DNA of 64,000 nucleotides from Bordetella genomosp. 1 (GTDB lineage Bacteria > Pseudomonadota > Gammaproteobacteria > Burkholderiales > Burkholderiaceae_B): NCBI RefSeq assembly GCF_002261335.1, contig NZ_NEVL01000003.1:124001-188000 (forward strand). The letters are read 5' to 3'. Below the pieces are notes generated by a model. The model did no database searches, was not told the origin of the DNA, and was given only the letters and a program-made list of their open reading frames with translations. Below, piece after piece: positions 1 through 64,000 of the stretch (positions are counted from its first letter, which is position 1; every line of letters starts with the position of its first letter). Made by a program: the position numbers and the translations under genes.

Positions 1-966
1 CCGGGGTGCCGTAGCGCGCGCTGGGCGCGAACATCGACAGGGGCTGGTAGCCCCAGGAGCCGCCGAACGGATGCTCCATGATCGGCATCAGCTCCACGTG
101 GGTGAAGCCGAGCGACCGCAGATAGTCGGGCAGGCGCTGTGCGAGCCGGGCCCAGACGCTGCCGTTGTCGGTCGCGTTGGGCGGCGGCAGCCAGGCGCTG
201 GGCGAGAGTTCGTAGATCGAGATCGGCGCGTCGGGCGACTGCGCAGCCGCGCGCCGGTCCATCCAGGCCTGGTCGTGCCAGGCGAAGGGCGTGGGGTCGG
301 CCACCACCGAGGCGGTGGCGGGCGGCAGCTCGGTCTGGCGCGCATGCGGGTCGGCCTTCATCAACACCTGCCCGGCGCGCGTGGTGATGGCGAACTTGTA
401 GCGTTCGCCCGGCCCGATGCCGGGCACGAAGATCTCCCACACGCCGGCCGCGTGGCGCAGGCGCAACGCGTGGCGGCGCGTGTCCCAGCCGTTGAAATCG
501 CCCACCACGGCGACGTGCGCCGCGTTCGGCGCCCAGACGGCGAAGCGCACGCCCTCGGCCGCGCCCAGCCGCGTGACCTGCGCGCCGAGCTCGCGCCCGG
601 CATGCCACCACGAGCCCTGGCTCAGGCTGCGCAGCGCGTCTTCGTCGATCAGCGGGCCGTAGGCGTAGGGGTCGGCATGCTCCAGCGTCACCTCGCCCGT
701 GCCGCCGGGCCAGGTCACGGCCAGGCGGTAGGAGGCGGGATCGCCGGGGCGGGCGAAAGGCACGTCGGCGCCGAACAGGCCCGGCGCGGATTCGGCGAGC
801 GCGATGCGCTCGCCCTTCGGGCTCACGGCGGCCACGGCCCGGGCGCCGGGCAGCAGCGCGCGCACCTGGCCGTCGTGCGGACCCAGGACGGCGTAGGGGT
901 CGGCATGGCGGCCGGCGAGCAGGCCGGCGATGTCGTGGTCGGAAAGCACGGTGCTGCGGGAAGCCA

Positions 967-967
<1 letters not shown>
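1..967 (-). CDS. glgB: 1,4-alpha-glucan branching enzyme GlgB (N-terminal part, runs off the window)
   Basis: GlgB introduces alpha-1,6 branches into linear alpha-glucan in the cytoplasm. The visible 322 codons contain the N-terminal CBM48-type region (HADPYAVLGPHDG near residue 20), the carbohydrate-binding signature VRFAVWAPNAAHVAVVGDFN and the start of the GH13 barrel (ELMPIMEHPFGGSWGYQPLS) at the window edge. The catalytic Asp/Glu residues lie outside the window. The ATG overlaps the treS stop as ATGA, implying translational coupling. It is the fourth gene of a glgA-glgE-treS-glgB operon, so it would share the sigma-54 promoter upstream of glgA. Family assignment is secure; the C-terminus cannot be judged. 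Confidence 0.93.
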
Positions 968-4316
<3,349 letters not shown>

Positions 4317-4320
<4 letters not shown>

Positions 4321-7300
4321 TCGGGGGCCGCCAGGCGCCAGACGCCATAGGGTTGCGAGGGATCGAGCGCGAGGGTGACGCGCGGGCCCTGCCAGGTGTG
4401 GCGGGCGTCATTGATCTGGTCGTGCGCGGACAGTGCCGCATGCTCGGGCAGGCCGAACAGGGCCAGCGGCAGCGCCACCGAGGCGGCCTGCGGCCGATGC
4501 GGATCCAGGCTCACGAGCACCAGCACCACGTTGCCCAGGCCGGGGGTGTGCTTGCAGAAGGCCAGCACCGCGCCGTTGTCGCAGGGCAGGGCCTGATAGC
4601 CGGTGTGGTTCTGCAGCGCCGCGTTGGCGCGCCGCACCTCGTTGAGCCGCGTGATCTCGCGCCGGATGTGACCGGGCTGGTCCCAGTCGCGCCAGCGCAG
4701 CTCGTATTTCTCCGAGTCCAGGTACTCCTCCTTGCCCGGCAGCGGTGCGCTTTCGCAGATCTCGAAGCCGCTGTACATGCCCCACAGGCCGGAGCCGGTG
4801 CAGGCCAGCGCGGCGCGGATCAAAAAGCCCGCGCGTCCGGACGTCTGCAGGAAGTACGGGTTGATGTCGGGCGTGTTCACGAAGAACTGCGGCCGGTAGT
4901 AGCGCGCCATATCGCTGTTGGAGAGCTCGTCGAAATAGCTGTCGAGCTCGTCGCGCGTGTTGCGCCACGTGAAGTAGGTGTATGACTGGGTGAAGCCGAT
5001 CTTGGCCAGCCGGCGCATCATCTTGGGCCGGGTGAAGGCTTCGGACAGGAACACGGCGTCGGGGGCCTGCGCCCGCACCTCTTCGATCAGCCACTGCCAG
5101 AACGGCAGCGGCTTGGTGTGCGGGTTGTCGACGCGGAACGTGCGCACGCCGTGGCGGGTCCAGAACAGCACCACGTCGCGCAGCGCGCGCCACAGCGCCA
5201 TCCGGCGCGCCTGGCGGGCGCCCTGGTAGAACGAGACGTTGACGATGTCCTCGTACTTCTTCGGCGGATTCTCGGCATAGCGCATCGAGCCGTCGGCGCG
5301 GTACGAGAACCAGTCGGGGTGATCGCGCAGCCAGGGGTGGTCGGGCGAACACTGGATGGCGAAGTCCAGCGCGATCTCCAGATCGTGCTCGCGCGCGGCC
5401 TGCACCAGCCGCAGGAAGTCGTCGAGCGTGCCGAGCGCGGGCTCGATCGCATCGTGCCCGCCCGCCGCCGCGCCGATCGCGTACGGGCTGCCCACGTCGT
5501 CGGGACCGGCGCTCAGGCTGTTGTTGCGGCCCTTGCGGTTGCGCAGGCCGATCGGATGGATCGGCGGGAAGTACAGCACGTCGAAGCCCATCGCGCGCAC
5601 GGCAGGCAGCCGCGCGATCACGTCGTCGAAGGTGCCGTGACGGCCCGCTTCGGGCGCCTGCGACCGCGGAAAGAGCTCGTACCAGCTGGCGTAGCGCGCG
5701 GTCGCGCGGTCGGTCCAGACCGGCCACGGGCCGTTGGCGACCTCGAAGGCGCGCGCCTGGGTCTCGCGCATGGCGGCGGCCAGCTCCGCCGTGAGCAGGG
5801 CCTCGATGCGGGCCCCCTCGAGCCAGTGCGCGGCCTGCTCGACCGCCTCGCGCGCCTGCGCCGGCACGCCGTCGAACATCGACAGGGTGCGGCCGAGCAC
5901 GCCGGCGGCGTGGGTCCCCGCGCGGGCGCGAGCATGGGCCGCGCGCAACTGCGCGAGGCCTTCCAGCACCTCCAGCGCCACCGGCACGCCGGCGCGATGC
6001 TTGGCCGCCAGCTCGTGGGTGAAGGTGGCCCAGTCGTCGCGCCAGGCCATCACCACGAATTCGTGCGCGCCCACGCGGCGCGGCTGGAACGTGGCGCGCC
6101 AGCGATCGTTGCCGAGGAACTGCATCGGCACGCGCTGCCACTCGGCCTCGTCCAGAGCGCGCCAGCGCACTTCGGCGGCCAGCACGTCGTGGCCGTCCAT
6201 ATAGATGTCGGCCTCGACGGCGAGCGACTCGTGCGTGACGCACTTGATCGCGTGGCGGCCCTCGTCGACGCGCGGCTGCACGTCCTCGATGACCACGCGC
6301 GGCCCGTCGGCCGGCGCGCGCAGGCCGCCCGGCACCGCCGCGCCCACCGGGGGCTGCGGCGCGATGTGAAAACGCAGGCAATCGTTGACGGGCACGGCGG
6401 CGCCGAGCCAATCGCCGGGCTCGCCGCCCACCCGCTGCGGGATGCCGGGCGGCAGCGCCGCCGTCACCAGCTCCCAGTCGGGCGTGGCCGGCGCGTCGCC
6501 GCCGGGATGCAGCGCCAGGACGTCGGCGCCGCGGCACAGCAGCGTGGCGCGGCCGGCCTGGCCCGCGGCCAGGCGCAGCGGCGTGCGTGGCCGCGTTTCG
6601 CCGAGCCAGAGATTGATGTCGCGCAGCAGTTCGCGCGGTGCATTCGCCGCGTGGGGATAGAGCCAGCCGTCGCCCGCATAGGCCGCGCACCAGAGGGCGC
6701 GGCGCCACGCCGCGTCGGGCGGTCCGGCATGGGGCAGGGCGGGCATGCTGAGCACCGGCGCGAGCGCCGCCAGCCGGGCGTGTTCCTCGGCCAGCCAGTC
6801 TGAACGGTAATCCCACCACGGCAGCGAATCGTGGATCAGGTCGAAGCCGGCCGGCACCAGGTGTTCGAGCTGGGCGGGTGTCAGGCCGGGCCCGTAGGCC
6901 TGCAGCGTGACGCCGGGGTGCGAGGTGCGCAGGGCGTCGAACAGCCGGCGCCAGTCGCTGGCGGCGACGCGTTCGGGGCGATGCAGGCGCAGGCCATCGG
7001 CGCCGGCCTCGATCCAGCCGCGCAGGCGCGCGGTCCAGTCGTCGCGCACGCCGTCTTCCATGCGGGCGCCGGCGAGCGTGGCCACTTCCCGCGACTCGGC
7101 GGGCAGGCGCGGGTCGCGCGCGCTGTCCTCGCCGGTGTGGGCGTAGCCGCTGGAAAAGCGTTGTGCGTAGGGTCCGCGCAGGCTGGCGCGGGTCAGGTCC
7201 AGGTCGATCCAGAGCGCGAGCGACTGTGCATGGCAGGCCTCGGCCCACGCTGCAATCACGGCGGTGACGTCCCGGCCATCGTCGAGATGGTCGGGATCGC

Positions 7301-7469
7301 TCCACGCGCCGTTGAGTCGGTCGCGGCTGCCCGGCGCGCTGACGAGCACGGCGTTGAAGCCGTCGGCGCGCCAGTCGGCGAGCGCTTGCGGCTGCAACGC
7401 AGCCGCATCGCTCAACACGGCGCGCCAGGCGCCGTCGGGATCGAGGCGGGTGCGTTCAGGCCGCGCCAT
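4317..7469 (-). CDS. glgE: Alpha-1,4-glucan:maltose-1-phosphate maltosyltransferase GlgE
   Basis: GlgE transfers maltosyl units from maltose-1-phosphate onto alpha-1,4-glucan, the step after TreS-maltokinase. At 1050 aa it is longer than the usual 660-700 aa. The GlgE core begins around residue 390 (beta-sandwich domain followed by GH13 GlgE subfamily), and the first 380 residues are an extra GH13-like region. The core carries FPPIHPIG, the nucleophile Asp781 (RTFRVDNPHTK) and acid/base Glu810 (FLSEAFTRPKMM). The ATG has a strong AAGGAGG ribosome site that overlaps the glgA stop codon. The N-terminal extension may be a degenerate amylase domain; its role is unknown. Confidence 0.92.
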
Positions 7470-7478
7470 CGCGCCTCC

Positions 7479-9047
7479 TTAAAGTGCAGCAGGCGCGGGA
7501 GGCGGCGTGCCGGGTTGTGCGGGGCGCTGGACGGTGTAGGGCCAGGACGAGACCCGGCGCACGCGCGCGGGTTGCGGCGTGCCGGGGGCACCGGCCGTCA
7601 GGCTTTCGAACAGCTGCAGGTACGGCTGCACGGCGCTGTCCCAGCTGAAGTCGGCCATCATCGCGTTGCGCTGCATGGCTTGCCAGATGGGTTCCTGGCG
7701 GCGCAGGTGCAGGGCGCGGCCGATGGCGGCCAGCATGTCCTCGTCGCCTTCGCCGTCGAACAGCAGGCCGTTGGCCGTGCGCATCGCCGCGATCGGTGCG
7801 CGCGGGCCCGGATCGTGGATCGTGTCGGCCATGCCGCCCACGCGCGAGCCGATCGGCAGCGTGCCGTAGCGCATGGCGTAGAGCGGGGTGAGACCGAAGG
7901 GCTCGAAGCGGCTGCCGTGCAGCAGGATGTCGGCGCCGGCGTGCAGCTGGTGCGCGGTTTCCTCGTCATAGCCGATGCGCACGGCGCAGCGGTCGGGCCA
8001 GGCCTCGGCCATGGCGCGCATCGCGTCCTCGTGCTGGCGCTCGCCCTGACCCAGCACGAACACCTGCACGTCGTCGTGCGCCTGCAGGATGCGCGGCAGC
8101 ACGCGGGCGGCCACGTCGGCCATCTTCTGGTGCGTGAGGCGGCTGCCCATCGCGATCAGCGTGGCGTTGGGATTGACCGACAGGCCGAGGGCCTGCTGCA
8201 GCGAGGCCTTGCAATGCGCCTTGTTGCGCGGATCGCGTGCGCTGTAGCGGTAGGCGCCCAGGTGGCGGTCGTTGGCGGGATTCCACAGCGTGTCGTCCAG
8301 GCCGTTGGCGATCGGCACCAGGTCGGCCACGCGCTCGCGCAGCAGGCCGTCCAGGCCGCAGCCGAAGGCGGGCGTGAGGATCTCGCGCGAGTAGGTGTGG
8401 CTCACGGTGGTGATCACGTCGGCGTAGCGCAGGCCGGCCTTCATGAAGTTGAGCTTGCCCCAGGCCACCATGCCGTTCTCGTCGCGCAGGTCGGCCGGGA
8501 TGCCCAGCACATTGGCCTGCTCGAGCGGGAACTGGCCGTGGAAGGCGAGGTTGTGGATCGTGAGGACGCTCTTGGCGGCGCAGCCACGCGAGCGCATCAG
8601 CGCCGGCGTGAGGGCGGCGTGCCAGTCGTGCGCGTGCACCACGTCGGGACGCGGCACGCCCGGCTGGCCCTGCGCGATGCGGGCCGCGGCGTGGGCCAGC
8701 GCCGCGAAGCGCAGCGCGTTGTCGGGGAAGTCGCCCTTGTCGTCGGCATACAGGCCGTTGCGGTCGTAGAGCGCGTCGTTTTCCAGCAGCAGCACATTGA
8801 TGCCGGCCTGGGGGCAGGTGCCGCCCACCAGCTTCGCGGGACCGCCCGGCAGGCCGCGCAACTCCGCCACTTCACGGGCCCGGCTCAGTTGCGCCCGGAC
8901 GCCACGGTACGCGGGCATCAGGACGGTCACATGCGCGCCGCCGGCATCCAGCGCGCGCGCCATCCCGGTCACCGCATCGCCCAGGCCACCGCTCTTGGCC
9001 AGCGGGTACGCCTCGGCCGCCACAATGAGTACTCTGCTCGAAGACAT
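7479..9047 (-). CDS. glgA: Glycogen synthase GlgA (ADP-glucose type, GT5)
   Basis: GT5 glycosyltransferase of 522 aa that elongates alpha-1,4-glucan from ADP-glucose (or makes maltose-1-phosphate in some GlgE systems). The N-terminal nucleotide-binding loop KSGGLGD is at about residue 18, HDWHAAL follows near 145, and the C-terminal GT-B half has GSRFEPFGLTPLYAMRYGTLPI. First gene of the operon: TAA is 10 nt before glgE. AGGAG precedes the ATG. A sigma-54 -24/-12 element lies 78 nt upstream (9125-9138, minus strand), with a predicted leader of about 66 nt. This operon joins classical GlgA with the trehalose-to-glucan GlgE route. Confidence 0.95.
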   Translation of the reverse strand: MSSSRVLIVAAEAYPLAKSGGLGDAVTGMARALDAGGAHVTVLMPAYRGVRAQLSRAREVAELRGLPGGPAKLVGGTCPQAGINVLLLENDALYDRNGLYADDKGDFPDNALRFAALAHAAARIAQGQPGVPRPDVVHAHDWHAALTPALMRSRGCAAKSVLTIHNLAFHGQFPLEQANVLGIPADLRDENGMVAWGKLNFMKAGLRYADVITTVSHTYSREILTPAFGCGLDGLLRERVADLVPIANGLDDTLWNPANDRHLGAYRYSARDPRNKAHCKASLQQALGLSVNPNATLIAMGSRLTHQKMADVAARVLPRILQAHDDVQVFVLGQGERQHEDAMRAMAEAWPDRCAVRIGYDEETAHQLHAGADILLHGSRFEPFGLTPLYAMRYGTLPIGSRVGGMADTIHDPGPRAPIAAMRTANGLLFDGEGDEDMLAAIGRALHLRRQEPIWQAMQRNAMMADFSWDSAVQPYLQLFESLTAGAPGTPQPARVRRVSSWPYTVQRPAQPGTPPPAPAAL

Positions 9048-9124
9048 GCTTGCTCCTGTGCTTGAAGGATCGGGAGGACCCGCGGCATGCGGGCCAGCTC
9101 CCTCTGTCTGTCTTCCTCCTCATA

Positions 9125-9138
9125 GCAAGAGGCGTGCC
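9125..9138 (-). promoter_or_regulatory. Sigma-54 promoter of the glgA-glgE-treS-glgB operon
   Basis: On the minus strand the element reads GGCACGCCTCTTGC: -24 GG and -12 GC separated by exactly 10 nt, matching the RpoN consensus. The predicted transcript start is near 9113, before glgA. It is 173 bp from the divergent site for the exported protein, so an activator could bind between them; no clear UAS was recognised. Confidence 0.8.
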
Positions 9139-9311
9139 CGGCATGCGGCAGCGCACCAATCCGGGTGGATAGGGCGCCTTCGTGGGGCCACGCGCCGGGG
9201 GTGGGCGCCCGCTCCTGCGACGGCACGTCGCGCGCCGCGCACGCGTGCCACGCGCGCGTCACGTGCCCGCCCCGCGCGTGGTGCGCACGCCTGCGTTACG
9301 CACGCGAGGCG
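9139..9311. other. Spacer between divergent sigma-54 promoters
   Basis: No gene is apparent. The stretch is rich in short CACG/CGTG elements and TGCGTTACGCA (9292-9302), a near-palindrome that could be part of an activator site. This is the widest divergent spacer in the island and so the best place to look for an enhancer site. Confidence 0.3.
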
Positions 9312-9325
9312 GGCACGGGCCTTGC
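9312..9325 (+). promoter_or_regulatory. Sigma-54 promoter of the small exported protein gene
   Basis: GGCACGGGCCTTGC with correct GG-N10-GC spacing. The predicted start near 9337 leaves a leader of about 30 nt containing the GAGGAG ribosome site of the gene at 9367. Confidence 0.8.
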
Positions 9326-9366
9326 GACAGCTCGGGTTCAGTCCAACCACACCGAGGAGATCCCTC

Positions 9367-9732
9367 ATGAAAATCCGAGCTCCGATGTGCGCCCTCGTTC
9401 TGATGGGGGCCGTCCTGGCACCGGCCGGCGCTGCCTACGCGCAGAACGCCTATCCGGCCGCGCCGTCCGTGTCGCCCAACGACGGCACCGCCACGCCGCC
9501 GAACCGTCCGGTGCCCGAAGGCCAGACGCCGCCGGCCCCGGTCCAGGGCACGATGCAGGGCACCAATCCGCCCAATCTGGACACCACGAAGAAGCTCGAT
9601 GGCAATGCGCCCGCAACGCGCAAGAATGACCTGCCGAACGCGCCGCGCGAAGCCAACGACAACGTGCCGCGCACCAACAGCCAGGGCGCCGCGCCTCCTC
9701 CGGGATATCCGAACACCGGCGGCTCGAAGTAA
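9367..9732 (+). CDS. Small exported proline/asparagine-rich protein of unknown function
   Basis: A 121-aa protein with a clear Sec signal peptide (MKIRAPMCALVLMGAVLAPA, cleavage probably after AYA near residue 24). The mature part is low-complexity, rich in Pro, Asn, Thr and Gly, without cysteine or hydrophobic segments, probably disordered in the periplasm. GAGGAG lies 8 nt before the ATG. It is transcribed divergently from the glycogen operon under its own sigma-54 promoter and followed by a strong terminator. I recognise no family. Confidence 0.8.
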   Translation: MKIRAPMCALVLMGAVLAPAGAAYAQNAYPAAPSVSPNDGTATPPNRPVPEGQTPPAPVQGTMQGTNPPNLDTTKKLDGNAPATRKNDLPNAPREANDNVPRTNSQGAAPPPGYPNTGGSK

Positions 9733-9751
9733 GCGCCGTCCGTTCCCGGTC

Positions 9752-9790
9752 ATTGCCCGCGCAGCCCTTGGTTGCGCGGGCAATTTCTTT
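9752..9790 (+). terminator. Rho-independent terminator
   Basis: A perfect 12-bp stem (9752-9763 with 9773-9784), 9-nt loop and a T-rich tail TTTCTTTTG. It ends the exported-protein transcript 20 bp after its stop. Confidence 0.85.
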
Positions 9791-9837
9791 TGCGGCGGTG
9801 GTTGCGTCGCGGAAGGCCCTCCCGGGGCAGGGCTGCG

Positions 9838-9886
9838 GTGGCCAGCGCGGCGGCCAGCGCGGCGGCTAGCGCGGCGGCTAGCGCCT
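9838..9886. repeat. Short GC-rich 12-bp tandem repeat
   Basis: About four copies of a 12-bp unit close to GCCAGCGCGGCG. It lies between two facing terminators with no supported gene. In one minus frame it reads as an Ala-Leu-Ala-Ala repeat, but that frame has no ribosome site. Confidence 0.6.
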
Positions 9887-9960
9887 CCGTTGAAGCGGCA
9901 ACGGCGCGCCATGCCCTCACGGCACTGACGACGGCAATACCGGCAAAGCCGGCGGGGCGA

Positions 9961-9990
9961 AAAAAAACCCGGCCACGAGGGCCGGGTATC
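9961..9990 (-). terminator. Rho-independent terminator of rpoN
   Basis: Read on the minus strand: an 8-bp stem ACCCGGCC/GGCCGGGT with a 5-nt loop followed by eight Ts, 26 bp after the rpoN stop. Confidence 0.85.
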
Positions 9991-10015
9991 AAAAGGGAAT
10001 GACCCTCCGGAGATA

Positions 10016-11503
10016 TCAGTGTCGGCGCAGGTCCGCCGGTGCAAGGCGCATCTGGCCGCGATACTTGGTGACCGTGCGGCGCGCCACCACGATGCCGTTG
10101 GCGGCCAGGCGTTCTGTCAGCGTCACGTCGGACAGCGGTTCGCTCGGATCCTCGGCGTCGATCAGTTCCTTGATCAGCGCGCGCACGGCGGCCGAGGAGC
10201 AGGAGCCGCCCGATTCGGTGGCCAGCTCGCGCGAGAAGAAATGGCGGAACTCGAACACGCCGCGCGGCGTGACCATGTATTTGTTGGCCGTGGCGCGCGA
10301 CACGGTGGATTCGTGCATGTCGAGGTCGTCGGCCACTTCGCGCAGCATCAGCGGCCGCAGCGCCACCTCGCCGTATTCGAAGAAGCGCTGCTGGCGCTTG
10401 ACGATGGCCTCGGCCACGCGCTGGATCGTGGTGTAGCGCTGCTCCACGTTGCGCACCAGCCAGCGCGCTTCCTGCAGTTCCTGCGCCATCGGGCTGCGGT
10501 TGTCGACGCGGGCGCGGCGGAACAGGTCGGCATAGGTCTGGTACAGGCGCGCGCGCGGCATGGCCTGGCGGTTGGGCACCACGCGCCAGCGCGACTGGTA
10601 TTTGCTCACGTAGACGTCGGGCACCACATACGCGGGGGCCTGGTTGTCGTAGCGGCGGCCGGGCTTGGGATCGAGGCCGCGGATCAGCGCGCACGCCTGC
10701 TGCAGGTCCTCGGCTTCGCAGCCCAGCAGGCGCTGCAGGCCCTGCATGTCGTTGCGACCGAGTCGCTCGAGATGGTTTTCGATGATGTTGATCGCCAGCG
10801 CCTGGCCCGGACACTGGCGCGCACGCAGCTGCAGGAGCAGGCATTCGCGCAGGTCACGCGCGCCCAGGCCGGGCGCGTCCAGGCTCTGCACCAGCTTGAG
10901 GGCGGCCAGCCATTCGCCCTCGTCGGGCTCCGGGTCGAAACCGGCGTCGCCCGCCAGTTCGCACAGCGGCGTGCGCAGATAGCCATCGCTGTCGAGCGCG
11001 TCGATGATGAAGGCGGCCAGCGCGCGGTCGCGGTCGTTCACCGCGTAGCCGCTCAGTTCGTGCAGCAGGCGCTCGCACAGCGAGGGCGACGCGGCGACCC
11101 AATGCGCCAGGTCGTTGCCCTGCGCGCCGCTGCCGTGGCTGGTGGGATAGTCGCCCGAATACTCGCCGGGCGCGTCGCTGGCGTATTCGGGTGCGTAGTC
11201 GTTGTTGTCGGCGGGCGCGGCCTCGGCGGCGCCTTCCTCTCCGCCCGGGCCGGACGGCTCGGCGGTTTCGCCGCCCACGCTTTCGTTCCCGCCCGCGCCC
11301 AGCGTCGTCGGCATGCCGGCCACGCTCGGGTCGACGGGCATGTCGTCGGAGCTGTCCTCAAGAAAAGGATTGTTGGCCAACGCATGCTGGACGGCAGTGG
11401 TGAACTCCAGTGCCGACATTTGCAGCAGTTTGACGGACTGCTGCAGACGGGGGGCCAGCGTGGTCTGCTGGCGCAAACGCAATTCCTGGGCGGCGTAACT
11501 CAC
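10016..11503 (-). CDS. rpoN: RNA polymerase sigma-54 factor RpoN (island copy)
   Basis: A 495-aa sigma-54 factor. It has the Gln/Leu-rich region I (LRQQTTLAPRLQQSVKLLQMSALEF, activator interaction), an acidic low-complexity region II (about residues 50-115), the core-binding region and the C-terminal RpoN box reading ARRTVTKYRG (canonical ARRTVAKYRE), which contacts the -24 element. The start is GTG, with AAGGAG 7 nt upstream; the ATG 4 nt earlier is out of frame. The usual rpoN neighbours (lptB, hpf, ptsN) are absent. It sits among sigma-54 activators and sigma-54 promoters, so it is probably a second, dedicated copy, though the chromosomal copy cannot be seen here. A terminator follows. Confidence 0.95.
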   Translation of the reverse strand: MSYAAQELRLRQQTTLAPRLQQSVKLLQMSALEFTTAVQHALANNPFLEDSSDDMPVDPSVAGMPTTLGAGGNESVGGETAEPSGPGGEEGAAEAAPADNNDYAPEYASDAPGEYSGDYPTSHGSGAQGNDLAHWVAASPSLCERLLHELSGYAVNDRDRALAAFIIDALDSDGYLRTPLCELAGDAGFDPEPDEGEWLAALKLVQSLDAPGLGARDLRECLLLQLRARQCPGQALAINIIENHLERLGRNDMQGLQRLLGCEAEDLQQACALIRGLDPKPGRRYDNQAPAYVVPDVYVSKYQSRWRVVPNRQAMPRARLYQTYADLFRRARVDNRSPMAQELQEARWLVRNVEQRYTTIQRVAEAIVKRQQRFFEYGEVALRPLMLREVADDLDMHESTVSRATANKYMVTPRGVFEFRHFFSRELATESGGSCSSAAVRALIKELIDAEDPSEPLSDVTLTERLAANGIVVARRTVTKYRGQMRLAPADLRRH

Positions 11504-11687
11504 ACATATCTCCTTGATGACGTCGGCACGGGCCGGCGAGGTTCTACAGGGGGATATGAATGCAATATCCGTGCCAGCTAGGGTTATCCCTAGATCGAGG
11601 CAGGGCCTTCAGAGGGGAGCGGGGGGCGCGAGCGGGATTCGATAGGTAGGACGAGGGACACGTTTACCGCCGTCCGGTAAGAATTGC

Positions 11688-11701
11688 GCATGTGGCGTGC
11701 C
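11688..11701 (-). promoter_or_regulatory. Possible sigma-54 promoter upstream of rpoN
   Basis: Minus strand GGCACGCCACATGC: perfect -24 half and spacing, -12 half ATGC instead of TTGC. It would give a leader of about 173 nt for rpoN, suggesting autoregulation. Weaker than the other sites of the island. Confidence 0.45.
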
Positions 11702-11787
11702 CGGGCTTGCGCGGCTGATGCGGCCGGGGCGCGCGGGGCGCGGCCGACGCCGGCCGGCGCCCCGGCCGCACGTCCTGCCGGCGGCGT

Positions 11788-12771
11788 TCAGGCGTCGCTG
11801 GCGCCGTAGGCGGCGAGGCGGTTGTAGAGCGTCTTGACGCTGATGCCCAGGGCCTGGGCGGCGCGCTGCTTGTCGTTGCCGCACTGGCGCAGGGTGGCCA
11901 GGATCAGGCTGCGCTGCGCATCCGCGAGCGCCGTGCCCACCGCGAAGTCGAGCTGGTCGGAGGCGTCGGCCAGCGGCGCGGTGGCGCGCGGCGCCATCTC
12001 CGGCCCGATCTCTTCGTCGGCCATGATGTAGGCGCGCTGCACGATGTTCTTGAGCTCGCGCACGTTGCCCGGCCAGTCGTAGCGCTGGAGCGCCTCCAGC
12101 ATGGCGGGCGCGAAGCGCTTCTTGCCGCGATGGGTCTGGTTGAGCTCGTCGAGCATGCGCTGCGCCAGCACCGGCACGTCCTCCGCCCGTTCGCGCAGCG
12201 GCGGCACGCGCAGCGGCACCACCAGCAGCCGGTGCAGGAAGTCTTCGCGCAGGCGGCCATCCTCGACCGCTTCGAGCGGATCGCGGTTGCTGGCGCAGAT
12301 CACGCGCACGTTGGCGCGCAGCAGATCGGTGCCGCCCACGCGCTGATAGGTGCCGGTCTCGAGCACGCGCAGGAAGTGCACCTGCATGTCGGTCGACATC
12401 TCGGTGACTTCGTCGAGGAAGAGGGTGCCGCCGCTGGCGTGTTCGAAGTAGCCGGCGTTTTGCGAGTGGGCGCCGGTGAAGCTGCCTTTCTCGTGGCCGA
12501 ACAGCAGCGCATGCGCCAGGCTGCGGCTGATTGCGCCGCAGTTCACGGCCACGAAGGGCCGGTCGGCGCGCGGGCTGCCGGCGTGGATCGCGCGCGCCAC
12601 GAGCTCCTTGCCCGAGCCGCTCTCGCCGATGATAAAGACCGACGCGTCGGTAGCGGCGGCCCGCTCGATCTGGCGGTTGAGTTGCTGCATCACCTCACTG
12701 ACGCCCAGCCGTTCGGGGTCCGGCGGGGACGGCCGGGCGGCGGGAGGGGGCGTGGAGCTGCGAGCGGGCAT
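11788..12771 (-). CDS. Sigma-54 activator without a regulatory domain (AAA+ plus Fis-type HTH)
   Basis: A 327-aa bacterial enhancer-binding protein. It starts almost directly at the AAA+ domain: Walker A GESGSGKE near residue 50, sigma-54 contact loop GSFTGA (canonical GAFTGA) near 98, Walker B GGTLFLDE near 113, R-finger region LREDFLHRL, then a C-terminal Fis HTH ([20 protein letters not shown]). No receiver, GAF or PAS domain is present, only a 25-residue Pro-rich leader, so activity may depend on expression level or a partner. It is divergent from the response regulator at 13081, whose HTH is nearly the same, so both may bind the same sites. It lies 284 bp upstream of rpoN on the same strand. 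Confidence 0.9.
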
Positions 12772-13080
12772 GCGGAAATCTCGGTGGTGGCAGACCCCTC
12801 ATCATAGCGGGCGCCAATCGAACCGCCAGGGGCAAATGCGACGAGATGCAAAAAGCCATGTCGCGGGCCGAAGTTCGGTATCGAATGTTTACGTATCGAT
12901 GTCCGCAAGTTTGGCACAGATCGCGAAGCGCACGCTATGCTCGACGCCATGCATGCCCGGTTCCGGTCCGGCAAGCAAGCAATCGTCAAGCATGGCAAAC
13001 TTGCAGCCGCGGCACCGACGTCACGAGCGTCGGTCGCCACACAGTACACAACATTCATAAAGCCAGAAGGAAAGCATTCC
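12772..13080. other. Intergenic region between the two sigma-54 activator genes
   Basis: 309 bp with the divergent promoters of the two activators. TTTGGCACAGATCGCGAA (12911-12928) has a good -24 half but no GC at -12. I see no -24/-12 promoter here, so the regulators are probably made from sigma-70-type promoters. AGAAGGAAAG precedes the ATG at 13081. Confidence 0.4.
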
Positions 13081-14475
13081 ATGCCACACCTGCTCGTCGT
13101 CGACGATGATGACGCCATCCGCGAGACACTCGCCGAGATCGGCCGCGAAAGCGGTTTCACGGTCGCGCAGGCGGGGTCGGTCCGCGACGCGGTGTTGCAA
13201 TGGGAACGCAAGCTGCCGGACCTGGTGCTCGCCGACGTGCGCCTGCCCGAGGGCAACGGCATGGACATCTTCCGCCGCGTGCCGATCGGCAATGCCGAAG
13301 TGGTGGTCATCACCGGCCACGGCAGCATGGACAGCGCGGTCGAGGCCCTGCGACTGGGCGCCACCGATTACCTGGTCAAGCCCATCAGCATGGAGCGGCT
13401 GCAGCAGATCATGGACCGCGTCGCCGGCACCGCCGACAGCACGCCGGCCGACCAGCCGTTTTCGGAAGAGGGGCGCTTCGGCCAGATGCTGGGCCGCTCC
13501 GAGGTGATGAAGCGCGTCTACGAGCAGCTCGCGCGCGTGGCCCCCACCGATGTGTCCACGCTGCTGATCGGCGAGAGCGGCACCGGCAAGGAGCTGGCCG
13601 CGCATGCGATCCACGATCTCAGCGCGCGTCGCCAGCGTCCGTTCGTGGCGGTCAACTGCGGCGCGATCTCGCCCAACCTGATCGAGAGCGAGCTGTTCGG
13701 CCACGAAAAGGGCAGCTTCACGGGCGCCGACCGCCAGCACAAAGGCTATTTCGAGCGCGCCGATGGCGGCACGCTGTTTCTCGACGAGGTCACCGAGATG
13801 CCGCTCGACCTGCAGGTCAAGCTGCTGCGGGTCCTCGAGACCGGCCATTTCATGCGCGTCGGCACCAATCGCGAGATCGCCTGCGACGTGCGCATCGTGG
13901 CGGCCACCAACCGCAGCCCCGAGCAGGCCGTGGCGCAAGGCCGGCTGCGTGAAGACCTGTATTACCGGCTCGGCGTGTTCCCGCTCGAGCTGCCGGCGCT
14001 GCGCGACCGCGGCGATGACGTACTGTTCATCTCCGAGCGCTTCCTGGCCGCGCAAAACAAGGAAAACGGCACCAACAAGCGTTTCACCGACGCCGCCCGG
14101 ACCGCGATCCTGCAGCACGGCTGGCCCGGCAACGTGCGCGAACTGAAGAACTTCGTGCGGCGCGCCTATATCCTGGCCGAGACCGACGACATCACCGACG
14201 AGTCGCTGCTGCCGCAGACCTCGCCCAAGGCGCCGCGCGCCGGCGGCGCGCAGAACGATGCGCGCGTGAGCGTGCAGGTCGGCGCGACGCTGGCCGAAGC
14301 CGACCGGCGCCTCATCCTGGCCACGCTGGCGCGCTGCGGCGGCGTGAAGAAGCAGACGGCGGCGATGCTCGGCATCAGCGCCAAGACCCTCTACAACCGC
14401 CTCGAGGAATACGAGCGCGAGGGCTTTCTGATCCCGCAGGACAAAGACGCGGCCGACGCGCGCGAAGGCGCCTGA
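13081..14475 (+). CDS. Sigma-54-dependent response regulator (NtrC family), orphan
   Basis: A 464-aa regulator. Receiver domain at residues 1-120 (acidic DDDD pocket near 9-12, phospho-acceptor Asp in LVLADVRLP near 53, Lys in YLVKP near 101), AAA+ domain (Walker [15 protein letters not shown] loop, Walker B GGTLFLDE) and Fis [23 protein letters not shown]. It lacks an adjacent histidine kinase. The ATG at 13081 is preceded by AGAAGGAAAG. It is the likely signal-responsive activator of the surrounding sigma-54 promoters, inferred from co-location with rpoN and the promoter array. Confidence 0.92.
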
Positions 14476-14512
14476 GTCCACCGCGCCCGGCGCGCCTGCC
14501 TCCGCAATCCCC

Positions 14513-14545
14513 CGACGGCCGCGCATCGCGGCCGTCGTGCTTTGC
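14513..14545 (+). terminator. Hairpin terminator after the response regulator gene
   Basis: An 11-bp perfect stem (14513-14523 with 14527-14537), 3-nt loop, followed by TGCTTTGC. The T tract is weak, so termination may be partial. Confidence 0.55.
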
Positions 14546-14560
14546 ATCGCCGCGCCGGCA

Positions 14561-14574
14561 GGCACGGCAGTTGC
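14561..14574 (+). promoter_or_regulatory. Sigma-54 promoter of the TPP enzyme gene
   Basis: GGCACGGCAGTTGC, exact -24/-12 spacing. The predicted start near 14586 leaves a 31-nt leader with GGAGAG before the ATG at 14617. Confidence 0.82.
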
Positions 14575-14616
14575 GGCCCGCTTGAGCTTTCCCGCACCTT
14601 GCCTGGAGAGCGCCGC

Positions 14617-16395
14617 ATGCAGACTGTCTCCGATTTCGTCCTCGACCGCCTCGCCGAATGGGGTATCCGCCGTGTGTTCGGTTATCCGGGCGACGGCATC
14701 AACGGCCTGATCGGCGCGTTCGGTCGCACCGAGGCGCCGCTCGAATTCGTGCAGGCCCGCCACGAAGAGAACGCGGCCTTCATGGCCAGCGGCCATGCAA
14801 AATTTACCGGCCAGGTCGGCGTGTGCCTGGCCACCTCCGGCCCGGGCGCCATCCATCTGCTCAACGGCCTCTACGACGCCAAGCTCGATCACCAGCCGGT
14901 GGTGGCGCTGGTGGGCCAGCAGGCGCGCAGCGCGCTCGGCGGCGACTACCAGCAGGAAGTCGATCTGGTGAGCCTGTTCAAGGACGTCGCCCATGAATTC
15001 GTGCAGGTGGCCACCACCGCCGAGCAGGCCCGCCATCTGGTCGACCGCGCCTTGCGCATCGCGCTGGAGCAGCGCACCGTGACCTGCGTGATCTTCCCCA
15101 ATGACGTGCAGGACCTGCCGGCCGTGCCCGAGCCCAAGCGCGAGCACGGCATGCTGCATACCGGCATCGGCATCACCTCGCACGCCAGCGTGCCGAACGC
15201 CACCGCGCTCGCCAACGCGGCGGAGATCCTCAACCGCGGCGAACGCGTGGCCATGCTGGTCGGCGCGGGCGCGCTCGAAGCGGGCCCCGAGCTGCGGGCC
15301 GTGGCCGAACGGCTCGGTGCCGGCGTCGCCAAGGCCCTGCTGGGCAAGGCCGTGCTGCCCGACGACCTGCCGTACGTGACCGGTTCGATCGGGCTGCTGG
15401 GCACGCAGCCGAGCTGGCAGATGATGAACGAGTGCGACACGCTGCTGATGGTGGGCACCTCGTTCCCGTATTCCGAATTCCTGCCCGAGGCGGGGCGCGC
15501 GCGTGCCGTGCAGATCGATCGCGACGGCCGCAAAATCGGGCTGCGCTATCCCGTCGAGCTCGGGCTGGTGGGCGAGTCGCGCGACACGCTGCGCGCGCTG
15601 CTGCCGCTGCTCGACGCCGAGATGGCGCCGGCGCGCAAGCGCTGGACCGAGAAGGTCGCGGGCATGAACGAGCGCTGGCACAAGACCGTGCAGGCCCGGG
15701 CCATGGACGAACGCGAGCGCATGAACCCGCAGCGCCCGGTGCTCGAGCTCTCGGCGCGGCTGCCCGAGCGCAGCATCGTGACCTGCGACTCGGGCTCGGC
15801 GGCCAACTGGTACGCCCGCGACCTGAATCTGCGCGAGGGCATGATGGGCTCGGTCTCGGGCGGTCTGGCGAGCATGGGCTGCGCCATGCCCTACGCGCTG
15901 GCGGCCAAGCTGGCCCATCCCGACCGGCCCGTGGTCGCCCTCATCGGCGACGGCGCGATGCAGATGAACGGGATCAACGAGCTCATCACCATCGCGCATC
16001 GCTGGCAGGACTGGGAAGACCCGCGCATCGTGGTGCTGGTGCTGAACAACGGTGACCTGAACCTGGTCACCTGGGAGCAGCGCGTGATGGGTGGCGACCC
16101 GCGTTTTCACGCGTCGCAGCTGCTGCCCGAATTCCGCTATGCCGACTACGCGCGGCTGCTGGGCCTGGAAGGCATCCGCATCGAGCGCGGCGACGAATGC
16201 GCGGGGGCGATCGAGCAGGCGTTCAAGGCCGACCGGCCCGTGTTGATCGAGGCGGTGACCGATCCCGAGATGCCGCCGATCCCGCCGCACGTGCCGTTCA
16301 AGCAGATGAAGGCGTATCTGCAGGCGCTGCGCAAGGAGGACGCGAGCGGGCGCCAGGCCCTGCGCGCGACCTTGTCGCAATGGTGGGCGAGTTGA
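14617..16395 (+). CDS. Thiamine-pyrophosphate enzyme of the pyruvate oxidase / acetolactate synthase type
   Basis: A 592-aa three-domain TPP enzyme. PYR domain with the catalytic Glu in VQARHEENAAFMASG (near residue 50), a central FAD/nucleotide-type domain, and a C-terminal PP domain with the TPP motif GDGAMQMNGINELITIAHRW...VLVLNN. The closest recognisable relatives are stress-associated pyruvate oxidase-like proteins (PoxB, YdaP). Substrate cannot be fixed from sequence; acetolactate synthase is less likely because no small subunit gene is near. GGAGAG lies before the ATG. It is under a sigma-54 promoter, with a small hydrophilic protein gene 49 bp downstream. Confidence 0.85.
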   Translation: MQTVSDFVLDRLAEWGIRRVFGYPGDGINGLIGAFGRTEAPLEFVQARHEENAAFMASGHAKFTGQVGVCLATSGPGAIHLLNGLYDAKLDHQPVVALVGQQARSALGGDYQQEVDLVSLFKDVAHEFVQVATTAEQARHLVDRALRIALEQRTVTCVIFPNDVQDLPAVPEPKREHGMLHTGIGITSHASVPNATALANAAEILNRGERVAMLVGAGALEAGPELRAVAERLGAGVAKALLGKAVLPDDLPYVTGSIGLLGTQPSWQMMNECDTLLMVGTSFPYSEFLPEAGRARAVQIDRDGRKIGLRYPVELGLVGESRDTLRALLPLLDAEMAPARKRWTEKVAGMNERWHKTVQARAMDERERMNPQRPVLELSARLPERSIVTCDSGSAANWYARDLNLREGMMGSVSGGLASMGCAMPYALAAKLAHPDRPVVALIGDGAMQMNGINELITIAHRWQDWEDPRIVVLVLNNGDLNLVTWEQRVMGGDPRFHASQLLPEFRYADYARLLGLEGIRIERGDECAGAIEQAFKADRPVLIEAVTDPEMPPIPPHVPFKQMKAYLQALRKEDASGRQALRATLSQWWAS

Positions 16396-16444
16396 GCCGC
16401 ACTGCCGTATCCGTCAGCGCGCCTGCGGGCGCAAGGAGCACGCA

Positions 16445-16630
16445 ATGAGTACCAAGGCATCGAAGCACCCCGGCTCGGGCAAGGCCGAGCCGCGCAAGGA
16501 CAAGCCGCGCGAAGAGTCCGGCGATCAACGCAAATCGGGCGAGCGCAACTATCCGCCGGACAGCCTGCGCAATCCGCTGCCCGGCCTGGATCCGCAGCAG
16601 ACGCCGGGCTCGGATCGCGCCGATCTGTAA
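16445..16630 (+). CDS. Small charged hydrophilic protein, unknown
   Basis: 61 aa, very rich in Lys, Arg, Glu, Pro and Gly (MSTKASKHPGSGKAEPRKDK at the start), with no hydrophobic stretch, so probably disordered. AAGGAG is 5 nt before the ATG. It lies 49 bp after the TPP enzyme gene, so probably the same sigma-54 transcript. It resembles the other tiny hydrophilic proteins of this island in composition. No family recognised. Confidence 0.7.
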   Translation: MSTKASKHPGSGKAEPRKDKPREESGDQRKSGERNYPPDSLRNPLPGLDPQQTPGSDRADL

Positions 16631-16703
16631 CGCCGGGCGAGGCTCCCCCAGCGCCCCTCGACGGGCCGGCGTCACCCGCGCCGTGTCCGCCGACCCGGGG
16701 TCG

Positions 16704-16717
16704 GGCACGCCACTTGC
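16704..16717 (+). promoter_or_regulatory. Sigma-54 promoter of the DUF883 gene at 16782
   Basis: GGCACGCCACTTGC with exact spacing. Predicted start near 16729; the leader of about 53 nt ends with AAGGAG. Confidence 0.82.
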
Positions 16718-16781
16718 GCCCGTCCTGGATTCGACGCGCGCCGCGGGGCGCGTGCAGTTGCAGTTTTTTCAAGGAGACGTC

Positions 16782-17117
16782 ATGACGACACGCCATCACC
16801 GCCATCTCGACAACGCCAAGAGCCACGTGAAGGAGTCGCTGAGCGAGCTGATCGCCGGCACGGAGGCGCTCTTGCGCAGCACCGCGACCTACGGTGGCGC
16901 CGAGATCGAGTCGGCGCGCGACCGTCTCAAGCACCAGCTCGAAAGCGCGCGCGAACACGCGGGCGGCTGGGAACGCGTGGCCGCGGATCGCGCCCGCCGC
17001 TGGTCCAATGCGACCGACGGCTATGTGCACGACAACGCCTGGAAGACCGCCGGCGTGGCCGTGGTGCTGGGCGCCCTGATCGGCGCATGCCTGATGTCGG
17101 ATCACTGGCGCCGCTGA
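16782..17117 (+). CDS. DUF883 (ElaB/YqjD-type) membrane-anchored protein
   Basis: 111 aa. An amphipathic, probably helical/coiled-coil domain (residues 10-80) is followed by one C-terminal membrane segment (TAGVAVVLGALIGACLM) and a basic tail DHWRR. ElaB/YqjD proteins are inner-membrane proteins that tether ribosomes in stationary phase, are under stress control in E. coli, and have the same layout. Start chosen at the ATG preceded by AAGGAG. The window has a second DUF883 gene at 24696-25031. Confidence 0.85.
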   Translation: MTTRHHRHLDNAKSHVKESLSELIAGTEALLRSTATYGGAEIESARDRLKHQLESAREHAGGWERVAADRARRWSNATDGYVHDNAWKTAGVAVVLGALIGACLMSDHWRR

Positions 17118-17182
17118 GCGCCGGACCGGCGGGACGGCAGCCCGTCCCGCCCGCGGTGCGCGCGCTGCGCGCCGCAATCCGA

Positions 17183-17210
17183 AGCGGCCGCATTGCGCGG
17201 CCGCTTTTTA
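17183..17210. terminator. Rho-independent terminator
   Basis: A 9-bp perfect stem AGCGGCCGC/GCGGCCGCT, 5-nt loop and TTTTT tail on the plus strand. It separates the DUF883 gene from the converging BON gene. A second GC hairpin at 17128-17151 lacks a T tract. Confidence 0.8.
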
Positions 17211-17227
17211 CTGGGCGAGTCGTCGCG

Positions 17228-17533
17228 TCAGAGCGCACGCCTGACGACGAGCAGGCTGCGCACCTCGCGCACGCCCTGCACGTCACTGGCCGCGTCGAGC
17301 GCGCGGGCCGCGACCTCGTCGTTCTCGACCTGGCCCTCGAGCTGCACCACGCCCGCCTCCGTGCGCACGCCGATCGTGTTGGATTCCAGGCCGGCGCGCA
17401 ACGCGAGCGCCTCGCGCACCTGGGTGGTGAGCATGGCGTCCTGCGGGGTGGCCGCGATGGCGGGCGCGGCCAGCGCGCCGCAGAGCAGGGCCGCCGCGAG
17501 CGGCCGGGTCAGGCAAAACAGGGTCTGCTTCAT
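17228..17533 (-). CDS. Exported single BON-domain protein
   Basis: 101 aa: signal peptide (residues 1-27, ending AAPAIA-A) and one BON domain (VREALALRAGLES..TIGVRTEAGVVQLEGQVENDEVAARALDAASDVQGVREV). BON domains are predicted to bind phospholipid or envelope surfaces, as in OsmY, a periplasmic stress protein. The ATG at 17533 is preceded by GGAGG. Its own sigma-54-like element lies at 17615-17628. Confidence 0.85.
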   Translation of the reverse strand: MKQTLFCLTRPLAAALLCGALAAPAIAATPQDAMLTTQVREALALRAGLESNTIGVRTEAGVVQLEGQVENDEVAARALDAASDVQGVREVRSLLVVRRAL

Positions 17534-17614
17534 GATCGGATCCTCCGGGTTGGCCGCAGCGGCGCGCGCTGCGGAGTCGCGCCGACATGTCGCCCACGCA
17601 ATGCCAAGGGCGCC

Positions 17615-17628
17615 GCAAGGCCCATTCC
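17615..17628 (-). promoter_or_regulatory. Sigma-54-like promoter of the exported BON gene
   Basis: Minus strand GGAATGGGCCTTGC: spacing and -12 half are right, the -24 half is GGAAT instead of GGCAC/T. The predicted leader is 70 nt. It is divergent from the site at 17679, with 50 bp between. Confidence 0.6.
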
Positions 17629-17678
17629 CATGGGCCGGCGCGCCGGGTGGCGCAGCTCGCCCGGCACGGATGTAACCC

Positions 17679-17692
17679 GGCATGCCTCTTGC
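17679..17692 (+). promoter_or_regulatory. Sigma-54 promoter of the BON/PRC-barrel operon
   Basis: GGCATGCCTCTTGC, exact spacing. Predicted start near 17704, before CAGGAGG and the ATG at 17775. Confidence 0.82.
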
Positions 17693-17774
17693 GACCTCAT
17701 CGGGGCACGTCCACCTCCGCGCCCGCCGCGGCGCACCTCTCTGACGAGGTGGACCTTTCAGCAGGAGGCTAGCC

Positions 17775-18662
17775 ATGCGCCAGGACAAAGACGCAAAACC
17801 GCAATCCGATCCCAGCCGTGATACGCCGCCCGCGCACCAGCGCGCCGGCCACCGCGAGGACGATCCCGGCCGGCATCCCGACCCCGCGGGCGGCCAGGAC
17901 GGCCGCACGCGCGGTGCGCAGGACCACGAGTCGCGCAAGAGCGGGCAGTTCGGTGCCGACGAACCCGATTACGGCCGCCCCAAGGGACAGCGCCCCGAGG
18001 ACTACGTGGGCGGCGAGGCCAACGAGGCCGGCCCGCAATACGAGGAGGGCGGCCGCTATCCGGGCACCCGGGGTGGCGGCGACCAGCCGCGCGGCGCCGA
18101 TCCCGAAGACCCTGAGCCGGACCCGCGTGGCAGGCATCCCGGCAGCGCGCCGGGCAAGGCCCCGGGCACCCGCGCGGTGGGCCGCGACACGCCGGTGCGC
18201 AGCCGCAGCGCGGACCCCGGGCAGAGCAGCTACGGCGGCTTCTCGCACGAGGATCCCTCGTATCAGCGCCAGCAGATGAACGATGTCGAGGACCTCGACT
18301 TCTACCGCCGCGCACGCGACCCCTGGGGCCGCCAGCCGGGCCTGGAAACCGACCCGGCCCGCGAGGAGCGCGAGCAATGGCGCGCGGCCCAATCGCGCGC
18401 CATGCATGACGCGCCCACCTACATCGACCCGCGCGGCTACGTGCGCTCGGACGAGCGGGTGCGCGAATTCGTGTGCGAACGGCTGGCCACGAGCGGCCTG
18501 GACGTGAGCGACGTGTCGGTCGAGGTGGCCGATGGCGCGGTCACGCTGGAGGGCACCGTGGCGGACCGCCGCGTCAAGCACCGCGTCGAGGATTGCGTCG
18601 ACAGCTGCATCGGCGTGAAGGACGTGGACAACCGGATCAGGGTCGCGCTGCGCGGCCGTTGA
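17775..18662 (+). CDS. Hydrophilic protein with a C-terminal BON domain
   Basis: 295 aa. Residues 1-215 are low-complexity, very rich in Gly, Asp, Arg and Pro, and probably disordered. Residues 220-295 form a BON domain (VREFVCERLATSGLDVSDVSVEVADGAVTLEGTVADRRVKHRVEDCVD). There is no signal peptide, so it is probably cytoplasmic. Such N-terminally extended BON proteins occur in stress islands of Burkholderiales; the role is unknown. CAGGAGG is 8 nt before the ATG. A GC hairpin (18664-18690) sits between it and the PRC-barrel gene, so expression of the downstream gene may be attenuated. Confidence 0.8.
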   Translation: MRQDKDAKPQSDPSRDTPPAHQRAGHREDDPGRHPDPAGGQDGRTRGAQDHESRKSGQFGADEPDYGRPKGQRPEDYVGGEANEAGPQYEEGGRYPGTRGGGDQPRGADPEDPEPDPRGRHPGSAPGKAPGTRAVGRDTPVRSRSADPGQSSYGGFSHEDPSYQRQQMNDVEDLDFYRRARDPWGRQPGLETDPAREEREQWRAAQSRAMHDAPTYIDPRGYVRSDERVREFVCERLATSGLDVSDVSVEVADGAVTLEGTVADRRVKHRVEDCVDSCIGVKDVDNRIRVALRGR

Positions 18663-18707
18663 GCGGTGGACCGGGATCCTCCCGGTCCACGTGAGCAAGG
18701 AGACGAC

Positions 18708-19106
18708 ATGACTGCATCGACCAATATCGTGGGCGGACCGAAGCGCGATCCCAAGGGGCCGGGCCCCGAGGTGATGGCGGCCGACACGCTGGAAGACAAC
18801 GACGTCTACAACCCGGCCGGCGAGAAGCTCGGCTCGGTGGAAAAAATCATGCTGGACGTGCCGCGCGGGCGCATTGCCTACGCGGTGCTGTCGCACGGCG
18901 GCGTGCTCGGCATGGGCGACAGGCTCTACGCGATTCCGTGGAGCGCGCTGACGCTGGACACCGACCGCAAGTGCTTCGTGCTCGACGTGCCCAAGGAGCA
19001 GCTCAAGCAGGATAAGGGCTTCGACAAGGACAATTGGCCCAGCATGGCCGACGAACGTTGGGCTACCGACGTGCACAGCTACTACAACCAACCGCCGTAC
19101 TGGTAA
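18708..19106 (+). CDS. PRC-barrel domain protein
   Basis: 132 aa with a PRC-barrel (residues 20-100: ADTLEDNDVYNPAGEKLGSVEKIMLDVPRGRIAYAVL..GVLGMGDRLYAIPWSAL). PRC-barrels occur in RimM and in small photosynthesis or stress proteins, where they mediate protein contacts. AAGGAG precedes the ATG at 18708. It lies 45 bp after the BON gene, so probably on the same sigma-54 transcript. A bidirectional terminator follows. Confidence 0.85.
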   Translation: MTASTNIVGGPKRDPKGPGPEVMAADTLEDNDVYNPAGEKLGSVEKIMLDVPRGRIAYAVLSHGGVLGMGDRLYAIPWSALTLDTDRKCFVLDVPKEQLKQDKGFDKDNWPSMADERWATDVHSYYNQPPYW

Positions 19107-19153
19107 GCGGCGGTGCAGGGCGGGGCGCCGCTCTTGCGCGCGCGCCGCCATGC

Positions 19154-19190
19154 AAAAGCCGCCCCGGAGCGATCTCCGGGCCGGCTTTTT
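19154..19190. terminator. Bidirectional rho-independent terminator
   Basis: The stem AAAAGCC...GGCTTTT with an inner CCCGGAG/CTCCGGG-type hairpin lies between the converging PRC-barrel gene and the DUF378 gene. Confidence 0.75.
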
Positions 19191-19247
19191 CACATGCGTC
19201 GAGCGTGACGGACGGACCGCGTGCCAGGCAGGCCGCGCGCGCCGGCC

Positions 19248-19538
19248 TCAGCGTTCGCGCACCCAGCCGGTCAGCAGCACCACCGCATGCAGCGCGGCCA
19301 GGCCCACCAGGGCCTGCGCCAGCCGCACCGCCCAGGGCCAGTGCGACAGCAGCAGATTGAGCGGATCCAGGCCCACCGCGGCGATCAGGCCCGCGTTCAG
19401 CCCGGCGATCACCAGCACGACCAGCGCGAGCCAGTCGCGCCGGCCGAGCCGGGTGTCTTCCTGGCGCCGCACCCAGCGCGGCAGCTCGTCGTCGCGGGCG
19501 GGGCCCGCGTCGGTAAGAATTTCAGCGTAGCGGCTCAT
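19248..19538 (-). CDS. DUF378-like small membrane protein
   Basis: 96 aa. A hydrophilic N-terminus (1-33) is followed by two to three membrane segments (LALVVLVIAGLNAGLIAAVG and LAQALVGLAALHAVVLLTGW). The pattern DWLALVVLVIAGLNAGLIAA...LVGLAALHAV fits DUF378, a small membrane family of unknown function. Second gene of a two-gene minus-strand operon, starting 13 bp after the 84-aa protein gene. Confidence 0.75.
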   Translation of the reverse strand: MSRYAEILTDAGPARDDELPRWVRRQEDTRLGRRDWLALVVLVIAGLNAGLIAAVGLDPLNLLLSHWPWAVRLAQALVGLAALHAVVLLTGWVRER

Positions 19539-19551
19539 GATCGGCGGCCCC

Positions 19552-19806
19552 TCAGTCGGGCCGTCCGTTGCGCACCGGATCCGGGCGGGCGTGCGAAATG
19601 CCGGCCTCCGCCTCGTCGACGATCTCGTCGGTGTCCACGTCGGCGCCGTCCAGTTCGGGATCGAAGGGGCGTACCGACTCGCGCTCGCCGGTGCCCTGGC
19701 TGTCGCTGTCGGTGCCCGACTCGCCGGGGGGCAGATCGCTGGCGGAGTCGGAAGAATCGCTCGGGCCCACGTTGGGACGGCTGTTCGGCAGATCGAGATC
19801 GTTCAT
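19552..19806 (-). CDS. Small acidic hydrophilic protein, unknown
   Basis: 84 aa, rich in Asp, Glu, Ser and Pro (MNDLDLPNSRPNVGPSDSSD at the start), no cysteine or hydrophobic segment, so predicted disordered. AGGAG is 6 nt before the ATG. First gene after the sigma-54 element at 19872-19885, followed by the DUF378 gene. Confidence 0.75.
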   Translation of the reverse strand: MNDLDLPNSRPNVGPSDSSDSASDLPPGESGTDSDSQGTGERESVRPFDPELDGADVDTDEIVDEAEAGISHARPDPVRNGRPD

Positions 19807-19871
19807 GGCGGCTCCTGGGTAATGACGCGGGCCCGTTGGCCCGCGGATAAATTTTGCGACGTGGCGTATCA

Positions 19872-19885
19872 GCAAGTGACGTGCC
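19872..19885 (-). promoter_or_regulatory. Sigma-54 promoter of the 84-aa protein/DUF378 operon
   Basis: Minus strand GGCACGTCACTTGC, exact -24/-12 spacing. It is divergent from the site at 19923, only 37 bp away. Confidence 0.82.
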
Positions 19886-19922
19886 CGCTGCGGCGCCTGG
19901 CGCCCTCGTTTTCCTCGGCATT

Positions 19923-19936
19923 GGCACGCCAGTTGC
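19923..19936 (+). promoter_or_regulatory. Sigma-54 promoter of the 49-aa protein/PIG-L operon
   Basis: GGCACGCCAGTTGC in the context TTGGCACG, the best consensus match in the window. Predicted start near 19948; the leader carries CTGGAG before the ATG at 19979. Confidence 0.85.
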
Positions 19937-19978
19937 GGAAGCAACCGTATCCGATCCCCCAAAACTGGAGAAAAAGCC

Positions 19979-20128
19979 ATGCGAAACAGACGGTTGGCGA
20001 GCGCGATGGACTGGCCGCGGGGAATCGGCGCAGGTGCGCAAGGGCCGTCGGGCGGAGCGATCGCAAGGGCGACCGCAGGGCTCGGCGGCCCAACGCCCAA
20101 GCGGCGAAAACGCCGCGCGGCGCGCTGA
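19979..20128 (+). CDS. Very small basic protein (49 aa), unknown
   Basis: Begins MRNRRLASAMDWPRG and ends PKRRKRRAAR. It is strongly basic at both ends, with a Gly/Ala-rich middle. ACTGGAG lies 9 nt before the ATG, and the gene is the first after the consensus sigma-54 promoter at 19923. The TGA is 11 nt before the PIG-L gene, so it may act as a leader peptide or be a small nucleic-acid-binding protein. Coding status rests on position, ribosome site and frame only. Confidence 0.5.
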   Translation: MRNRRLASAMDWPRGIGAGAQGPSGGAIARATAGLGGPTPKRRKRRAAR

Positions 20129-20139
20129 GGGGAGGGCCA

Positions 20140-20862
20140 ATGACATTCTCCAACGGTGTGGTTGCGATTGCCCCGCATTACGAAGACGCGGTGTTCTGCT
20201 GCGGCGCCGCCCTGTCCGCGCACCCTGGCAGCACCGTGCTCACCGTGTACAGCGCCGTGCCGCCGCCGGGCACGCCGCTCACGCCCTGGGACACCCGCTG
20301 CGGTTTCCATGACGTGCAGCAGGCCATGGCGGTGCGGCGCGCCGAAGAGGATCGCGCGCTCGCCCTGTTGCAGGCGCAGGGGCGCGGGCTCGACCTGCTC
20401 GACCCGCACTACGGCGGGGGCGCCATGGCCGCGCGCCTGCCCGGCGTGATCGCCGCGGCGCTCACGCTGCTGCGGCCGCGCGTCGTGTTGATGCCGCTCG
20501 GGCTGTCCGGCAGCGAACACGTCATGGTGGGCGACGCCGCGCTGGCCGTGATGCCGCTCTTTGGCGATGCGCAATGGCTTGCCTACGAAGAGGTGGCGAG
20601 CCGCGACGAGCCCGGCCGGGTGCAGTCGCGGCTGGCCCTGTTGCAGCAGCGCCAGCTGAGCGCCACGCCGATGGAGTTCGGCCCCCCGGACGGCGTGCTC
20701 AAGGCGCGGGCCATGGCGCAGTACGAGAGCCATCAAAAGGGCATGGGCGAGCTGCTCGGCCTGGCAAGCCCGGATGGCCGGGGCCCGGCCAAGGCGCCCG
20801 TCGACCGCCTCTGGCGCATCGCGGCCGCGCCGCCCGCGAGAACGACCGTGATCTCCGCCTGA
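20140..20862 (+). CDS. PIG-L family deacetylase-like protein
   Basis: 240 aa, resembling the LmbE/PIG-L zinc-dependent N-acetylglucosaminyl deacetylase family. The N-terminal metal motif is seen as VAIAPHYEDAVFCCGA (canonical PHPDDE), and the second ligand region as GLSGSEHVMVGDAAL near residue 130. The first motif is altered (HYED for HPDD), so activity and substrate are uncertain. GGGAG precedes the ATG. It probably shares the sigma-54 transcript of the 49-aa gene. Confidence 0.7.
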   Translation: MTFSNGVVAIAPHYEDAVFCCGAALSAHPGSTVLTVYSAVPPPGTPLTPWDTRCGFHDVQQAMAVRRAEEDRALALLQAQGRGLDLLDPHYGGGAMAARLPGVIAAALTLLRPRVVLMPLGLSGSEHVMVGDAALAVMPLFGDAQWLAYEEVASRDEPGRVQSRLALLQQRQLSATPMEFGPPDGVLKARAMAQYESHQKGMGELLGLASPDGRGPAKAPVDRLWRIAAAPPARTTVISA

Positions 20863-20868
20863 AGCACA

Positions 20869-20882
20869 GGTACAGCGCTTGC
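20869..20882 (+). promoter_or_regulatory. Sigma-54-like promoter of the glycine-zipper/DUF4142 operon
   Basis: GGTACAGCGCTTGC: correct spacing and -12 half, -24 half GGTAC. The predicted leader of 61 nt ends in GAAGGAG before the ATG at 20955. Confidence 0.6.
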
Positions 20883-20954
20883 TCCGCTGAACCGGAAGGG
20901 CGCCGCGCGCGGCTGCCCGCCTCCACTCACCGGCAGTACGCGAAGGAGACCACC

Positions 20955-21569
20955 ATGTCCTTGATCGTCGCCGCACGCTTCCAGACTTTCGAGCAGGCCA
21001 CGCTGGCCGCCGGCAAGCTGTTCTCGGCCGGCTTCCGCGAGGAAGACGTCCACACCTTTTATGTGAATACCCCGGGCGGCCACGCCCGCTTCCCGCTGGG
21101 CGGGGACCGCAAGGCCGATCCGGATGCCGAGGGCGCGCAGTATGGTGCGATCGCCGGCGCGGCCATCTTCGGCCTGGTGCTTGCCGTGGCGGGCGGCCTG
21201 ATCGGCGCGCGCATCAGCGGCTCCATCGTGGCCGTGGTCGCGGCGGCCGGCGTGGGCGCCTATCTCGGCGCGCTCGGCGGCGCGATGTGGCTGGCCGGGC
21301 GCAGAAAGCGCCGCGGCGCGCCCGGTGCGCCGCTCGACGAGGCCGGCCATCCCGAGGTGCGGCCGGCCGGCGTGCTGCTGGCGTTGCACATCACGCCGGA
21401 CCGCGAGGCCGAGGCGGTGCGCATCCTGCGCGGGGCCGGCGGGCAGGACGTGGAGCGGGCGCACGGCCGCTGGCGCGACGGCCGCTGGGTCGACTTCGAT
21501 CCGCTGGTGGCGCCCGAACGCGAGCCCGCCACCGTGCCAGCGCCCGGTGGCATGAGGAGCGCATCATGA
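20955..21569 (+). CDS. Glycine-zipper membrane protein, possibly stress-related
   Basis: 204 aa. The N-terminal region (1-60) looks like a small alpha/beta domain (SLIVAARFQTFEQATLAAGKLFSAGFREEDVHTFYV). A Gly/Ala-rich double membrane segment follows (65-120) with glycine-zipper spacing, then basic RRKRR and a second alpha/beta stretch (HITPDREAEAVRILRGAGGQDVERA). The two soluble parts may be repeats of one fold. No family could be named. It overlaps the next gene by ATGA. Confidence 0.7.
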   Translation: MSLIVAARFQTFEQATLAAGKLFSAGFREEDVHTFYVNTPGGHARFPLGGDRKADPDAEGAQYGAIAGAAIFGLVLAVAGGLIGARISGSIVAVVAAAGVGAYLGALGGAMWLAGRRKRRGAPGAPLDEAGHPEVRPAGVLLALHITPDREAEAVRILRGAGGQDVERAHGRWRDGRWVDFDPLVAPEREPATVPAPGGMRSAS

Positions 21570-22180
21570 GAGCCCTGATCGCAGCCGTCGCGCTGACGGC
21601 GGGCCTGTGCGCGGCGCCCGTGGCGCTGGCGGCCGATCAGGCCGAGGGCCAGTTCGTGGCGCGCGCCGTGGCCCTGTCGCAGTTCCAGATCGACGCCGCG
21701 CAGCTGGCGCAGGACCGCGCGGCCTCCGGCGAGGTGCAGGCCTTCGCGCGCCAGATGGGCGAGCAGCATCGCGAGTCCCTGAAAACCTTGCAGCCCTATG
21801 TCGGCAAGACGGCGCCGGCGCCCACCGGCGCCTACGCCGGCCAGCTGGCGGCCCTGCGGGATGCGCAGGGCGCCGGTTTCGATCGCAAGTATCTGACGGA
21901 AGCGGTTGCCGGTACGCTGGGCGAGGCGCTGCCCGCCTTCGAGGTCGCGGTGCAGCAGGGCGCCGATCCGGCGGTCCGCGATTATGCAAAACGCGCCGTG
22001 GCGCAACTCACCGAGCAGCGCGCCCGGGCGCAGGCGCTCGCCAATCCCAAGCCGGCGCCGGCAGCCGCCGAGACGGTGACGCCCACGCCGCCCGGCGAAG
22101 CGCCGGCCCCGTCGCCCGCCTCGCGCAGCGCGCCTGCGGCCGGCACCGCCGGGCCGGGCGGAGGTGCGCCGCAACGCTGA
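21566..22180 (+). CDS. DUF4142 exported protein
   Basis: 204 aa: signal peptide (1-22, ...VALA-A), then a four-helix DUF4142 domain (FVARAVALSQFQIDAAQLAQDRAASGEVQAFARQMGEQHRESLKTL) to about residue 160, and a Pro/Ala-rich tail. DUF4142 is a ferritin-like periplasmic family of unknown function, common in stress-induced loci. Translationally coupled to the glycine-zipper gene by ATGA; a terminator follows. Confidence 0.85.
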   Translation: MRALIAAVALTAGLCAAPVALAADQAEGQFVARAVALSQFQIDAAQLAQDRAASGEVQAFARQMGEQHRESLKTLQPYVGKTAPAPTGAYAGQLAALRDAQGAGFDRKYLTEAVAGTLGEALPAFEVAVQQGADPAVRDYAKRAVAQLTEQRARAQALANPKPAPAAAETVTPTPPGEAPAPSPASRSAPAAGTAGPGGGAPQR

Positions 22181-22207
22181 GCGGCGGGACGTATCGGGGT
22201 CGATGGG

Positions 22208-22238
22208 GTGCCTGCGCGGGTCGCAGGCACTTTTCTTT
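22208..22238 (+). terminator. Rho-independent terminator
   Basis: A 9-bp perfect stem GTGCCTGCG/CGCAGGCAC, 5-nt loop and TTTTCTTT tail, 28 bp after the DUF4142 gene. Confidence 0.85.
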
Positions 22239-22244
22239 CGCGCC

Positions 22245-23240
22245 TCAGTCGCCGGCGCTGCCGGTGATCGGCAGCACGATGCCGGTGATGTAGCTCGCGC
22301 AGCAGGGCGCGGCCAGGAACACATAGGCCGGCGAAATTTCCTCCGGCTGGGCCGGGCGGCCCAGGTCGGTGCCCTTGCCGAACTCGGCCACCTCTTCGGC
22401 GGGCCGGTCCGCTGGATTGAGCGGCGTCCACACGGGGCCCGGCGCCACCGCGTTGACGCGGATGCCCTGTTTGGCCAGGTTGCCGGCGAGCGCGCGCGTG
22501 AAGGCGTGGATCGCGCCCTTGGTGGTGGAATAGTCGATCAGGTTGGCGCTGCCGCGCAGGCCCGTCACCGAGCCCGTATTGATGATGGACGCGCCTTCCT
22601 CCAGGTGCGGCAGCGCGGCGCGCGCCATTTGCATGTAGCCGTAGATGTTGGTGCGCAGCGTCTCGTCGATGCGCTCGTCGGTGAGCTCCAGCAACGACTT
22701 GGCATGCTCCTGGAAGGCGGCATTGTTGACCAGGATGTCGAGCCGGCCGAAGGCCTTGATGGTCTGGGCCACGGCCGCATCGCAGAACTTGGGATCGCGC
22801 ACGTCGCCCGGGATCAGTTCGCAGCGCCGGCCCTCGGCCTGCACGTGGCGCGCGGTCTCGTGCGCGTCTTCGTGTTCGTCGAGATACACGATGGCCACGT
22901 CCGCACCCTCGCGTGCGTACAGCACCGCCACGGCGCGGCCGATGCCGGAATCGCCGCCGGTGATGAGGGCGGTCATGCCGCGCAGCTTGTCGCTGCCGCG
23001 GTAGTGCGGCGCCTCGAAGCGGGGCGCGAGCGCCAGGTCGTGCTCGTCGCCGGGCTTGTCCAGGTGCTGTTTCGGCAGGGGCGGCTCCGGCTGCGCATGG
23101 GTGCCGGCCTGGGCCGGGGCGTCGTCGCCGCCGCCGCTGCGCGCGGCATCGCGTCGATCCTGCTCCTCCTGCAGGGCGCGCTGCCGTTCGGCGGTGGTGT
23201 GTGCGCGGTGGGTGGCGTCGGGGGATTCGGGTTTGCTCAT
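22245..23240 (-). CDS. Short-chain dehydrogenase of the YghA/YhdF general-stress type
   Basis: 331 aa. A 75-residue charged N-terminal extension is followed by a classical SDR: NAD(P) site TALITGGDSGIGRAVA near residue 90, NNAAF, catalytic Tyr-x3-Lys in YSTTKGAIHAF and Ser in NTGSVTG. The long N-terminus and the RFEAPHYRGSDKLRGMTALITGGDSGIG layout match bacterial general-stress SDRs. The substrate is unknown. The ATG at 23240 has GGAGTC upstream. The sigma-54 element at 23279 leaves a leader of about 27 nt. Confidence 0.88.
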   Translation of the reverse strand: MSKPESPDATHRAHTTAERQRALQEEQDRRDAARSGGGDDAPAQAGTHAQPEPPLPKQHLDKPGDEHDLALAPRFEAPHYRGSDKLRGMTALITGGDSGIGRAVAVLYAREGADVAIVYLDEHEDAHETARHVQAEGRRCELIPGDVRDPKFCDAAVAQTIKAFGRLDILVNNAAFQEHAKSLLELTDERIDETLRTNIYGYMQMARAALPHLEEGASIINTGSVTGLRGSANLIDYSTTKGAIHAFTRALAGNLAKQGIRVNAVAPGPVWTPLNPADRPAEEVAEFGKGTDLGRPAQPEEISPAYVFLAAPCCASYITGIVLPITGSAGD

Positions 23241-23278
23241 GGCGGACTCCGTGGGGGGGAAGGGGATGCGGCGGGGCC

Positions 23279-23292
23279 GCAAGCCCCATGCC
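23279..23292 (-). promoter_or_regulatory. Sigma-54 promoter of the SDR gene
   Basis: Minus strand GGCATGGGGCTTGC, exact spacing. Only 9 bp separate it from the divergent element at 23302. Confidence 0.8.
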
Positions 23293-23301
23293 GCCGCGCC
23301 A

Positions 23302-23315
23302 GGAACGCCAGTTGC
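23302..23315 (+). promoter_or_regulatory. Sigma-54-like promoter of the AsmA-like gene
   Basis: GGAACGCCAGTTGC: perfect -12 half and spacing, -24 half GGAAC. Predicted start near 23327, leader 87 nt. Confidence 0.62.
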
Positions 23316-23413
23316 TATGCATGCGCCACATTACTCACGCGCCGGTCCGGCACACGGGCCCGCCACGCTCAATCGATGCAGCCGCCAGGCCGCCGTGCCG
23401 AGGAATCGACACC

Positions 23414-24571
23414 ATGGACGCTCTTTCTACCCCTCGAAGCCTGAGCTCAGGCGCCGCACCCGCGAAATCCGCGAAGGGCTGCGGCATCAGTCAGTATCCG
23501 GCGCTGTGCCGGTTTCTCGCCGGCCTGACCGCCACGACCCTGCTGCTGCTGGCGGTGGCCGGCATTCTCGCGTTCCTGGTGGTGCGCCTGGTGGAATTGC
23601 GCGTCGACAGCATCGTCGGCCCGCGCGGCCAGATCGGCGACATCACCGTGCGGCCGCACGAAATCGTGTTGCGCGACGTGGTGTTGCCCGGCGCGCCCGG
23701 CCAGGCCGCGACGCGCGCCGAGCGGGTGGTGCTGGTGCCGCGCTGGCGCGCCTTCCTGGCCCATGAGGCCGCGTTCGAGCGGGTGCTGGTGCAGGGCTAC
23801 GACATGGAAGTGCTGCGCGACGGCGACGGCAAGCTGCACGTGGCGCCCTCGCTCGCCCAGGCCCTGGCCCGGGCGCGCGGGGCCGACGGCCAGCCGCGCC
23901 CGGCATGGGCCGGCCGCGTGGTGCTGGCCGACGGCACGCTGCGCTATCGCGACCAGACCGTGGCCTATCCGCCGGGGCACGACATGGTGTTCGAACAGGC
24001 GCGCGTCGACATCTCGCCCCTGGCCGTGCCGGCCGGCGAGGAACGGATGGAGGTGCGTTTCGAGGGCGTGACCGCGCCCGGCGCGAACGGCCAGCGCGGC
24101 ACCGCCTCGCTGGTGGGCTGGGTGCGCGGCAAGGGCCAGGACGCCGACGTCCGGCTCGCGGTGCGCAACATGCCGGCCAGCCAGGTCGGCCCCTACATGC
24201 AGCTGGCGCACAGCGCGCCGCTGACCGGAGGCGCCGTCGACCTGGACATGCGGACGCAGATCCGCGACCGCGCGCTGCAGGCCAACGGCACGCTCGCGCT
24301 GACGCACGCCCGTTTCGGCGACGACGGCAGCATCTTCGCCCTGCCGCGCCAGGCCGTGCTGAGCGCCATGGCCGACCGCAACGACACGGTGCGTTTCGAC
24401 TTCACGGTGCAGGGCAGCCTGGACGATCCCAAGTTCGCCATGCAGAAAAGCCTGCCGCAGCGGCTGGCGGGCGGCTTCGCCCGCGCGGTCGGCGTGAGCG
24501 CCGAAGGTTCCAGCGAGGGCGTGACCGGCGCGGTGCGCGAGATGGGTCGCGCGCTGTCCAACCTCTGGTGA
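23414..24571 (+). CDS. DUF748/AsmA-like membrane-anchored envelope protein
   Basis: 385 aa. One N-terminal membrane anchor (residues 36-60: LAGLTATTLLLLAVAGILAF) is followed by a long periplasmic beta-rich region with AsmA/DUF748 features (LRDVVLPGAPGQAATRAERVVLVPRWRAF, LTGGAVDLDMRTQIRDRALQANGTLALTHARFG). AsmA-like proteins act in lipid transport and outer-membrane homeostasis; this assignment is by pattern only. GAGGAATC precedes the ATG. A strong bidirectional terminator follows. Confidence 0.65.
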   Translation: MDALSTPRSLSSGAAPAKSAKGCGISQYPALCRFLAGLTATTLLLLAVAGILAFLVVRLVELRVDSIVGPRGQIGDITVRPHEIVLRDVVLPGAPGQAATRAERVVLVPRWRAFLAHEAAFERVLVQGYDMEVLRDGDGKLHVAPSLAQALARARGADGQPRPAWAGRVVLADGTLRYRDQTVAYPPGHDMVFEQARVDISPLAVPAGEERMEVRFEGVTAPGANGQRGTASLVGWVRGKGQDADVRLAVRNMPASQVGPYMQLAHSAPLTGGAVDLDMRTQIRDRALQANGTLALTHARFGDDGSIFALPRQAVLSAMADRNDTVRFDFTVQGSLDDPKFAMQKSLPQRLAGGFARAVGVSAEGSSEGVTGAVREMGRALSNLW

Positions 24572-24643
24572 GGCCGGCGCGCCGGCCCGGGATCGGATCG
24601 GGCGAGCCCGCCGGTAGAGGACCCAGGGTACGACGGGACGGGC

Positions 24644-24684
24644 AAAAAAAAATGGCGGCCGGATGAACCGGCCGCCATTTTTTT
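24644..24684. terminator. Bidirectional rho-independent terminator
   Basis: An 11-bp perfect stem ATGGCGGCCGG/CCGGCCGCCAT, flanked by nine As and seven Ts, so it works for both converging transcripts. Confidence 0.9.
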
Positions 24685-24695
24685 CGGGCAGCGCG

Positions 24696-25031
24696 TCAGC
24701 GCCGGCCCACGATCACGCCCAGCAGGAAGGCCGCGCTGGCGGCCCAGCCCACGGCCTGCCAGGGGTGCGAACGCACGTATTCTTCGGTGCAGTCCACCGA
24801 GGCGCGCACCAGCTCGTTGGCGCTGTTGCCGGCGTCATTGAGCGAGTCGCGGGCGTCTTCCAGTTGCGCGCGCAACCGCGTCTTCAGCACCTCGATGTCT
24901 TCGTGGCCCGAGTCGCGCAGCGTCGACTCCAGGTCGTCGAGCAGCTGACGGGCGCCGCCACGGCGCGTACGCGACTCGGCGGCCGAGGTGTTCAGAGGCG
25001 TGGTGGGAGCCGGGGTCGGCGTGGATTCCAT
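24696..25031 (-). CDS. DUF883 (ElaB/YqjD-type) membrane protein
   Basis: 111 aa: a Thr/Pro-rich start, an amphipathic helical region (LLDDLESTLRDSGHEDIEVLKTRLRAQLEDARDSLND), the family signature VRSHPWQAVGWAASAAFLLGVIVGRR with a C-terminal membrane segment and Arg tail. Homologous to ElaB/YqjD, which bind ribosomes at the membrane. AGGAG is 8 nt before the ATG. Last gene of a four-gene operon (Cys-rich, YqjE-like, YqjK-like, DUF883) that mirrors E. coli yqjD-yqjE-yqjK. Confidence 0.88.
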   Translation of the reverse strand: MESTPTPAPTTPLNTSAAESRTRRGGARQLLDDLESTLRDSGHEDIEVLKTRLRAQLEDARDSLNDAGNSANELVRASVDCTEEYVRSHPWQAVGWAASAAFLLGVIVGRR

Positions 25032-25331
25032 AATGTCACTCCTGTGATGCTGCCGGGGGGGAGAGACCCTTGAGCGAACCAGCCCGGCGAGCCGGTCACG
25101 CAGCCACACGGAGGTGGCCGCGCGCGCAGGGGTCTTGAGAAAGGGGGGCCAGCCGCTGGCCGCGACCAGGCCCACGACCACGTTGCGTGCCGCGCGCGCG
25201 ACCTGCGCCCCATCGACGGGGGTGGGCGCGGGCGGGGGCGCGGCGGGATCGGGGGTGGCGAGCTGGCGGCGTTCTTCGTCCATGCGGGCCAGCAGCAGGG
25301 CGCGTTCGGCGGCGATATCGAGTTGGCTCAT
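24696..25331 (-). CDS. YqjK-like small protein whose frame runs on into the DUF883 gene
   Basis: The first 100 codons (25331 to 25032) encode a protein starting MSQLDIAAERALLLARMDEE with an amphipathic helix and a weak hydrophobic stretch (VARAARNVVVGLVAASGWP), in the place of yqjK. There is no stop before the DUF883 ATG, giving a 211-aa fusion frame. A run of seven G (25055-25061) lies just before the junction. With one more base the frame would end at a TGA 4 nt before the DUF883 ATG. It overlaps the YqjE-like gene by ATGA. Either a sequencing or true slippage, or a real fusion with internal start. Confidence 0.5.
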   Translation of the reverse strand: MSQLDIAAERALLLARMDEERRQLATPDPAAPPPAPTPVDGAQVARAARNVVVGLVAASGWPPFLKTPARAATSVWLRDRLAGLVRSRVSPPRQHHRSDIMESTPTPAPTTPLNTSAAESRTRRGGARQLLDDLESTLRDSGHEDIEVLKTRLRAQLEDARDSLNDAGNSANELVRASVDCTEEYVRSHPWQAVGWAASAAFLLGVIVGRR

Positions 25332-25789
25332 GGCTGGCTCCGGGGCGGTTCGTCGGCGGTCGGGGCGGCTGGCGGGACGGCGGAGGCCAGGCCCGTGCTT
25401 TCACGCAGGGCCTGGGCGTCCAGGCGCAGCTGCGTGCCCAGACTCTGGAACGGCAGGCCGTCGGGCGCGTTGCGGCGCGCCAGCAGCAGCGAGATCACCG
25501 CCACGCCGATCCATACGCCGGCGATGGCCCAGCCGGTGGTGCGGCGCCATGGCGTTTCCCAATAGTGCACCAGGACGGCGATGGAAAGAAAGGCGGCGGC
25601 GCCCAGGCCGGCGAACACCAGCGCCACCAGCGCGATCAGCGATCGCACCAGCGATTGGCGGTAGAGCGCGAGCTCCAGGTGCAGCAGTTCGCCATACTGG
25701 CCGATGCGGCCGGCCGCAAAGCGGGCGGCCAGCGAAAGCCGTGCCAGGCGGGCGCGCAAGCTCGGGCCCTTCGGGTAGCGATTCATCAT
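25328..25789 (-). CDS. YqjE-like phage-holin-family membrane protein (DUF1469)
   Basis: 153 aa with two adjacent membrane segments (LIALVALVFAGLGAAAFLSIAVLVHYW and WAIAGVWIGVAVISLLLARR) after an amphipathic N-terminus (RLARLSLAARFAAGRIGQYGELLHLELALYRQ). The layout and position next to DUF883 match YqjE, often annotated as phage holin family; there is no evidence of phage origin. Starts with two consecutive ATGs; the first (25789) overlaps the upstream stop and is preceded by GGAG. Confidence 0.82.
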   Translation of the reverse strand: MMNRYPKGPSLRARLARLSLAARFAAGRIGQYGELLHLELALYRQSLVRSLIALVALVFAGLGAAAFLSIAVLVHYWETPWRRTTGWAIAGVWIGVAVISLLLARRNAPDGLPFQSLGTQLRLDAQALRESTGLASAVPPAAPTADEPPRSQP

Positions 25790-26127
25790 CACACGGCTCC
25801 GGCAAAGGATGCGCAGGCTTGCGCGCAGTCGCGGCACGCCTGGGCGCAGGCCTGGCAATGGGCCACGGGATGTTCGGCGCATTCACGCGCGCAGCCTTCG
25901 CACAGCCGAGCGCAGAAACGCGCGGCCTCGGCAGAATATTCACTTGCGCGCGCAATCAATGCGCCCGCCATCCGGCAAGCCTCGGCGCAATCCAGGTCCA
26001 GCGCGATGCAGCGCCGCATGTCGTGGCCGCCCGGCGCGTCGAGGCAGGCGGCCGCGCAGGCGTCGCAGGTGGCGGCGCATCGCAGGCAGGCTTGAACGCA
26101 GGCTTGTACGGTGTCTGGCACTGGCAT
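25789..26127 (-). CDS. Cys-rich four-helix bundle protein, Csp-type copper storage (DUF326)
   Basis: 112 aa with 15 cysteines in CxxxC spacing (CVQACLRCAATCDACAAACLD, CARLCEGCARECAEHPVAHCQACAQACRDCAQAC). This pattern defines Csp/DUF326 four-helix bundles that bind many Cu(I) ions. No signal peptide is visible, as in cytosolic Csp3. First gene of the operon with YqjE-like and DUF883 genes; GAGGAGATGCC lies before the ATG. The sigma-54 element at 26194 leaves a leader of about 55 nt. Confidence 0.85.
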   Translation of the reverse strand: MPVPDTVQACVQACLRCAATCDACAAACLDAPGGHDMRRCIALDLDCAEACRMAGALIARASEYSAEAARFCARLCEGCARECAEHPVAHCQACAQACRDCAQACASFAGAV

Positions 26128-26193
26128 CTCCTCGTGGTTAACCCTAGCGGCCCGCGCGCGTTCGCGGGTGGACCTGCTGTAAGGCTTTGTTCA

Positions 26194-26207
26194 GCAACTG
26201 GCGCGCC
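26194..26207 (-). promoter_or_regulatory. Sigma-54-like promoter of the Csp/YqjE/DUF883 operon
   Basis: Minus strand GGCGCGCCAGTTGC: correct spacing and -12 half, -24 half GGCGC. Predicted start near 26182. Confidence 0.6.
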
Positions 26208-26336
26208 TGCCCCCGATCCTGTAAAACATCAACAGGGTGCCGCGCCCGGTGCACGGGTTCGCGACCGGTCATCGACGCGCGCACCGGCCGTCCTGCATGG
26301 CCACATTGGCATGTACCCACCCTCAAGGAGAATGTC

Positions 26337-26603
26337 ATGACATCCCACGCGAATACCCCCGGCAAGGCTGTGAGCACGGGCGCACCGGCCCCTGCGCCCG
26401 ACGAGGTCAGCATCAACGCCAAGGTCCTGCCCCCGCGCGGCCCGGTAGACGTCCCGCGCATGCCCCCGCCGATCGCCAAGCGTGCGGTCGACGAAGCCGG
26501 CAGCGAGAGCAAGCCCGTGGAAGATCCGACGCCCGAGTCGAACTGGGCCGACAACGCCCAACCCCAGCCGTACGCCAAGAACGCGCGCTCGTCGATTTTC
26601 TGA
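26337..26603 (+). CDS. Small Pro-rich hydrophilic protein, unknown
   Basis: 88 aa, rich in Pro, Ala, Asp and Lys (MTSHANTPGKAVSTGAPAPA at the start), without hydrophobic segments or cysteine. AAGGAG is 6 nt before the ATG. TTGGCATG at 26306-26313 looks like a -24 element but has no -12 partner and is too close to the start, so its promoter is not identified. Similar in style to the other small hydrophilic proteins of the island. Confidence 0.7.
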   Translation: MTSHANTPGKAVSTGAPAPAPDEVSINAKVLPPRGPVDVPRMPPPIAKRAVDEAGSESKPVEDPTPESNWADNAQPQPYAKNARSSIF

Positions 26604-26745
26604 CCTGCCGACGCCCGGCATGGCGCATCGCCGCCATGCCCGTCCCGCCTCCCGCCGGCTTTCCCGCCCGTCTTCACGCTCCCGTCGCCCACCGCATTGC
26701 ATCGCCAGCCCGGCCGGGCCCGGCGCGCTGCCGCGTGGTCCGTGC

Positions 26746-27804
26746 TCATGGCGTGGGCAGGGCTTGCAGGAACGCGAGCAGGCGGCGCTCTTCGGCCGCC
26801 AGGCCACGCGGGGTGTCGGGCGCGCGCGCATCGGCGGCCAGCGAGCCGGCCAGATAGGCGTCCATCACGGCGGGGTGGATGTAGCAGGAGCGGCAGACCG
26901 CGGGGGTGTTGGCGAGGCGCTGCGCCACGCGCTTGACCACTTCGGCCAGCTGCTTGCGCAGCGCGGTCTCGGAGGGCGGGGGGCCTTCCACGCCGGGCAG
27001 CAGGCCTTCGGCGCGCAGCGCTGCATAGGCGTAGAGCGTGCCGGCCCAGGTGCGATAGTGCTTGGCCGTGAAGTCGGCGCCGCTGGCCTCGCGCAGATAA
27101 TCGTTGACGAGGTCGGAGTCCACCGCGCGCGGCTCGCCGGTCTCGTCGAGGTAGTGGAACAGCTGCTGCCCGGGCAGGTCGAGACAGCGCCGCACCAGAC
27201 GCGCGATGCGCCGGTCGGCCACCGTCACGTCGTGCGGCACGCCGCTCTTGCCCACGAAGCGCAGCCGGATCCTGTCGCCGGCCACCTGCGCATGGCGGCG
27301 GGTGAGGGTGGTGAGCCCGAACGAGTTGTTGCTGCGGGCGTATTCGCGCGAGCCGACGCGGATGCGGGTCAGCTCGAGCAGGCGCACCAGCGTGGCGGCC
27401 ACCTTCTCGCGCGGCAGCCCGGGCAGGGCCATGTCGCGTTCGATGCGGGCGCGGATGCGCGGCAGGCACAGCCCGAACGCCGCCAGCTGGCCGTATTTCT
27501 GCGCGTCGCGCACCATGGTCCAGTCGGGGTGATAACGGTATTGCTTGCGGCCGCGCGCATCGCGGCCGGTCGCCTGCAGATGGCCCTGCGGATCGGGGCA
27601 GATCCACACGGCCTCATACGCGGGCGGGATCGCCAGCGCGCGGATGCGCGCCAGCGTGGCCTCGTCGCGGATGCGGCGCCCGCGCGTGTCGAAGTAGTGG
27701 AAGGTCTTGGCATTGACGCGCTTGCGCCGATAGCCGGGGCGGCTGTCGTCGGTGTAGACCAGGCCCGTGGCGGCGGGCAGCGGCAGGAGTTCGGGCGCGT
27801 TCAT
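26746..27804 (-). CDS. Type IB DNA topoisomerase (poxvirus-like)
   Basis: 352 aa. The N-terminal domain is at residues 1-90 (YRRKRVNAKTFHYFDTRGRRI, AIPPAYEAVWICPDPQGHLQATGRDARGRKQYRYH). The catalytic domain has LLELTRIRVGSREYARSNNSFGLTTL, KSGVPHDV, and the active-site Tyr in VCRSCYIHP near residue 320. It relaxes supercoils in the nucleus-free cytoplasm and is often horizontally acquired in bacteria. No ribosome site precedes ATG 27804. The sigma-54 element at 27818-27831 predicts transcription starting about 2 nt upstream, so the mRNA would be leaderless. Confidence 0.92.
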   Translation of the reverse strand: MNAPELLPLPAATGLVYTDDSRPGYRRKRVNAKTFHYFDTRGRRIRDEATLARIRALAIPPAYEAVWICPDPQGHLQATGRDARGRKQYRYHPDWTMVRDAQKYGQLAAFGLCLPRIRARIERDMALPGLPREKVAATLVRLLELTRIRVGSREYARSNNSFGLTTLTRRHAQVAGDRIRLRFVGKSGVPHDVTVADRRIARLVRRCLDLPGQQLFHYLDETGEPRAVDSDLVNDYLREASGADFTAKHYRTWAGTLYAYAALRAEGLLPGVEGPPPSETALRKQLAEVVKRVAQRLANTPAVCRSCYIHPAVMDAYLAGSLAADARAPDTPRGLAAEERRLLAFLQALPTP

Positions 27805-27817
27805 GGCCCGCCGACAA

Positions 27818-27831
27818 GCAAGCGCTGTGCC
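27818..27831 (-). promoter_or_regulatory. Sigma-54 promoter of topoisomerase IB (leaderless)
   Basis: Minus strand GGCACAGCGCTTGC, exact spacing. The -12 C lies 14 nt before the ATG, so the start would be at or next to the initiation codon. Only 6 bp separate it from the divergent site at 27838. Confidence 0.78.
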
Positions 27832-27837
27832 CGCGCG

Positions 27838-27851
27838 GGCATGGCGGTTGC
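27838..27851 (+). promoter_or_regulatory. Sigma-54 promoter of the PfpI gene
   Basis: GGCATGGCGGTTGC, exact spacing. Predicted start near 27863, with AAGGAG in the leader before the ATG at 27912. Confidence 0.8.
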
Positions 27852-27911
27852 TGCCAGCGGGCGGGGCCGGCGCGGCGCGCCGGCACACGAACACGCACTC
27901 AAGGAGCACAC

Positions 27912-28457
27912 ATGGCAAAGCTGAAAGACCTGACCATCGCCGTCCTGGCCGTCGACGGATTCGAACAGGTGGAGCTCACCGGGCCGCGCGACGCGCTGCA
28001 GAAGGAGGGCGCGCGCACGGTGCTGATCTCGGCCAAGACCGAGCCGATCCTCGGCATGCACCACGACAAGCCGGGCGACAAGTTCGAGGTCGATCTCACC
28101 TTCGTGCAGGCCGACGCCGAGCCCGGCGAATTCGACGCGGTGCTGCTGCCGGGCGGCGTGGTGAACGCCGACGAGATCCGCATGCACCCGAAGGCACAAT
28201 CCTTCGTGCGGGCCATGGTCGAGGCCGACAAGCCGGTGGCGGTAATCTGCCACGGCGCCTGGCTGCTGATCTCGGCCGGTCTGGTGCGCGGGCGCAAGCT
28301 CACCAGCTGGCCCTCGCTGCAGGATGACCTGCGCAATGCCGGCGCCGAATGGGTGGACCAGGAAGTGGTGGAAGACGGCCGCTTCATCTCGAGCCGCAAG
28401 CCCGACGACATCCCGGCCTTCAATCGCGCATTGATCGCCGCCCTGCAAAAGGGCTGA
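27912..28457 (+). CDS. DJ-1/PfpI family protein (general stress protein 18 type)
   Basis: 181 aa, complete DJ-1/PfpI fold: ILVAVL-like first strand (LTIAVLAVDGFEQVELTGPRDAL), Glu in the conserved FEQVELTGP loop, nucleophilic Cys in VAVICHGAWLLISAGLV (near residue 112) and the closing SRKPDDIPAFNRALI. Relatives include YhbO/GSP18 (stress protection, deglycase or glyoxalase activity debated). AAGGAG precedes the ATG. Single gene under its own sigma-54 promoter. Confidence 0.92.
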   Translation: MAKLKDLTIAVLAVDGFEQVELTGPRDALQKEGARTVLISAKTEPILGMHHDKPGDKFEVDLTFVQADAEPGEFDAVLLPGGVVNADEIRMHPKAQSFVRAMVEADKPVAVICHGAWLLISAGLVRGRKLTSWPSLQDDLRNAGAEWVDQEVVEDGRFISSRKPDDIPAFNRALIAALQKG

Positions 28458-28521
28458 GGCGGGGCGGGCCGCGCACCCGCCCGGTTCGAGGGACAGGCGG
28501 GCCGATGGCCCGCCTGCTGCA

Positions 28522-28713
28522 TTACGGGCGGCGCGCGCCGCCGCCGGTGTTGCGGCTGCTCTGCTGATCGCCGCCGGTGCCGATCTGGCTGGTGTGGCCA
28601 TCCTTCTTGCTGCGGTTCTGTTCGCTGCCGTGGCTCTGCTGTTCGGTGCGATCGGTGTCGTTCTTCTGCGGGGCGTCCTGGCCGTCGCGGCGGGGTTCCT
28701 GTTGCGTGCTCAT
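28522..28713 (-). CDS. Small Gln/Arg-rich hydrophilic protein, unknown
   Basis: 63 aa (begins MSTQQEPRRDGQDAPQKNDT), made almost only of Gln, Asp, Gly, Ser, Arg and Lys. It resembles the 54-aa protein at 44890 in composition. GAGGAG is 6 nt before the ATG. Last gene of the minus-strand DUF3182 operon, 30 bp after cinA-like. Confidence 0.7.
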   Translation of the reverse strand: MSTQQEPRRDGQDAPQKNDTDRTEQQSHGSEQNRSKKDGHTSQIGTGGDQQSSRNTGGGARRP

Positions 28714-28743
28714 GGTGGTCTCCTCGTAGGGTCGGTGATGAAC

Positions 28744-29268
28744 TCAGGCGGCGGCGGAGGCCGCCGCCCCTTGGCCCAGCGCCTCGCGGGCGTAGTGCTG
28801 GACCTGCAGCAGCGCATAGGTCGCGCTGGCGCGGCGGATCGCATTGCGACCGCCCGTGAATACCCGGGTCTCGGTGAACACGGCGGGTGCGGCATCGGCC
28901 GCGCCGCGCTTGATGACCCAGGCGTAGCATTGCGTGCCCGCCGGGATCTCGGGATCGGTGCCGTCGGTGACGCCGGTATTGGCGATCACCACGCGCGCCT
29001 GGGCGCGCTGGGCCGCGCCCAGCGCCATGGCGCGCGCCACGGCCTCGCTGGTCAGGTTGTGCCTTTGCAGCAGCGTGTCCGACAGCCCGAGCAGACGCTG
29101 CTTGGCCTGCGGGCTGTAGGTCACGAAGGCGCACTCCAGCAGCGCGCCCGCGCCGGGCACGTCGGCCAGCGTGGCGGCGATGAGGCCCGCCGTGCAGGAC
29201 TCCGCCGTCGCCAGCGTGAGCGCGTGGCGTTTCATGTAGGTGGCGAGTTGCTCGATTTCGCTGTCCAT
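28744..29268 (-). CDS. CinA C-terminal domain protein (nicotinamide-nucleotide amidase type)
   Basis: 174 aa, the stand-alone amidohydrolase domain: LATAESCTAGLIAATLADVPGAG with the catalytic Ser/Cys-Thr region near residue 24, LTSEAVARAMALGA and VVIANTGVTDGTDPEIPAGTQCYAWV. The family deamidates nicotinamide mononucleotide in pyridine nucleotide salvage (PncC). GGAG precedes the ATG. Third gene in the DUF3182-hydrolase-cinA operon. The Pro in place of the usual Gly-rich ending suggests some divergence. Confidence 0.88.
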   Translation of the reverse strand: MDSEIEQLATYMKRHALTLATAESCTAGLIAATLADVPGAGALLECAFVTYSPQAKQRLLGLSDTLLQRHNLTSEAVARAMALGAAQRAQARVVIANTGVTDGTDPEIPAGTQCYAWVIKRGAADAAPAVFTETRVFTGGRNAIRRASATYALLQVQHYAREALGQGAAASAAA

Positions 29269-29290
29269 GGGGAGGCTCCGAGGCGACGGT

Positions 29291-30064
29291 TCAGGGCAGC
29301 GCGCGGGGTTCGCTCAGGCGCGCGCCGGTCACCATTTCCGTCACCCAGTTGACCAGCACCGAGGTGTAGGCGCGCTGGGCGGTCTTGTCCGAGAGGGCGT
29401 GATCGGCGCCATCGATGACACGATGGGTCATGGAGTGCGCGCGCCGGAACGCCGAGCGGTAGTTCATGATGGTCGAATGCGGAATGTAGGTGTCGTGCTC
29501 GGCCTCCACCAGCAGCACGTCGCCGGGAAAATCGGCGCAGGCGCCGAGCGCGCGATTGTCGGCGGGCTTGAGGTCGCGCAGCCGGTACTCGCGCAGCACG
29601 TCGCGGTCGAGCTCCGCCTTGGGCCGGTCCCACTCCTCGTCGCGGTACAGCGCCGGCACGTGCAAGGCGAGCCAGCGCACGCGCCGCAAGGTCGTGAGGA
29701 TGGCCGCCAGGTAGCCGCCGTAGCTGCTGCCCACCACCGCGATCTCGGTGGTGTCGAGCGAGGGGTGCGCGGCCAGACGGTCGTAGGCCGCCAGCACGTC
29801 GCGCAGGTTCTGCTCGCGCGACACCTCGCGTCGCTGCGCTTCGGTGGCCGCGTGGCCGCGCAGGTCGAAGGTCAGGCACACGCAGCCGAGCGCCGCGATG
29901 CCGCGCGCGCGGCTCAGGTCGAAATCCTGGCTGCCGCCCCAGCCGTGCACGAACAGCACGCCGGGGACCTTGGTCTGCGGCGTGAGAAAGGTGCCGGCCA
30001 GCGGCGGCGCGTCGTCGAGCGTGATCTCGGTGGGATTGCGGTTGGTGTTGTTATTGGGCGCCAT
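29291..30064 (-). CDS. Alpha/beta-hydrolase (dienelactone-hydrolase/peptidase S9-like)
   Basis: 257 aa. Oxyanion region FVHGWGGSQDFDLSRARGIAALGCVCLTFDLRGHA, nucleophile elbow GSSYGG (near residue 118), Asp in EAEHDTYIP and His in DGADHALS complete a Ser-His-Asp triad. No signal peptide. Substrate unknown. It overlaps the DUF3182 gene by 14 bp and so belongs to that operon. The start is the ATG at 30064. Confidence 0.88.
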   Translation of the reverse strand: MAPNNNTNRNPTEITLDDAPPLAGTFLTPQTKVPGVLFVHGWGGSQDFDLSRARGIAALGCVCLTFDLRGHAATEAQRREVSREQNLRDVLAAYDRLAAHPSLDTTEIAVVGSSYGGYLAAILTTLRRVRWLALHVPALYRDEEWDRPKAELDRDVLREYRLRDLKPADNRALGACADFPGDVLLVEAEHDTYIPHSTIMNYRSAFRRAHSMTHRVIDGADHALSDKTAQRAYTSVLVNWVTEMVTGARLSEPRALP

Positions 30065-31214
30065 GCGCGGGCTCCTGCGCGGGCGCCTGCAGGCCGCCCG
30101 ATTTGGAAATGAAGCCCACCGTGCTGTCGTAGGCGTGGAACACCAGGTGGCGCCCCGGCGGCGTGATCTGCGGCTGGCCATAGCGCTCGCGCGTGAACGC
30201 ACTCACGCAATCGAGCGCGGCGTCGTCGGCGAAGGCTTCGAGCGCGGCGATCTCGGCCAGGCTGGCGCCGCCCGCGCGCCACGACTGCTCGAGCACGCCG
30301 GCGCGGGTCTGGCCGTGCGCATCCTGGCCGATGGCCACGTCGTAGTTGCGGCGCGAGGCCAGCAGCTCCGGATAACATTCCTGGACCGCGGCGTCGTACT
30401 CGCGGCTCTGTTGCACCGCCTGGCGCTCGCGCGCATCCTCGGTGTGGGCGAGCAGCGCGTCCCAGCCGCCGCGCACCACCCGCAGCGTCGAGCCGCCGTA
30501 CACCTGTTCGCCCTGGTTGTCGTCGGTGAGCGATTGCGTGCCGACGTAGGCCGCCTCCAGCGTGCCGATGCGCAGGGTGCCCACGCTATAGGTCTCGACC
30601 TCGGCAAGGTTTTCCTCGAGCACCAGGCCCAGTCGCCGCACAGTGGCGTCCTGCAGCCGCGCGAGCGCCGCCTCCAGCTCGGCGGCGCTGCGCACCACCT
30701 CCTGGCCGCGACCCGCATTGGCCTCGACCTGCTTGACGCGGATCGGGCCGCGCTGCAGCAGCGCCACGCCCGCGCGTTGCGCGTCGGTGAGGCTGAACGC
30801 TGTGTAGCCCGCCAACGTCACCGGCTCGATCAGCGTGCCGAGCCGGCGCGACCAGGTCGAGGGCGCCCGTGCGCGTGCGTTGAGCAGGGGATGGCTGATC
30901 GACTTGGTGGCGACGAAGGCATGCGGCACCACGCCGCCATACAGGTCGGTCTCGTCGTCGATGCCCAGCGTGCTGGCGCGGGCGCGACCCACGATGGTGC
31001 GCGCCGGCACGAAATAGACCGAACCATAGCGGGGCCGCAGGCCCGGCCGGTAGGCCAGCGCCACGTCGAGATTCAGGAGCGCCGCGATGCGGCGGGCCAG
31101 CAGGTCCTGGCTCGCGAGCTCGTGCTCGCTCGGCGCCTGGGCGCGCGGATAGGGCGCGACGACGCCGCGACGGGCGGCAGGCTGGTAGGCAGGGGGAGTT
31201 TCGGGCGCTGTCAT
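30051..31214 (-). CDS. DUF3182 family protein
   Basis: 387 aa, matching the DUF3182 family of Burkholderiales proteins of unknown function. The middle and C-terminal parts (GPIRVKQVEANAGRGQEVV, LGLVLEENLAEVETYSVGTLRIG, VFHAYDSTVGFISKSGG) look like an ATP-grasp-type enzyme, which is an inference. No ribosome site precedes ATG 31214. The sigma-54 element at 31227 predicts transcription starting about 1 nt upstream, so the operon mRNA would be leaderless. First gene of a four-gene operon. Confidence 0.8.
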   Translation of the reverse strand: MTAPETPPAYQPAARRGVVAPYPRAQAPSEHELASQDLLARRIAALLNLDVALAYRPGLRPRYGSVYFVPARTIVGRARASTLGIDDETDLYGGVVPHAFVATKSISHPLLNARARAPSTWSRRLGTLIEPVTLAGYTAFSLTDAQRAGVALLQRGPIRVKQVEANAGRGQEVVRSAAELEAALARLQDATVRRLGLVLEENLAEVETYSVGTLRIGTLEAAYVGTQSLTDDNQGEQVYGGSTLRVVRGGWDALLAHTEDARERQAVQQSREYDAAVQECYPELLASRRNYDVAIGQDAHGQTRAGVLEQSWRAGGASLAEIAALEAFADDAALDCVSAFTRERYGQPQITPPGRHLVFHAYDSTVGFISKSGGLQAPAQEPAHGAQ

Positions 31215-31226
31215 GGCGCTGTCAGA

Positions 31227-31240
31227 GCAAGCGCCATGCC
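31227..31240 (-). promoter_or_regulatory. Sigma-54 promoter of the DUF3182 operon (leaderless)
   Basis: Minus strand GGCATGGCGCTTGC, exact spacing. The -12 C is 13 nt before the ATG. It is divergent from the pgi promoter, 38 bp away. Confidence 0.82.
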
Positions 31241-31278
31241 CGCATCCCGACAAAATATTCCGCACTGCAACAGCCTTG

Positions 31279-31292
31279 GGCACGGCGTTTGC
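31279..31292 (+). promoter_or_regulatory. Sigma-54 promoter of the glucose-6-phosphate isomerase gene
   Basis: GGCACGGCGTTTGC in the context TTGGGCACGG, exact spacing. Predicted start near 31304, leader 39 nt. Confidence 0.82.
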
Positions 31293-31342
31293 TAAGGCTT
31301 TCCGTATCGCCCCGCACGGGCTCCCTGGGTTAACCCCGCATC

Positions 31343-33160
31343 ATGACACTCACCCTGATTTCTTCGATCGACACGCGCGGCACGGCGCGGGTCGCGGGCG
31401 CACCGGTGCTGCGGGTGCACGAGCCCGCGCTGGGCGACAGCCTCAACCGTTTCACCTACAGCCTGCCCACGCCGCTGCGCATGGCGGTGACGCAACGCCT
31501 CGCCATGGCCACGCGCGCTCACTGGGTCAAGCGCCTGTGGCGCGCCGACGCGACGCTGTGGACCGGCGCCGACGAGGGCAACTGGCTGGGCTGGCTCACC
31601 ACGCTGCGCCAGCCGCGCCGCATGACCGAGGCGCTTGCGCGCCGCTGTGCCGATCTGTGCTGCAACGGCGCGAGCGACGTGGTGCTGCTGGGCATGGGCG
31701 GCGCGAGCCTGGGCGCCGAAGTGCTGGTCAGCATCCTCGGCGTGGCGCAGGGCGGGCTGCGCGTGCACGTGCTCGACACCACCGACAGCGCGCAGATCCG
31801 CACCGTGCTGGACCGCATTGATCTGCACTGCACGCTCTTCATCGTCGCCAGCAAGTCCGGCACGACGCTGGAGTCGCGCATGCTGGCCGACTACTTCCAC
31901 GAGCGCCTCTGCGCCGAACTCGGGGAGACCGAGGCGGGCAAGCGCTTCATCGCCATCACGGATCCGGGCACGCCGCTGGAGTCGCATGCCCGCGAAAGCG
32001 GCTATGCCGAGGTGTTCGCCGGCGAGCCCTCGGTGGGCGGCCGCAACTCGGTGCTGACGCCATTCGGCCTCGTGACCCTGTCGCTGCTGGGCCACGACCC
32101 GGTGCGTTTTCTGCATGCCGCGCGGCCCATGCTGCGCGCCTGCGCGCTGCGCGATCCGGCCGCCAACCCTGGAGTGTTCCTGGGGGCGCTGGTGGGCGAG
32201 GCCGCGCTGTGCGGGCGCGACAAGGCCACCGTGCTGGCCACGCCCGGACTCGCGCCCTTCGGCGCCTGGCTCGAGCAGCTGCTGGCGGAGTCCACCGGCA
32301 AGCACGGCCGCGGCGTGATCCCGGTCGACCGCGAACCCGCTGGCGAGCGGGACGACTACGGCGAGGACCGCCTCTTCATCGCGCTGCTTGAGCCCGGCGA
32401 GGCCGGCCTGGCCCTGCGCTCGCGCGCGATCCGCCTGGCCGAGGCCGGCCATCCGGTCGTGATGTTCGAGCTGGCCGACCCGCAGCGGCTGGGGCAGGAG
32501 TTCCTGCGCTGGGAAGTCGCCACGGCGGTGGCCGGCGCGATTCTCGGCATCAATCCGTTCGACCAGCCCGACGTGGAGGCCGCCAAGCTGCGCGCCCGCG
32601 CGCTGGCCGAGGCGTGGCGCAAGGACGGCAACCTGGTGCAGCCGGAACCGGTGCTGCGCGAAGGGCAGCTGGCGTTCTATGGCTCGACCAGCGGGGGCGG
32701 CTCGGCCGCCGAGCTGCTGGCCCATCATTTCGTGTCGCTGCGCGGCCGCGGCTACGGCGCGGTGCTGGCCTACATCGCGCGCAACCGCGCCAATGAAGGG
32801 AGGCTGGAACAGCTGCGCCGCCTGTTGCGCGATGCCAGCGGCTGCGCCACGGTGGGCGGCTTCGGACCGCGCTATTTGCATTCGAGCGGGCAGCTGCACA
32901 AGGGCGGACCCGCCGGCGGCGTGTTCCTCATGATCACGGCCGAGCCGAGCGCGCCCGAGAAGATCGCGCGCCAGGGCACGGACTTCGGCATGATCCAGGC
33001 CGCGCAGGCCCTGGGCGACTTCGAGGAGCTGCGCGCCCGCGGCCGGCCTTGTCTGCGCGTGCACATCACGGGCGACCTGCATGCCGGTCTGGCGCAGCTC
33101 GCGCACGCCTTGCACGAAGGCCTGTCGCAGGTGTGGCACCGCGCCGAAGCGCTGGCCTGA
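31343..33160 (+). CDS. pgi: Glucose-6-phosphate isomerase (form found in transaldolase-PGI fusions)
   Basis: 605 aa with two SIS subdomains: VVLLGMGGASLGAEVLVSILG and FIVASKSGTTLESRMLADYF (sugar-phosphate binding), Glu-rich WEVATAVAGAILGINPFDQPDVE, and the C-terminal FGPRYLHSSGQLHKGGP with the conserved His and Lys. The sequence type is that of the PGI half of bifunctional transaldolase/PGI proteins rather than classical E. coli Pgi; no transaldolase domain is present. It interconverts G6P and F6P, feeding glycogen and trehalose metabolism. No clear ribosome site. A terminator follows. Confidence 0.9.
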   Translation: MTLTLISSIDTRGTARVAGAPVLRVHEPALGDSLNRFTYSLPTPLRMAVTQRLAMATRAHWVKRLWRADATLWTGADEGNWLGWLTTLRQPRRMTEALARRCADLCCNGASDVVLLGMGGASLGAEVLVSILGVAQGGLRVHVLDTTDSAQIRTVLDRIDLHCTLFIVASKSGTTLESRMLADYFHERLCAELGETEAGKRFIAITDPGTPLESHARESGYAEVFAGEPSVGGRNSVLTPFGLVTLSLLGHDPVRFLHAARPMLRACALRDPAANPGVFLGALVGEAALCGRDKATVLATPGLAPFGAWLEQLLAESTGKHGRGVIPVDREPAGERDDYGEDRLFIALLEPGEAGLALRSRAIRLAEAGHPVVMFELADPQRLGQEFLRWEVATAVAGAILGINPFDQPDVEAAKLRARALAEAWRKDGNLVQPEPVLREGQLAFYGSTSGGGSAAELLAHHFVSLRGRGYGAVLAYIARNRANEGRLEQLRRLLRDASGCATVGGFGPRYLHSSGQLHKGGPAGGVFLMITAEPSAPEKIARQGTDFGMIQAAQALGDFEELRARGRPCLRVHITGDLHAGLAQLAHALHEGLSQVWHRAEALA

Positions 33161-33208
33161 AGCCCCTGGCACGCCGGCCGCTCCATCGCGGCCGTGCCCG
33201 CCCTGAAA

Positions 33209-33235
33209 CGCCCGGCCTGGTCCGGGCGTCTTCAC
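33209..33235 (+). terminator. Hairpin terminator between pgi and the LysR gene
   Basis: A 7-bp stem CGCCCGG/CCGGGCG, 6-nt loop, short T tail TCTT. It serves pgi and, read the other way, could serve the LysR gene. Confidence 0.55.
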
Positions 33236-33236
33236 G

Positions 33237-34136
33237 TCAGTCGCGCTCGACCAGCGGATGCACGAAGGGCGAGGCCAGCACCTGCGCGCGGGCGATGCGG
33301 ACGAGCTCGGTCACGAGCTCGTTGTTGCCGCGCGTGCCGGGCAGCACCATGCCCACCTCCCGATAGAACTTGTCCGCGCCCAGGTCGATCGCGCGCAGCT
33401 GATTGGCGTGGCGCGACAGGTCCTTCATCGGGATCAGCGACGCGCCGATGCCGCAGGCCACCATTTCGAGGATCGCGTCCACGTCCTGCGATTCGATCTG
33501 GCAGCGCGGGCTGAGGCGATGCGTCTGCAGGAACCGGTCCACCACCCGGCCGCCAAATGAGGCGCTGTCGTAGCGGATGAAGGGCAGGGTGGTGAGCACC
33601 TGGCGCCAGTCATTGCTGGCCTCGCCGGCCGGGCACAGCACCGTGAAGGGCTCGCGCAGCAACGGCACCCAGGTCAGCTCGGCGGGCAGGGCGAAGAAGG
33701 GCTTGACCACCATGGCCGCATCGAGCTGGCCCTGGTCCACGGCGGTGAGCAGCGGCAGCGAGCCGCCCAGCTCCAGGTGCGTGCTCACGTCGGGGTACTG
33801 CTCGATCAGGGTCTTGATGACGCGCGGCAGGTATTGCCGCTGCATGCTCTGGATCGCGCCCAGGCGCAGGTGGCCGCGCACCTTGGGCCGCTGCGTGACC
33901 TCGCGCAGCTCGTCGCACAGATGAAGGATGTGTTCGGCGCGCGCCACCACGTCCACCCCCACCGCATTGAGCCGCACCTGTCGCCCGGCGCGGTCGAGCA
34001 GGGCCACGTCCAGCGATTCTTCGAGGCGCTGGATCTGCGCGCTCGCGGCCGCCTGCGTCAGGCCGATGTGATGCGCGGCGGCGGTGATGGTGCCGTGCTG
34101 GGCGACGGCCATCAGGGTGCGGAGTTCCTTGAGCAT
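33237..34136 (-). CDS. LysR-type transcriptional regulator
   Basis: 299 aa. An N-terminal winged HTH (LMAVAQHGTITAAAHHIGLTQAAASAQIQRLEESLDVALLDRAGRQVRLNAVG) and a periplasmic-binding-like effector domain. Divergent from the Bug receptor gene, the standard LysR layout, so it probably controls the 34.3-41.0 kb catabolic operon with an intermediate as coinducer. The start is the ATG at 34136. Confidence 0.93.
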   Translation of the reverse strand: MLKELRTLMAVAQHGTITAAAHHIGLTQAAASAQIQRLEESLDVALLDRAGRQVRLNAVGVDVVARAEHILHLCDELREVTQRPKVRGHLRLGAIQSMQRQYLPRVIKTLIEQYPDVSTHLELGGSLPLLTAVDQGQLDAAMVVKPFFALPAELTWVPLLREPFTVLCPAGEASNDWRQVLTTLPFIRYDSASFGGRVVDRFLQTHRLSPRCQIESQDVDAILEMVACGIGASLIPMKDLSRHANQLRAIDLGADKFYREVGMVLPGTRGNNELVTELVRIARAQVLASPFVHPLVERD

Positions 34137-34184
34137 GGCTTACAAAGAAAATTTGTGGAGGCCATAAAAAAATACAGTTTTTCA

Positions 34185-34211
34185 ATCCATAAATCTATAA
34201 ATACTATGGAT
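34185..34211. promoter_or_regulatory. Inverted repeat, probable LysR operator
   Basis: ATCCAT-N15-ATGGAT in an AT-rich stretch between the LysR gene and the divergent Bug operon, the expected place for an LTTR recognition site. Confidence 0.55.
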
Positions 34212-34326
34212 CTCAGGATGCCGGCTCCCCTCGGAATCGACGTCCGCCGCAGTCACTCGCCCCGGGACAGGGGCAGGGCCGCGGGCATGCCACCGCATGT
34301 ACCGACACATACTCAAGGGGTTGAAA

Positions 34327-35331
34327 ATGTTTCGTACGCAACGATACGAGGGGTGCGCTCGCACCTATCGAAGGTCCGCCAGGCTGCCCTGGCTGCTGCT
34401 GGCGGCCGGCATCCTGGCCTGCCTCCAGGCCCGCGCGGCCGACGCCTTTCCCGACCGGCCGCTCACCATCGTCGTGCCGTTTCCGGCCGCCGGCGGCACC
34501 GATCTCACGGCTCGTCTGTTCGCCCAGGCGCTCGAACGCCAGGGCGGCCAGCCGGTCACGGTGCTCAACCGGCCCGGCGCGGGCGGCGAAGTGGGCATGG
34601 CGCAACTCGCGCGCGCCAGCGCCGACGGCTACACCCTGGGCCTGCTCAACACGCCGAACGTGCTGAGCATTCCGATCGAACGCAAGGCGCAGTTCGCGCT
34701 GTCCTCGTTCGAGCCGGTGGTGAGCCTGGTCGACGATCCGGCCACGCTCAGCGTGCACGCCAGCTCGCAGATCCGCTCGGTGGCCGACCTCGTGCGCGCG
34801 GCCCGCGCCGCCCCGGATGCGATCCGCTACGGCACCGCGGGCGTGGGCTCGGCGGGCCATCTGTCGGTGCTGATGCTGGAGAAGCAGGCCGGCATCCGCA
34901 TGCTGCACGTGCCGTACAAGGGCACCTCCGATGTGCGCACCGCGCTGTTGGGCGAGCAGATCGATGTGGCCGCAACCAATCTGGGCGAGGCGCTCGCCTT
35001 CGCCACCGGCAGCCCGTGGCGCACGCTTGGCGTGATGAGCCCGGCGCGCTCCGGCTTCGCCCCGGACCTGCCCACCTTTGCGGAAAGCGGCTATGTGCTG
35101 AGCTCGGGTTCCCTGCGCGGCATCGGCGCGCCCGCCGGCCTGCCGCCGGACCGGCGCGAGCAATTGCGTGCGCTGATGACCCGGGCCGCCGCCGATCCGG
35201 CGTTCCAGTCCGCCGCGCAGGCGGCCAATCAGGAGCTCAAGGTGTTGGCCGGCGAGCGCTACGCCGAGGCCCTCGCCGGGCAACAGGCCGCGCTGCAGCA
35301 ACTCTGGGCCGCGACGCCCTGGAACCGGTGA
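34327..35331 (+). CDS. Bug/TctC-family periplasmic solute receptor (first of tandem pair)
   Basis: 334 aa: signal peptide (1-38, ...CLQARA-A), then the Bug signatures FPDRPLTIVVPFPAAGGTDLTAR, VTVLNRPGAGGEVGMAQLARASADGYTLGLLNTP. Bug proteins capture carboxylates or amides for tripartite tricarboxylate transporters. No TctA/TctB membrane genes are near, which is usual for orphan Bug proteins. ATG 34327 chosen (AAGGGG upstream); an in-frame ATG at 34297 would add ten residues. It is about 45% like its neighbour by eye. Confidence 0.92.
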   Translation: MFRTQRYEGCARTYRRSARLPWLLLAAGILACLQARAADAFPDRPLTIVVPFPAAGGTDLTARLFAQALERQGGQPVTVLNRPGAGGEVGMAQLARASADGYTLGLLNTPNVLSIPIERKAQFALSSFEPVVSLVDDPATLSVHASSQIRSVADLVRAARAAPDAIRYGTAGVGSAGHLSVLMLEKQAGIRMLHVPYKGTSDVRTALLGEQIDVAATNLGEALAFATGSPWRTLGVMSPARSGFAPDLPTFAESGYVLSSGSLRGIGAPAGLPPDRREQLRALMTRAAADPAFQSAAQAANQELKVLAGERYAEALAGQQAALQQLWAATPWNR

Positions 35332-35342
35332 GGAGGCGGATC

Positions 35343-36287
35343 ATGAAAACTGCCATCGCCTGCCTGATCGCGCTGGGCTGCGGCGCCGCGCACGCCGCCT
35401 TTCCGGAACAACCCATCAACCTGGTCGTGCCTTTTCCTGCCGGCGCCGGGACCGACCTCACCGCGCGCACCATCGCCGCCTGCATGCAGACCAAGATCGC
35501 GGGCGCGCGCTTCGTGGTGCTCAACAAGCCGGGGGCGGCGGGCGACATCGCGCTGAGCTATCTGGCCCACGCCGAGCCCAACGGCTACACCATCGGCATC
35601 GTGAACACGCCCGGCATCGTCAGCCTGCCGATCGAACGCAAGCGCAACTACTCGCTCGAGAGCTTCGACTTCATCGCCAACCTGGTCGAGGACCCGGGCA
35701 CGCTCAGTGTGCACGCCGACAGCCCGATCCACGACGTGGCGCAGCTGATCGCGGCCGCCCGGCAGGCGCCGGGCAGCATCACGGTGGGCACGCAGGGCAT
35801 CGGCTCGGCCGGCCACATCTCGGCGCTGCTGATCGAGCAGGCCGCGGGGGTCAGGATCACCCCCGTGCCGTTCCAGGGCGCGTCGCCCGCCAGCGTGGCC
35901 CTGCTGGGCAAGGTGATCGACAGCAGCATGGCCAATCTGGGCGAGGCGCTGACCTTCGCACGCGGCAATCCGTGGCGCATCGTGGGCGTGATGAGCGAGC
36001 AGCGCTCGCCCGAGGCGCCCGACGTGCCGACGTTCAAGGAAGCCGGCTACGCCGTGTACTCGGGCTCGATGCGCGGGCTGGCGGCGCCGCGCGGCCTGCC
36101 CGCGCCGGTCATGCAGACGCTGGCCGACGCGGTGGAACAGTGCAACCAGGACCCGGCATACCTGGAGCGCGCCAGGAGCAGCTTCCAGCCGCTCAGATAC
36201 CTGAAACGCGACGAGTACGTCAGCCGCCTCAAGACGCTAGACATCCAGCTGCGGCAGCTGTGGAAGACCAATCCGTGGCTGCTCTGA
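35343..36287 (+). CDS. Bug/TctC-family periplasmic solute receptor (second of tandem pair)
   Basis: 314 aa: signal peptide (1-18, ...GAAHA-A), then FPEQPINLVVPFPAGAGTDLTART, NKPGAAGDIALSYLAHAEPNGYTIGIVNTPGIVSLPIERKRNYSLESF. Very similar in plan to the preceding receptor (shared VNTPx(5)IPIERK and SLEPF motifs), so probably a tandem duplication with diverged binding pocket. GAGGAGGCG is before the ATG, 11 bp after the previous stop. Confidence 0.92.
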   Translation: MKTAIACLIALGCGAAHAAFPEQPINLVVPFPAGAGTDLTARTIAACMQTKIAGARFVVLNKPGAAGDIALSYLAHAEPNGYTIGIVNTPGIVSLPIERKRNYSLESFDFIANLVEDPGTLSVHADSPIHDVAQLIAAARQAPGSITVGTQGIGSAGHISALLIEQAAGVRITPVPFQGASPASVALLGKVIDSSMANLGEALTFARGNPWRIVGVMSEQRSPEAPDVPTFKEAGYAVYSGSMRGLAAPRGLPAPVMQTLADAVEQCNQDPAYLERARSSFQPLRYLKRDEYVSRLKTLDIQLRQLWKTNPWLL

Positions 36288-36321
36288 GCGGCCGCACAAC
36301 AGAAGAAAGGGAGTCATCCGG

Positions 36322-37116
36322 ATGAGAACAGACCAGCATACCTACGACGACATCCGCGCGTATCTGCGCGAGCGCGACACCGTGCTGATCCCGGTGGGGG
36401 CGGTCGAGCAATACGGCGCGCACCTGGCCACCGGCACGGAACTGCGCATCTGCGAGGCCGTGGCGACCGAGGCGGGCGAACGCGCCGGCCTGGCGGTCAC
36501 GCCCATCGTGCCGGTCAACTACTCGGCCATGTTTCTCGATTACCCCGGCACGCTGTCGGTGGGCATGGGCACGATCGAGGCCTATCTGCGCGAGATGTGC
36601 GACGCGCTTGCCGGCCAGGGCTTTCGCCACTTCTTCTTCATCAACATCCACGCCGGATCGCTCGGGCCGATCGAAAGCGTGTGCCGGCACCTGCGGCGCC
36701 ACTACGACGCGGTCGGCGGCCTGATCGACGTGTTCTCCATCATGCGCGACGTGGCCGCCGGCCGCTTCGTGACCCGGAGCGCGCCCAGCGGCCACGCCTC
36801 GGAGATGGTGACCTCGGTGGCGCTGGCGAAGTTTCCCGAGCTGGTGTTCATGGACCGGGCCCGCGCGGCCGGCGGCCTGCGCGCGTTCGCCGAAGGCGTC
36901 AGCACGGTGTCGAGCGGCAAGGTGAGCTTCGGCAAATCCAGCTTCGCCGTGTTCAGCGACATCAGCGACTACGCCCCGATCGGCACGCAGGGCGATCCCA
37001 CGCAGGCCAGCGCCGAACTCGGCCACGCCATCTGGAACGACACCGTGGCCTACATCGCCGAGGCGGCCGCGCGCTTCAGCGCCATGTCGTTCGCAAAGGA
37101 AGGAGCCGCAGCATGA
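36322..37116 (+). CDS. Creatininase-fold amidohydrolase-like protein with altered metal motifs
   Basis: 264 aa. The family segment VLIPVGAVEQYGAHLATGTELRI is recognisable, but the usual EQHGPHLP and the following Asp are changed to EQYGAHLA and Glu. The usual GHGGN appears as NIHAGS. Other family parts (SAPSGHASEMVTSVALAKFPELV) remain. Creatininases hydrolyse cyclic amides with two Zn/Mn; loss of ligands implies an altered or lost metal site. AAAGGGAG is before the ATG. It overlaps the aldolase gene by ATGA. Confidence 0.75.
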   Translation: MRTDQHTYDDIRAYLRERDTVLIPVGAVEQYGAHLATGTELRICEAVATEAGERAGLAVTPIVPVNYSAMFLDYPGTLSVGMGTIEAYLREMCDALAGQGFRHFFFINIHAGSLGPIESVCRHLRRHYDAVGGLIDVFSIMRDVAAGRFVTRSAPSGHASEMVTSVALAKFPELVFMDRARAAGGLRAFAEGVSTVSSGKVSFGKSSFAVFSDISDYAPIGTQGDPTQASAELGHAIWNDTVAYIAEAAARFSAMSFAKEGAAA

Positions 37117-37907
37117 GAGCCAATCCGATCAAGGCCCTGTGGCAGCAGAACCAGCCCGTGTTCGGCACCTGGGCGACGATGGTCCATCACCCGCGCTTCA
37201 TGAAGCTGCTGGCGGTGACCGGACTGGATTTCGTGCTGATCGAGATGGAGCACAGCGACTTCTCGATCAGCCAGGTCGCCACCATGTGCCTGGTGGCGCG
37301 CGAGGCGGGGCTGGTGCCGATCGTGCGTCCGGCCGGCTCCGATTCGCACGACTACACCCGGCCGCTCGACGCCGGCGCGATGGGGCTGCTGCTGCCCAAC
37401 ATCGAGACGCCCGAACAGCTCGAGCAGATTCTGCAGTACACCAAGTTCGGCCCGCGCGGCCAGCGCATCCTCAACATGCGCGGCCCCCACACCGACTACG
37501 TCAAGCTGTCGTCGCCGCTGGCGCAGACCGCCGAGATGAACGCCAACACGCTGACGGTGGCGATGGCCGAGACCCGCGTGGGGCTCGACAACCTGGAACG
37601 AATCTGCGCGGTCGACGGCCTGGACGCGGTGATGATCGGCCCCGACGACCTGACCCAGGACCTGGGCATACCGGGCGAGATGCAGCATCCGCGCTACCTG
37701 GAGGCGGTCGAGCACGTGATCGCCACCTGCAGCCGCCTCGGCGTGCCGTGGGGTTTCAGCTGCCAGGACCTCGGCGCCGCCGAGAAGTGGCTGGGCCGCG
37801 GCATCGGCTGGATGCCGTTCAGCAACGACGTCAACAGTCTGTTCAATACCTTCAGCCAGGCCGCCTCCGGGCTCAAGCGCCTGGCCGGCCGTCCGGAGCA
37901 AGGATGA
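37113..37907 (+). CDS. HpcH/HpaI-family class II aldolase
   Basis: 264 aa. FGTWATMVHHPRFMKLLAVTGLDFVLIEMEHSDFS, VPIVRPAGSD, DAGAMGLLLPNIETPEQ and the metal Asp in AVMIGPDDLTQDLGIPG identify the metal-dependent pyruvate/2-oxoacid aldolases (2,4-dihydroxyhept-2-ene-1,7-dioate type). It would cleave a 4-hydroxy-2-oxoacid. Coupled by ATGA to both neighbours. Confidence 0.9.
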   Translation: MRANPIKALWQQNQPVFGTWATMVHHPRFMKLLAVTGLDFVLIEMEHSDFSISQVATMCLVAREAGLVPIVRPAGSDSHDYTRPLDAGAMGLLLPNIETPEQLEQILQYTKFGPRGQRILNMRGPHTDYVKLSSPLAQTAEMNANTLTVAMAETRVGLDNLERICAVDGLDAVMIGPDDLTQDLGIPGEMQHPRYLEAVEHVIATCSRLGVPWGFSCQDLGAAEKWLGRGIGWMPFSNDVNSLFNTFSQAASGLKRLAGRPEQG

Positions 37908-38704
37908 TGAAAGTCGATACCCTGATGAAGACCACCGCGCGCTACCGCCCCTACGCCTGGCGCGCCAAGATCGGCCTGATCGTGCCGTCCACCAATACGG
38001 TCAACGAGCCGGAGTTCTATCGCATGGCGCCCGACGGCGTCACCATCCACTCCGGGCGGGCGATCAACGCCGGGCCGGCCACCCAGGAGAACTACGACCG
38101 CATGGCGCGCGGCGTGCTCGAGGCCGCCGACCTGATCAGGACCGCCGAGGTCGACGTGGTGGCCTATGGCTGCACCTCCGGCTCGATCGTCTGCTCGCTC
38201 GACGAACTGTGCGACGGCATGAGCGAGCGGGCCGGCGCGCCGGCCATCGCCACCGCCGGCGCGGTGGTGGCCGCGCTGCGCGCGCTCGGCGCCCGGCGGG
38301 TCGCGGTGGGCACCCCCTACATCGACTTCGTCAACCTGCGCGAACGCGAGTTCCTCGAGCAGTACGGCTTCGACGTGGTCTCGATCGAGGGCCTGGACCT
38401 GGGCCACACGCAGGAGGAGCGGCGCGACATCGGCCGCGTGCCGCCGCAGGTGGCCTATCAACTCGCCCGCGACATCGACCGGCCCGACGCCGATGCGATC
38501 TTCCTGTCTTGCACCAACCTGGCCACGATCGACATGATCGAGCGCATCGAGGACGAGCTGGGCAAGCCGGTGGTGACGAGCAACCAGGCCACCCTGTGGG
38601 GCTGCCTGCGCCTGCTCGGCCTGAACGCGGCGGTGCCGGGCTACGGCCGTCTGTTGCGCGAGCAACTGGCGCCGATCACGCGCGCCGACTACGCGCCGCG
38701 GTGA
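37904..38704 (+). CDS. Maleate isomerase / arylmalonate decarboxylase family (Asp/Glu racemase superfamily)
   Basis: 266 aa. KIGLIVPSTNTVNEPEFYRMAP, first catalytic Cys in VAYGCTSGSIV and second in IFLSCTNLATID, as in maleate cis-trans isomerases that use two cysteines. Product in this pathway not known. ATG 37904 overlaps the aldolase stop; ATGs at 37907 and 37925 are alternatives. Confidence 0.87.
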   Translation: MMKVDTLMKTTARYRPYAWRAKIGLIVPSTNTVNEPEFYRMAPDGVTIHSGRAINAGPATQENYDRMARGVLEAADLIRTAEVDVVAYGCTSGSIVCSLDELCDGMSERAGAPAIATAGAVVAALRALGARRVAVGTPYIDFVNLREREFLEQYGFDVVSIEGLDLGHTQEERRDIGRVPPQVAYQLARDIDRPDADAIFLSCTNLATIDMIERIEDELGKPVVTSNQATLWGCLRLLGLNAAVPGYGRLLREQLAPITRADYAPR

Positions 38705-38708
38705 TGCC

Positions 38709-39995
38709 ATGATTCCGAGTCCCGATCCCGACCTGGGCCTGGCCGCCCGCATGTTCGCGGCACTGCGCGAGCTGAGCTTCGACGGACGCGGCGTGACGCG
38801 CGATGCCTACGGCGCGGGCGAGCAGCGGGCCCACGGGCTGGTGCGCGAGCAGGCCGCGGCGCTCGGCCTGGAGGTGGGCGTGGACGGCAGCGGCAATCTC
38901 TACGCAACCTTGCCGGGCCGCGACCGTTCGCTGCCGGCGCGCTACACCGGCTCGCACCTGGACTCGGTGCCGGTGGGCGGCAATTTCGACGGCGCGGCGG
39001 GCGTCGTCGCCGGCATGGCGGTACTGGCGGGCTGGCGCGCGCAGGGGTTCACGCCGGATGCCGACGTGACCGTGATGGCGATCCGCGCCGAGGAGAGTAC
39101 CTGGTTTCCCTATTCGTACCTCGGCAGCAAGGCCGCCTTCGGCCTGACCGGCCCGGAGGTGCTGGACCTGCGCCGGGCCGACACCGGCCGCAGCCTGCGC
39201 GAGCACCTGCGCGAGATCGGGCTCGACCCGGACCGCTATGGCAGTGCTGCGCTGGACCCCGCGCGCATCGACCGTTTCGTCGAGCTCCACATCGAGCAGG
39301 GCCCGCATCTGGTGGAAGACGGCCTGCCCGTGGGCATCGTGACGGGCATCCGCGGCAGCTTGCGCTATCGCGACATGCGCTGGCTCGGCCGCTACGACCA
39401 CTCCGGCGCGGTGGGCCGCCACAGCCGCAGCGACGCGGTGCGCGCCGCCGCCCGCTGGATGAGCGCGATCGACGACGCCTGGGACACGCTGGCGCGGCGC
39501 GGCGACGACCTGGTCGTGACGGTGGGGCAGATCGGCACCAATCCGCGCGAGCACGCCTTCAGCAAGGTGGCGGGCGAGCTGGACTGCTGCCTGGACGTGC
39601 GCAGTCTGAGCGAAGAGGTGCTGGCGGCCTACGACCGCATCGTGCGCGATTGCGCCGCCGATGCCGAGGCGCGCACCGCGACGCGCGTGGCGTTCGGCCC
39701 CCGCACGGGCTCGCAGCCGGCGCGCATGGACGTGGGGCTGGTGGCGCGGCTGAGCGCCTGCGCCGAGGCGCGCGGTATCGCGGCGCGCACGATGGCCAGC
39801 GGCGCCGGCCACGACACGGCGGTGTTTGCGCAGCAGGGCGTGCGCTCGGCCATGATTTTCGTGCGCAACCAACACGGTTCGCACAACCCCGACGAGGCGA
39901 TGGACCTCGACGACTTCGGGCTGGGGGCTCGGCTCCTGGCTGATATCCTGGCGGCCCCCGTGCCGGAACATGATCCCGTGAGGAGTGCAGTATGA
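38709..39995 (+). CDS. M20-family amidase/hydantoinase-carbamoylase type Zn hydrolase
   Basis: 428 aa. Metal ligands are seen in YTGSHLDSVPVGGNFDGAAGV (His, Asp), IRAEESTWF (Glu), VELHIEQGPHLVE (His) and the C-terminal GAGHDTAVF. This is the N-carbamoyl-amino acid hydrolase / allantoate or ureidoglycolate amidohydrolase group. The substrate is probably an N-carbamoyl or amide intermediate, in keeping with a creatininase-fold neighbour. It overlaps the dehydrogenase gene by ATGA. Confidence 0.9.
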   Translation: MIPSPDPDLGLAARMFAALRELSFDGRGVTRDAYGAGEQRAHGLVREQAAALGLEVGVDGSGNLYATLPGRDRSLPARYTGSHLDSVPVGGNFDGAAGVVAGMAVLAGWRAQGFTPDADVTVMAIRAEESTWFPYSYLGSKAAFGLTGPEVLDLRRADTGRSLREHLREIGLDPDRYGSAALDPARIDRFVELHIEQGPHLVEDGLPVGIVTGIRGSLRYRDMRWLGRYDHSGAVGRHSRSDAVRAAARWMSAIDDAWDTLARRGDDLVVTVGQIGTNPREHAFSKVAGELDCCLDVRSLSEEVLAAYDRIVRDCAADAEARTATRVAFGPRTGSQPARMDVGLVARLSACAEARGIAARTMASGAGHDTAVFAQQGVRSAMIFVRNQHGSHNPDEAMDLDDFGLGARLLADILAAPVPEHDPVRSAV

Positions 39996-40966
39996 AGTGT
40001 CTGATCGTTCAGCCGATCCATGAGCAGGGCCTCGCGCTGCTGCGCCAGGCAGGCATCGATTGCGTGACGCCGGCGTCGGCGACGATGGCCGAGGTGGCGC
40101 GCGCGATTCCCGCCTGCGAGGCCGTCATCACGCGCAACGCCGGCCTGGATGGCGCCGCCATCGCGGCCGCGGCGCGGCTGCGCATCATCGGCAGTCATGG
40201 CGCGGGCACCAACATGGTCGACGTGGCCGCGGCCACGGCGGCCGGCATCCCGGTGGTCAACACCCCGGGCGCCAACGCGCGCTCGGTGGCCGAACTGGTG
40301 ATCGCGATGGCGCTGGCACTGGTCAAGCGCACGCTCGAGCTCGATGCGGCCGTGCGCACCGGCCACTGGGATGCGCGCTATGCGCCGGGCCTGCGCGAGC
40401 TGGCCGGCGCCACGCTCGGCATCGTGGGCTTTGGCCAGATCGGCCGCGCGCTGGCCGGGATCGCCGCCCAAGGCTTCGGCATGCGGGTGCTGGTGTATTC
40501 GCCGTCGGTGCCGCCGGCCGAGATCGAGGCCGCCGGCTGTGCGCTGGCGCCCGACCTGGCGGCGCTGCTGGCCGCGGCCGACATCGTGTCGCTGCACCGG
40601 CCGGGCCAGGCCGGCGCGCCGCCCATGATCGATGCGGCGGCGCTGGCGCGGATGAAGCCGGGTGCCTTGCTCATCAACACGGCGCGCGGCGGCCTGGTCG
40701 ACGAACGCGCGCTGGCCGACAGCCTCGCGGCCGGGCGGCTGGGCGGGGCCGGCATCGACGTGTTCTCGACCGAACCGCCGCCGGCCGACCATCCGCTCAT
40801 CGGCGCGCCCAACGTGGTGCTGGCGCCGCACGCGGGCGGCAGCACCGACGAGGCGCTCGCGCGCACGGCCGTGGCCGTGGCGCAGCAGGTGGTGGACGCG
40901 CTGCAGGGCAGGCGGCCGCGGCACGTCGTCAATCCGGAGGTGTGGGAGCGGCGCCGCAGCGCCTGA
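39992..40966 (+). CDS. D-2-hydroxyacid dehydrogenase (NAD-dependent)
   Basis: 324 aa. Rossmann motif ATLGIVGFGQIGRALAGIA (near residue 145), catalytic Arg in INTARGGLVDE, Glu in VFSTEPPPADHP and His in LAPHAGGSTDE. Last gene of the 34.3-41.0 kb operon. It would interconvert a 2-hydroxy- and 2-oxo-acid, complementing the aldolase. The exact substrate is unknown. Confidence 0.92.
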   Translation: MKCLIVQPIHEQGLALLRQAGIDCVTPASATMAEVARAIPACEAVITRNAGLDGAAIAAAARLRIIGSHGAGTNMVDVAAATAAGIPVVNTPGANARSVAELVIAMALALVKRTLELDAAVRTGHWDARYAPGLRELAGATLGIVGFGQIGRALAGIAAQGFGMRVLVYSPSVPPAEIEAAGCALAPDLAALLAAADIVSLHRPGQAGAPPMIDAAALARMKPGALLINTARGGLVDERALADSLAAGRLGGAGIDVFSTEPPPADHPLIGAPNVVLAPHAGGSTDEALARTAVAVAQQVVDALQGRRPRHVVNPEVWERRRSA

Positions 40967-41020
40967 GCGCGTGCGGCGCCGGGCGCGTCGTCCCGGCGGG
41001 GTCCGGCGCGCCCGCGTCTG

Positions 41021-42019
41021 CTACGACGACCCGAGGCGGGCGCCGCCGTGGCGCCTGCGCAGGGCGAGGCGGGTCTCCACGGCCGCGTACGACAGCACCG
41101 CGATCGCGAGCGGCACCAGCGCGTAGAGCGCGCGATAGGTGAGGGCGGCGCCCAGCACCTGGTAGGTGGGCAGCTGGCCCGAGAAGGCCGCCACGAAGAT
41201 GGCTTCGGTGGTGCCCAGGCCGCCGGGAATGCGGGTGATGAGCGCGGCGAAGCTGGTGCACAGCAGCACCCCCAGCACGGCGGCGTAGTCGGCCTTGCCC
41301 TGCAGCAGGACCCACATGATGCCGCCCATGATGGCCCACGAGAGCGCGGCCAGCAGGCTCTGCGCCACGGCCATGCGGCCGCCGGGCAGCACCAGGTGCT
41401 GGCCGAACAGGTGATAGCTGCGCTGGCGCGCGCGGGCGCAGTAGGCCACGTAGACGACGGCGAGGATCAGGATCACCACGCCGACGATGCGCAGCACGCC
41501 CTTGCCGATCTCCCAGCTGGCCGGCACGGGCACCGCGCCGGCCGCGAACACGGCGCCGCCGATCCACGCATAGCCGATCCAGTTGGTGGCCGCCGAGAAC
41601 AGCGCGACCCTCGTTGCGACCGACTTGCGCACGCCGAGCTTGGCATAGAGGCGCAGGCGCATGCCCAGCCCTCCCACCAGCACGCCGAGGTTGAGGTTCA
41701 TCGCATAACTGATGAGCGCCACGCCCGCCACCTGTGACCAGGGCAGCTTGTGCCGCGTGTAGCGCTGCGCGAGCAGGTCCAGGCTGGCATAGGCGGCATA
41801 GCCCGCGACCACCAGCGCGCAGGCGATGCCGATGTTGCGCGCCGGGATGTCGCGCATGGCGCGCCAGACCTGCGGCCAGTCGATGCTGCGCGCCACATGG
41901 AAGATCAGGCCCGCGACCACCAGCAGCACCACGACGATGAGGGTGCGCTTGATGGCCGGCCAGTGGGCGCGGCAACGGCGCCGGAGCCGGTGCAGCGTGT
42001 GGGTTCGTAGGTGTCTCAT
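41021..42019 (-). CDS. YbhN/UPF0104 (lysylphosphatidylglycerol synthase TM region) membrane protein
   Basis: 332 aa with about eight membrane segments, a basic N-terminus and LPG_synthase_TM features (SIDWPQVWRAMRDIPARNIGIACALVVAGYAAYASLDLLAQRYT, RIPGGLGTTEAIFVAAFSGQLP). In E. coli ybhN-clsB-ybhP are neighbours. Here the same trio occurs (phosphatase-like 43298, clsB 42045, ybhN 41021), supporting the assignment. It starts 26 bp after clsB. Confidence 0.88.
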   Translation of the reverse strand: MRHLRTHTLHRLRRRCRAHWPAIKRTLIVVVLLVVAGLIFHVARSIDWPQVWRAMRDIPARNIGIACALVVAGYAAYASLDLLAQRYTRHKLPWSQVAGVALISYAMNLNLGVLVGGLGMRLRLYAKLGVRKSVATRVALFSAATNWIGYAWIGGAVFAAGAVPVPASWEIGKGVLRIVGVVILILAVVYVAYCARARQRSYHLFGQHLVLPGGRMAVAQSLLAALSWAIMGGIMWVLLQGKADYAAVLGVLLCTSFAALITRIPGGLGTTEAIFVAAFSGQLPTYQVLGAALTYRALYALVPLAIAVLSYAAVETRLALRRRHGGARLGSS

Positions 42020-42044
42020 GTCGGTTCTGCCCGCGCCTGGCGCG

Positions 42045-43301
42045 TCAAGAAGTTTCGGGGCCGGTGCGCGGCGCGGCGTCGGTCAGCGTGTCGGCGCCCG
42101 GCTGCGCGTCGGCGTGCTGGCTGGTCTGGCTGCGGCCGAGCGTCTTCAGGCGCGGCTTGTGGGCGGGCAGGTTGCCGGCCCAGGCCGGGAAGCGGCGCAG
42201 GAAGTGATAGATCACCACGCCGAACCAGAGCCGGCGCAGCTTGCGCGCGGCCTGGGGCGGCTTGGGCGCGAGCTTGCAGTGCTCGCTGATGAGCGCCTCC
42301 AGCGATTCGCGCAGCGCCCGGTTCAGCCCGGCGTCGTGCACCACCACGTTGGCTTCGAGATTGAGCGCGAGGCTGAGCGGATCGAGGTTGCTCGAGCCCA
42401 CCGTGCTCCAGGCGCCGTCGACGCAGGCGACCTTGCCGTGCAGCGGCCGCTCGCAGTATTCGTAGATCTGCACGCCGGCGCGCGCGAGGTAGTCGTACAG
42501 CATGCTGGCGGCGTACTTGGCCACCGGCATGTCGGGCTGGCCCTGCAGCACCAGGCGCACCCGCACGCCGCGCCGCGCCGCCTTGGTCAGGTCGCGCAGC
42601 AGGTTGTAGCCGGGAAAGAAATACGCGTTGGCGATCAGGATGTCTTCGCGCGCCGAGCGGATGCCGGCGCGGTAGTAGCGTTCGATGTCGGTGCGATGCG
42701 CGTCGTTGTCGCGCACCACCAGCCGGCCCACGCCGTCGGCGCCCGGCGCTGCCTCGGCGGCCGGACGGCGGCGCCAGCGCCGGCGCTGGCGCGGTCCGAG
42801 CGCGGCACGCGCGTAGTTGGCCACGTCGGTGGCGAGCGGGCCTCTGATGCGCACGGCGTAGTCCTGCTTGGCCTCGGGGCCCGACTCGATCAGGTGATCC
42901 GCGCCGAAGTTGATGCCGCCGATGAAGGCGAGCGTCTCGTCGACCGCCACGATCTTGCGGTGCATCCGGCGAAACAGGTTGGTGCGCATGCCGAGCAGGC
43001 GCGGGCGTGGATCGAACACGTGCAGCCGCACGCCGGCCTGCGTCATGCCGGAGATGAACTCTTCGCTCAGCTCGTCGGAGCCGTAGCCGTCGACGGTGAG
43101 ATCCACCGACACGCCGCGCTGGGCGGCATCGATCAGCGTCTGGCGCAACTCGCGCCCGACCTCGTCGTCGAACAGGATGAAGGTCTCGACCAGCACCTCG
43201 CGTTCGGCGCGGGCGATGGCCTCGTTTACGGCCGGAAAGTAGTCGCCACCGTTGATCAGCAGCTTGAATTCGTTGTTGGCGCGCCAGGGCAGGTTCATCA
43301 T
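42045..43301 (-). CDS. clsB: Cardiolipin synthase B (phospholipase D family)
   Basis: 418 aa with two HKD motifs: HRKIVAVDETLAFIGGIN (near residue 117) and HGKVACVDGAWSTVGSSNLDPLS (near 300). N-terminal NEFKLLINGGDYFPAVNEAIARAEREVLVETFIL is typical of ClsB, which makes cardiolipin from phosphatidylglycerol and other lipids at the inner membrane. The first of two consecutive ATGs overlaps the upstream stop (ATGA). An Arg/Ala-rich insert lies near residues 178-195. Confidence 0.93.
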   Translation of the reverse strand: MMNLPWRANNEFKLLINGGDYFPAVNEAIARAEREVLVETFILFDDEVGRELRQTLIDAAQRGVSVDLTVDGYGSDELSEEFISGMTQAGVRLHVFDPRPRLLGMRTNLFRRMHRKIVAVDETLAFIGGINFGADHLIESGPEAKQDYAVRIRGPLATDVANYARAALGPRQRRRWRRRPAAEAAPGADGVGRLVVRDNDAHRTDIERYYRAGIRSAREDILIANAYFFPGYNLLRDLTKAARRGVRVRLVLQGQPDMPVAKYAASMLYDYLARAGVQIYEYCERPLHGKVACVDGAWSTVGSSNLDPLSLALNLEANVVVHDAGLNRALRESLEALISEHCKLAPKPPQAARKLRRLWFGVVIYHFLRRFPAWAGNLPAHKPRLKTLGRSQTSQHADAQPGADTLTDAAPRTGPETS

Positions 43302-44098
43302 AGTGCGATCTCCGCGGCCAGCGGCACGTGATCCGACAGCTCCGACCAGGGCCGCGAGGCCAGGGGCAGGGCGCGCCAGTTGCGCACGTTGCGCACATAG
43401 ATGCGGTCCAGGCGCAGGAAGGGCCAGCGCGCCGGGAAGGTGCGCGCCGGGCGGCCGTAGCGGGTGGCGTAGACCTCGCTCACGCCGCAGCCGCGCATGG
43501 TGCGCTCCGCGTTCAGGCGCCAGTCGTTGAAGTCGCCCGCCACCAGCACCGGCTCGCCCTCGGGCAGGCCATGGATCAGCTGGCACAGGCGCGCCATCTG
43601 GCGGCGGCGCTGCCATTCGCGCAGGCCGAGATGCACGCACACAGTGTGCACGTGCTCGCCCTTCGCGCCGGCCGCCAGCACGCAGTGCAGCAGTCCGCGC
43701 GACTCGTGCTTGCCTTCGCTCACGTCGTGGTTGTCGTACTTCACGATCGGATACTTCGACAGCACCGCGTTGCCGTGATGGCCATGCGGATAGACGGCGT
43801 TGCGGCCGTAGGCGTAGTCGCGCCACAGCGAGTCCGCCAGGAATTCATATTGCGACGTCGTGGGCCAGTCGGCGTGCCGCGCCGCGTGCCGCTGGTGTTC
43901 GCCCAGCACCTCCTGCAGAAACACCACGTCGGGCGCGGCCTGACGCAGGGCCTCGCGCAGCTCGTGCAGCATGAAGCGGCGGTTGAACTGGGTGAATCCC
44001 TTGTGGGTGTTGACGGTCAGGACCTTGAGCGTGCCCGGGCCGTGCGGCGGCATGTCGCCGACTTCGGGATGGACAGACTCGGGGGGCGGGAAAGGCAT
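43298..44098 (-). CDS. Endonuclease/exonuclease/phosphatase family protein (YbhP-like)
   Basis: 266 aa. EEP fold: LKVLTVNTHKGFTQFNRRF, FLQEV (Glu ligand), HVHTVCVHLGLREWQR, VLVAGDFNDWR and ELSDHVPLAAEIAL (terminal SDHxP). E. coli YbhP sits with ClsB and YbhN, as here, pointing to phospholipid metabolism. GGAG lies before the ATG. First gene of the operon, under the sigma-54 element at 44134. Confidence 0.9.
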   Translation of the reverse strand: MPFPPPESVHPEVGDMPPHGPGTLKVLTVNTHKGFTQFNRRFMLHELREALRQAAPDVVFLQEVLGEHQRHAARHADWPTTSQYEFLADSLWRDYAYGRNAVYPHGHHGNAVLSKYPIVKYDNHDVSEGKHESRGLLHCVLAAGAKGEHVHTVCVHLGLREWQRRRQMARLCQLIHGLPEGEPVLVAGDFNDWRLNAERTMRGCGVSEVYATRYGRPARTFPARWPFLRLDRIYVRNVRNWRALPLASRPWSELSDHVPLAAEIAL

Positions 44099-44133
44099 GC
44101 GGCAGGCTCCGGCAATGGCGTTGCGCCCACTTA

Positions 44134-44147
44134 GCAAGCGCCGTGCC
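44134..44147 (-). promoter_or_regulatory. Sigma-54 promoter of the ybhP-clsB-ybhN operon
   Basis: Minus strand GGCACGGCGCTTGC, exact spacing. Predicted leader 24 nt. Only 11 bp from the divergent site at 44159. Confidence 0.83.
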
Positions 44148-44158
44148 CACGGGCGGCA

Positions 44159-44172
44159 GGCATGGCGCTTGC
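44159..44172 (+). promoter_or_regulatory. Sigma-54 promoter of the 61-aa protein gene
   Basis: GGCATGGCGCTTGC, exact spacing. Predicted start near 44184. A second plus-strand match GGCAATGGCGTTGC (44111-44124) lies 48 bp upstream and is probably accidental. Confidence 0.83.
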
Positions 44173-44235
44173 TTATGCATTGCGGAGTTCTGGCTGACAG
44201 GCGCGCCGCGCCGGCCGTCCTTCAAGGAGACCGAT

Positions 44236-44421
44236 ATGTTGCATCTCATGCTTCCCAGCGACAGCTTCGCGCCGCAACCCCAGTACCTTCACGTGCCCCC
44301 CAAGCCCGAGCCCATCCCGCCCGGCTCGCCCCCGGGCGACCTGCCGGTGGATCCCGACAGCGACGAGCCCGAGGTCGACCTGCCGCCCGGTGACCAGGAG
44401 GCGCCGAAGCAGGTGCAGTGA
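44236..44421 (+). CDS. Small acidic Pro-rich protein, unknown
   Basis: 61 aa, begins MLHLMLPSDSFAPQPQYLHV and continues with Pro/Glu/Asp-rich repeats (PKPEPIPPGSPPGD..DPDSDEPEVDLPPGD). No signal or membrane segment. AAGGAG is 7 nt before the ATG. A single gene with its own sigma-54 promoter and terminator, divergent from the clsB operon. Confidence 0.72.
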   Translation: MLHLMLPSDSFAPQPQYLHVPPKPEPIPPGSPPGDLPVDPDSDEPEVDLPPGDQEAPKQVQ

Positions 44422-44440
44422 AGGAGCGACGGCGAAGACA

Positions 44441-44482
44441 GACGCGCGGCGGTGGGTTGGATCCCGCCGCCGCGTCTTTTTT
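44441..44482 (+). terminator. Rho-independent terminator
   Basis: A GACGCG-CGGCGG/CCGCCG-CCGCGTC imperfect stem followed by TTTTTT, 20 bp after the 61-aa gene. Confidence 0.75.
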
Positions 44483-44589
44483 GGAGGCTGGCGGCGCGTG
44501 CTGTTCTTGAGCCGCTCGCGCCGCGCGGCGTCGATAGGGGCGGAGCGCGCGCCGCGTTTACGGCCGACCTCGCCAACGCCAGGTGCGGA

Positions 44590-44745
44590 TCACTGTCCCA
44601 GCCCGCCCAGCCAGCGCGCCAGGAAGGCAACGCCTGCCAGCATCGCTGCGGCGATCAACCAGATCGTGGCGGCCCGGCGCAGACGCGGCTTGGGCGTCTC
44701 GTATCGAACGGGTGGCGGCGGACGGCGCTGCGGGTTCGCGGGCAT
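44590..44745 (-). CDS. 51-aa single-span membrane protein, unknown
   Basis: Begins MPANPQRRPPPPVRYETPKP, basic up to RLRR, then one membrane segment (AATIWLIAAAMLAGVAFLAR) and a short WLGGLGQ tail: a typical N-in small membrane protein. GGAG lies 8 nt before the ATG, with a sigma-54 element 26 nt upstream of the expected leader. Too small for most gene finders; the promoter and ribosome site support it. Confidence 0.65.
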   Translation of the reverse strand: MPANPQRRPPPPVRYETPKPRLRRAATIWLIAAAMLAGVAFLARWLGGLGQ

Positions 44746-44782
44746 GGGGGGCGAGCTCCAGAGAGGGGACGCCCAGTCGTCT

Positions 44783-44796
44783 GCAAGCGCTATGCC
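44783..44796 (-). promoter_or_regulatory. Sigma-54 promoter of the 51-aa membrane protein gene
   Basis: Minus strand GGCATAGCGCTTGC, exact spacing. Predicted start near 44771. Divergent from the site at 44826, 29 bp away. Confidence 0.8.
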
Positions 44797-44825
44797 GCGT
44801 GGCGTGGCCGGGATGCGCGGGTTCG

Positions 44826-44839
44826 GGCATGCCGCTTGC
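44826..44839 (+). promoter_or_regulatory. Sigma-54 promoter of the 54-aa/DUF3309 operon
   Basis: GGCATGCCGCTTGC, exact spacing. Predicted start near 44851, with AAGGAG in the leader. Confidence 0.82.
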
Positions 44840-44889
44840 GGTGTGATCCACGGCGGAGTGTTCCGCCTTCCATCTCAAGGAGACACACC

Positions 44890-45054
44890 ATGAGCCAGCA
44901 GCGTCAGCAGCCCGACCAGCAAAAGCCGCAGAACCCGGCCCAGCGCCAGCAATCGCAGGAAAACATGCGTGATCGCAACGCGCCTCAGCAACCTGGCCAG
45001 TCCGGCAACAAGGGCAGCCAGCAGGACTCGGGCAAGGGTAATCAGCAGCGCTGA
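44890..45054 (+). CDS. Small Gln-rich hydrophilic protein, unknown
   Basis: 54 aa, begins MSQQRQQPDQQKPQNPAQRQ, 17 Gln, otherwise Asn, Pro, Arg, Gly and Ser. Predicted disordered. AAGGAG is 7 nt before the ATG. Similar in composition to the 63-aa protein at 28522. Followed at 87 bp by the DUF3309 gene. Confidence 0.72.
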   Translation: MSQQRQQPDQQKPQNPAQRQQSQENMRDRNAPQQPGQSGNKGSQQDSGKGNQQR

Positions 45055-45141
45055 TCGCACCACCCGGTGACGCGTGCGCGGGCCTGGGGGCGGACCCGCG
45101 CGCCATTCGAACCGCACCGCCACCTGATTGAGGAGAGTGAG

Positions 45142-45294
45142 ATGGGCACCATACTTCTGATCGTTCTGATTCTGCTCTTGATCGGCGCCTTGCCGAGCTG
45201 GCCGTACAGCTCCGGCTGGGGCTACTACCCGAGCGGCCTGCTGGGCGTAGTGGTCATCGTGCTGCTGGTCCTGGTCCTGATGGGCAGGCTATGA
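45142..45294 (+). CDS. DUF3309 small membrane protein
   Basis: 50 aa: MGTILLIVLILLLIGALPSW, then the family signature PYSSGWGYYPSGLLGVVVIVLLVLVLMG. Two membrane segments around a Trp/Tyr/Gly-rich loop, the DUF3309 hallmark; function unknown, often stress-associated. GAGGAG precedes the ATG. Probably on the sigma-54 transcript from 44826. Confidence 0.88.
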   Translation: MGTILLIVLILLLIGALPSWPYSSGWGYYPSGLLGVVVIVLLVLVLMGRL

Positions 45295-45487
45295 ATTCGG
45301 GCGGCACGCACGCGCGTGCCGCCCACCGTCGCCGTCCGCAGCCTTCGGGCTGCGGGCTGCGTCAGCATCGAGTCGGTTGTGTCGCCACGACATTCGTTTC
45401 GCGCGCAACCAAGGGCGGAGCAGGCAGCCCGCATCGCGCAGCGCGAATGCGCTGGGCGGGTCGGCTGCTTGGGGCAAGTCTCAGGCG

Positions 45488-45808
45488 ATGAGCCAGAGCT
45501 TCCGCCGCCCGATATCGCAGGAACCCCCTTCACTGAATAAGGATTTCGCAATCGTGAGTAAAGGCGTCTGGCGGGACTTCGGGCCGTTTCGTGTGCACTG
45601 CAAGATCATCAACACCCCGAACGGCCGTTATGCCATCGAACTCTGCGTGGAAAAGCCGCAGTCCAAGGGCCTCCCCAGCACGTGGCCATTGCCGCGCAAC
45701 GTGGTATTCGACACGGAAGAAGAGGCGCTGAACCACTCGCGCCTGGTGCTCTCCGCGGTGCTCGACGTGCACCCTATCACCGGCGAACCCAGCTTCGGCC
45801 TGCTGTAG
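45488..45808 (+). CDS. Hypothetical protein, soluble, unknown
   Basis: 106 aa from ATG 45488; a GTG at 45555 would give a shorter 84-aa form starting at SKGVWRDFGPF. A mixed alpha/beta sequence (FGPFRVHCKIINTPNGRYAIELCVEK, NVVFDTEEEALNHSRLVLSAVLDVHP) with no signal peptide. No -24/-12 promoter in front. The last island-side gene before the repeat cluster. No family recognised. Confidence 0.6.
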   Translation: MSQSFRRPISQEPPSLNKDFAIVSKGVWRDFGPFRVHCKIINTPNGRYAIELCVEKPQSKGLPSTWPLPRNVVFDTEEEALNHSRLVLSAVLDVHPITGEPSFGLL

Positions 45809-45880
45809 CGCCCCCGCGGCGCCCCGCCACCGTCCGCGCGACCCAGCGCCGTCCGCGCGAACCAGGGCGTCACCGCGAAC

Positions 45881-46158
45881 AAAGGTGTCAGACTACATTT
45901 TTCGTAGCGGCGTTGGCCCCGAAAAAGGAGTCAGACTGCATTTTTTCGCGGCCGCGTAGCCCCACGAAAAGGTGTCAGACTGCATTTTCCGCAGCCGCGT
46001 CGGCCCAAACAAAGGTGTCAGACTGCATTTTTCCGGAAACGAGCCGGACGAAAAATGCAGTCTGACACCTTTTTTCTGCGTGTTCCCGTCGGGATAAATG
46101 CAGTCTGACACCTTTGTTCCGCATGCACGCCGCCTGATAAATGCAGTATGACACCTTT
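45881..46158. repeat. Repeat cluster 1: seven copies of a 20-bp interspersed repeat
   Basis: Unit AAAGGTGTCAGACTGCATTT. Plus-oriented copies start at 45881, 45924, 45968 and 46011. Minus-oriented copies start at 46053, 46096 and 46139. Spacing is about 43 bp throughout, with variable GC-rich spacers, so the cluster is a large inverted arrangement centred near 46040. A few copies have one mismatch (45881, 45924, 46139). The region 45809-46267 holds no supported gene. Confidence 0.9.
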
Positions 46159-46213
46159 GTTGGAGGAGGCGGCGTCATGCCGTGCGCGGACGCGGTGGAG
46201 GACTTGCCAAAAC

Positions 46214-46254
46214 ATATCTTAAGATATATCGTACGATCTATATCGTAAGACATA
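46214..46254. promoter_or_regulatory. Palindromic operator of the PadR gene
   Basis: The perfect palindrome ATATCTTAAGATAT (46214-46227), then ATCGTACGAT (46228-46237) and a third half-site TATCGTAAGACATA. It is AT-rich in a GC-rich genome and ends 13 bp before the PadR ATG. Probably autoregulated by the PadR protein. Confidence 0.7.
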
Positions 46255-46267
46255 GGTAGGTCAGCAC

Positions 46268-47098
46268 ATGCACTTTCTCGCTGCATTCATGCGCGCCATG
46301 GGGCGCAATGCCGTCGTTCCCGGGGATGCCGGGGCGGGCCGACCGCGGCATGCGCACGCCGGGCATGAGGGGCGCCGGCAGCATGGCTGCACGCCCGCGC
46401 ATGCTCGGCGCCACTGCGCGGCGGGCGGGCCGGAGCGCGGTCATGGCGACCACGGCGACCACGGCGGTCGCGGCGGACACGGCGACCACGGCGGTCGCGG
46501 CGGTCATGGCCGTGGCGGGCGGGGGAGTGACGGCGACAGCTGGAACCGCGGCCGCAAGTTTTCCTCCGACGACCTCCAACTGATGGTGCTGGCGCTGCTC
46601 GAGGCGGGCGCGAGCCACGGCTACGAGCTCATCAAGGCGCTGGGCGAGCGCAGCCAGGGGTACTACACGCCTAGCCCCGGCATGATCTATCCCACGCTGA
46701 CCTACATCGAGGAGGCCGGCTACGCCACCGCGCAGGCCGAGGGCAGCCGCAAGCGGTACGCGCTCACGCCGACCGGCTCGGCACACCTCGAGACCCAGCG
46801 CGATCAGGTGGAACTGCTGTTTGCCAAGCTCGCGCACATCGGCCGCAAGATGGCCTGGATCCAGCGTGCCATGCAGTCGGAGCCGCCCGTGCTCGACGCG
46901 GACGGCGCCGACGTCGCGACCGGCTGGACGCCCGAGTTCGTGGCCGCGCGCGCTGCGCTGCGTGAGGCCTTGGTTCGGCGCGGCGGGGCGCCCGCCGGCG
47001 AGCAGCGTCGCATCGCGGCCATCCTCGAACGCGCCACCCGCGCGATCCTCGAACAGGACGGCGGCGAGGCCGCTGTGGCCGCGGCCAAGGGCGCGTGA
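46268..47098 (+). CDS. PadR-family transcriptional regulator with a Gly/His-rich N-terminus
   Basis: 276 aa. Residues 30-95 are rich in Gly, His and Arg (HGDHGDHGGRGGHGDHGGRGG), a likely metal-binding tail. The PadR winged helix spans residues 100-175 (LQLMVLALLEAGASHGYELIKALGERSQGYYTPSPGMIYPTLTYIEEAGYATAQAEGSRKRYALTPTG), with a C-terminal dimerisation helix. A palindromic operator lies just upstream. The siderophore-interacting protein gene follows at 54 bp, so an iron-related role (as in NffR/YqjI of E. coli) is likely. Confidence 0.9.
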   Translation: MHFLAAFMRAMGRNAVVPGDAGAGRPRHAHAGHEGRRQHGCTPAHARRHCAAGGPERGHGDHGDHGGRGGHGDHGGRGGHGRGGRGSDGDSWNRGRKFSSDDLQLMVLALLEAGASHGYELIKALGERSQGYYTPSPGMIYPTLTYIEEAGYATAQAEGSRKRYALTPTGSAHLETQRDQVELLFAKLAHIGRKMAWIQRAMQSEPPVLDADGADVATGWTPEFVAARAALREALVRRGGAPAGEQRRIAAILERATRAILEQDGGEAAVAAAKGA

Positions 47099-47152
47099 TG
47101 CGCGTCTGTCCTCCGCCCGCCGCGGCGGGCCTATTGCAACCTGGAATTTCGC

Positions 47153-47971
47153 ATGACTGACATCTCTCAACGTCCCGATCTCGCCGTCGAACGCGTGCGC
47201 CACGCCCTCAAGCTGCGCCAGTTGCGCGTGCAACGGGTCGAGTCGCTTACGCCGCACCTGTTGCGCGTCACCCTGACCGGCGAAGACCTGGACGACTTCG
47301 TTTCCGCTTCCTTCGACGACCACGTCAAGGTCTTCCTGCCCGCCGCACCCGGTCTGCCCGCGGTGCTGCCCACGCTGGGCGAGCAGGGCGTGATCCCACC
47401 GGCCGACGGCCAGAAGCCACTGGCGCGCGACTACACGCCGCGCCGCTTCGACCGCGCCCGGCGCGAGCTCGACATCGACTTCGTCATCCATGCCAGCGGG
47501 CCCGCCACCACCTGGGCCGCCGCCGCGCAGCCCGGCGACGCGCTCGCCATCGGCGGCCCGCGCGGCTCCTTCGTCGTGCCGACCGCCTTCGACTGGCACC
47601 TGCTGATCGGCGACGACAGCGCGCTGCCCGCCATCGCACGGCGCCTCGAGGAGTTGCCGGCCGGCGTCAAGGCCATCGCCGTGATCGAGGTGACCGACGC
47701 GCAGGCCGTGTTGCCGCTTGCGAGCCGCGCCGACACCCGCATCGTCTGGCTGCATCGCAACGGCGCCGCGCAATCCGGGCTGCCCGACGCGGTCGCGGGA
47801 CTGACGCTGCCCGAAGGTGAAGGCTATGCCTGGGCGGCCGCCGAATCCGCCGTCGCGCGCGACGTGCGCCGCGTGCTGGTCGAGCGCCACGGTCTCGACA
47901 AGAAGCGCATCCGCGCATCGAGCTATTGGAAGCAGGGCGCGGCCGGTGTGCACGAATCGATAGATGAATGA
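47153..47971 (+). CDS. Siderophore-interacting protein (FAD ferric-siderophore reductase, YqjH type)
   Basis: 272 aa. FAD-binding beta-barrel with the RxYTxR motif in ARDYTPRRFD (near residue 93), then GPATTWAAAAQPGDALAIGGPRGSFVVP and the NAD(P)H-binding half LIGDDSALPAIARRLEELP ... YAWAAAESAVARDVRRVL. It reduces ferric siderophores in the cytoplasm. In E. coli YqjI (PadR, Gly/His-rich N-terminus, nickel-responsive) controls yqjH; the gene pair here has the same design. Confidence 0.92.
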   Translation: MTDISQRPDLAVERVRHALKLRQLRVQRVESLTPHLLRVTLTGEDLDDFVSASFDDHVKVFLPAAPGLPAVLPTLGEQGVIPPADGQKPLARDYTPRRFDRARRELDIDFVIHASGPATTWAAAAQPGDALAIGGPRGSFVVPTAFDWHLLIGDDSALPAIARRLEELPAGVKAIAVIEVTDAQAVLPLASRADTRIVWLHRNGAAQSGLPDAVAGLTLPEGEGYAWAAAESAVARDVRRVLVERHGLDKKRIRASSYWKQGAAGVHESIDE

Positions 47972-48123
47972 AAGCCGACCGGGGGGCGCGCCACGCGCTG
48001 TCGCGGCGCGGACCGATAGCTTGCAGTCGACTTGATCGGGCGCAAAGGGTTTTCGGGCCCGGCGCGCTACCGTAGTATCAAGAGGTGCGGACCGGCGGGG
48101 TCCGCCCCATCAAGGAGACCGAT

Positions 48124-48561
48124 ATGTACAAGCACATCCTCATCCCCACCGATGGTTCCGATCTGGCAGAACGCGCCGTCGACCAGGGGCTCGCACTTGC
48201 GCAGCAGCTGGGCGCCCGGGTCACGCTGGTCAGCGTCATCCAGCCGCTGCATCCGCCCGGCGGAGAGTCGGTCCAGCTGCGCGCCACGCTGGCCGAGTAC
48301 GACAACGAGCAGCGCAGGCAGACCGAAAGCTGGCTCGCCCAGGCCGGCCAACGCGCCCAGAGCTCCGGTGTTCCGTGCGAAGTCGTCGCGCTCACGGCGA
48401 TGAGCCCCGCCGAAGCCATCGTCAAGACGGCCCGCGAACGCCAGTGCGATCTCATCGCCATCGCCTCGCATGGCCGCAGCGGCCTGGGCGCCGTGCTGTT
48501 GGGCAGCGTCACGCAGAAGGTGCTGGCCAACATCGACCTGCCGGTGCTGGTCTACCGCTAA
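48124..48561 (+). CDS. Universal stress protein A family
   Basis: 145 aa, single Usp domain: MYKHILIPTDGSDLAERAVD and the ATP-binding loop ASHGRSGLGAVLLGSVTQKVL (G-2x-G-9x-GS) intact, so the ATP-binding subclass. AAGGAG precedes the ATG. No exact -24/-12 element upstream: GGACCGATAGCTTGC at 48010 has spacing one base too long. Terminator 23 bp after the stop. Confidence 0.94.
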   Translation: MYKHILIPTDGSDLAERAVDQGLALAQQLGARVTLVSVIQPLHPPGGESVQLRATLAEYDNEQRRQTESWLAQAGQRAQSSGVPCEVVALTAMSPAEAIVKTARERQCDLIAIASHGRSGLGAVLLGSVTQKVLANIDLPVLVYR

Positions 48562-48583
48562 GTCCGCCACCCCCGGCATTCCC

Positions 48584-48610
48584 ACGGCCCCCCAGCGGGG
48601 CCGTTTTCAT
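48584..48610 (+). terminator. Rho-independent terminator
   Basis: An 8-bp stem ACGGCCCC/GGGGCCGT, 5-nt loop and TTTTCATT tail. Confidence 0.85.
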
Positions 48611-48648
48611 TGTGCCGCCCACTCCCGCGCGTCCGGTCCCCACCCCGA

Positions 48649-48754
48649 AAAGGTGTCAGACTGCATTTTCCGCTGCAGCATCAGCCCCAACAAAGGTGTC
48701 AGACTGCATTTATCGACGCCACGTCCCGACAAACAAAGGTGTCAGACTGCATTT
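48649..48754 (+). repeat. Repeat cluster 2: three copies of the 20-bp repeat
   Basis: Exact plus-oriented copies start at 48649, 48692 and 48735, again 43 bp apart, between the Usp terminator and the rlmN-like gene. Confidence 0.9.
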
Positions 48755-48857
48755 TTTCGTACACGCCGCCCGGTCATGGTGACGGCGCGACCGGCGCGAG
48801 CGCTGCCGGCAGCACCCGGCGGCGGCCGGGTCCGCAGTCCGGTAAAATCCGGTCCCC

Positions 48858-49922
48858 ATGCGCTTCTCTGACTTCGACCAACGCCTCGCCACCTTTGGCG
48901 CCCGGCCCGTACACCGCGGCCGGGTGGCGCGCGTCTGGCTGGACGGAAAGCCTCTCGACACCGGTACGCGCCGGCGCCAGGCGGAGGATTTCCTGCCCCT
49001 GGCCCTGCGCGACGCGCTTCCTGCCCTGACGGCGGAGCTCGATGGCCTGGCGCGGGTGCGCGCCGAGCACACGGGTCACGACGGCTCCCGGCTGTTGGTC
49101 GAGCTTGCCGACGGGCAGATGGTGGAAAGCGTGCTCCTGCCACGCGACGGGCTCTGTGTGTCGACCCAGGTCGGCTGTGCGGTTGGTTGCCGTTTCTGTA
49201 TGACCGGCAAGAGCGGCCTGATCCGTCAGGTCTCCAGCATGGAAATCCTTGCCCAGGTCGTGCTGGCGCGCCGGCAGCGGCCGGTGAAAAAGGTCGTGTT
49301 CATGGGCATGGGGGAGCCGGCCCACAATCTCGAGAATGTGCTCGAGGCAATCGATCTGCTCGGCACAGAAGGCAACATCGGCCACAAGAACCTCGTGTTC
49401 TCCACGGTGGGCGATCCGCGCGTGTTCGACGCGCTGCCGCGCCAACGCGTGAAACCCGCGCTGGCCCTGTCGCTGCACACCACCAAGGCCGAGCTGCGCG
49501 AGCATCTGCTGCCGCGCGCCCCGAAGATCGCGCCCGAGGATCTGGTCGAAATGGGCGAGCAGTATGCGCGGGACAGTGGCTACCCGATCCAGTACCAGTG
49601 GACCTTGCTGAAAGGCGTGAATGACGGCAACGACGAACTCGACGCCGTGCTGCGCCTGCTCAAAGGCAAATATTGCGTGCTCAACGTGATTCCGTTCAAT
49701 ACGCTGGAAGGGGGCGGCTACGAACGCCCCGAGCCCGATCGAATCCGTGAGATCGTCAGCTACGTGCACAGCCGCGGCGTGCTGGTGAAGGTGAGAAACA
49801 GCGCCGGTCAGGACGTGGACGCCGGCTGTGGGCAGCTGCGCGCCCGCGCCGTGGGCTCGGAACAGGTGGTCCAGCTGCGACGCACGCGCAGCGCCACGGC
49901 CGACGCAGCGCAGGCCCGGTAG
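48858..49922 (+). CDS. RlmN-family radical SAM RNA methyltransferase
   Basis: 354 aa. The radical SAM cluster CAVGCRFC follows CVSTQVG near residue 105, with VVFMGMGEPAHNLENVLEAI, ALSLHTTKAELREHLLP, and a second catalytic Cys in DVDAGCGQLR near residue 335. Both methyl-transfer cysteines of RlmN/Cfr are thus present. RlmN methylates A2503 of 23S rRNA and A37 of some tRNAs. The first 60 residues are shorter and unlike canonical RlmN, and the usual neighbours (ndk, hisS) are missing, so it may be a second copy. Confidence 0.85.
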   Translation: MRFSDFDQRLATFGARPVHRGRVARVWLDGKPLDTGTRRRQAEDFLPLALRDALPALTAELDGLARVRAEHTGHDGSRLLVELADGQMVESVLLPRDGLCVSTQVGCAVGCRFCMTGKSGLIRQVSSMEILAQVVLARRQRPVKKVVFMGMGEPAHNLENVLEAIDLLGTEGNIGHKNLVFSTVGDPRVFDALPRQRVKPALALSLHTTKAELREHLLPRAPKIAPEDLVEMGEQYARDSGYPIQYQWTLLKGVNDGNDELDAVLRLLKGKYCVLNVIPFNTLEGGGYERPEPDRIREIVSYVHSRGVLVKVRNSAGQDVDAGCGQLRARAVGSEQVVQLRRTRSATADAAQAR

Positions 49923-50499
49923 GCCGCGCAAGCCGGCTACACGACTGGCGCGCGCATCCGTTGCGGGCGCAACCACACCGCTTCACTCAGGCCATTTCCC
50001 ATCGCTGTGCCCCCACAGCCTACGTGACTGTATCTCTGCCGCGCCGCGTGCCGCAGGGGCGGGCGCGGCATGCTTCCCTATCTTTCGTTAGAATCGGCGT
50101 TCCCCGGCCTGTGAATGGACCTGCACGACGCGCATTGCGTCGTGAGAAGCGCGCCGGTCGGGCGCTCGATGCGCGCGCATGCAATCCGTGCGGGTGGCGG
50201 CCATCACGCGTGTTTGCTGCTCCCGTGCCATCTCCAGCGACAAGTCGTGCGAGTGTTCCGTTGCGCGCGCAACCGTGGGGAAGCTCGCCTTCCGCGTGCC
50301 CGGCACGGCAGGCTGTTGCCAGCCGTCCGGCACGCGCCGACGCCCGGTTTTCCCGCAAGTCGGTCGGGGTTTCCGGCTCCGCAAGACACGAATGCGCCAC
50401 CTCGCGCGTCGCGGCAACACGACGCTGCGGGCGCATTGCCTCATCAATTCGCTGGCCGCCGTGCGCCAGCGCCAGCACGAAACAGGGAGAACCTGCTGT
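49923..50499. other. 577-bp intergenic region
   Basis: No gene supported. TTCGTTAGAATC near 50083-50094 contains a fair -10-like TAGAAT, and AACAGGGAGAACC (50481-50493) is the ribosome site of the following gene. Open frames here lack start signals. Nothing else recognised. Confidence 0.4.
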
Positions 50500-51762
50500 A
50501 TGAGTTTTACCCAACCCAGCCTGTGGTATCGCTTGCGCCGTCCGGTGGTCGCGTTGATTCTCGGCCTGCTGCCATTCTGGCTGTTTCTCGGCACGTCGCA
50601 ACAGACGACGGTGAACGGTCGGGTGGTGCAGGACACCAGCTTCAACATCCTGGGCTTGATACTCGCGATCGCGGGCCTGGTCATGGCGGTGAAGATGCTG
50701 ATCAAGGATGGCGCTTATGGGGAACCGCAGCGTTGGTGGTTGCGCAGCGTGCTGGCGGTGCTGGCCGCGGCGCTGTGCATCTTCCAGATCGGCCAGACAT
50801 CGGGCTTCTACAAGGTGGAGCTGGGCCGCGAATTCGTGGAACTGAAGACGCGTCTGTTCGGCCCGTCCGAGCCGGGCGCCCGCTCGCTTGCGCCCGAACT
50901 CGACAAGGCGTCGCGTGCCCGCGTCGAGCAGCGCGCGGCGTCGGTCGATCAGGTCGTCTTGCGCGACGACATCGCCACCTCGGTCGCCCGTATCTACGCC
51001 AATGGCACGTTGTTCAACCTCTACGCGGCGGCCTGCGACGATCCGGGTCGGCGCTTCCGTTTCGAGGAGGCGCCCACGCTGCTGGGCGACGACGATCGTG
51101 CCTTCATCGAGAAATCGAAGTCGCTGGCCGAACAGAACGCGTCGGATCGCATCGACTGCACCAGCCCGTCCACCCGGGAGTTCATGCGCGACTGGCTGGC
51201 TGACGACGTGCACCGCGACCGGGCGGCGCTCGCGCTGCAGGTCGAGGCCTATCGCAAGCGGTTCGGCGACACGCCTGTCGAGGAGGTCAAGCAAGCGCTG
51301 AGCTCCAAGGACGTGCCCGCGCGGCTGGGTGACACGCTGGAGGCGGTGCAGACGGGCTTCACCACTCCGCGTGTGCCGGTGCCCGTGGGCAATGCCGGGG
51401 AGAGCAAGCTCGATTTTCCTGAGCAGGGTATCGACATCAGGTTCGATGCGGAGAACCGCGTGAAGGCCATCACCGTGCGCGCGCCGTTCGCGGGTCGATT
51501 CGTGGGCTTGAAGATCGGTGACAGCCGCCGCACGGTCAATCGCGTGATTGGCGGCGCGTGGATCAACGTGCGTTTTCCCTACGACAATAAGTCAGCCGCG
51601 CTGGACATCGACGTGCGCCGGAAAGTGCTGCCAACGGACTATCAGTGGCTCGATACGCGCGCCGGCAGCGACAAGACGGAGCTGACCCTGGCCGGCCCGG
51701 TCTACGCCAGCTACGTGGACGAGATCACGTTGTCGATGCCGCAGCCGCCGCGCTCGAACTGA
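50500..51762 (+). CDS. Membrane-anchored protein of unknown function
   Basis: 420 aa from the ATG at 50500; the open frame extends further upstream but its composition changes and GGGAG lies 11 nt before this ATG. Three membrane segments at the N-terminus (VVALILGLLPFWLFLGT, FNILGLILAIAGLVMAVKMLI, WLRSVLAVLAAALCIFQIG), then a long soluble, probably periplasmic part with regular helical stretches (residues 110-290) and a beta-rich end (KVLPTDYQWLDTRAGSDKTELTLAGPVYASYVDEITL). No family recognised. Confidence 0.75.
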   Translation: MSFTQPSLWYRLRRPVVALILGLLPFWLFLGTSQQTTVNGRVVQDTSFNILGLILAIAGLVMAVKMLIKDGAYGEPQRWWLRSVLAVLAAALCIFQIGQTSGFYKVELGREFVELKTRLFGPSEPGARSLAPELDKASRARVEQRAASVDQVVLRDDIATSVARIYANGTLFNLYAAACDDPGRRFRFEEAPTLLGDDDRAFIEKSKSLAEQNASDRIDCTSPSTREFMRDWLADDVHRDRAALALQVEAYRKRFGDTPVEEVKQALSSKDVPARLGDTLEAVQTGFTTPRVPVPVGNAGESKLDFPEQGIDIRFDAENRVKAITVRAPFAGRFVGLKIGDSRRTVNRVIGGAWINVRFPYDNKSAALDIDVRRKVLPTDYQWLDTRAGSDKTELTLAGPVYASYVDEITLSMPQPPRSN

Positions 51763-51891
51763 AGGCCGGGCCGGGCGCTGTCCTCGCCAGGATGGCGCGT
51801 GCGCCGGCCTCGCTCCGGCAGGCTCGACGATGCCGGCCGCAACCTGCGAGACCGTGCGGTGCGCGCGGCTGGGCCGGCGCCCGCGCTTTCT

Positions 51892-52572
51892 TTATGCGGT
51901 CTGCTCAGCGAGCATCACCAGCGTTTGCTGCGGCAGGACCTCGTCTTGCGTGATCTCGAACGGCAGCGACACCGAGCGCCACACGCCGTGCGGCAGCGCC
52001 GCGCGGCAGAAGTAGGCCATGCTGCCGCGGCCGACCAATGAGCCTTCGTGCTTGCCCTGCTGATCGAGCAGCGCGGCGCGGGCGCGCACGCAGTCGGCCA
52101 GCTCGCCGGAGGCCGCGTCCCAACCCAGTTCGAGCACGGGCACCAGCATGCGTTCGAGCCCGGTCTTGGGTGCCAGGGCGAGCGTGGCGATGTGCAGCGC
52201 GGGCTTGTCCCAGCGGTCCGACTTGCGCAGCGACACGATCTCGAAACCCGCCGCGCGCGCGGCGCGGATGACGGTGTCGTGCGGCAGCGCCAGCAGGGCG
52301 GCCAGCGCCCAGCCATCGTGGTCGGCCGTGGTCAGCCGGGCGACGCAGCGTCCGGCCCACGCCGACGCATCGCCGCGCCAGGCCTGCCAATACGGCGCCA
52401 ACACATTCTTCAGCGATCCCACCTCGTGCAGCGCGCCGACCAGGTTGATCTGGTGGTCGAGCGATTGCGGTTCGGTGAGCAAGCGGGCCGCGACGGCTTC
52501 CACCGCGTAATGGCCTTTTTCATTGGCGCTGCGGACCAGTTTCTTGAGCTTGGGGCTGAGGTCGGTGCTCAT
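51892..52572 (-). CDS. Hypothetical soluble protein, mostly helical
   Basis: 226 aa, starting MSTDLSPKLKKLVRSANEKG. Helical, with HEAT-like stretches (WAGRCVARLTTADHDGWALAALLALPHDTVIRAARAAG). No signal peptide or recognised motif. GGATGTCCGCC-type weak ribosome region upstream. The repeat cluster 3 lies 85 bp upstream of its start. Family not recognised. Confidence 0.7.
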   Translation of the reverse strand: MSTDLSPKLKKLVRSANEKGHYAVEAVAARLLTEPQSLDHQINLVGALHEVGSLKNVLAPYWQAWRGDASAWAGRCVARLTTADHDGWALAALLALPHDTVIRAARAAGFEIVSLRKSDRWDKPALHIATLALAPKTGLERMLVPVLELGWDAASGELADCVRARAALLDQQGKHEGSLVGRGSMAYFCRAALPHGVWRSVSLPFEITQDEVLPQQTLVMLAEQTA

Positions 52573-52657
52573 CAGGGGCGGACATCCTTACGGCGAAAAC
52601 AGAGGCCGTCGCATGTTGCCACAAGCCGGTCGACCGGCCGGCGGTTCAACACGAAAC

Positions 52658-52720
52658 AAAGGTGTCAGACTGCATTTATCGCGACACGACGACGCGCGGT
52701 AAATGCAGTCTGACACCTTT
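52658..52720. repeat. Repeat cluster 3: inverted pair of the 20-bp repeat
   Basis: A plus copy (52658-52677) and a minus copy (52701-52720) separated by 23 nt, forming a perfect 20-bp inverted repeat that could fold as a long hairpin. It gives the basic mobile-like unit of the family. Part of the 52573-53046 stretch that holds no gene. Confidence 0.9.
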
Positions 52721-52824
52721 TTGACGGTTGCCGCGCAGGGGCGAGCGCGAGGCGGGCGAGGTGCGTTCAGGCGCGAGGCGAAGGCGCCGGCACGGGGGTG
52801 AGAGACGCCCGGAAGAAATGCGAA

Positions 52825-53042
52825 CAAAGGTGTCAGACTACATTTTCAGCGGCGCAGCGAACCCGAGAAAATGCAGTCTGACACCTTTGTTCCGGCGCAC
52901 AGGCGACACGGAAAATGCAGTCTGACACCTTTGTTTGAAAGGGCCGCGTCGGAAAAAATGCAGTCTGACACCTTTGTTTGGAGTCGGGCCGCTGCGAAAA
53001 ATGCAGTCTGACTCCTTTATGAAAATGCAGTCTGACACCTTT
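52825..53042. repeat. Repeat cluster 4: six copies of the 20-bp repeat
   Basis: One plus copy at 52825 (one mismatch), then minus copies starting at 52869, 52913, 52956, 52999 (one mismatch) and 53023. Intervals are 43-44 bp except for the last pair, 24 bp. It ends 5 bp before the stop codon of the lipoprotein gene at 53047. Confidence 0.9.
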
Positions 53043-53046
53043 GTTT

Positions 53047-53493
53047 TCAGCGTTGCAGGCAGGCGGTGAGGGCTTGCTGGAGGCGGGTCATTTCCTTGTC
53101 TACGCCGAGGTCGGCGCAGTAGGCGCCGGCGCCGCGCAGGGAGAGGGCGAGGGTGGACGGTTGGCGGAGCTGGGCGCGCAGGCGGAAGCCGGAGACGTTC
53201 TGGGCGTTGAACTGTTCGGTTTCGAAGATGCCGTTGGCGGCGTCGCGCACCGGGACGCCTTTGTCGACGAGGTAGCCGCCGTCGCTCCGGGCGATGGTTT
53301 CCTGTTCCAGGCAGGCGAAGACTTTTTCGGTGGGCGTGTTTGCCGGAACGGCCAGGGAGGCGACCTTGCCCGGGCCGAAGCCATTGCACGCCGCCGGGGA
53401 GAACGCGCATCCGGCCAGGGTGGCCACGACGGCGAATGCCGCGACCCGCGTTCCATGCCGCCAAAAAGATTGCGCCTTGCACGTACGGTTCAT
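53047..53493 (-). CDS. Small lipoprotein of unknown function
   Basis: 148 aa with a signal sequence and lipobox LAGC (Cys at residue 29: VAAFAVVATLAGCAFSPAAC). The mature part has FETEQFNAQNVSGFRLRAQLRQPSTLALSLRGAGAYCADLG, cysteine pairs likely oxidised in the periplasm, and a helical end. Lipid-anchored in the envelope. No family recognised. Confidence 0.78.
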   Translation of the reverse strand: MNRTCKAQSFWRHGTRVAAFAVVATLAGCAFSPAACNGFGPGKVASLAVPANTPTEKVFACLEQETIARSDGGYLVDKGVPVRDAANGIFETEQFNAQNVSGFRLRAQLRQPSTLALSLRGAGAYCADLGVDKEMTRLQQALTACLQR

Positions 53494-53708
53494 TCGCTGT
53501 CTCCGCTTCAGGATTTTGCGTAGCTTACCCGTGATGGCCCCGATGTCGAAACGGTTGCGGGCGCATCCAAATGCCCACTCCCCGCGTTGACGCGACGGCG
53601 GCGTGAGCCTGCCGCTGCCGCGCTGGGCTGCGTGACCCCGCCGTCAGCGATCCGGAAGCGGCGCTTGCACCCCAAAGGTATGCGCTTCCACATCGCCGAT
53701 ACAGTATA

Positions 53709-53742
53709 GGGGTGAACCCCAATCCATACCCTATGGGTATGG
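53709..53742. promoter_or_regulatory. Tandem inverted repeats, operator of the cat operon
   Basis: GGGGTGAACCCC (53709-53720) and CCATACCC-TAT-GGGTATGG (53724-53742), 84 bp before the catB ATG. Likely binding site for a LysR-type (CatR/BenM-like) regulator not encoded next to it. The region 53494-53825 holds no gene. Confidence 0.65.
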
Positions 53743-53825
53743 AAATGACCCATTAAGTATTGGACGCTGCTGCGGCGGCGGTCATATAAAGCGATCCTGT
53801 GACCACCAACCTTGCCGTATCCACT

Positions 53826-54971
53826 ATGTCCGCAGCAACCATCGAACGCGTCGAAACCTCCCTGGTCGATCTGCCGACCATCCGCCCGCACAAGCTGTCG
53901 GTGGCCACGATGTTTGGCCAGACGCTGATGCTGGTGAAGGTGTACTGCAGCGACGGCGTGGTCGGGATCGGCGAAGGCACCACGATTGCCGGGATGGCCT
54001 ACGGGCCGGAAAGTCCCGAGGCGATGAAGCTGGCGATCGACGCGTACTTTGCCCCGGCGATGATCGGCCAGGACGCGACCCGGATCCAGGCCCTGATGGC
54101 CCACCTGGGCAAGCTGGTCCGTGTGAACCATTTTTCCAAGAGCGCGATCGAGACCGCGCTGCTCGATGCCCAGGGCAAGCGCCTCGGCGTGTCCGTGAGC
54201 GAGCTGCTGGGCGGACGCCGCCGCGACCGGCTGCCGGTGGCCTGGACGCTGGCGTCGGGCGACACTGCGCGCGATATCGCCGAGGCCGAGAAGATGCTGG
54301 ACACGCGCCGGCACCGCGTCTTCAAGCTGAAGATCGGCGCGCGCGATCCCAAAACCGACATCGCGCACGTGGCCGCCATCAAGCAGGCGCTGGGCGACCG
54401 CGGCGCCGTGCGCGTCGACGTGAACATGGCCTGGAGCGAGACGCAGGCGGCCTGGGCGATCCCGGCGCTGGCGCAGGCCGGCTGCGAGCTCGTCGAGCAA
54501 CCGGTGGCGAGCGCCGCGGCGCTGGCGCGCCTGATGCGCCGCTTCCCCGTCGCGCTGATGGCCGACGAGGTGTTGCAGGGCCCCGAAAGCGCGTTCGAGA
54601 TCGCGCGCCAGCACGGCGCCGACGTGTTCGCGATCAAGATCGAGCAGAATGGCGGGCTGTTCGCGGCCCAGCGCGTGGCGGCGATCGCGGATGCGGCCGG
54701 CATCGAGCTCTACGGCGGCACCATGCTGGAAGGCGCCATCAGCACCATCGCTTCGGCACAGCTGTTTGCCAGCTTCGCCCAGCTGCAGTGGGGCACCGAG
54801 CTGTTCGGCCCGCTGCTCATCACCGAAGAGATCCTGACGCAACCGCTGGACTACAACGACTTTGCGCTGACCGTGCCGGACGGCCCCGGCCTGGGCATCT
54901 CGCTCGACGACGAGAAGGTCAAACGCTACACCCGCGACGGGCTGATTAAGGTCACCGACCGCAACCATTGA
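53826..54971 (+). CDS. catB: Muconate cycloisomerase CatB
   Basis: 381 aa from ATG 53826; an in-frame GTG at 53799 would add nine residues. Enolase superfamily: VDLPTIRPHKLSVATM, catalytic Lys pair FKLKIG (Lys169), metal ligands Asp198 (RVDVNMAW), Glu224 (ELVEQP) and Asp247 (LMADEV), and Lys271 in AIKIEQNGG. It turns cis,cis-muconate into muconolactone, second step of the catechol ortho pathway. First gene of catB-catA-MFS-benD. Confidence 0.94.
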   Translation: MSAATIERVETSLVDLPTIRPHKLSVATMFGQTLMLVKVYCSDGVVGIGEGTTIAGMAYGPESPEAMKLAIDAYFAPAMIGQDATRIQALMAHLGKLVRVNHFSKSAIETALLDAQGKRLGVSVSELLGGRRRDRLPVAWTLASGDTARDIAEAEKMLDTRRHRVFKLKIGARDPKTDIAHVAAIKQALGDRGAVRVDVNMAWSETQAAWAIPALAQAGCELVEQPVASAAALARLMRRFPVALMADEVLQGPESAFEIARQHGADVFAIKIEQNGGLFAAQRVAAIADAAGIELYGGTMLEGAISTIASAQLFASFAQLQWGTELFGPLLITEEILTQPLDYNDFALTVPDGPGLGISLDDEKVKRYTRDGLIKVTDRNH

Positions 54972-55019
54972 ATCCGGGGCACGCCCCGACACAGACAGAT
55001 AACCGACTGGAGACAAGAC

Positions 55020-55955
55020 ATGAGCCTCAACGTGTTCAACGGCAAGGAAACCCAGGACCTGCTGGCCGCCGCCACGAATATCGCCGGCAGCGAGGGCAAT
55101 CCGCGCTTCAAGCAGATCCTCAATCGCCTGCTGAGCGACCTCTTCAAGGCGATCGACGACCTGGACATCACCCCCGACGAGGTGTGGGCAGGCGTCAATT
55201 ACCTCAACCAGCTCGGGCGTGACGGCGAGGCCGCGCTGCTGGCTGCCGGCCTGGGCCTGGAGAAGTATCTCGACATCCGCATGGATCACGAGGATGCGCT
55301 GGCCGGCCTGGACGGCGGAACGCCGCGCACCATCGAAGGCCCGCTCTACGTGGCCGGCGCGCCGGTGCGCGAGGGCGTGTCGCGCATCGACGTGAACCCC
55401 GATCCGGACGCGGGTCCGCTGGTGATCCGCGGCAAGGTGACCGACACCAACGGCGCGCCGCTGGCGAACGCGCTGGTGGAGTGCTGGCACGCGAACTCCA
55501 AGGGCTTCTACTCGCACTTCGATCCCACCGGCGCGCAGACCGAGTTCAACCTGCGCGGCGCCGTGAAGACGGGCGCCGACGGCGAGTACGCGTTCCTGAC
55601 GCTGATGCCGGTGGGCTACGGCTGTCCGCCGCAAGGCGCTACCCAGCAACTGCTGGACGCGCTCGGCCGCCATGGCAATCGTCCCGCCCACGTGCACTTC
55701 TTCGTGAGCGCCGATGGCCACCGCAAGCTGACCACGCAGTTCAACATCGAGGGCGATCCCCTCATCTGGGATGACTTCGCCTACGCCACCCGCGAGGCGC
55801 TGATCCCGAAGGTGGTCGAGAAGACCGGCGGCGAAGCGCTGGGCCTGAAGTCGGATGCCTACAAGGAGATCGTGTTCGACGTCGTGCTCACCGGCCAGGT
55901 CGAGGGCAAGGACAACCAGATCGTTCATCGCCTGCGCGCCTCCGCGCAGGCCTGA
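55020..55955 (+). CDS. catA: Catechol 1,2-dioxygenase CatA
   Basis: 311 aa intradiol dioxygenase. The Fe(III) ligands align at canonical numbers: Tyr164 (GFYSHF), Tyr200 (PVGYGCPP), His224 and His226 (PAHVHFF). The N-terminal helical linker domain gives dimerisation. It cleaves catechol to cis,cis-muconate, the substrate of CatB. GGAGAC is before the ATG, 48 bp after catB. Confidence 0.96.
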   Translation: MSLNVFNGKETQDLLAAATNIAGSEGNPRFKQILNRLLSDLFKAIDDLDITPDEVWAGVNYLNQLGRDGEAALLAAGLGLEKYLDIRMDHEDALAGLDGGTPRTIEGPLYVAGAPVREGVSRIDVNPDPDAGPLVIRGKVTDTNGAPLANALVECWHANSKGFYSHFDPTGAQTEFNLRGAVKTGADGEYAFLTLMPVGYGCPPQGATQQLLDALGRHGNRPAHVHFFVSADGHRKLTTQFNIEGDPLIWDDFAYATREALIPKVVEKTGGEALGLKSDAYKEIVFDVVLTGQVEGKDNQIVHRLRASAQA

Positions 55956-56043
55956 TTGCGGCGGCGTCGCGTTGGGGAACGCGGCGCCGACGCCCAACAC
56001 AACATACCGATAACGCGCGATGCGCGAGCCCGAGGAGACTCAC

Positions 56044-57387
56044 ATGGCAGCAACGCTTTCCATACCGACCCTGATCGACCAGGAGCGCATGGGCGCCTTT
56101 CAATGGCGCGTCCTGATTCTTTGCTTTCTGATCGCACTGTTCGACGGCTTCGACACCCAGGCGATGGCATTCACCGGGCCGGCGATTCTCGCCGCCTTCA
56201 AGCTCGAGGCGGGCGCGCTGGCGCCCATCCTCACCGCCGGCATCGTCGGCATGACCGTCGGCGCCATGACGCTGGGCCTGGTCGGCGATCGCATCGGCCG
56301 CCGTCCGGCCGCCCTCATCGGCGTGGCGGTCTTCGGCCTGGCGACGCTGCTCACCGCGGGCGCCACCGAGACCTGGCACATCCTGGCGCTGCGCTTCATC
56401 GCCGGCCTGGGCATGGGGGGATGCACGCCCATCGTGCTCGCGCTGGCCGCGGAATACGCGCCGGCGCGCCTGCGCGGCACGGTCATCACCGGTGTCCTGC
56501 TCGGCCTGCCGGCGGGCGCGATGCTGGGCGGCCTGCTGGCCGCACGCATGCTGCCGGTGATCGGCTGGCAAGGCATCTTCATCGTGGGCGGCGTGGCGCC
56601 GCTGCTGTTGCTGCTGGCCCTGGTGCTGCTGCTGCCGGAGTCGCTGCAGTTCAAGGCGATGCGCGGCGACGCCGCAGGGCAGGGTTACGTGGCCCGCATC
56701 CTCGCCAAGATCTCGCGCCAGCCGCTGGCCGCCGGCACCCGCTACACCGTGCCGGAAGATGCGACGATCCGCGCCAGCGTGAAGGCCCTGTTCGCCGACG
56801 GCTATGCCCGCAAGACGCTGGCGATCTGGTCGGTCTATCTGCTGAACTGGGTCGCGTGGTTCATGCTGTTGTCGTGGCTTCCGACCGTGCTCAAGGCGGC
56901 GGGCCTGCCGGCCGAACAGGCGCCGATGGGCACTTTCACCGTCAACCTCGTGTTCATCGTCTGCGCGATCCCGCTGTCGTACCTGATGCCGCGCGTGCCG
57001 ACCCGCTCGCTGCTGATCGCGATGTTCGCGCTCGGCATCGCGGTGGCCCTCGGCCTGGGTTATGCCGGCACCGACTGGACGCTCGTGTTCATCCTGATCG
57101 GCGCGGCCGGCCTGGGTATCGGCGGCCAGCAGCTGGCGCTGAACTACCTCGTGATCGGCGCCTACCCGACCGCGCTGCGTGCCACGGCCACCGGCTGGTC
57201 CATCGGCATCGGCCGCGCGGGCGCCATCATCGGCTCGGCCATCGGCGGCAGCTTCCTGGGCTGGTTCGGCCCCTCGGGCTTCTTCATGGTGCTGGCCATT
57301 CCGCTGGCGGGCGCCTTGCTGGCCGTGCTCGCGGTGGACACCAAATCGGCGCGGCCCGTCGCGGGCGACCTGTCGCGCGCGCATTGA
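56044..57387 (+). CDS. Aromatic acid:H+ symporter (MFS, AAHS family, BenK/PcaK-like)
   Basis: 447 aa with 12 membrane segments. The AAHS signature DGFDTQAMAFTGPAIL in TM1, GDRIGRRPA in the loop 2-3 and GLGMGGCTPIVLALAAEYAPARLRG mark benzoate/hydroxybenzoate importers. Start ATG 56044 with GAGGAG upstream. Together with benD it points to benzoate uptake in this operon. Confidence 0.92.
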   Translation: MAATLSIPTLIDQERMGAFQWRVLILCFLIALFDGFDTQAMAFTGPAILAAFKLEAGALAPILTAGIVGMTVGAMTLGLVGDRIGRRPAALIGVAVFGLATLLTAGATETWHILALRFIAGLGMGGCTPIVLALAAEYAPARLRGTVITGVLLGLPAGAMLGGLLAARMLPVIGWQGIFIVGGVAPLLLLLALVLLLPESLQFKAMRGDAAGQGYVARILAKISRQPLAAGTRYTVPEDATIRASVKALFADGYARKTLAIWSVYLLNWVAWFMLLSWLPTVLKAAGLPAEQAPMGTFTVNLVFIVCAIPLSYLMPRVPTRSLLIAMFALGIAVALGLGYAGTDWTLVFILIGAAGLGIGGQQLALNYLVIGAYPTALRATATGWSIGIGRAGAIIGSAIGGSFLGWFGPSGFFMVLAIPLAGALLAVLAVDTKSARPVAGDLSRAH

Positions 57388-57402
57388 GAAGGAAGCAGGG
57401 CA

Positions 57403-58182
57403 ATGAATCGCTTTGAAAATCAGATTGCGCTGGTCACGGGTGCGGCCCAGGGCGTGGGCCGGGCCACCGCCCGGCGCCTGGCCGCCGAGGGCGCCGCCGT
57501 GGTGTTGGTGGATCGCGCGGCCGAGCTGGGCGAGGCGGTGGCGCGCGAGATCCGCGACGCGGGCGGCCAGGCCTCGTTCATCGATGCCGACCTCGAGACG
57601 CATGCCGGCGCGCAGCGCATGGTGCAGTACACGATGGACACGCACGGGCGCATCGACGTTTCGGTGCACAACGTGGGCGGCACCATCTGGATGAAGCCGT
57701 TCTGGGAGTACACGCCCGACGAGATGCAGCGCGAGGTGACGCGTTCGCTGTGGCCCACACTGTGGTCGTGCCGCGAGGTGATCCCGGTCATGCGCGCGCA
57801 GGGCCGTGGCGCCATCGTGAACGTCGGCTCCAACGCGACGCGCGGCATCTACCGCGTGCCGTACTCGGCGTCCAAGGGCGGGGTGCATGCCGCCACGATC
57901 TGCATGGCGCTGGAGCTGGCCGAGAGCGGCGTGCGCGTGAACTGCGTGTCGCCGGGCGCGCTCGACAACGGCGTGCGGGCCATCCCGCGCAACACCGAGG
58001 CGCCATCGGAGCAGGACCAGGCCTGGCAGCGCGAGATGTACGCCGACTGCCTGGCCGGCACGCCGATGCATCGCATGGGCAGCATGGAGGAGGTGGCGGC
58101 CGCCATCTGCTTCATGGCCGCGCCGGAGGCCTCCTATATCACCGGTCAGGTGATGTATGTGGCGGGCGGGCATCTGGGCTGA
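57403..58182 (+). CDS. benD: 1,6-dihydroxycyclohexa-2,4-diene-1-carboxylate dehydrogenase BenD
   Basis: 259 aa SDR. ALVTGAAQGVGRATARRLA, VHNVGGTIWMKPFWEYTPDEM (characteristic of BenD), Tyr-x3-Lys in YSASKGGVHAA and closing TGQVMYVAGGHLG. It oxidises benzoate cis-diol to catechol with NAD+, upstream of CatA. Normally encoded right after benABC, which is absent here. GAAGGAAG precedes the ATG, 15 bp after the transporter. Confidence 0.9.
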   Translation: MNRFENQIALVTGAAQGVGRATARRLAAEGAAVVLVDRAAELGEAVAREIRDAGGQASFIDADLETHAGAQRMVQYTMDTHGRIDVSVHNVGGTIWMKPFWEYTPDEMQREVTRSLWPTLWSCREVIPVMRAQGRGAIVNVGSNATRGIYRVPYSASKGGVHAATICMALELAESGVRVNCVSPGALDNGVRAIPRNTEAPSEQDQAWQREMYADCLAGTPMHRMGSMEEVAAAICFMAAPEASYITGQVMYVAGGHLG

Positions 58183-58248
58183 GCGTCGGCAGAGACCGCG
58201 CAGAGACGGCGGCCGTGACCGCGACGGCCGCCGCCGCCCGCAATCCGC

Positions 58249-59121
58249 TCACAAGCCGCCGACCACCCATTCCAGCAGCGCGTTCTGGGCGTGCAGGCCG
58301 AAGGCCAGCGCCGCCGGGCCCGTGCAGCTCTTGTGCGCGAGCGCGGACGGGTCGACGGTGTCGGCGGCCGGCTCGGCCACCGCGATGAAATCCAGGTCGG
58401 GCCGCAGGCCGTCCAGGCGCTCCGGCGTGATGCGGTAGCCCGCCAGCAGCGCGCGCTCGGCGTCGCGCGGCGCCGGCGCGGTCACGATCAGGTCGGCATC
58501 CGCGAGCTCGGCCACGTCGCTGGTGGCACGAAAGCGGGTGGCGGGCGCCGGCCGCAGCGCCAGCCAGGGCGCGGCATATACCTGCACCACGTCGATCGGC
58601 AGCAGCGCCGCGGCCTCGAGCCAGGACTGCAGCCGCGCGCAGTCGGGCATCACCGCGCACACCTTGATGCCGTCGATCCGCCCATGGCGGTGCAGGTGCC
58701 ACGCCAGGTCGGCCAGCACCGGCAGCGGCTGGTTGCGCCAGGTGCCGGCGTTGATGACGGGGCAGGGCGCGGCCTGCGCCAGCGCTTCCAGCGTGGGCAA
58801 TTGCTGCGCGCCGGCCACGATCACGTCGAACCAGGCGCCCAGCACCGCGCCCGCGCTGGACGCCTGAGTGGCGTCGCCCCAGTCGGGCGCCACGGTGGCG
58901 CAGGTGCCGCCCATCGCCTTGATGCCGAGCTCGAACGCGCTGACGTGGCGCCAGGAGGCGGGCGGCGGCAGGGCCACGTTGCGCCCCGCCAGCGCCTGCG
59001 GCATGCGGCGCGCCTGCCACCAGCGCGCCATGTCCTGCGCGCCTTCGATGAGGGTCATCAGCTCGCGCGTGTCGAGGGTATTCAGCGCCAGAAAGTCGCG
59101 GGACGGGGCTTGCATATCCAT
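58249..59121 (-). CDS. Ornithine/aspartate carbamoyltransferase-like protein lacking catalytic motifs
   Basis: 290 aa from ATG 59121; ATGs at 59145 and 59115 are alternatives. The plan is that of OTCases (FLALNTLDTRELMTLIEGAQ, VINAGTWRNQPLPVLADLAWHLHRHGRIDGIKVCAVMPD), but the carbamoyl-phosphate loop SxRTR is replaced by AFELGIK, HPCQ by GTWRNQP, and the HCLP loop by TAPAPRD. It is thus probably inactive as a transferase or has a new role. Divergent from the TauD-type gene. Confidence 0.7.
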   Translation of the reverse strand: MDMQAPSRDFLALNTLDTRELMTLIEGAQDMARWWQARRMPQALAGRNVALPPPASWRHVSAFELGIKAMGGTCATVAPDWGDATQASSAGAVLGAWFDVIVAGAQQLPTLEALAQAAPCPVINAGTWRNQPLPVLADLAWHLHRHGRIDGIKVCAVMPDCARLQSWLEAAALLPIDVVQVYAAPWLALRPAPATRFRATSDVAELADADLIVTAPAPRDAERALLAGYRITPERLDGLRPDLDFIAVAEPAADTVDPSALAHKSCTGPAALAFGLHAQNALLEWVVGGL

Positions 59122-59279
59122 ATCCGGTTTTCGAGGATGGGGCATTGTGCCGCATGAATGCTGGCTGTGCGCATCGCGACGCTGCCCGGTCATGTAGGTA
59201 TTGCGCATCGGTATTTCGCCCGGGCGCGGGCGCGATCGTATCTTGGCCGCATGACAGTTCACCGCAAAGGGTGGCAACC

Positions 59280-60233
59280 ATGGGCAAGGACAGCGTTACA
59301 CAGCATGCGGGCGGCATCGAGATCCGGCCGCTTTCCGTCTTCACCGGCGCCGAGATCCACGGCGTGGATCTACGCCAGCCGCTTGCGCCGCACCAGGTCG
59401 CGGCCATCCGCCAGGCGCTGGCGCGCTGGAAAGTGGTGTTCTTTCGCGACCAGCACATCGACCACGCGCAGCATCTGGCGTTTGCCGAGCTGTTCGGCCG
59501 GCCCACCAGCGCGCATCCCTACGATGCCAACCCGCCCGATGGCTTTCCGCAGATCCGCACGATCTCGTCGCACTCGACCAGCGGAAGGCGCGGCGAGCGC
59601 TGGCACACCGACGTGACCGGCGTGGTCAATCCGCCGGCGGCATCCATTCTGCGTGCCGGCGAGCAGGTGCCCGAATACGGCGGCGACACGCTCTTCACCA
59701 ATCTGGTGGCGGCCTATCGTCACCTGTCGCCGCCGCTGCAGGCGCTGGCCGACGGCCTGCGCGCGCGCCATCAGTTCGGTGGCTACAACGGCGACTTCGA
59801 CAACGAGACCGTCTACGCCCAGCGCGTGCGCGCCGAGCCGCGTGTCGCCGAGCACCCGGTCGTGCGCGTGCTGCCGGACACGGGCGAACGCGCGCTGTTC
59901 GTGAATCCGGGCTTCACACGCCGCATCGTGGGTTTGAGCGAGGCCGAATCGCGCCATCTGCTCGCGTTGTTTTTCGAGGCCATCACCCAACCCGAGTACA
60001 CCGCGCGCTTTCGCTGGGCGCCCGGCAGCATCGCCTTCTGGGACAACCGCGCCACCGCGCACCAGGGCCCGGGCGACTTCGCCTACCTGGACGCCGAGCG
60101 GGTGCTGTATCGCATCACGCTGGCCGGCGAGGTGCCGGTCGGAGTGGATGGCCGCGAGTCGCAGGCGATCGCCGGCGGCCGTTTCGACGCTTTGACACCG
60201 GTGCGGCCCGAGGCCGAGCCGGCGCTGGTTTGA
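59280..60233 (+). CDS. TauD/TfdA-family 2-oxoglutarate-dependent dioxygenase
   Basis: 317 aa. Fe(II) ligands: His109 and Asp111 in GERWHTDVTG, distal His in WDNRATAHQGPGDF near residue 260, and the 2-oxoglutarate Arg in VLYRITLAGEVP. Family members hydroxylate taurine, alkylsulfates or phenoxyacetates. The substrate cannot be told. The next gene, a Bug receptor 15 bp on, suggests uptake and oxidation of the same compound. ATG 59280 chosen by homology to family N-termini (IEIRPLSVFTGAEIHGVDL). Confidence 0.92.
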   Translation: MGKDSVTQHAGGIEIRPLSVFTGAEIHGVDLRQPLAPHQVAAIRQALARWKVVFFRDQHIDHAQHLAFAELFGRPTSAHPYDANPPDGFPQIRTISSHSTSGRRGERWHTDVTGVVNPPAASILRAGEQVPEYGGDTLFTNLVAAYRHLSPPLQALADGLRARHQFGGYNGDFDNETVYAQRVRAEPRVAEHPVVRVLPDTGERALFVNPGFTRRIVGLSEAESRHLLALFFEAITQPEYTARFRWAPGSIAFWDNRATAHQGPGDFAYLDAERVLYRITLAGEVPVGVDGRESQAIAGGRFDALTPVRPEAEPALV

Positions 60234-60248
60234 ACGCAGGAGTTGCAC

Positions 60249-61259
60249 ATGAAAGGCAGGAAGTATTGGAAGAGCGGCCTGGGCGCCGTGATTGCGGTGG
60301 CCGCGGGCCTCGCGCTGTGGTCGGGCTCGGGCGCGGCGCCCGTCGCGAGCGACGAAGTGGCGCGCTACCCCAACAAGCCCGTCAAGATCATCGTGCCGGT
60401 CTCGGCCGGGGGCAGTGCCGACAAGCTGGCGCGCACCATCGCGCAGCGGCTCGGCGAGAAGTGGCATCAGAGCGTGGTGGTCGAGAACCAGCCGGGCGCC
60501 AGCAGCGCGATCGGCAATGCCGCAGTGGCGCACGCGCGGCCCGACGGCTATACCCTGCTGTTGAGCGGCGACGCGCTGTCGCTCAACGCGCTGCAGCCGC
60601 AGCGTGCCTACGATCCGCAACGCGATCTGGTGGGCGTGACCAAGGCCGTGACCAATCCGCAGTTGCTGGTGGTGCGGCCCGGCCTGGGGGTGAAGACCTT
60701 CCAGGAGTTCGCCGAGCTGGTGAAGAAGAAGCCGGGCGAGGTGACGCTGGCGCTGCCCGGCGGCACCGGCAGCCTGCAGCACCTGGCCGTGGAGCTGCTG
60801 AACGAGCGCATCGGCGCCAAGACCAACCAGATCCCGTATCCCGGCGGCGGGCCGGCCTCGCTCGACCTGCTCGGCGGCCATGTCGACGCCATGCTGATCA
60901 CGCTCGCGGCCGCCACCGAAAACGTGCGCTCGGGCAAGCTGGTGGCGCTGGCGGTGACCACCAGCTATCGCTCCAAAGCCTTGCCCGACGTGCCCACGCT
61001 GCAGGAGGCGGGGCTGCCGGACTACGTGGTGGAGAGCTGGCAGGGCCTGTCCGCGCCGGCCGGCACGCCGCGCCCCTTGGTCGAGCGCATCAACCGCGAC
61101 GTGGTCGCGGTGCTGCGCGAGCCCGAGACGGCCAGCCTGCTGGAAAACCTGGGCTTCACGCTCGCGGCCACGCCGCCGCAGGACGTGGACCGCACCGTGG
61201 CCGAGGATATCGCCACCTACCGGCGCGTGCTGGCCAGCGCCGGCGTCGACCTGAAGTAA
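60249..61259 (+). CDS. Bug/TctC-family periplasmic solute receptor
   Basis: 336 aa: signal anchor region (8-30), then YPNKPVKIIVPVSAGGSADKLARTIAQRLGEKWHQSVVVENQPGASSAIGNAAVAHARPDGYTLLL. Different subgroup from the tandem pair at 34.3-36.3 kb. Likely co-transcribed with the dioxygenase. An in-frame TTG lies 6 nt upstream; ATG preferred (CAGGAG upstream). Strong terminator follows. Confidence 0.92.
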   Translation: MKGRKYWKSGLGAVIAVAAGLALWSGSGAAPVASDEVARYPNKPVKIIVPVSAGGSADKLARTIAQRLGEKWHQSVVVENQPGASSAIGNAAVAHARPDGYTLLLSGDALSLNALQPQRAYDPQRDLVGVTKAVTNPQLLVVRPGLGVKTFQEFAELVKKKPGEVTLALPGGTGSLQHLAVELLNERIGAKTNQIPYPGGGPASLDLLGGHVDAMLITLAAATENVRSGKLVALAVTTSYRSKALPDVPTLQEAGLPDYVVESWQGLSAPAGTPRPLVERINRDVVAVLREPETASLLENLGFTLAATPPQDVDRTVAEDIATYRRVLASAGVDLK

Positions 61260-61331
61260 GCGCTGCGCCGATCGCCACGCCCCGCACCTGAGCGCGGCGC
61301 GTATCTGCGTCCTGCCCGCGTCCTCCCCGAA

Positions 61332-61364
61332 CCCGCCCCGGCATTCGCCGGCGCGGGTTTTTTT
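61332..61364 (+). terminator. Rho-independent terminator
   Basis: A 10-bp stem (61332-61341 with 61348-61357, one mismatch), 6-nt loop, seven Ts. Lies between the converging Bug and EamA genes. Confidence 0.85.
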
Positions 61365-61406
61365 GCGACCAGGGCAGGGTGCGGCCCGGGGCCGGGCCGG
61401 GCAGCG

Positions 61407-62327
61407 CTACCGCTGCCTGCGCGCCACCTGTGTGACGATTAGCCCGGCAAGCACCAGCCCGCCGCCGATATAGGTAGCCGCGGCGGGCGCTTCGTCGAGG
61501 AGCACGGCGGCGAGGACGGCGGCGAACAACGGCTCCGAGAGCTCGAACAGTTGTACCTGCGCCGGGGAGGCCAGCGACACGGCCCGGGTCGTGCAGTAAA
61601 AGCCCCCGATCGATGGCAGCAGGGCGATCGCCAGCAGTCCCGCCCAAAGGGTCAGGTGCGGGGCGGGCAACATGGCGCCGTCTGCGGCGAAGGGCAGAGC
61701 CAGATACAGCGAGCCAAACATGAGCAGCCCGCGCGTGACGGCCAGCCCGCCGCCCAACCTGAGGAACTTGGCCAGCACGGTGAAGGCGCCATAGCCGACG
61801 CCGGCCACGGCCGCCAGCGCGATACCTTGCAGATGGCCCCGCGCCGAAGCGTTGGATACCACTGCGTCGGGCGCCGAAACGTCGGGCGCCGCGGCGCCCA
61901 GCACCAGCGTGAGCCCCAGCAGGCAGATCGCGAGCCCCGCCCAGCTCGACGGGGCCGGCCTGTCGCCCAGCATCCACCAGCCCAGGAGAAATGCCGAGAG
62001 GGTGGCGGTGGCCATCAAGGTCAGCACCACGTTGGCGGTCAGCGCGTAGCGATAAGCCGAGGTCTCGAAGAAGAAGAGCACGGCAATGCCGAAGAACGCG
62101 CACAGCGCCACCGATTGCCATGAGGCCCGCCCTTGCGCGCCCGACGCTCGCGCCCTAGCGGCAAGACAGAGCAGCAGCAGAAATCCGATCAGGCTGCGGA
62201 AGAACGCAATGCTGGCGGCGGGCAAATCACTGGCTGAAACCCATTTGCTCAACACGCCGATCGTGCCGTTCATGAATGCGGCGGACACGGCAAAGAGTAT
62301 GCCTTTGACCTCGTTCTTTATGTGCAT
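61407..62327 (-). CDS. EamA/DMT-family transporter
   Basis: 306 aa with ten membrane segments in two EamA repeats (ILFAVSAAFMNGTIGVLSKW and the second half beginning GIALAAVAGVGYGAFTVLAKF). Drug/metabolite transporter superfamily, usually amino-acid or metabolite exporters. Start ATG 62327. Single gene; no substrate can be inferred. Confidence 0.9.
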   Translation of the reverse strand: MHIKNEVKGILFAVSAAFMNGTIGVLSKWVSASDLPAASIAFFRSLIGFLLLLCLAARARASGAQGRASWQSVALCAFFGIAVLFFFETSAYRYALTANVVLTLMATATLSAFLLGWWMLGDRPAPSSWAGLAICLLGLTLVLGAAAPDVSAPDAVVSNASARGHLQGIALAAVAGVGYGAFTVLAKFLRLGGGLAVTRGLLMFGSLYLALPFAADGAMLPAPHLTLWAGLLAIALLPSIGGFYCTTRAVSLASPAQVQLFELSEPLFAAVLAAVLLDEAPAAATYIGGGLVLAGLIVTQVARRQR

Positions 62328-63336
62328 GCGTGCGGGAATCCGGGTCTTGGGTTGAATACGGTCTCTGCCTTCGGTGCGAGAAAGAACCGGCCCGACGCGC
62401 CTTCACCGCCACCGTCGCCGGCGCGGGCACCGGCGCGGGCACCGGCGCGGACGCGGGCATCGAGCACCGGGCCCGACAAGGCCGCAGGCCGTCCGTTCAA
62501 AGCGCGGCTTCGATGCGTGCGAGCCGCCGGCATCGCCGTCCGCTGCGCAGACGGAACGCTGGTTCGGCACCCTATGCGATCCGGGGATGGGCCGGGCCGG
62601 CAGCGACGTGCTTAGCGGACCGCATGACCCCGGCGAAACCCAATCTGGTCCGTAGACGCCACAAGCCCGGCGGGAGCCGGCCCCACCCAGCCAGCGCTTC
62701 GGCACAATCGCCGTCCTTTCCCATACAGCGGCCCTCGAACTCGCGGTGTCGCGAAACGGACAGCCCGAAATGGGCCCGTCGAAGCGCCCGGGATACACCC
62801 CTGGAACGGTTCCAGACCGGCCGAAACGGGTTTTTGCCCGTGGCAGGCCGGCGACAGCCGCGCCGCGATCAAACAGTGTTTCAAACGTTGTTGTATGTGA
62901 CTGGGCCCGTTTGACGGCTGCGACCGCGGAATATGAGAGCAAGCACTGGCGCGGCTTTGCGACGGATTTGTCGACGTGAGACGGGTGTCGCTGCCCCCAT
63001 TTTTCAAGGTGCGACATTTTTCGCGGAGTTACGTCCTACAAAGCTGTCACACGTATCGGTTGTGACAAAAGACCCACACCTTTGCGTATTTCGTTACTTC
63101 AATCGGGCTCTGTGTCACGTCCCGTCAGATTTATTCGGAAACCGTCGTCGAAAAATCGACATTCGTTAGAAGAGAAAAGCTTTGTTAGCTGTCGCATTCG
63201 ATAACTGACAGCCTCCCTAAACTCCGGTTTTCTTCGACCCCGGGCGCCTGCCGGACCCGGGTTGGATAACCGCCGTGAGGCGCCGAAATACCGCTCCGTG
63301 CGACACGACGGCGCGGGGGAAGGGTTAGAGAAAGCG
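62328..63336. other. 1-kb intergenic region before the type VI secretion cluster
   Basis: No supported gene. It contains a 12-bp GC-rich tandem repeat (about 62418-62459, unit GGCGCGGGCACC) and, from about 63000 to 63230, an AT-richer stretch with an inverted repeat (63045-63067). The composition and length suit the regulatory region of tssA. Open frames here have no ribosome sites. Confidence 0.5.
63045..63067. promoter_or_regulatory. Inverted repeat upstream of tssA
   Basis: TGTCACA-N9-TGTGACA, perfect 7-bp arms, in an AT-rich region 270 bp before tssA. It resembles CRP/FNR-superfamily or LysR sites in form; the regulator is unknown. Confidence 0.55.
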
Positions 63337-64000
63337 ATGGATTCCGTGCAAGTCTTGCAACGCGTCCCCGCCTGTGGCGAGGACCTCGAATACGATCCGC
63401 TGTTCCTGACGCTGCAGCAGGCCGCGCTGGGCAAGGCCGAGCAGCAGTTCGGCGACACCATCATTCCGGCCGAGGCCGCCGATTGGCGCGAGGTCGAGCG
63501 CCTGGCGTTCGCGCTGCTAGAACGCACCTGCGACGCCCGCATCCTGGCCTACCTGACCCGGGCCTGGACCGAGTTGCGCGGCGTGCCGGGGTACGCCGCC
63601 GGCGTCTCCGTGATCGCCGATGCGCTCGATGGCGACTGGGATGCGCTGCATCCGCGCCTGGACATCGACGGCGAAACCGATCCCCTGCCGCGCATGAACG
63701 CGCTGGCCTCGTTGTGCGCCGTGCAGGAGACGGCCAGCAGCCTGCGCTCGGCGCGGCTGCTCGACGGCATGCATGGCCAGCTCAGCCTGCGCGAGGCCGA
63801 AGCCGTGAGCGAAGGCGCGCGCGAGGCCGACCAGATCTATCCCGGCGGGCGCGAGCGCCTGGTCGAAAAGCTGCGCCAGGCCTGGCTGCAGCAGAGCGCC
63901 GAGCTGCTGGCCGTGGACGACGCACGCGAAAGCCTGCGCCGCATCCAGGCCTGCGTGGCGACGCGGCTGGGCCACGAGTGGGTGCCCGACTTTGCCGGCG
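63337..64000 (+). CDS. tssA: Type VI secretion protein TssA (ImpA N-terminal domain), partial
   Basis: 221 codons to the window edge. The N-terminal CGEDLEYDPLFLTLQQAALGKAEQQFGDTIIPAEAADWREVERLAFALLERTCDARILAYLTRAWTELRGVPGYAAGV is the ImpA-N signature of TssA, the cap and sheath-assembly protein of the type VI secretion system. The ATG follows AGGGTTAGAGAAAGCG (weak ribosome site). It indicates that a T6SS cluster starts here and continues outside. Confidence 0.92.
   Translation, partial: MDSVQVLQRVPACGEDLEYDPLFLTLQQAALGKAEQQFGDTIIPAEAADWREVERLAFALLERTCDARILAYLTRAWTELRGVPGYAAGVSVIADALDGDWDALHPRLDIDGETDPLPRMNALASLCAVQETASSLRSARLLDGMHGQLSLREAEAVSEGAREADQIYPGGRERLVEKLRQAWLQQSAELLAVDDARESLRRIQACVATRLGHEWVPDFAG

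What the first reader, a model, noticed from the sequence alone, without database searches (positions are those of the whole stretch)
9125..44839. A sigma-54 regulon island: 21 -24/-12 promoters in 36 kb
Sixteen intergenic sites match GGCAY-N5-TTGC exactly and five more differ only in one half, all pointing at a gene start 1-173 nt downstream of the predicted transcript start. With equal base frequencies about one exact match is expected in both strands of 64 kb. The targets are storage, envelope and stress genes, most of unknown function, which is not the usual nitrogen or motility regulon. This looks like an undescribed sigma-54 general-stress/storage regulon.
Basis: partly seen in the sequence, partly recalled or inferred. 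Interest (0 to 1): 0.92.

Follow-up and report, generated by a model that had tools for sequence, protein, structure and literature searches.

The report
Second sigma-54 runs a stress regulon
A bacterium carries a second copy of an unusual transcription switch next to about twenty matching start signals in front of storage and stress-protection genes, and the same arrangement recurs in its relatives, which suggests that this family, which seems to lack the usual stress switch, may run its stress response in a different way.

Summary
The window has 19 exact GGCAY-N5-TTGC sites against 2.1 expected. Seventeen lie in 9125-44839, all intergenic by my gene calls, at 20 times the density of the rest of the genome.

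The island carries a second rpoN (RpoN2) and two divergent sigma-54 activators. RpoN2 groups apart from RpoN1. The sites are conserved: 29 of 30 rpoN2 and 29 of 30 glgA genes have one upstream; the single glgA miss is the only genome without a detected RpoN2 among those 30. glgA and a poxB-like gene occur almost only with RpoN2: 48 of 50 and 31 of 31 genomes.

New here: two promoter classes. rpoN2 promoters have T at -25 in 27 of 29; target promoters in 3 of 69. rpoN2 promoters carry a TTAC-N8/9-GTAA palindrome, also seen at a few targets (GT4, CsbD) but not at glgA or the other island promoters. No RpoS passed the cut-off in 151 family genomes.

Best reading: an RpoN1-to-RpoN2 cascade driving a general-stress and storage regulon. 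The stress role and the division of labour are inferred. Ten searches of an open-access library showed no description.

The parts
10016..11503 (-). rpoN2, second sigma-54 factor of the genome
   Evidence: Sigma54 AID, CBD and DBD domains; TIGR02395 448 bits against cut-off 277; two rpoN in the genome; groups apart from RpoN1
11788..12771 (-). orphan enhancer-binding protein: AAA+ plus Fis-type HTH, no N-terminal sensor domain
   Evidence: recognition helix nearly the same as in the next gene
13081..14475 (+). NtrC-like response regulator with receiver, AAA+ and HTH; no histidine kinase family seen in the 40 of 61 called genes scanned with Pfam
   Evidence: present beside the orphan activator in 20 of 20 relative loci read, which were chosen for their match to the orphan activator
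11562..11575 (-). class I (TGGCAC) -24/-12 promoter of rpoN2
   Evidence: exact site upstream of rpoN2 in 29 of 30 loci, T at -25 in 27 of 29
11656..11688 (.). TTAC-N9-GTAA palindrome with flanks, predicted activator site for rpoN2
   Evidence: exact palindrome in 19 of 28 rpoN2 upstream regions
7479..9023 (-). glgA, first gene of a glgA - GlgE-like - TreS/maltokinase operon (967-9023)
9125..9138 (-). -24/-12 promoter of the glgA operon
   Evidence: conserved in 29 of 30 glgA loci, absent from both glgA genomes without a detected RpoN2
9312..9325 (+). -24/-12 promoter of the small protein gene 9385-9732
   Evidence: same arrangement in several relatives
14561..14574 (+). -24/-12 promoter of the poxB-like TPP enzyme gene 14617-16395
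   Evidence: exact in 14 of 30 orthologues; 12 of the other 16 have a one-mismatch site within 350 bp, 4 have two mismatches
16704..16717 (+). -24/-12 promoter of the DUF883 gene 16752-17117
17679..17692 (+). -24/-12 promoter of the BON-domain gene 17775-18662, followed by a PRC-barrel gene
17615..17628 (-). one-mismatch -24/-12 site upstream of the BON gene 17228-17533
19872..19885 (-). -24/-12 promoter of genes 19552-19806 and DUF378 19248-19538
   Evidence: sites upstream of orthologues in several relatives
19923..19936 (+). -24/-12 site upstream of the PIG-L-like gene 20140-20862, 203 nt away; the only island target site with T at -25
20869..20882 (+). one-mismatch site upstream of 20955-21569 and DUF4142 21566-22180
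23279..23292 (-). -24/-12 promoter of the SDR gene; the conserved part of the protein starts about 131 nt downstream
23302..23315 (+). one-mismatch site upstream of the DUF748 gene 23414-24571
27818..27831 (-). -24/-12 promoter of the topoisomerase IB gene 26746-27804
27838..27851 (+). -24/-12 promoter of the DJ-1/PfpI gene 27912-28457
31227..31240 (-). -24/-12 promoter of the DUF3182 gene 30051-31214 and following genes (hydrolase, CinA-like)
31279..31292 (+). -24/-12 promoter of the glucose-6-phosphate-isomerase-like gene 31406-33160
44134..44147 (-). -24/-12 promoter of the endonuclease/phosphatase - PLD - LPG-synthase-TM gene row (41021-44098)
44159..44172 (+). -24/-12 promoter of the small gene 44236-44421
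44783..44796 (-). exact -24/-12 site, no called gene downstream within 250 nt
44826..44839 (+). -24/-12 site upstream of the small ORF 44890-45054 (the ORF is uncertain)

Best explanation
The island is the hub of a regulon run by a second sigma-54 factor, RpoN2. Proposed working: (1) a signal reaches two divergently encoded activators, one an NtrC-like response regulator and one an orphan activator without a sensor domain, which have nearly the same DNA-recognition helix. (2) They bind a TTAC-N8/9-GTAA palindrome upstream of rpoN2 and switch it on from a canonical TGGCAC..TTGCW promoter using the housekeeping RpoN1. (3) RpoN2 then reads core-type promoters that lack T at -25, in front of glycogen/trehalose (GlgE-pathway), envelope, membrane, DNA-protection and small stress-protein genes, both in the island and elsewhere. 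The effect would be a general-stress or stationary-phase programme in a family in which I found no RpoS. Shown: the sites, their conservation, the two promoter classes, the palindrome at rpoN2 and at a few targets, the separate RpoN2 group and the co-occurrence. Inferred: that RpoN2 reads class II promoters, that these two activators are the ones in play, and that the signal is stress or starvation.
For: Seventeen exact sites in 36 kb, all intergenic, 20 times the density elsewhere. Exact sites upstream of 29 of 30 rpoN2 and 29 of 30 glgA genes; reversed-pattern control 0 of 30 in each. Neither of the two glgA genes in genomes without a detected RpoN2 (G008, G036) has a site. In 20 relative loci, chosen by their match to the orphan activator, the activator pair is in 20 and rpoN2 within the 20 kb in 16. 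RpoN2 groups apart from RpoN1. glgA 48 of 50 and poxB-like 31 of 31 occur in RpoN2 genomes, which are 65 of 151. T at -25: rpoN2 27 of 29; glgA 0 of 29, poxB-like 1 of 14, SDR 1 of 13, island 1 of 16, 3 of 69 when the three repeats are removed; in the 20 relative loci rpoN2 14 of 15, other sites 8 of 88. In the own genome the 7 of 33 other intergenic sites with T precede glutamine synthetase, three ABC binding proteins, an aldehyde dehydrogenase, a hydrolase and a SnoaL gene, while CsbD, DUF1328, DUF4142, Hsp20 and DUF421 genes have no T. The palindrome-plus-promoter pattern is in 26 of 65 RpoN2 genomes and 1 of 86 others; in the own genome it marks a GT4 and a CsbD gene, both with class II promoters. 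[quoted passage not shown] Passages of PMC4676750: the two proteins are not interchangeable.
Against: The palindrome is not found at glgA (0 of 29), poxB-like (0 of 14), SDR (0 of 13) or the other island promoters (0 of 16), so how most class II promoters are activated is open. Genome-wide counts of V-GGCAY sites do not separate RpoN2 from RpoN2-less species: in the window's genus 20-27 per Mb in three with RpoN2, 17-31 per Mb in four without. SDR orthologues have an exact site in only 13 of 29 usable RpoN2 loci. One rpoN2 locus (L185) has no exact site, nor has the B. multivorans rpoN2, whose nearest site has one mismatch. Only two glgA genomes without a detected RpoN2 exist in the sample; one (G036) is a fragmented assembly with an activator match beside glgA, so its rpoN2 may be missing from the data. 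Class II targets elsewhere in the genome are not all of stress type (TetR, GAF/PAS, cytochrome c, COX1-type oxidase). Orthologous promoters are not independent draws. In passages read, Ralstonia rpoN2 mutants showed no phenotype in virulence or metabolism. No expression data.
Confidence: 0.68

Rival explanations
1. The sites are genuine sigma-54 promoters of a stress and storage regulon, but RpoN1 and RpoN2 read them alike; the -25 difference reflects base composition or promoter strength, not a division of labour.
For: Both proteins keep the HEST[VI]SRAT helix and an ARRTV.KYR box. In passages of PMC4676750 Ralstonia RpoN2 partly replaces RpoN1 and complements an E. coli rpoN mutant. In the island alone, 1 T of 16 is not below chance at an assumed p of 0.15 (P=0.28).
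Against: rpoN2 promoters keep T in 27 of 29 while glgA promoters have it in 0 of 29; in the same 20 relative loci 14 of 15 against 8 of 88. Pooled class II promoters have less T than an assumed 16% predicts (3 of 72, P=0.002; three window promoters are counted twice in the 72, and relatives are not independent). RpoN1 and RpoN2 differ at many positions at more than 85% within each group, some of them in the DNA-binding domain. Glycogen and poxB-like genes track RpoN2 presence.
Confidence: 0.2
2. It is a nitrogen- or carbon-limitation storage regulon rather than a general stress response: class II promoters answer an unlinked nitrogen or carbon sensor kinase through the NtrC-like regulator.
For: Glycogen and trehalose genes head the island. 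In PMC4371752 (passages) rpoN2 is induced in minimal medium. The regulator's best curated match is NtrC, though below its cut-off (388 against 558.6 bits).
Against: Many targets are DUF883, BON, PRC-barrel, DUF4142, CsbD, DUF1328, Hsp20, topoisomerase IB and PfpI-type genes. The neighbourhood of the related rpoN2 in B. multivorans adds Ku and LigD. Glutamine synthetase is class I.
Confidence: 0.2
3. The sites are not promoters: they are a repeated palindrome-like element or a composition artefact of a 70% G+C genome.
For: The element is short, the window is 70% G+C, and 29 of 71 inspected sites elsewhere lie in coding sequence.
Against: Shuffles give 2.1; reversed control 1 against 22. Orientation and gene-facing position are consistent, and sites stay upstream of the same genes across genera while the surrounding sequence is hardly conserved.
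Confidence: 0.03

Closest known systems
rpoN1/rpoN2 of Ralstonia solanacearum GMI1000 (PMC4371752, PMC4676750; passages read)
   Same: A second rpoN with its own canonical sigma-54 promoter. The rpoN2-type copy of 'Burkholderiaceae bacterium 26' (49% identical; recalled as a Ralstonia relative, no call shows it) lies beside an activator pair and groups with RpoN2. That the Ralstonia rpoN2 itself belongs to the group was not tested.
   Different: In the passages read, no target set or function was known for RpoN2 ('its role remains enigmatic'). Here a target set, two promoter classes and a gene-content association are found.
RpoS general stress response of gamma- and other betaproteobacteria
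   Same: Similar kinds of target genes: BON, CsbD, DUF883, pyruvate-oxidase-like, PfpI, SDR, glycogen/trehalose (that these are RpoS targets in E. coli is recalled, not tested).
   Different: Sigma-54-type promoters. No RpoS over cut-off in 151 family genomes.
EcfG/PhyR general stress response of alphaproteobacteria (recalled)
   Same: A dedicated sigma factor heading a set of small stress, storage and DNA-repair genes.
   Different: An ECF sigma with an anti-sigma partner switch, against sigma-54 plus enhancer-binding proteins here.
PspF and the phage shock response
   Same: An activator made only of AAA+ and HTH, without a sensor domain.
   Different: Below the PspF curated cut-offs (258.5 against 443.55 bits, 206 against 529); no PspA family among the 40 of 61 called window genes scanned with Pfam.
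Multiple RpoN paralogues of Rhodobacter sphaeroides (passages of PMC12316311; promoter discrimination there is recalled)
   Same: Paralogous sigma-54 factors with separate gene sets.
   Different: There one serves nitrogen limitation and one flagella; here the second serves a storage and stress gene set, and the separating base is at -25.
Third-replicon (pC3) stress tolerance in the Burkholderia cepacia complex (Agnoli 2014, not held; known through passages of PMC5167703)
   Same: A B. multivorans megaplasmid carries a related rpoN2 amid Ku/LigD, DUF892, BON, SDR and DUF4142 genes with 11 exact sites in 29 kb, at least one of them inside the rpoN gene.
   Different: I saw no statement linking that tolerance to RpoN2. 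That this megaplasmid is pC3 is my inference.

Membership tests
Sigma-54 (RpoN) regulon | -24/-12 elements (GG..GC cores, fixed spacing) upstream of genes, more than chance | tested here: met
Sigma-54 (RpoN) regulon | an RpoN protein with activator-, core- and DNA-binding domains | tested here: met
Sigma-54 (RpoN) regulon | AAA+ activator with FTGA loop and DNA-binding domain | tested here: met
   the loop reads GSFTGA in both
Sigma-54 (RpoN) regulon | upstream activator-binding sites at the promoters | tested here: inconclusive
   palindrome at rpoN2 (19 of 28) and at a GT4 and a CsbD gene of the own genome, not detected at glgA, poxB-like, SDR or the other island promoters
Sigma-54 (RpoN) regulon | transcription lost in the rpoN mutant | not testable with these tools
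   no expression data
RpoN2 paralogue group | groups apart from the housekeeping RpoN1 | tested here: met
   30 RpoN2 on one side of a branch (95/92), joined with three copies of other lineages at 100/100; 21 RpoN1 at 100/100; unrooted tree, some long rows
RpoS regulon | RpoS sigma factor in the genome | tested here: not met
   0 of 151 over cut-off including own; positive control over cut-off in 5 of 8 named genomes
PspF phage shock system | PspF equivalog score | tested here: not met
   258.5 against 443.55 and 206 against 529
NtrC nitrogen regulon | NtrC equivalog score | tested here: not met
   388.3 against 558.6
General stress response | induction by several unrelated stresses or stationary phase | not testable with these tools
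   gene content only

The most novel reading that the evidence does not exclude
A bacterial family without RpoS runs its general stress response through sigma-54. It uses a two-step sigma-54 cascade in which RpoN1 makes RpoN2 from a canonical enhancer-bearing promoter, and RpoN2 reads a distinct core promoter, marked by the absence of T at -25 and mostly by the lack of a recognisable enhancer, so that two sigma-54 holoenzymes share one cell with little cross-talk.
Probability: 0.4. Interest if true: 0.9.

Novelty: new variant of a known kind. Interest (0 to 1): 0.75.

Why it matters
General stress responses are usually taught as the business of RpoS, SigB or EcfG, and sigma-54 as the sigma factor of nitrogen, motility and catabolism (recalled). 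A sigma-54 programme for stress and storage genes in a family with no detected RpoS would add another design. It could also give a function to rpoN2, whose role in Ralstonia was called enigmatic after mutants showed no virulence or metabolic phenotype (passages). It offers simple tests: stress survival of rpoN2 deletions and swaps of one base at -25. Sorting sigma-54 promoters by paralogue would improve regulon predictions in bacteria with two rpoN genes.

Tried and rejected
Genome-wide site counts as a test of RpoN2 dependence: rejected. Class II counts per Mb overlap between RpoN2 and RpoN2-less species of the window's genus (only the 7 genomes of the genus were compared), most likely because coding matches dominate. 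The reversed pattern is too low a control for this.

A common enhancer for all island promoters: not found. The palindromic motif search gave weak motifs, some of which look like parts of the sigma-54 sites. The TTAC-N8/9-GTAA palindrome is found at rpoN2 promoters and a few others. The glgA upstream regions show no block conserved in all beyond the promoter.

GSFTGA loop as a mark of RpoN2 activators: dropped, because the comparison set was itself fetched with a pattern containing that loop.

SDR orthologues as a marker: weak, 13 of 29 usable RpoN2 loci; in genomes without an RpoN2 of this type, 0 of 2 (G008, G085) and 1 of 5 with a divergent rpoN nearby. L288 was dropped because it held only 12 bases upstream.

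The plasmid search gave only rpoN copies below 60% identity; B. stagnalis came without annotation and with 3 sites. Composition-artefact readings were rejected. The tRNA-Ala call at 25690 overlaps a gene call and was not followed.

Counts: the pooled 72 class II promoters count three window promoters twice (glgA, poxB-like, SDR); without the repeats it is 3 of 69. Of the 81 listed genome sites outside the window (100 of 148 were listed) 71 were inspected. Of 33 targets 29 were scanned with Pfam; L311, L321, L323 and L334 were not. Handles and counts from the tables were typed by hand into.
Full report
Observation. The exact pattern GGCAY-N5-TTGC occurs 19 times in the window against 2.14 in shuffles. 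Seventeen lie in 9125-44839, all intergenic by my gene caller; of the other two, one is inside a gene. With one mismatch allowed, 22 intergenic sites face a gene within 250 nt in the island (16 exact, 6 one-mismatch) and 1 outside; the reversed control gives 1 and 2. The genome has 148 exact sites, so the island is about 20 times denser than the rest. Of 71 sites outside the window that I inspected, 42 were intergenic and 33 had a called target within 350 nt. These 71 are of the 81 outside sites among the 100 listed of 148, so the survey is partial.

Anatomy. The island holds a second rpoN (10016-11503), an orphan activator with AAA+ and HTH only (11788-12771), and a divergent NtrC-like response regulator (13081-14475). 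The two activators have nearly the same recognition helix, LGIS.KTLYNRL. Around them lie glgA, a GlgE-like protein and a TreS-maltokinase fusion, a poxB-like TPP enzyme, DUF883, BON, PRC-barrel, DUF378, DUF4142, SDR, DUF748, topoisomerase IB, DJ-1/PfpI, CinA-like, DUF3182 and isomerase-like genes, and an endonuclease/phosphatase - PLD - LPG-synthase-TM row. A LysR, TctC, creatininase and peptidase stretch (33237-40966) has no sites and looks unrelated.

Relatives. The window's assembly was compared with 150 genomes of its family, drawn from a larger group. One of them, G132, coincides with the genome behind the Achromobacter aloeverae locus (same coordinates of the RpoD-like hit), so the family is probably Alcaligenaceae (inference). 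RpoN2-type proteins (403 bits or more) occur in 65 of 151 genomes. In 20 relative loci, chosen by their match to the orphan activator, the activator pair is always present and rpoN2 is within the 20 kb in 16; the rest of the gene set varies. An unrooted tree of 54 RpoN sequences (30 best RpoN2, 21 RpoN1, 3 others) puts the 30 RpoN2 on one side of a branch (95/92), joined at 100/100 with copies from Caballeronia, B. multivorans and 'Burkholderiaceae bacterium 26', and all 21 RpoN1 apart at 100/100; some rows are long.

Conservation of the sites. Within 350 bp upstream there is an exact site at 29 of 30 rpoN2, 29 of 30 glgA and 14 of 30 poxB-like genes; reversed controls 0, 0 and 1. Of the 16 poxB-like genes without one, 12 have a one-mismatch site. 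The one glgA without a site, L234, belongs to G008, the only genome without a detected RpoN2 among those 30. The second such glgA genome, G036, also has no site, but its assembly is fragmented and it carries an activator match beside glgA, so its rpoN2 may be missing from the data. glgA occurs in 50 of 151 genomes, 48 of them with RpoN2; the poxB-like gene in 31 of 151, all with RpoN2; the SDR in 43, 36 of them with RpoN2. In the window's own genus the three species with RpoN2 have glgA and the poxB-like gene and the four without have neither. The genes are often far from rpoN2 (for instance 0.3 Mb apart in G005, on other contigs in G090), so linkage alone does not explain this; shared ancestry partly may.

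Two promoter classes. The base just before the GG separates the promoters. It is T in 27 of 29 rpoN2 promoters, but in 0 of 29 glgA, 1 of 14 poxB-like, 1 of 13 SDR and 1 of 16 other island promoters. In the 20 relative loci it is T in 14 of 15 rpoN2 promoters and in 8 of 88 other exact sites. Among 33 intergenic sites elsewhere in the own genome, 7 have T; their targets are glutamine synthetase, three ABC binding proteins, an aldehyde dehydrogenase, a hydrolase and a SnoaL gene. The 26 without T include GT4, CsbD, DUF1328, DUF4142, an NTP-transferase, Hsp20, DUF421, response regulators, an AI-2E-type transporter and a COX1-type oxidase, but also TetR, GAF/PAS, cytochrome c and unassigned genes; 29 of the 33 targets were scanned. 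rpoN2 promoters also carry A or T after TTGC in 26 of 29, as in the textbook consensus (recalled). In the B. multivorans region 2 of 11 sites have T. I take the first kind to be RpoN1 promoters and the second to be RpoN2 promoters; this step is inferred.

Activator site. A palindrome TTAC-N8/9-GTAA, extended to GTAAGAAnTGC, lies upstream of rpoN2 in 19 of 28 loci. Joined to a site at 38-68 bp, it is found 41 times in 27 of 151 genomes, with the backward control in 6 genomes; 26 of the 27 carry RpoN2 (26 of 65 against 1 of 86). Its other targets include GT4-like and BON-type or other small genes, and in the own genome a GT4 and a CsbD gene, both with class II promoters. It is absent from glgA (0 of 29), poxB-like (0 of 14), SDR (0 of 13) and the other island promoters (0 of 16). 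This is the main gap in the model: either most class II promoters use a site too degenerate to see, or the activators act there without a clear site.

RpoS. TIGR02394 over its cut-off: 0 of 151 family genomes including the own; the weaker hits look like RpoD. As a positive control, 5 of 8 named genomes pass: Caballeronia, 'Burkholderiaceae bacterium 26', Gulbenkiania, Pelomonas and B. pseudomultivorans; Achromobacter, an Aquabacterium bin and Hydrogenophaga do not. So the family seems to lack RpoS, while Caballeronia and bacterium 26 have both RpoS and an RpoN2-type copy. Replacement of RpoS by RpoN2 is therefore a hypothesis for this family, not a rule; and no RpoN2 of this type was detected in 86 of the 151 genomes, which also lack RpoS.

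Literature (open-access library, ten searches). I saw no description of this regulon in the listings or passages. PMC4371752 (passages): Ralstonia rpoN2 has a TGGCAC..TTGCA promoter, is induced in minimal medium, is not expressed there in an rpoN1 mutant, and its role 'remains enigmatic'. [quoted passage not shown] PMC11722255 (passages): a sigma-54 regulon of unknown content in B. pertussis. PMC5167703 (passages): the third replicon of the B. cepacia complex is tied to stress tolerance, citing work I could not read. A B. multivorans megaplasmid carries an rpoN2 of this group amid Ku, LigD, DUF892, BON, SDR, DUF4142 and DUF1328 genes, with 11 exact sites in 29 kb, one of them inside rpoN; its rpoN2 has only a one-mismatch site upstream.

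Verdict. The sites are real and conserved, and they mark a regulon tied to a second sigma-54. Its gene content looks like that of a general-stress and storage response. The RpoN1-to-RpoN2 cascade with promoter sorting at -25 fits most of the sequence evidence and the one published expression result that I saw, but needs transcript mapping and deletions, and the activation of most class II promoters is unexplained.

Noticed in passing
L301, L302, L304, L305: Genera g2 and g5 carry a divergent variant: rpoN 36-40% identical, one activator, SDR, and in three of the four also DUF3182 and a hydrolase, but only 1-2 GGCAY-N5-TTGC sites in 16-19 kb. A changed promoter or a third RpoN type is possible.
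   Followed up: partly
window 33237-40966: A LysR regulator, two TctC binding proteins, a creatininase, a peptidase and a dehydrogenase lie inside the island without any sigma-54 site; looks like a later insertion.
   Followed up: no
window 967-9023: The glgA operon pairs glgA with a GlgE-like protein and a TreS-maltokinase fusion, the GlgE route from trehalose to glycogen (route recalled).
   Followed up: partly
L369: B. multivorans megaplasmid region around a related rpoN2 holds Ku, LigD, DUF892, UdgX, treY and malQ and 11 exact sites.
   Followed up: partly
window 27818-27851, 44134-44172: Divergent -24/-12 promoters almost back to back (6 and 11 bp between the motifs), leaving no room for a private upstream activator site.
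   Followed up: no
window 25690-25781 and 53257-53323: ARAGORN reports tRNA-Ala(agc) and tRNA-Arg(ccg); both overlap gene calls, and the first is probably false.
   Followed up: no
L166: A DUF4142 gene and a nucleotidyl transferase gene share a back-to-back pair of class II promoters outside the island.
   Followed up: no
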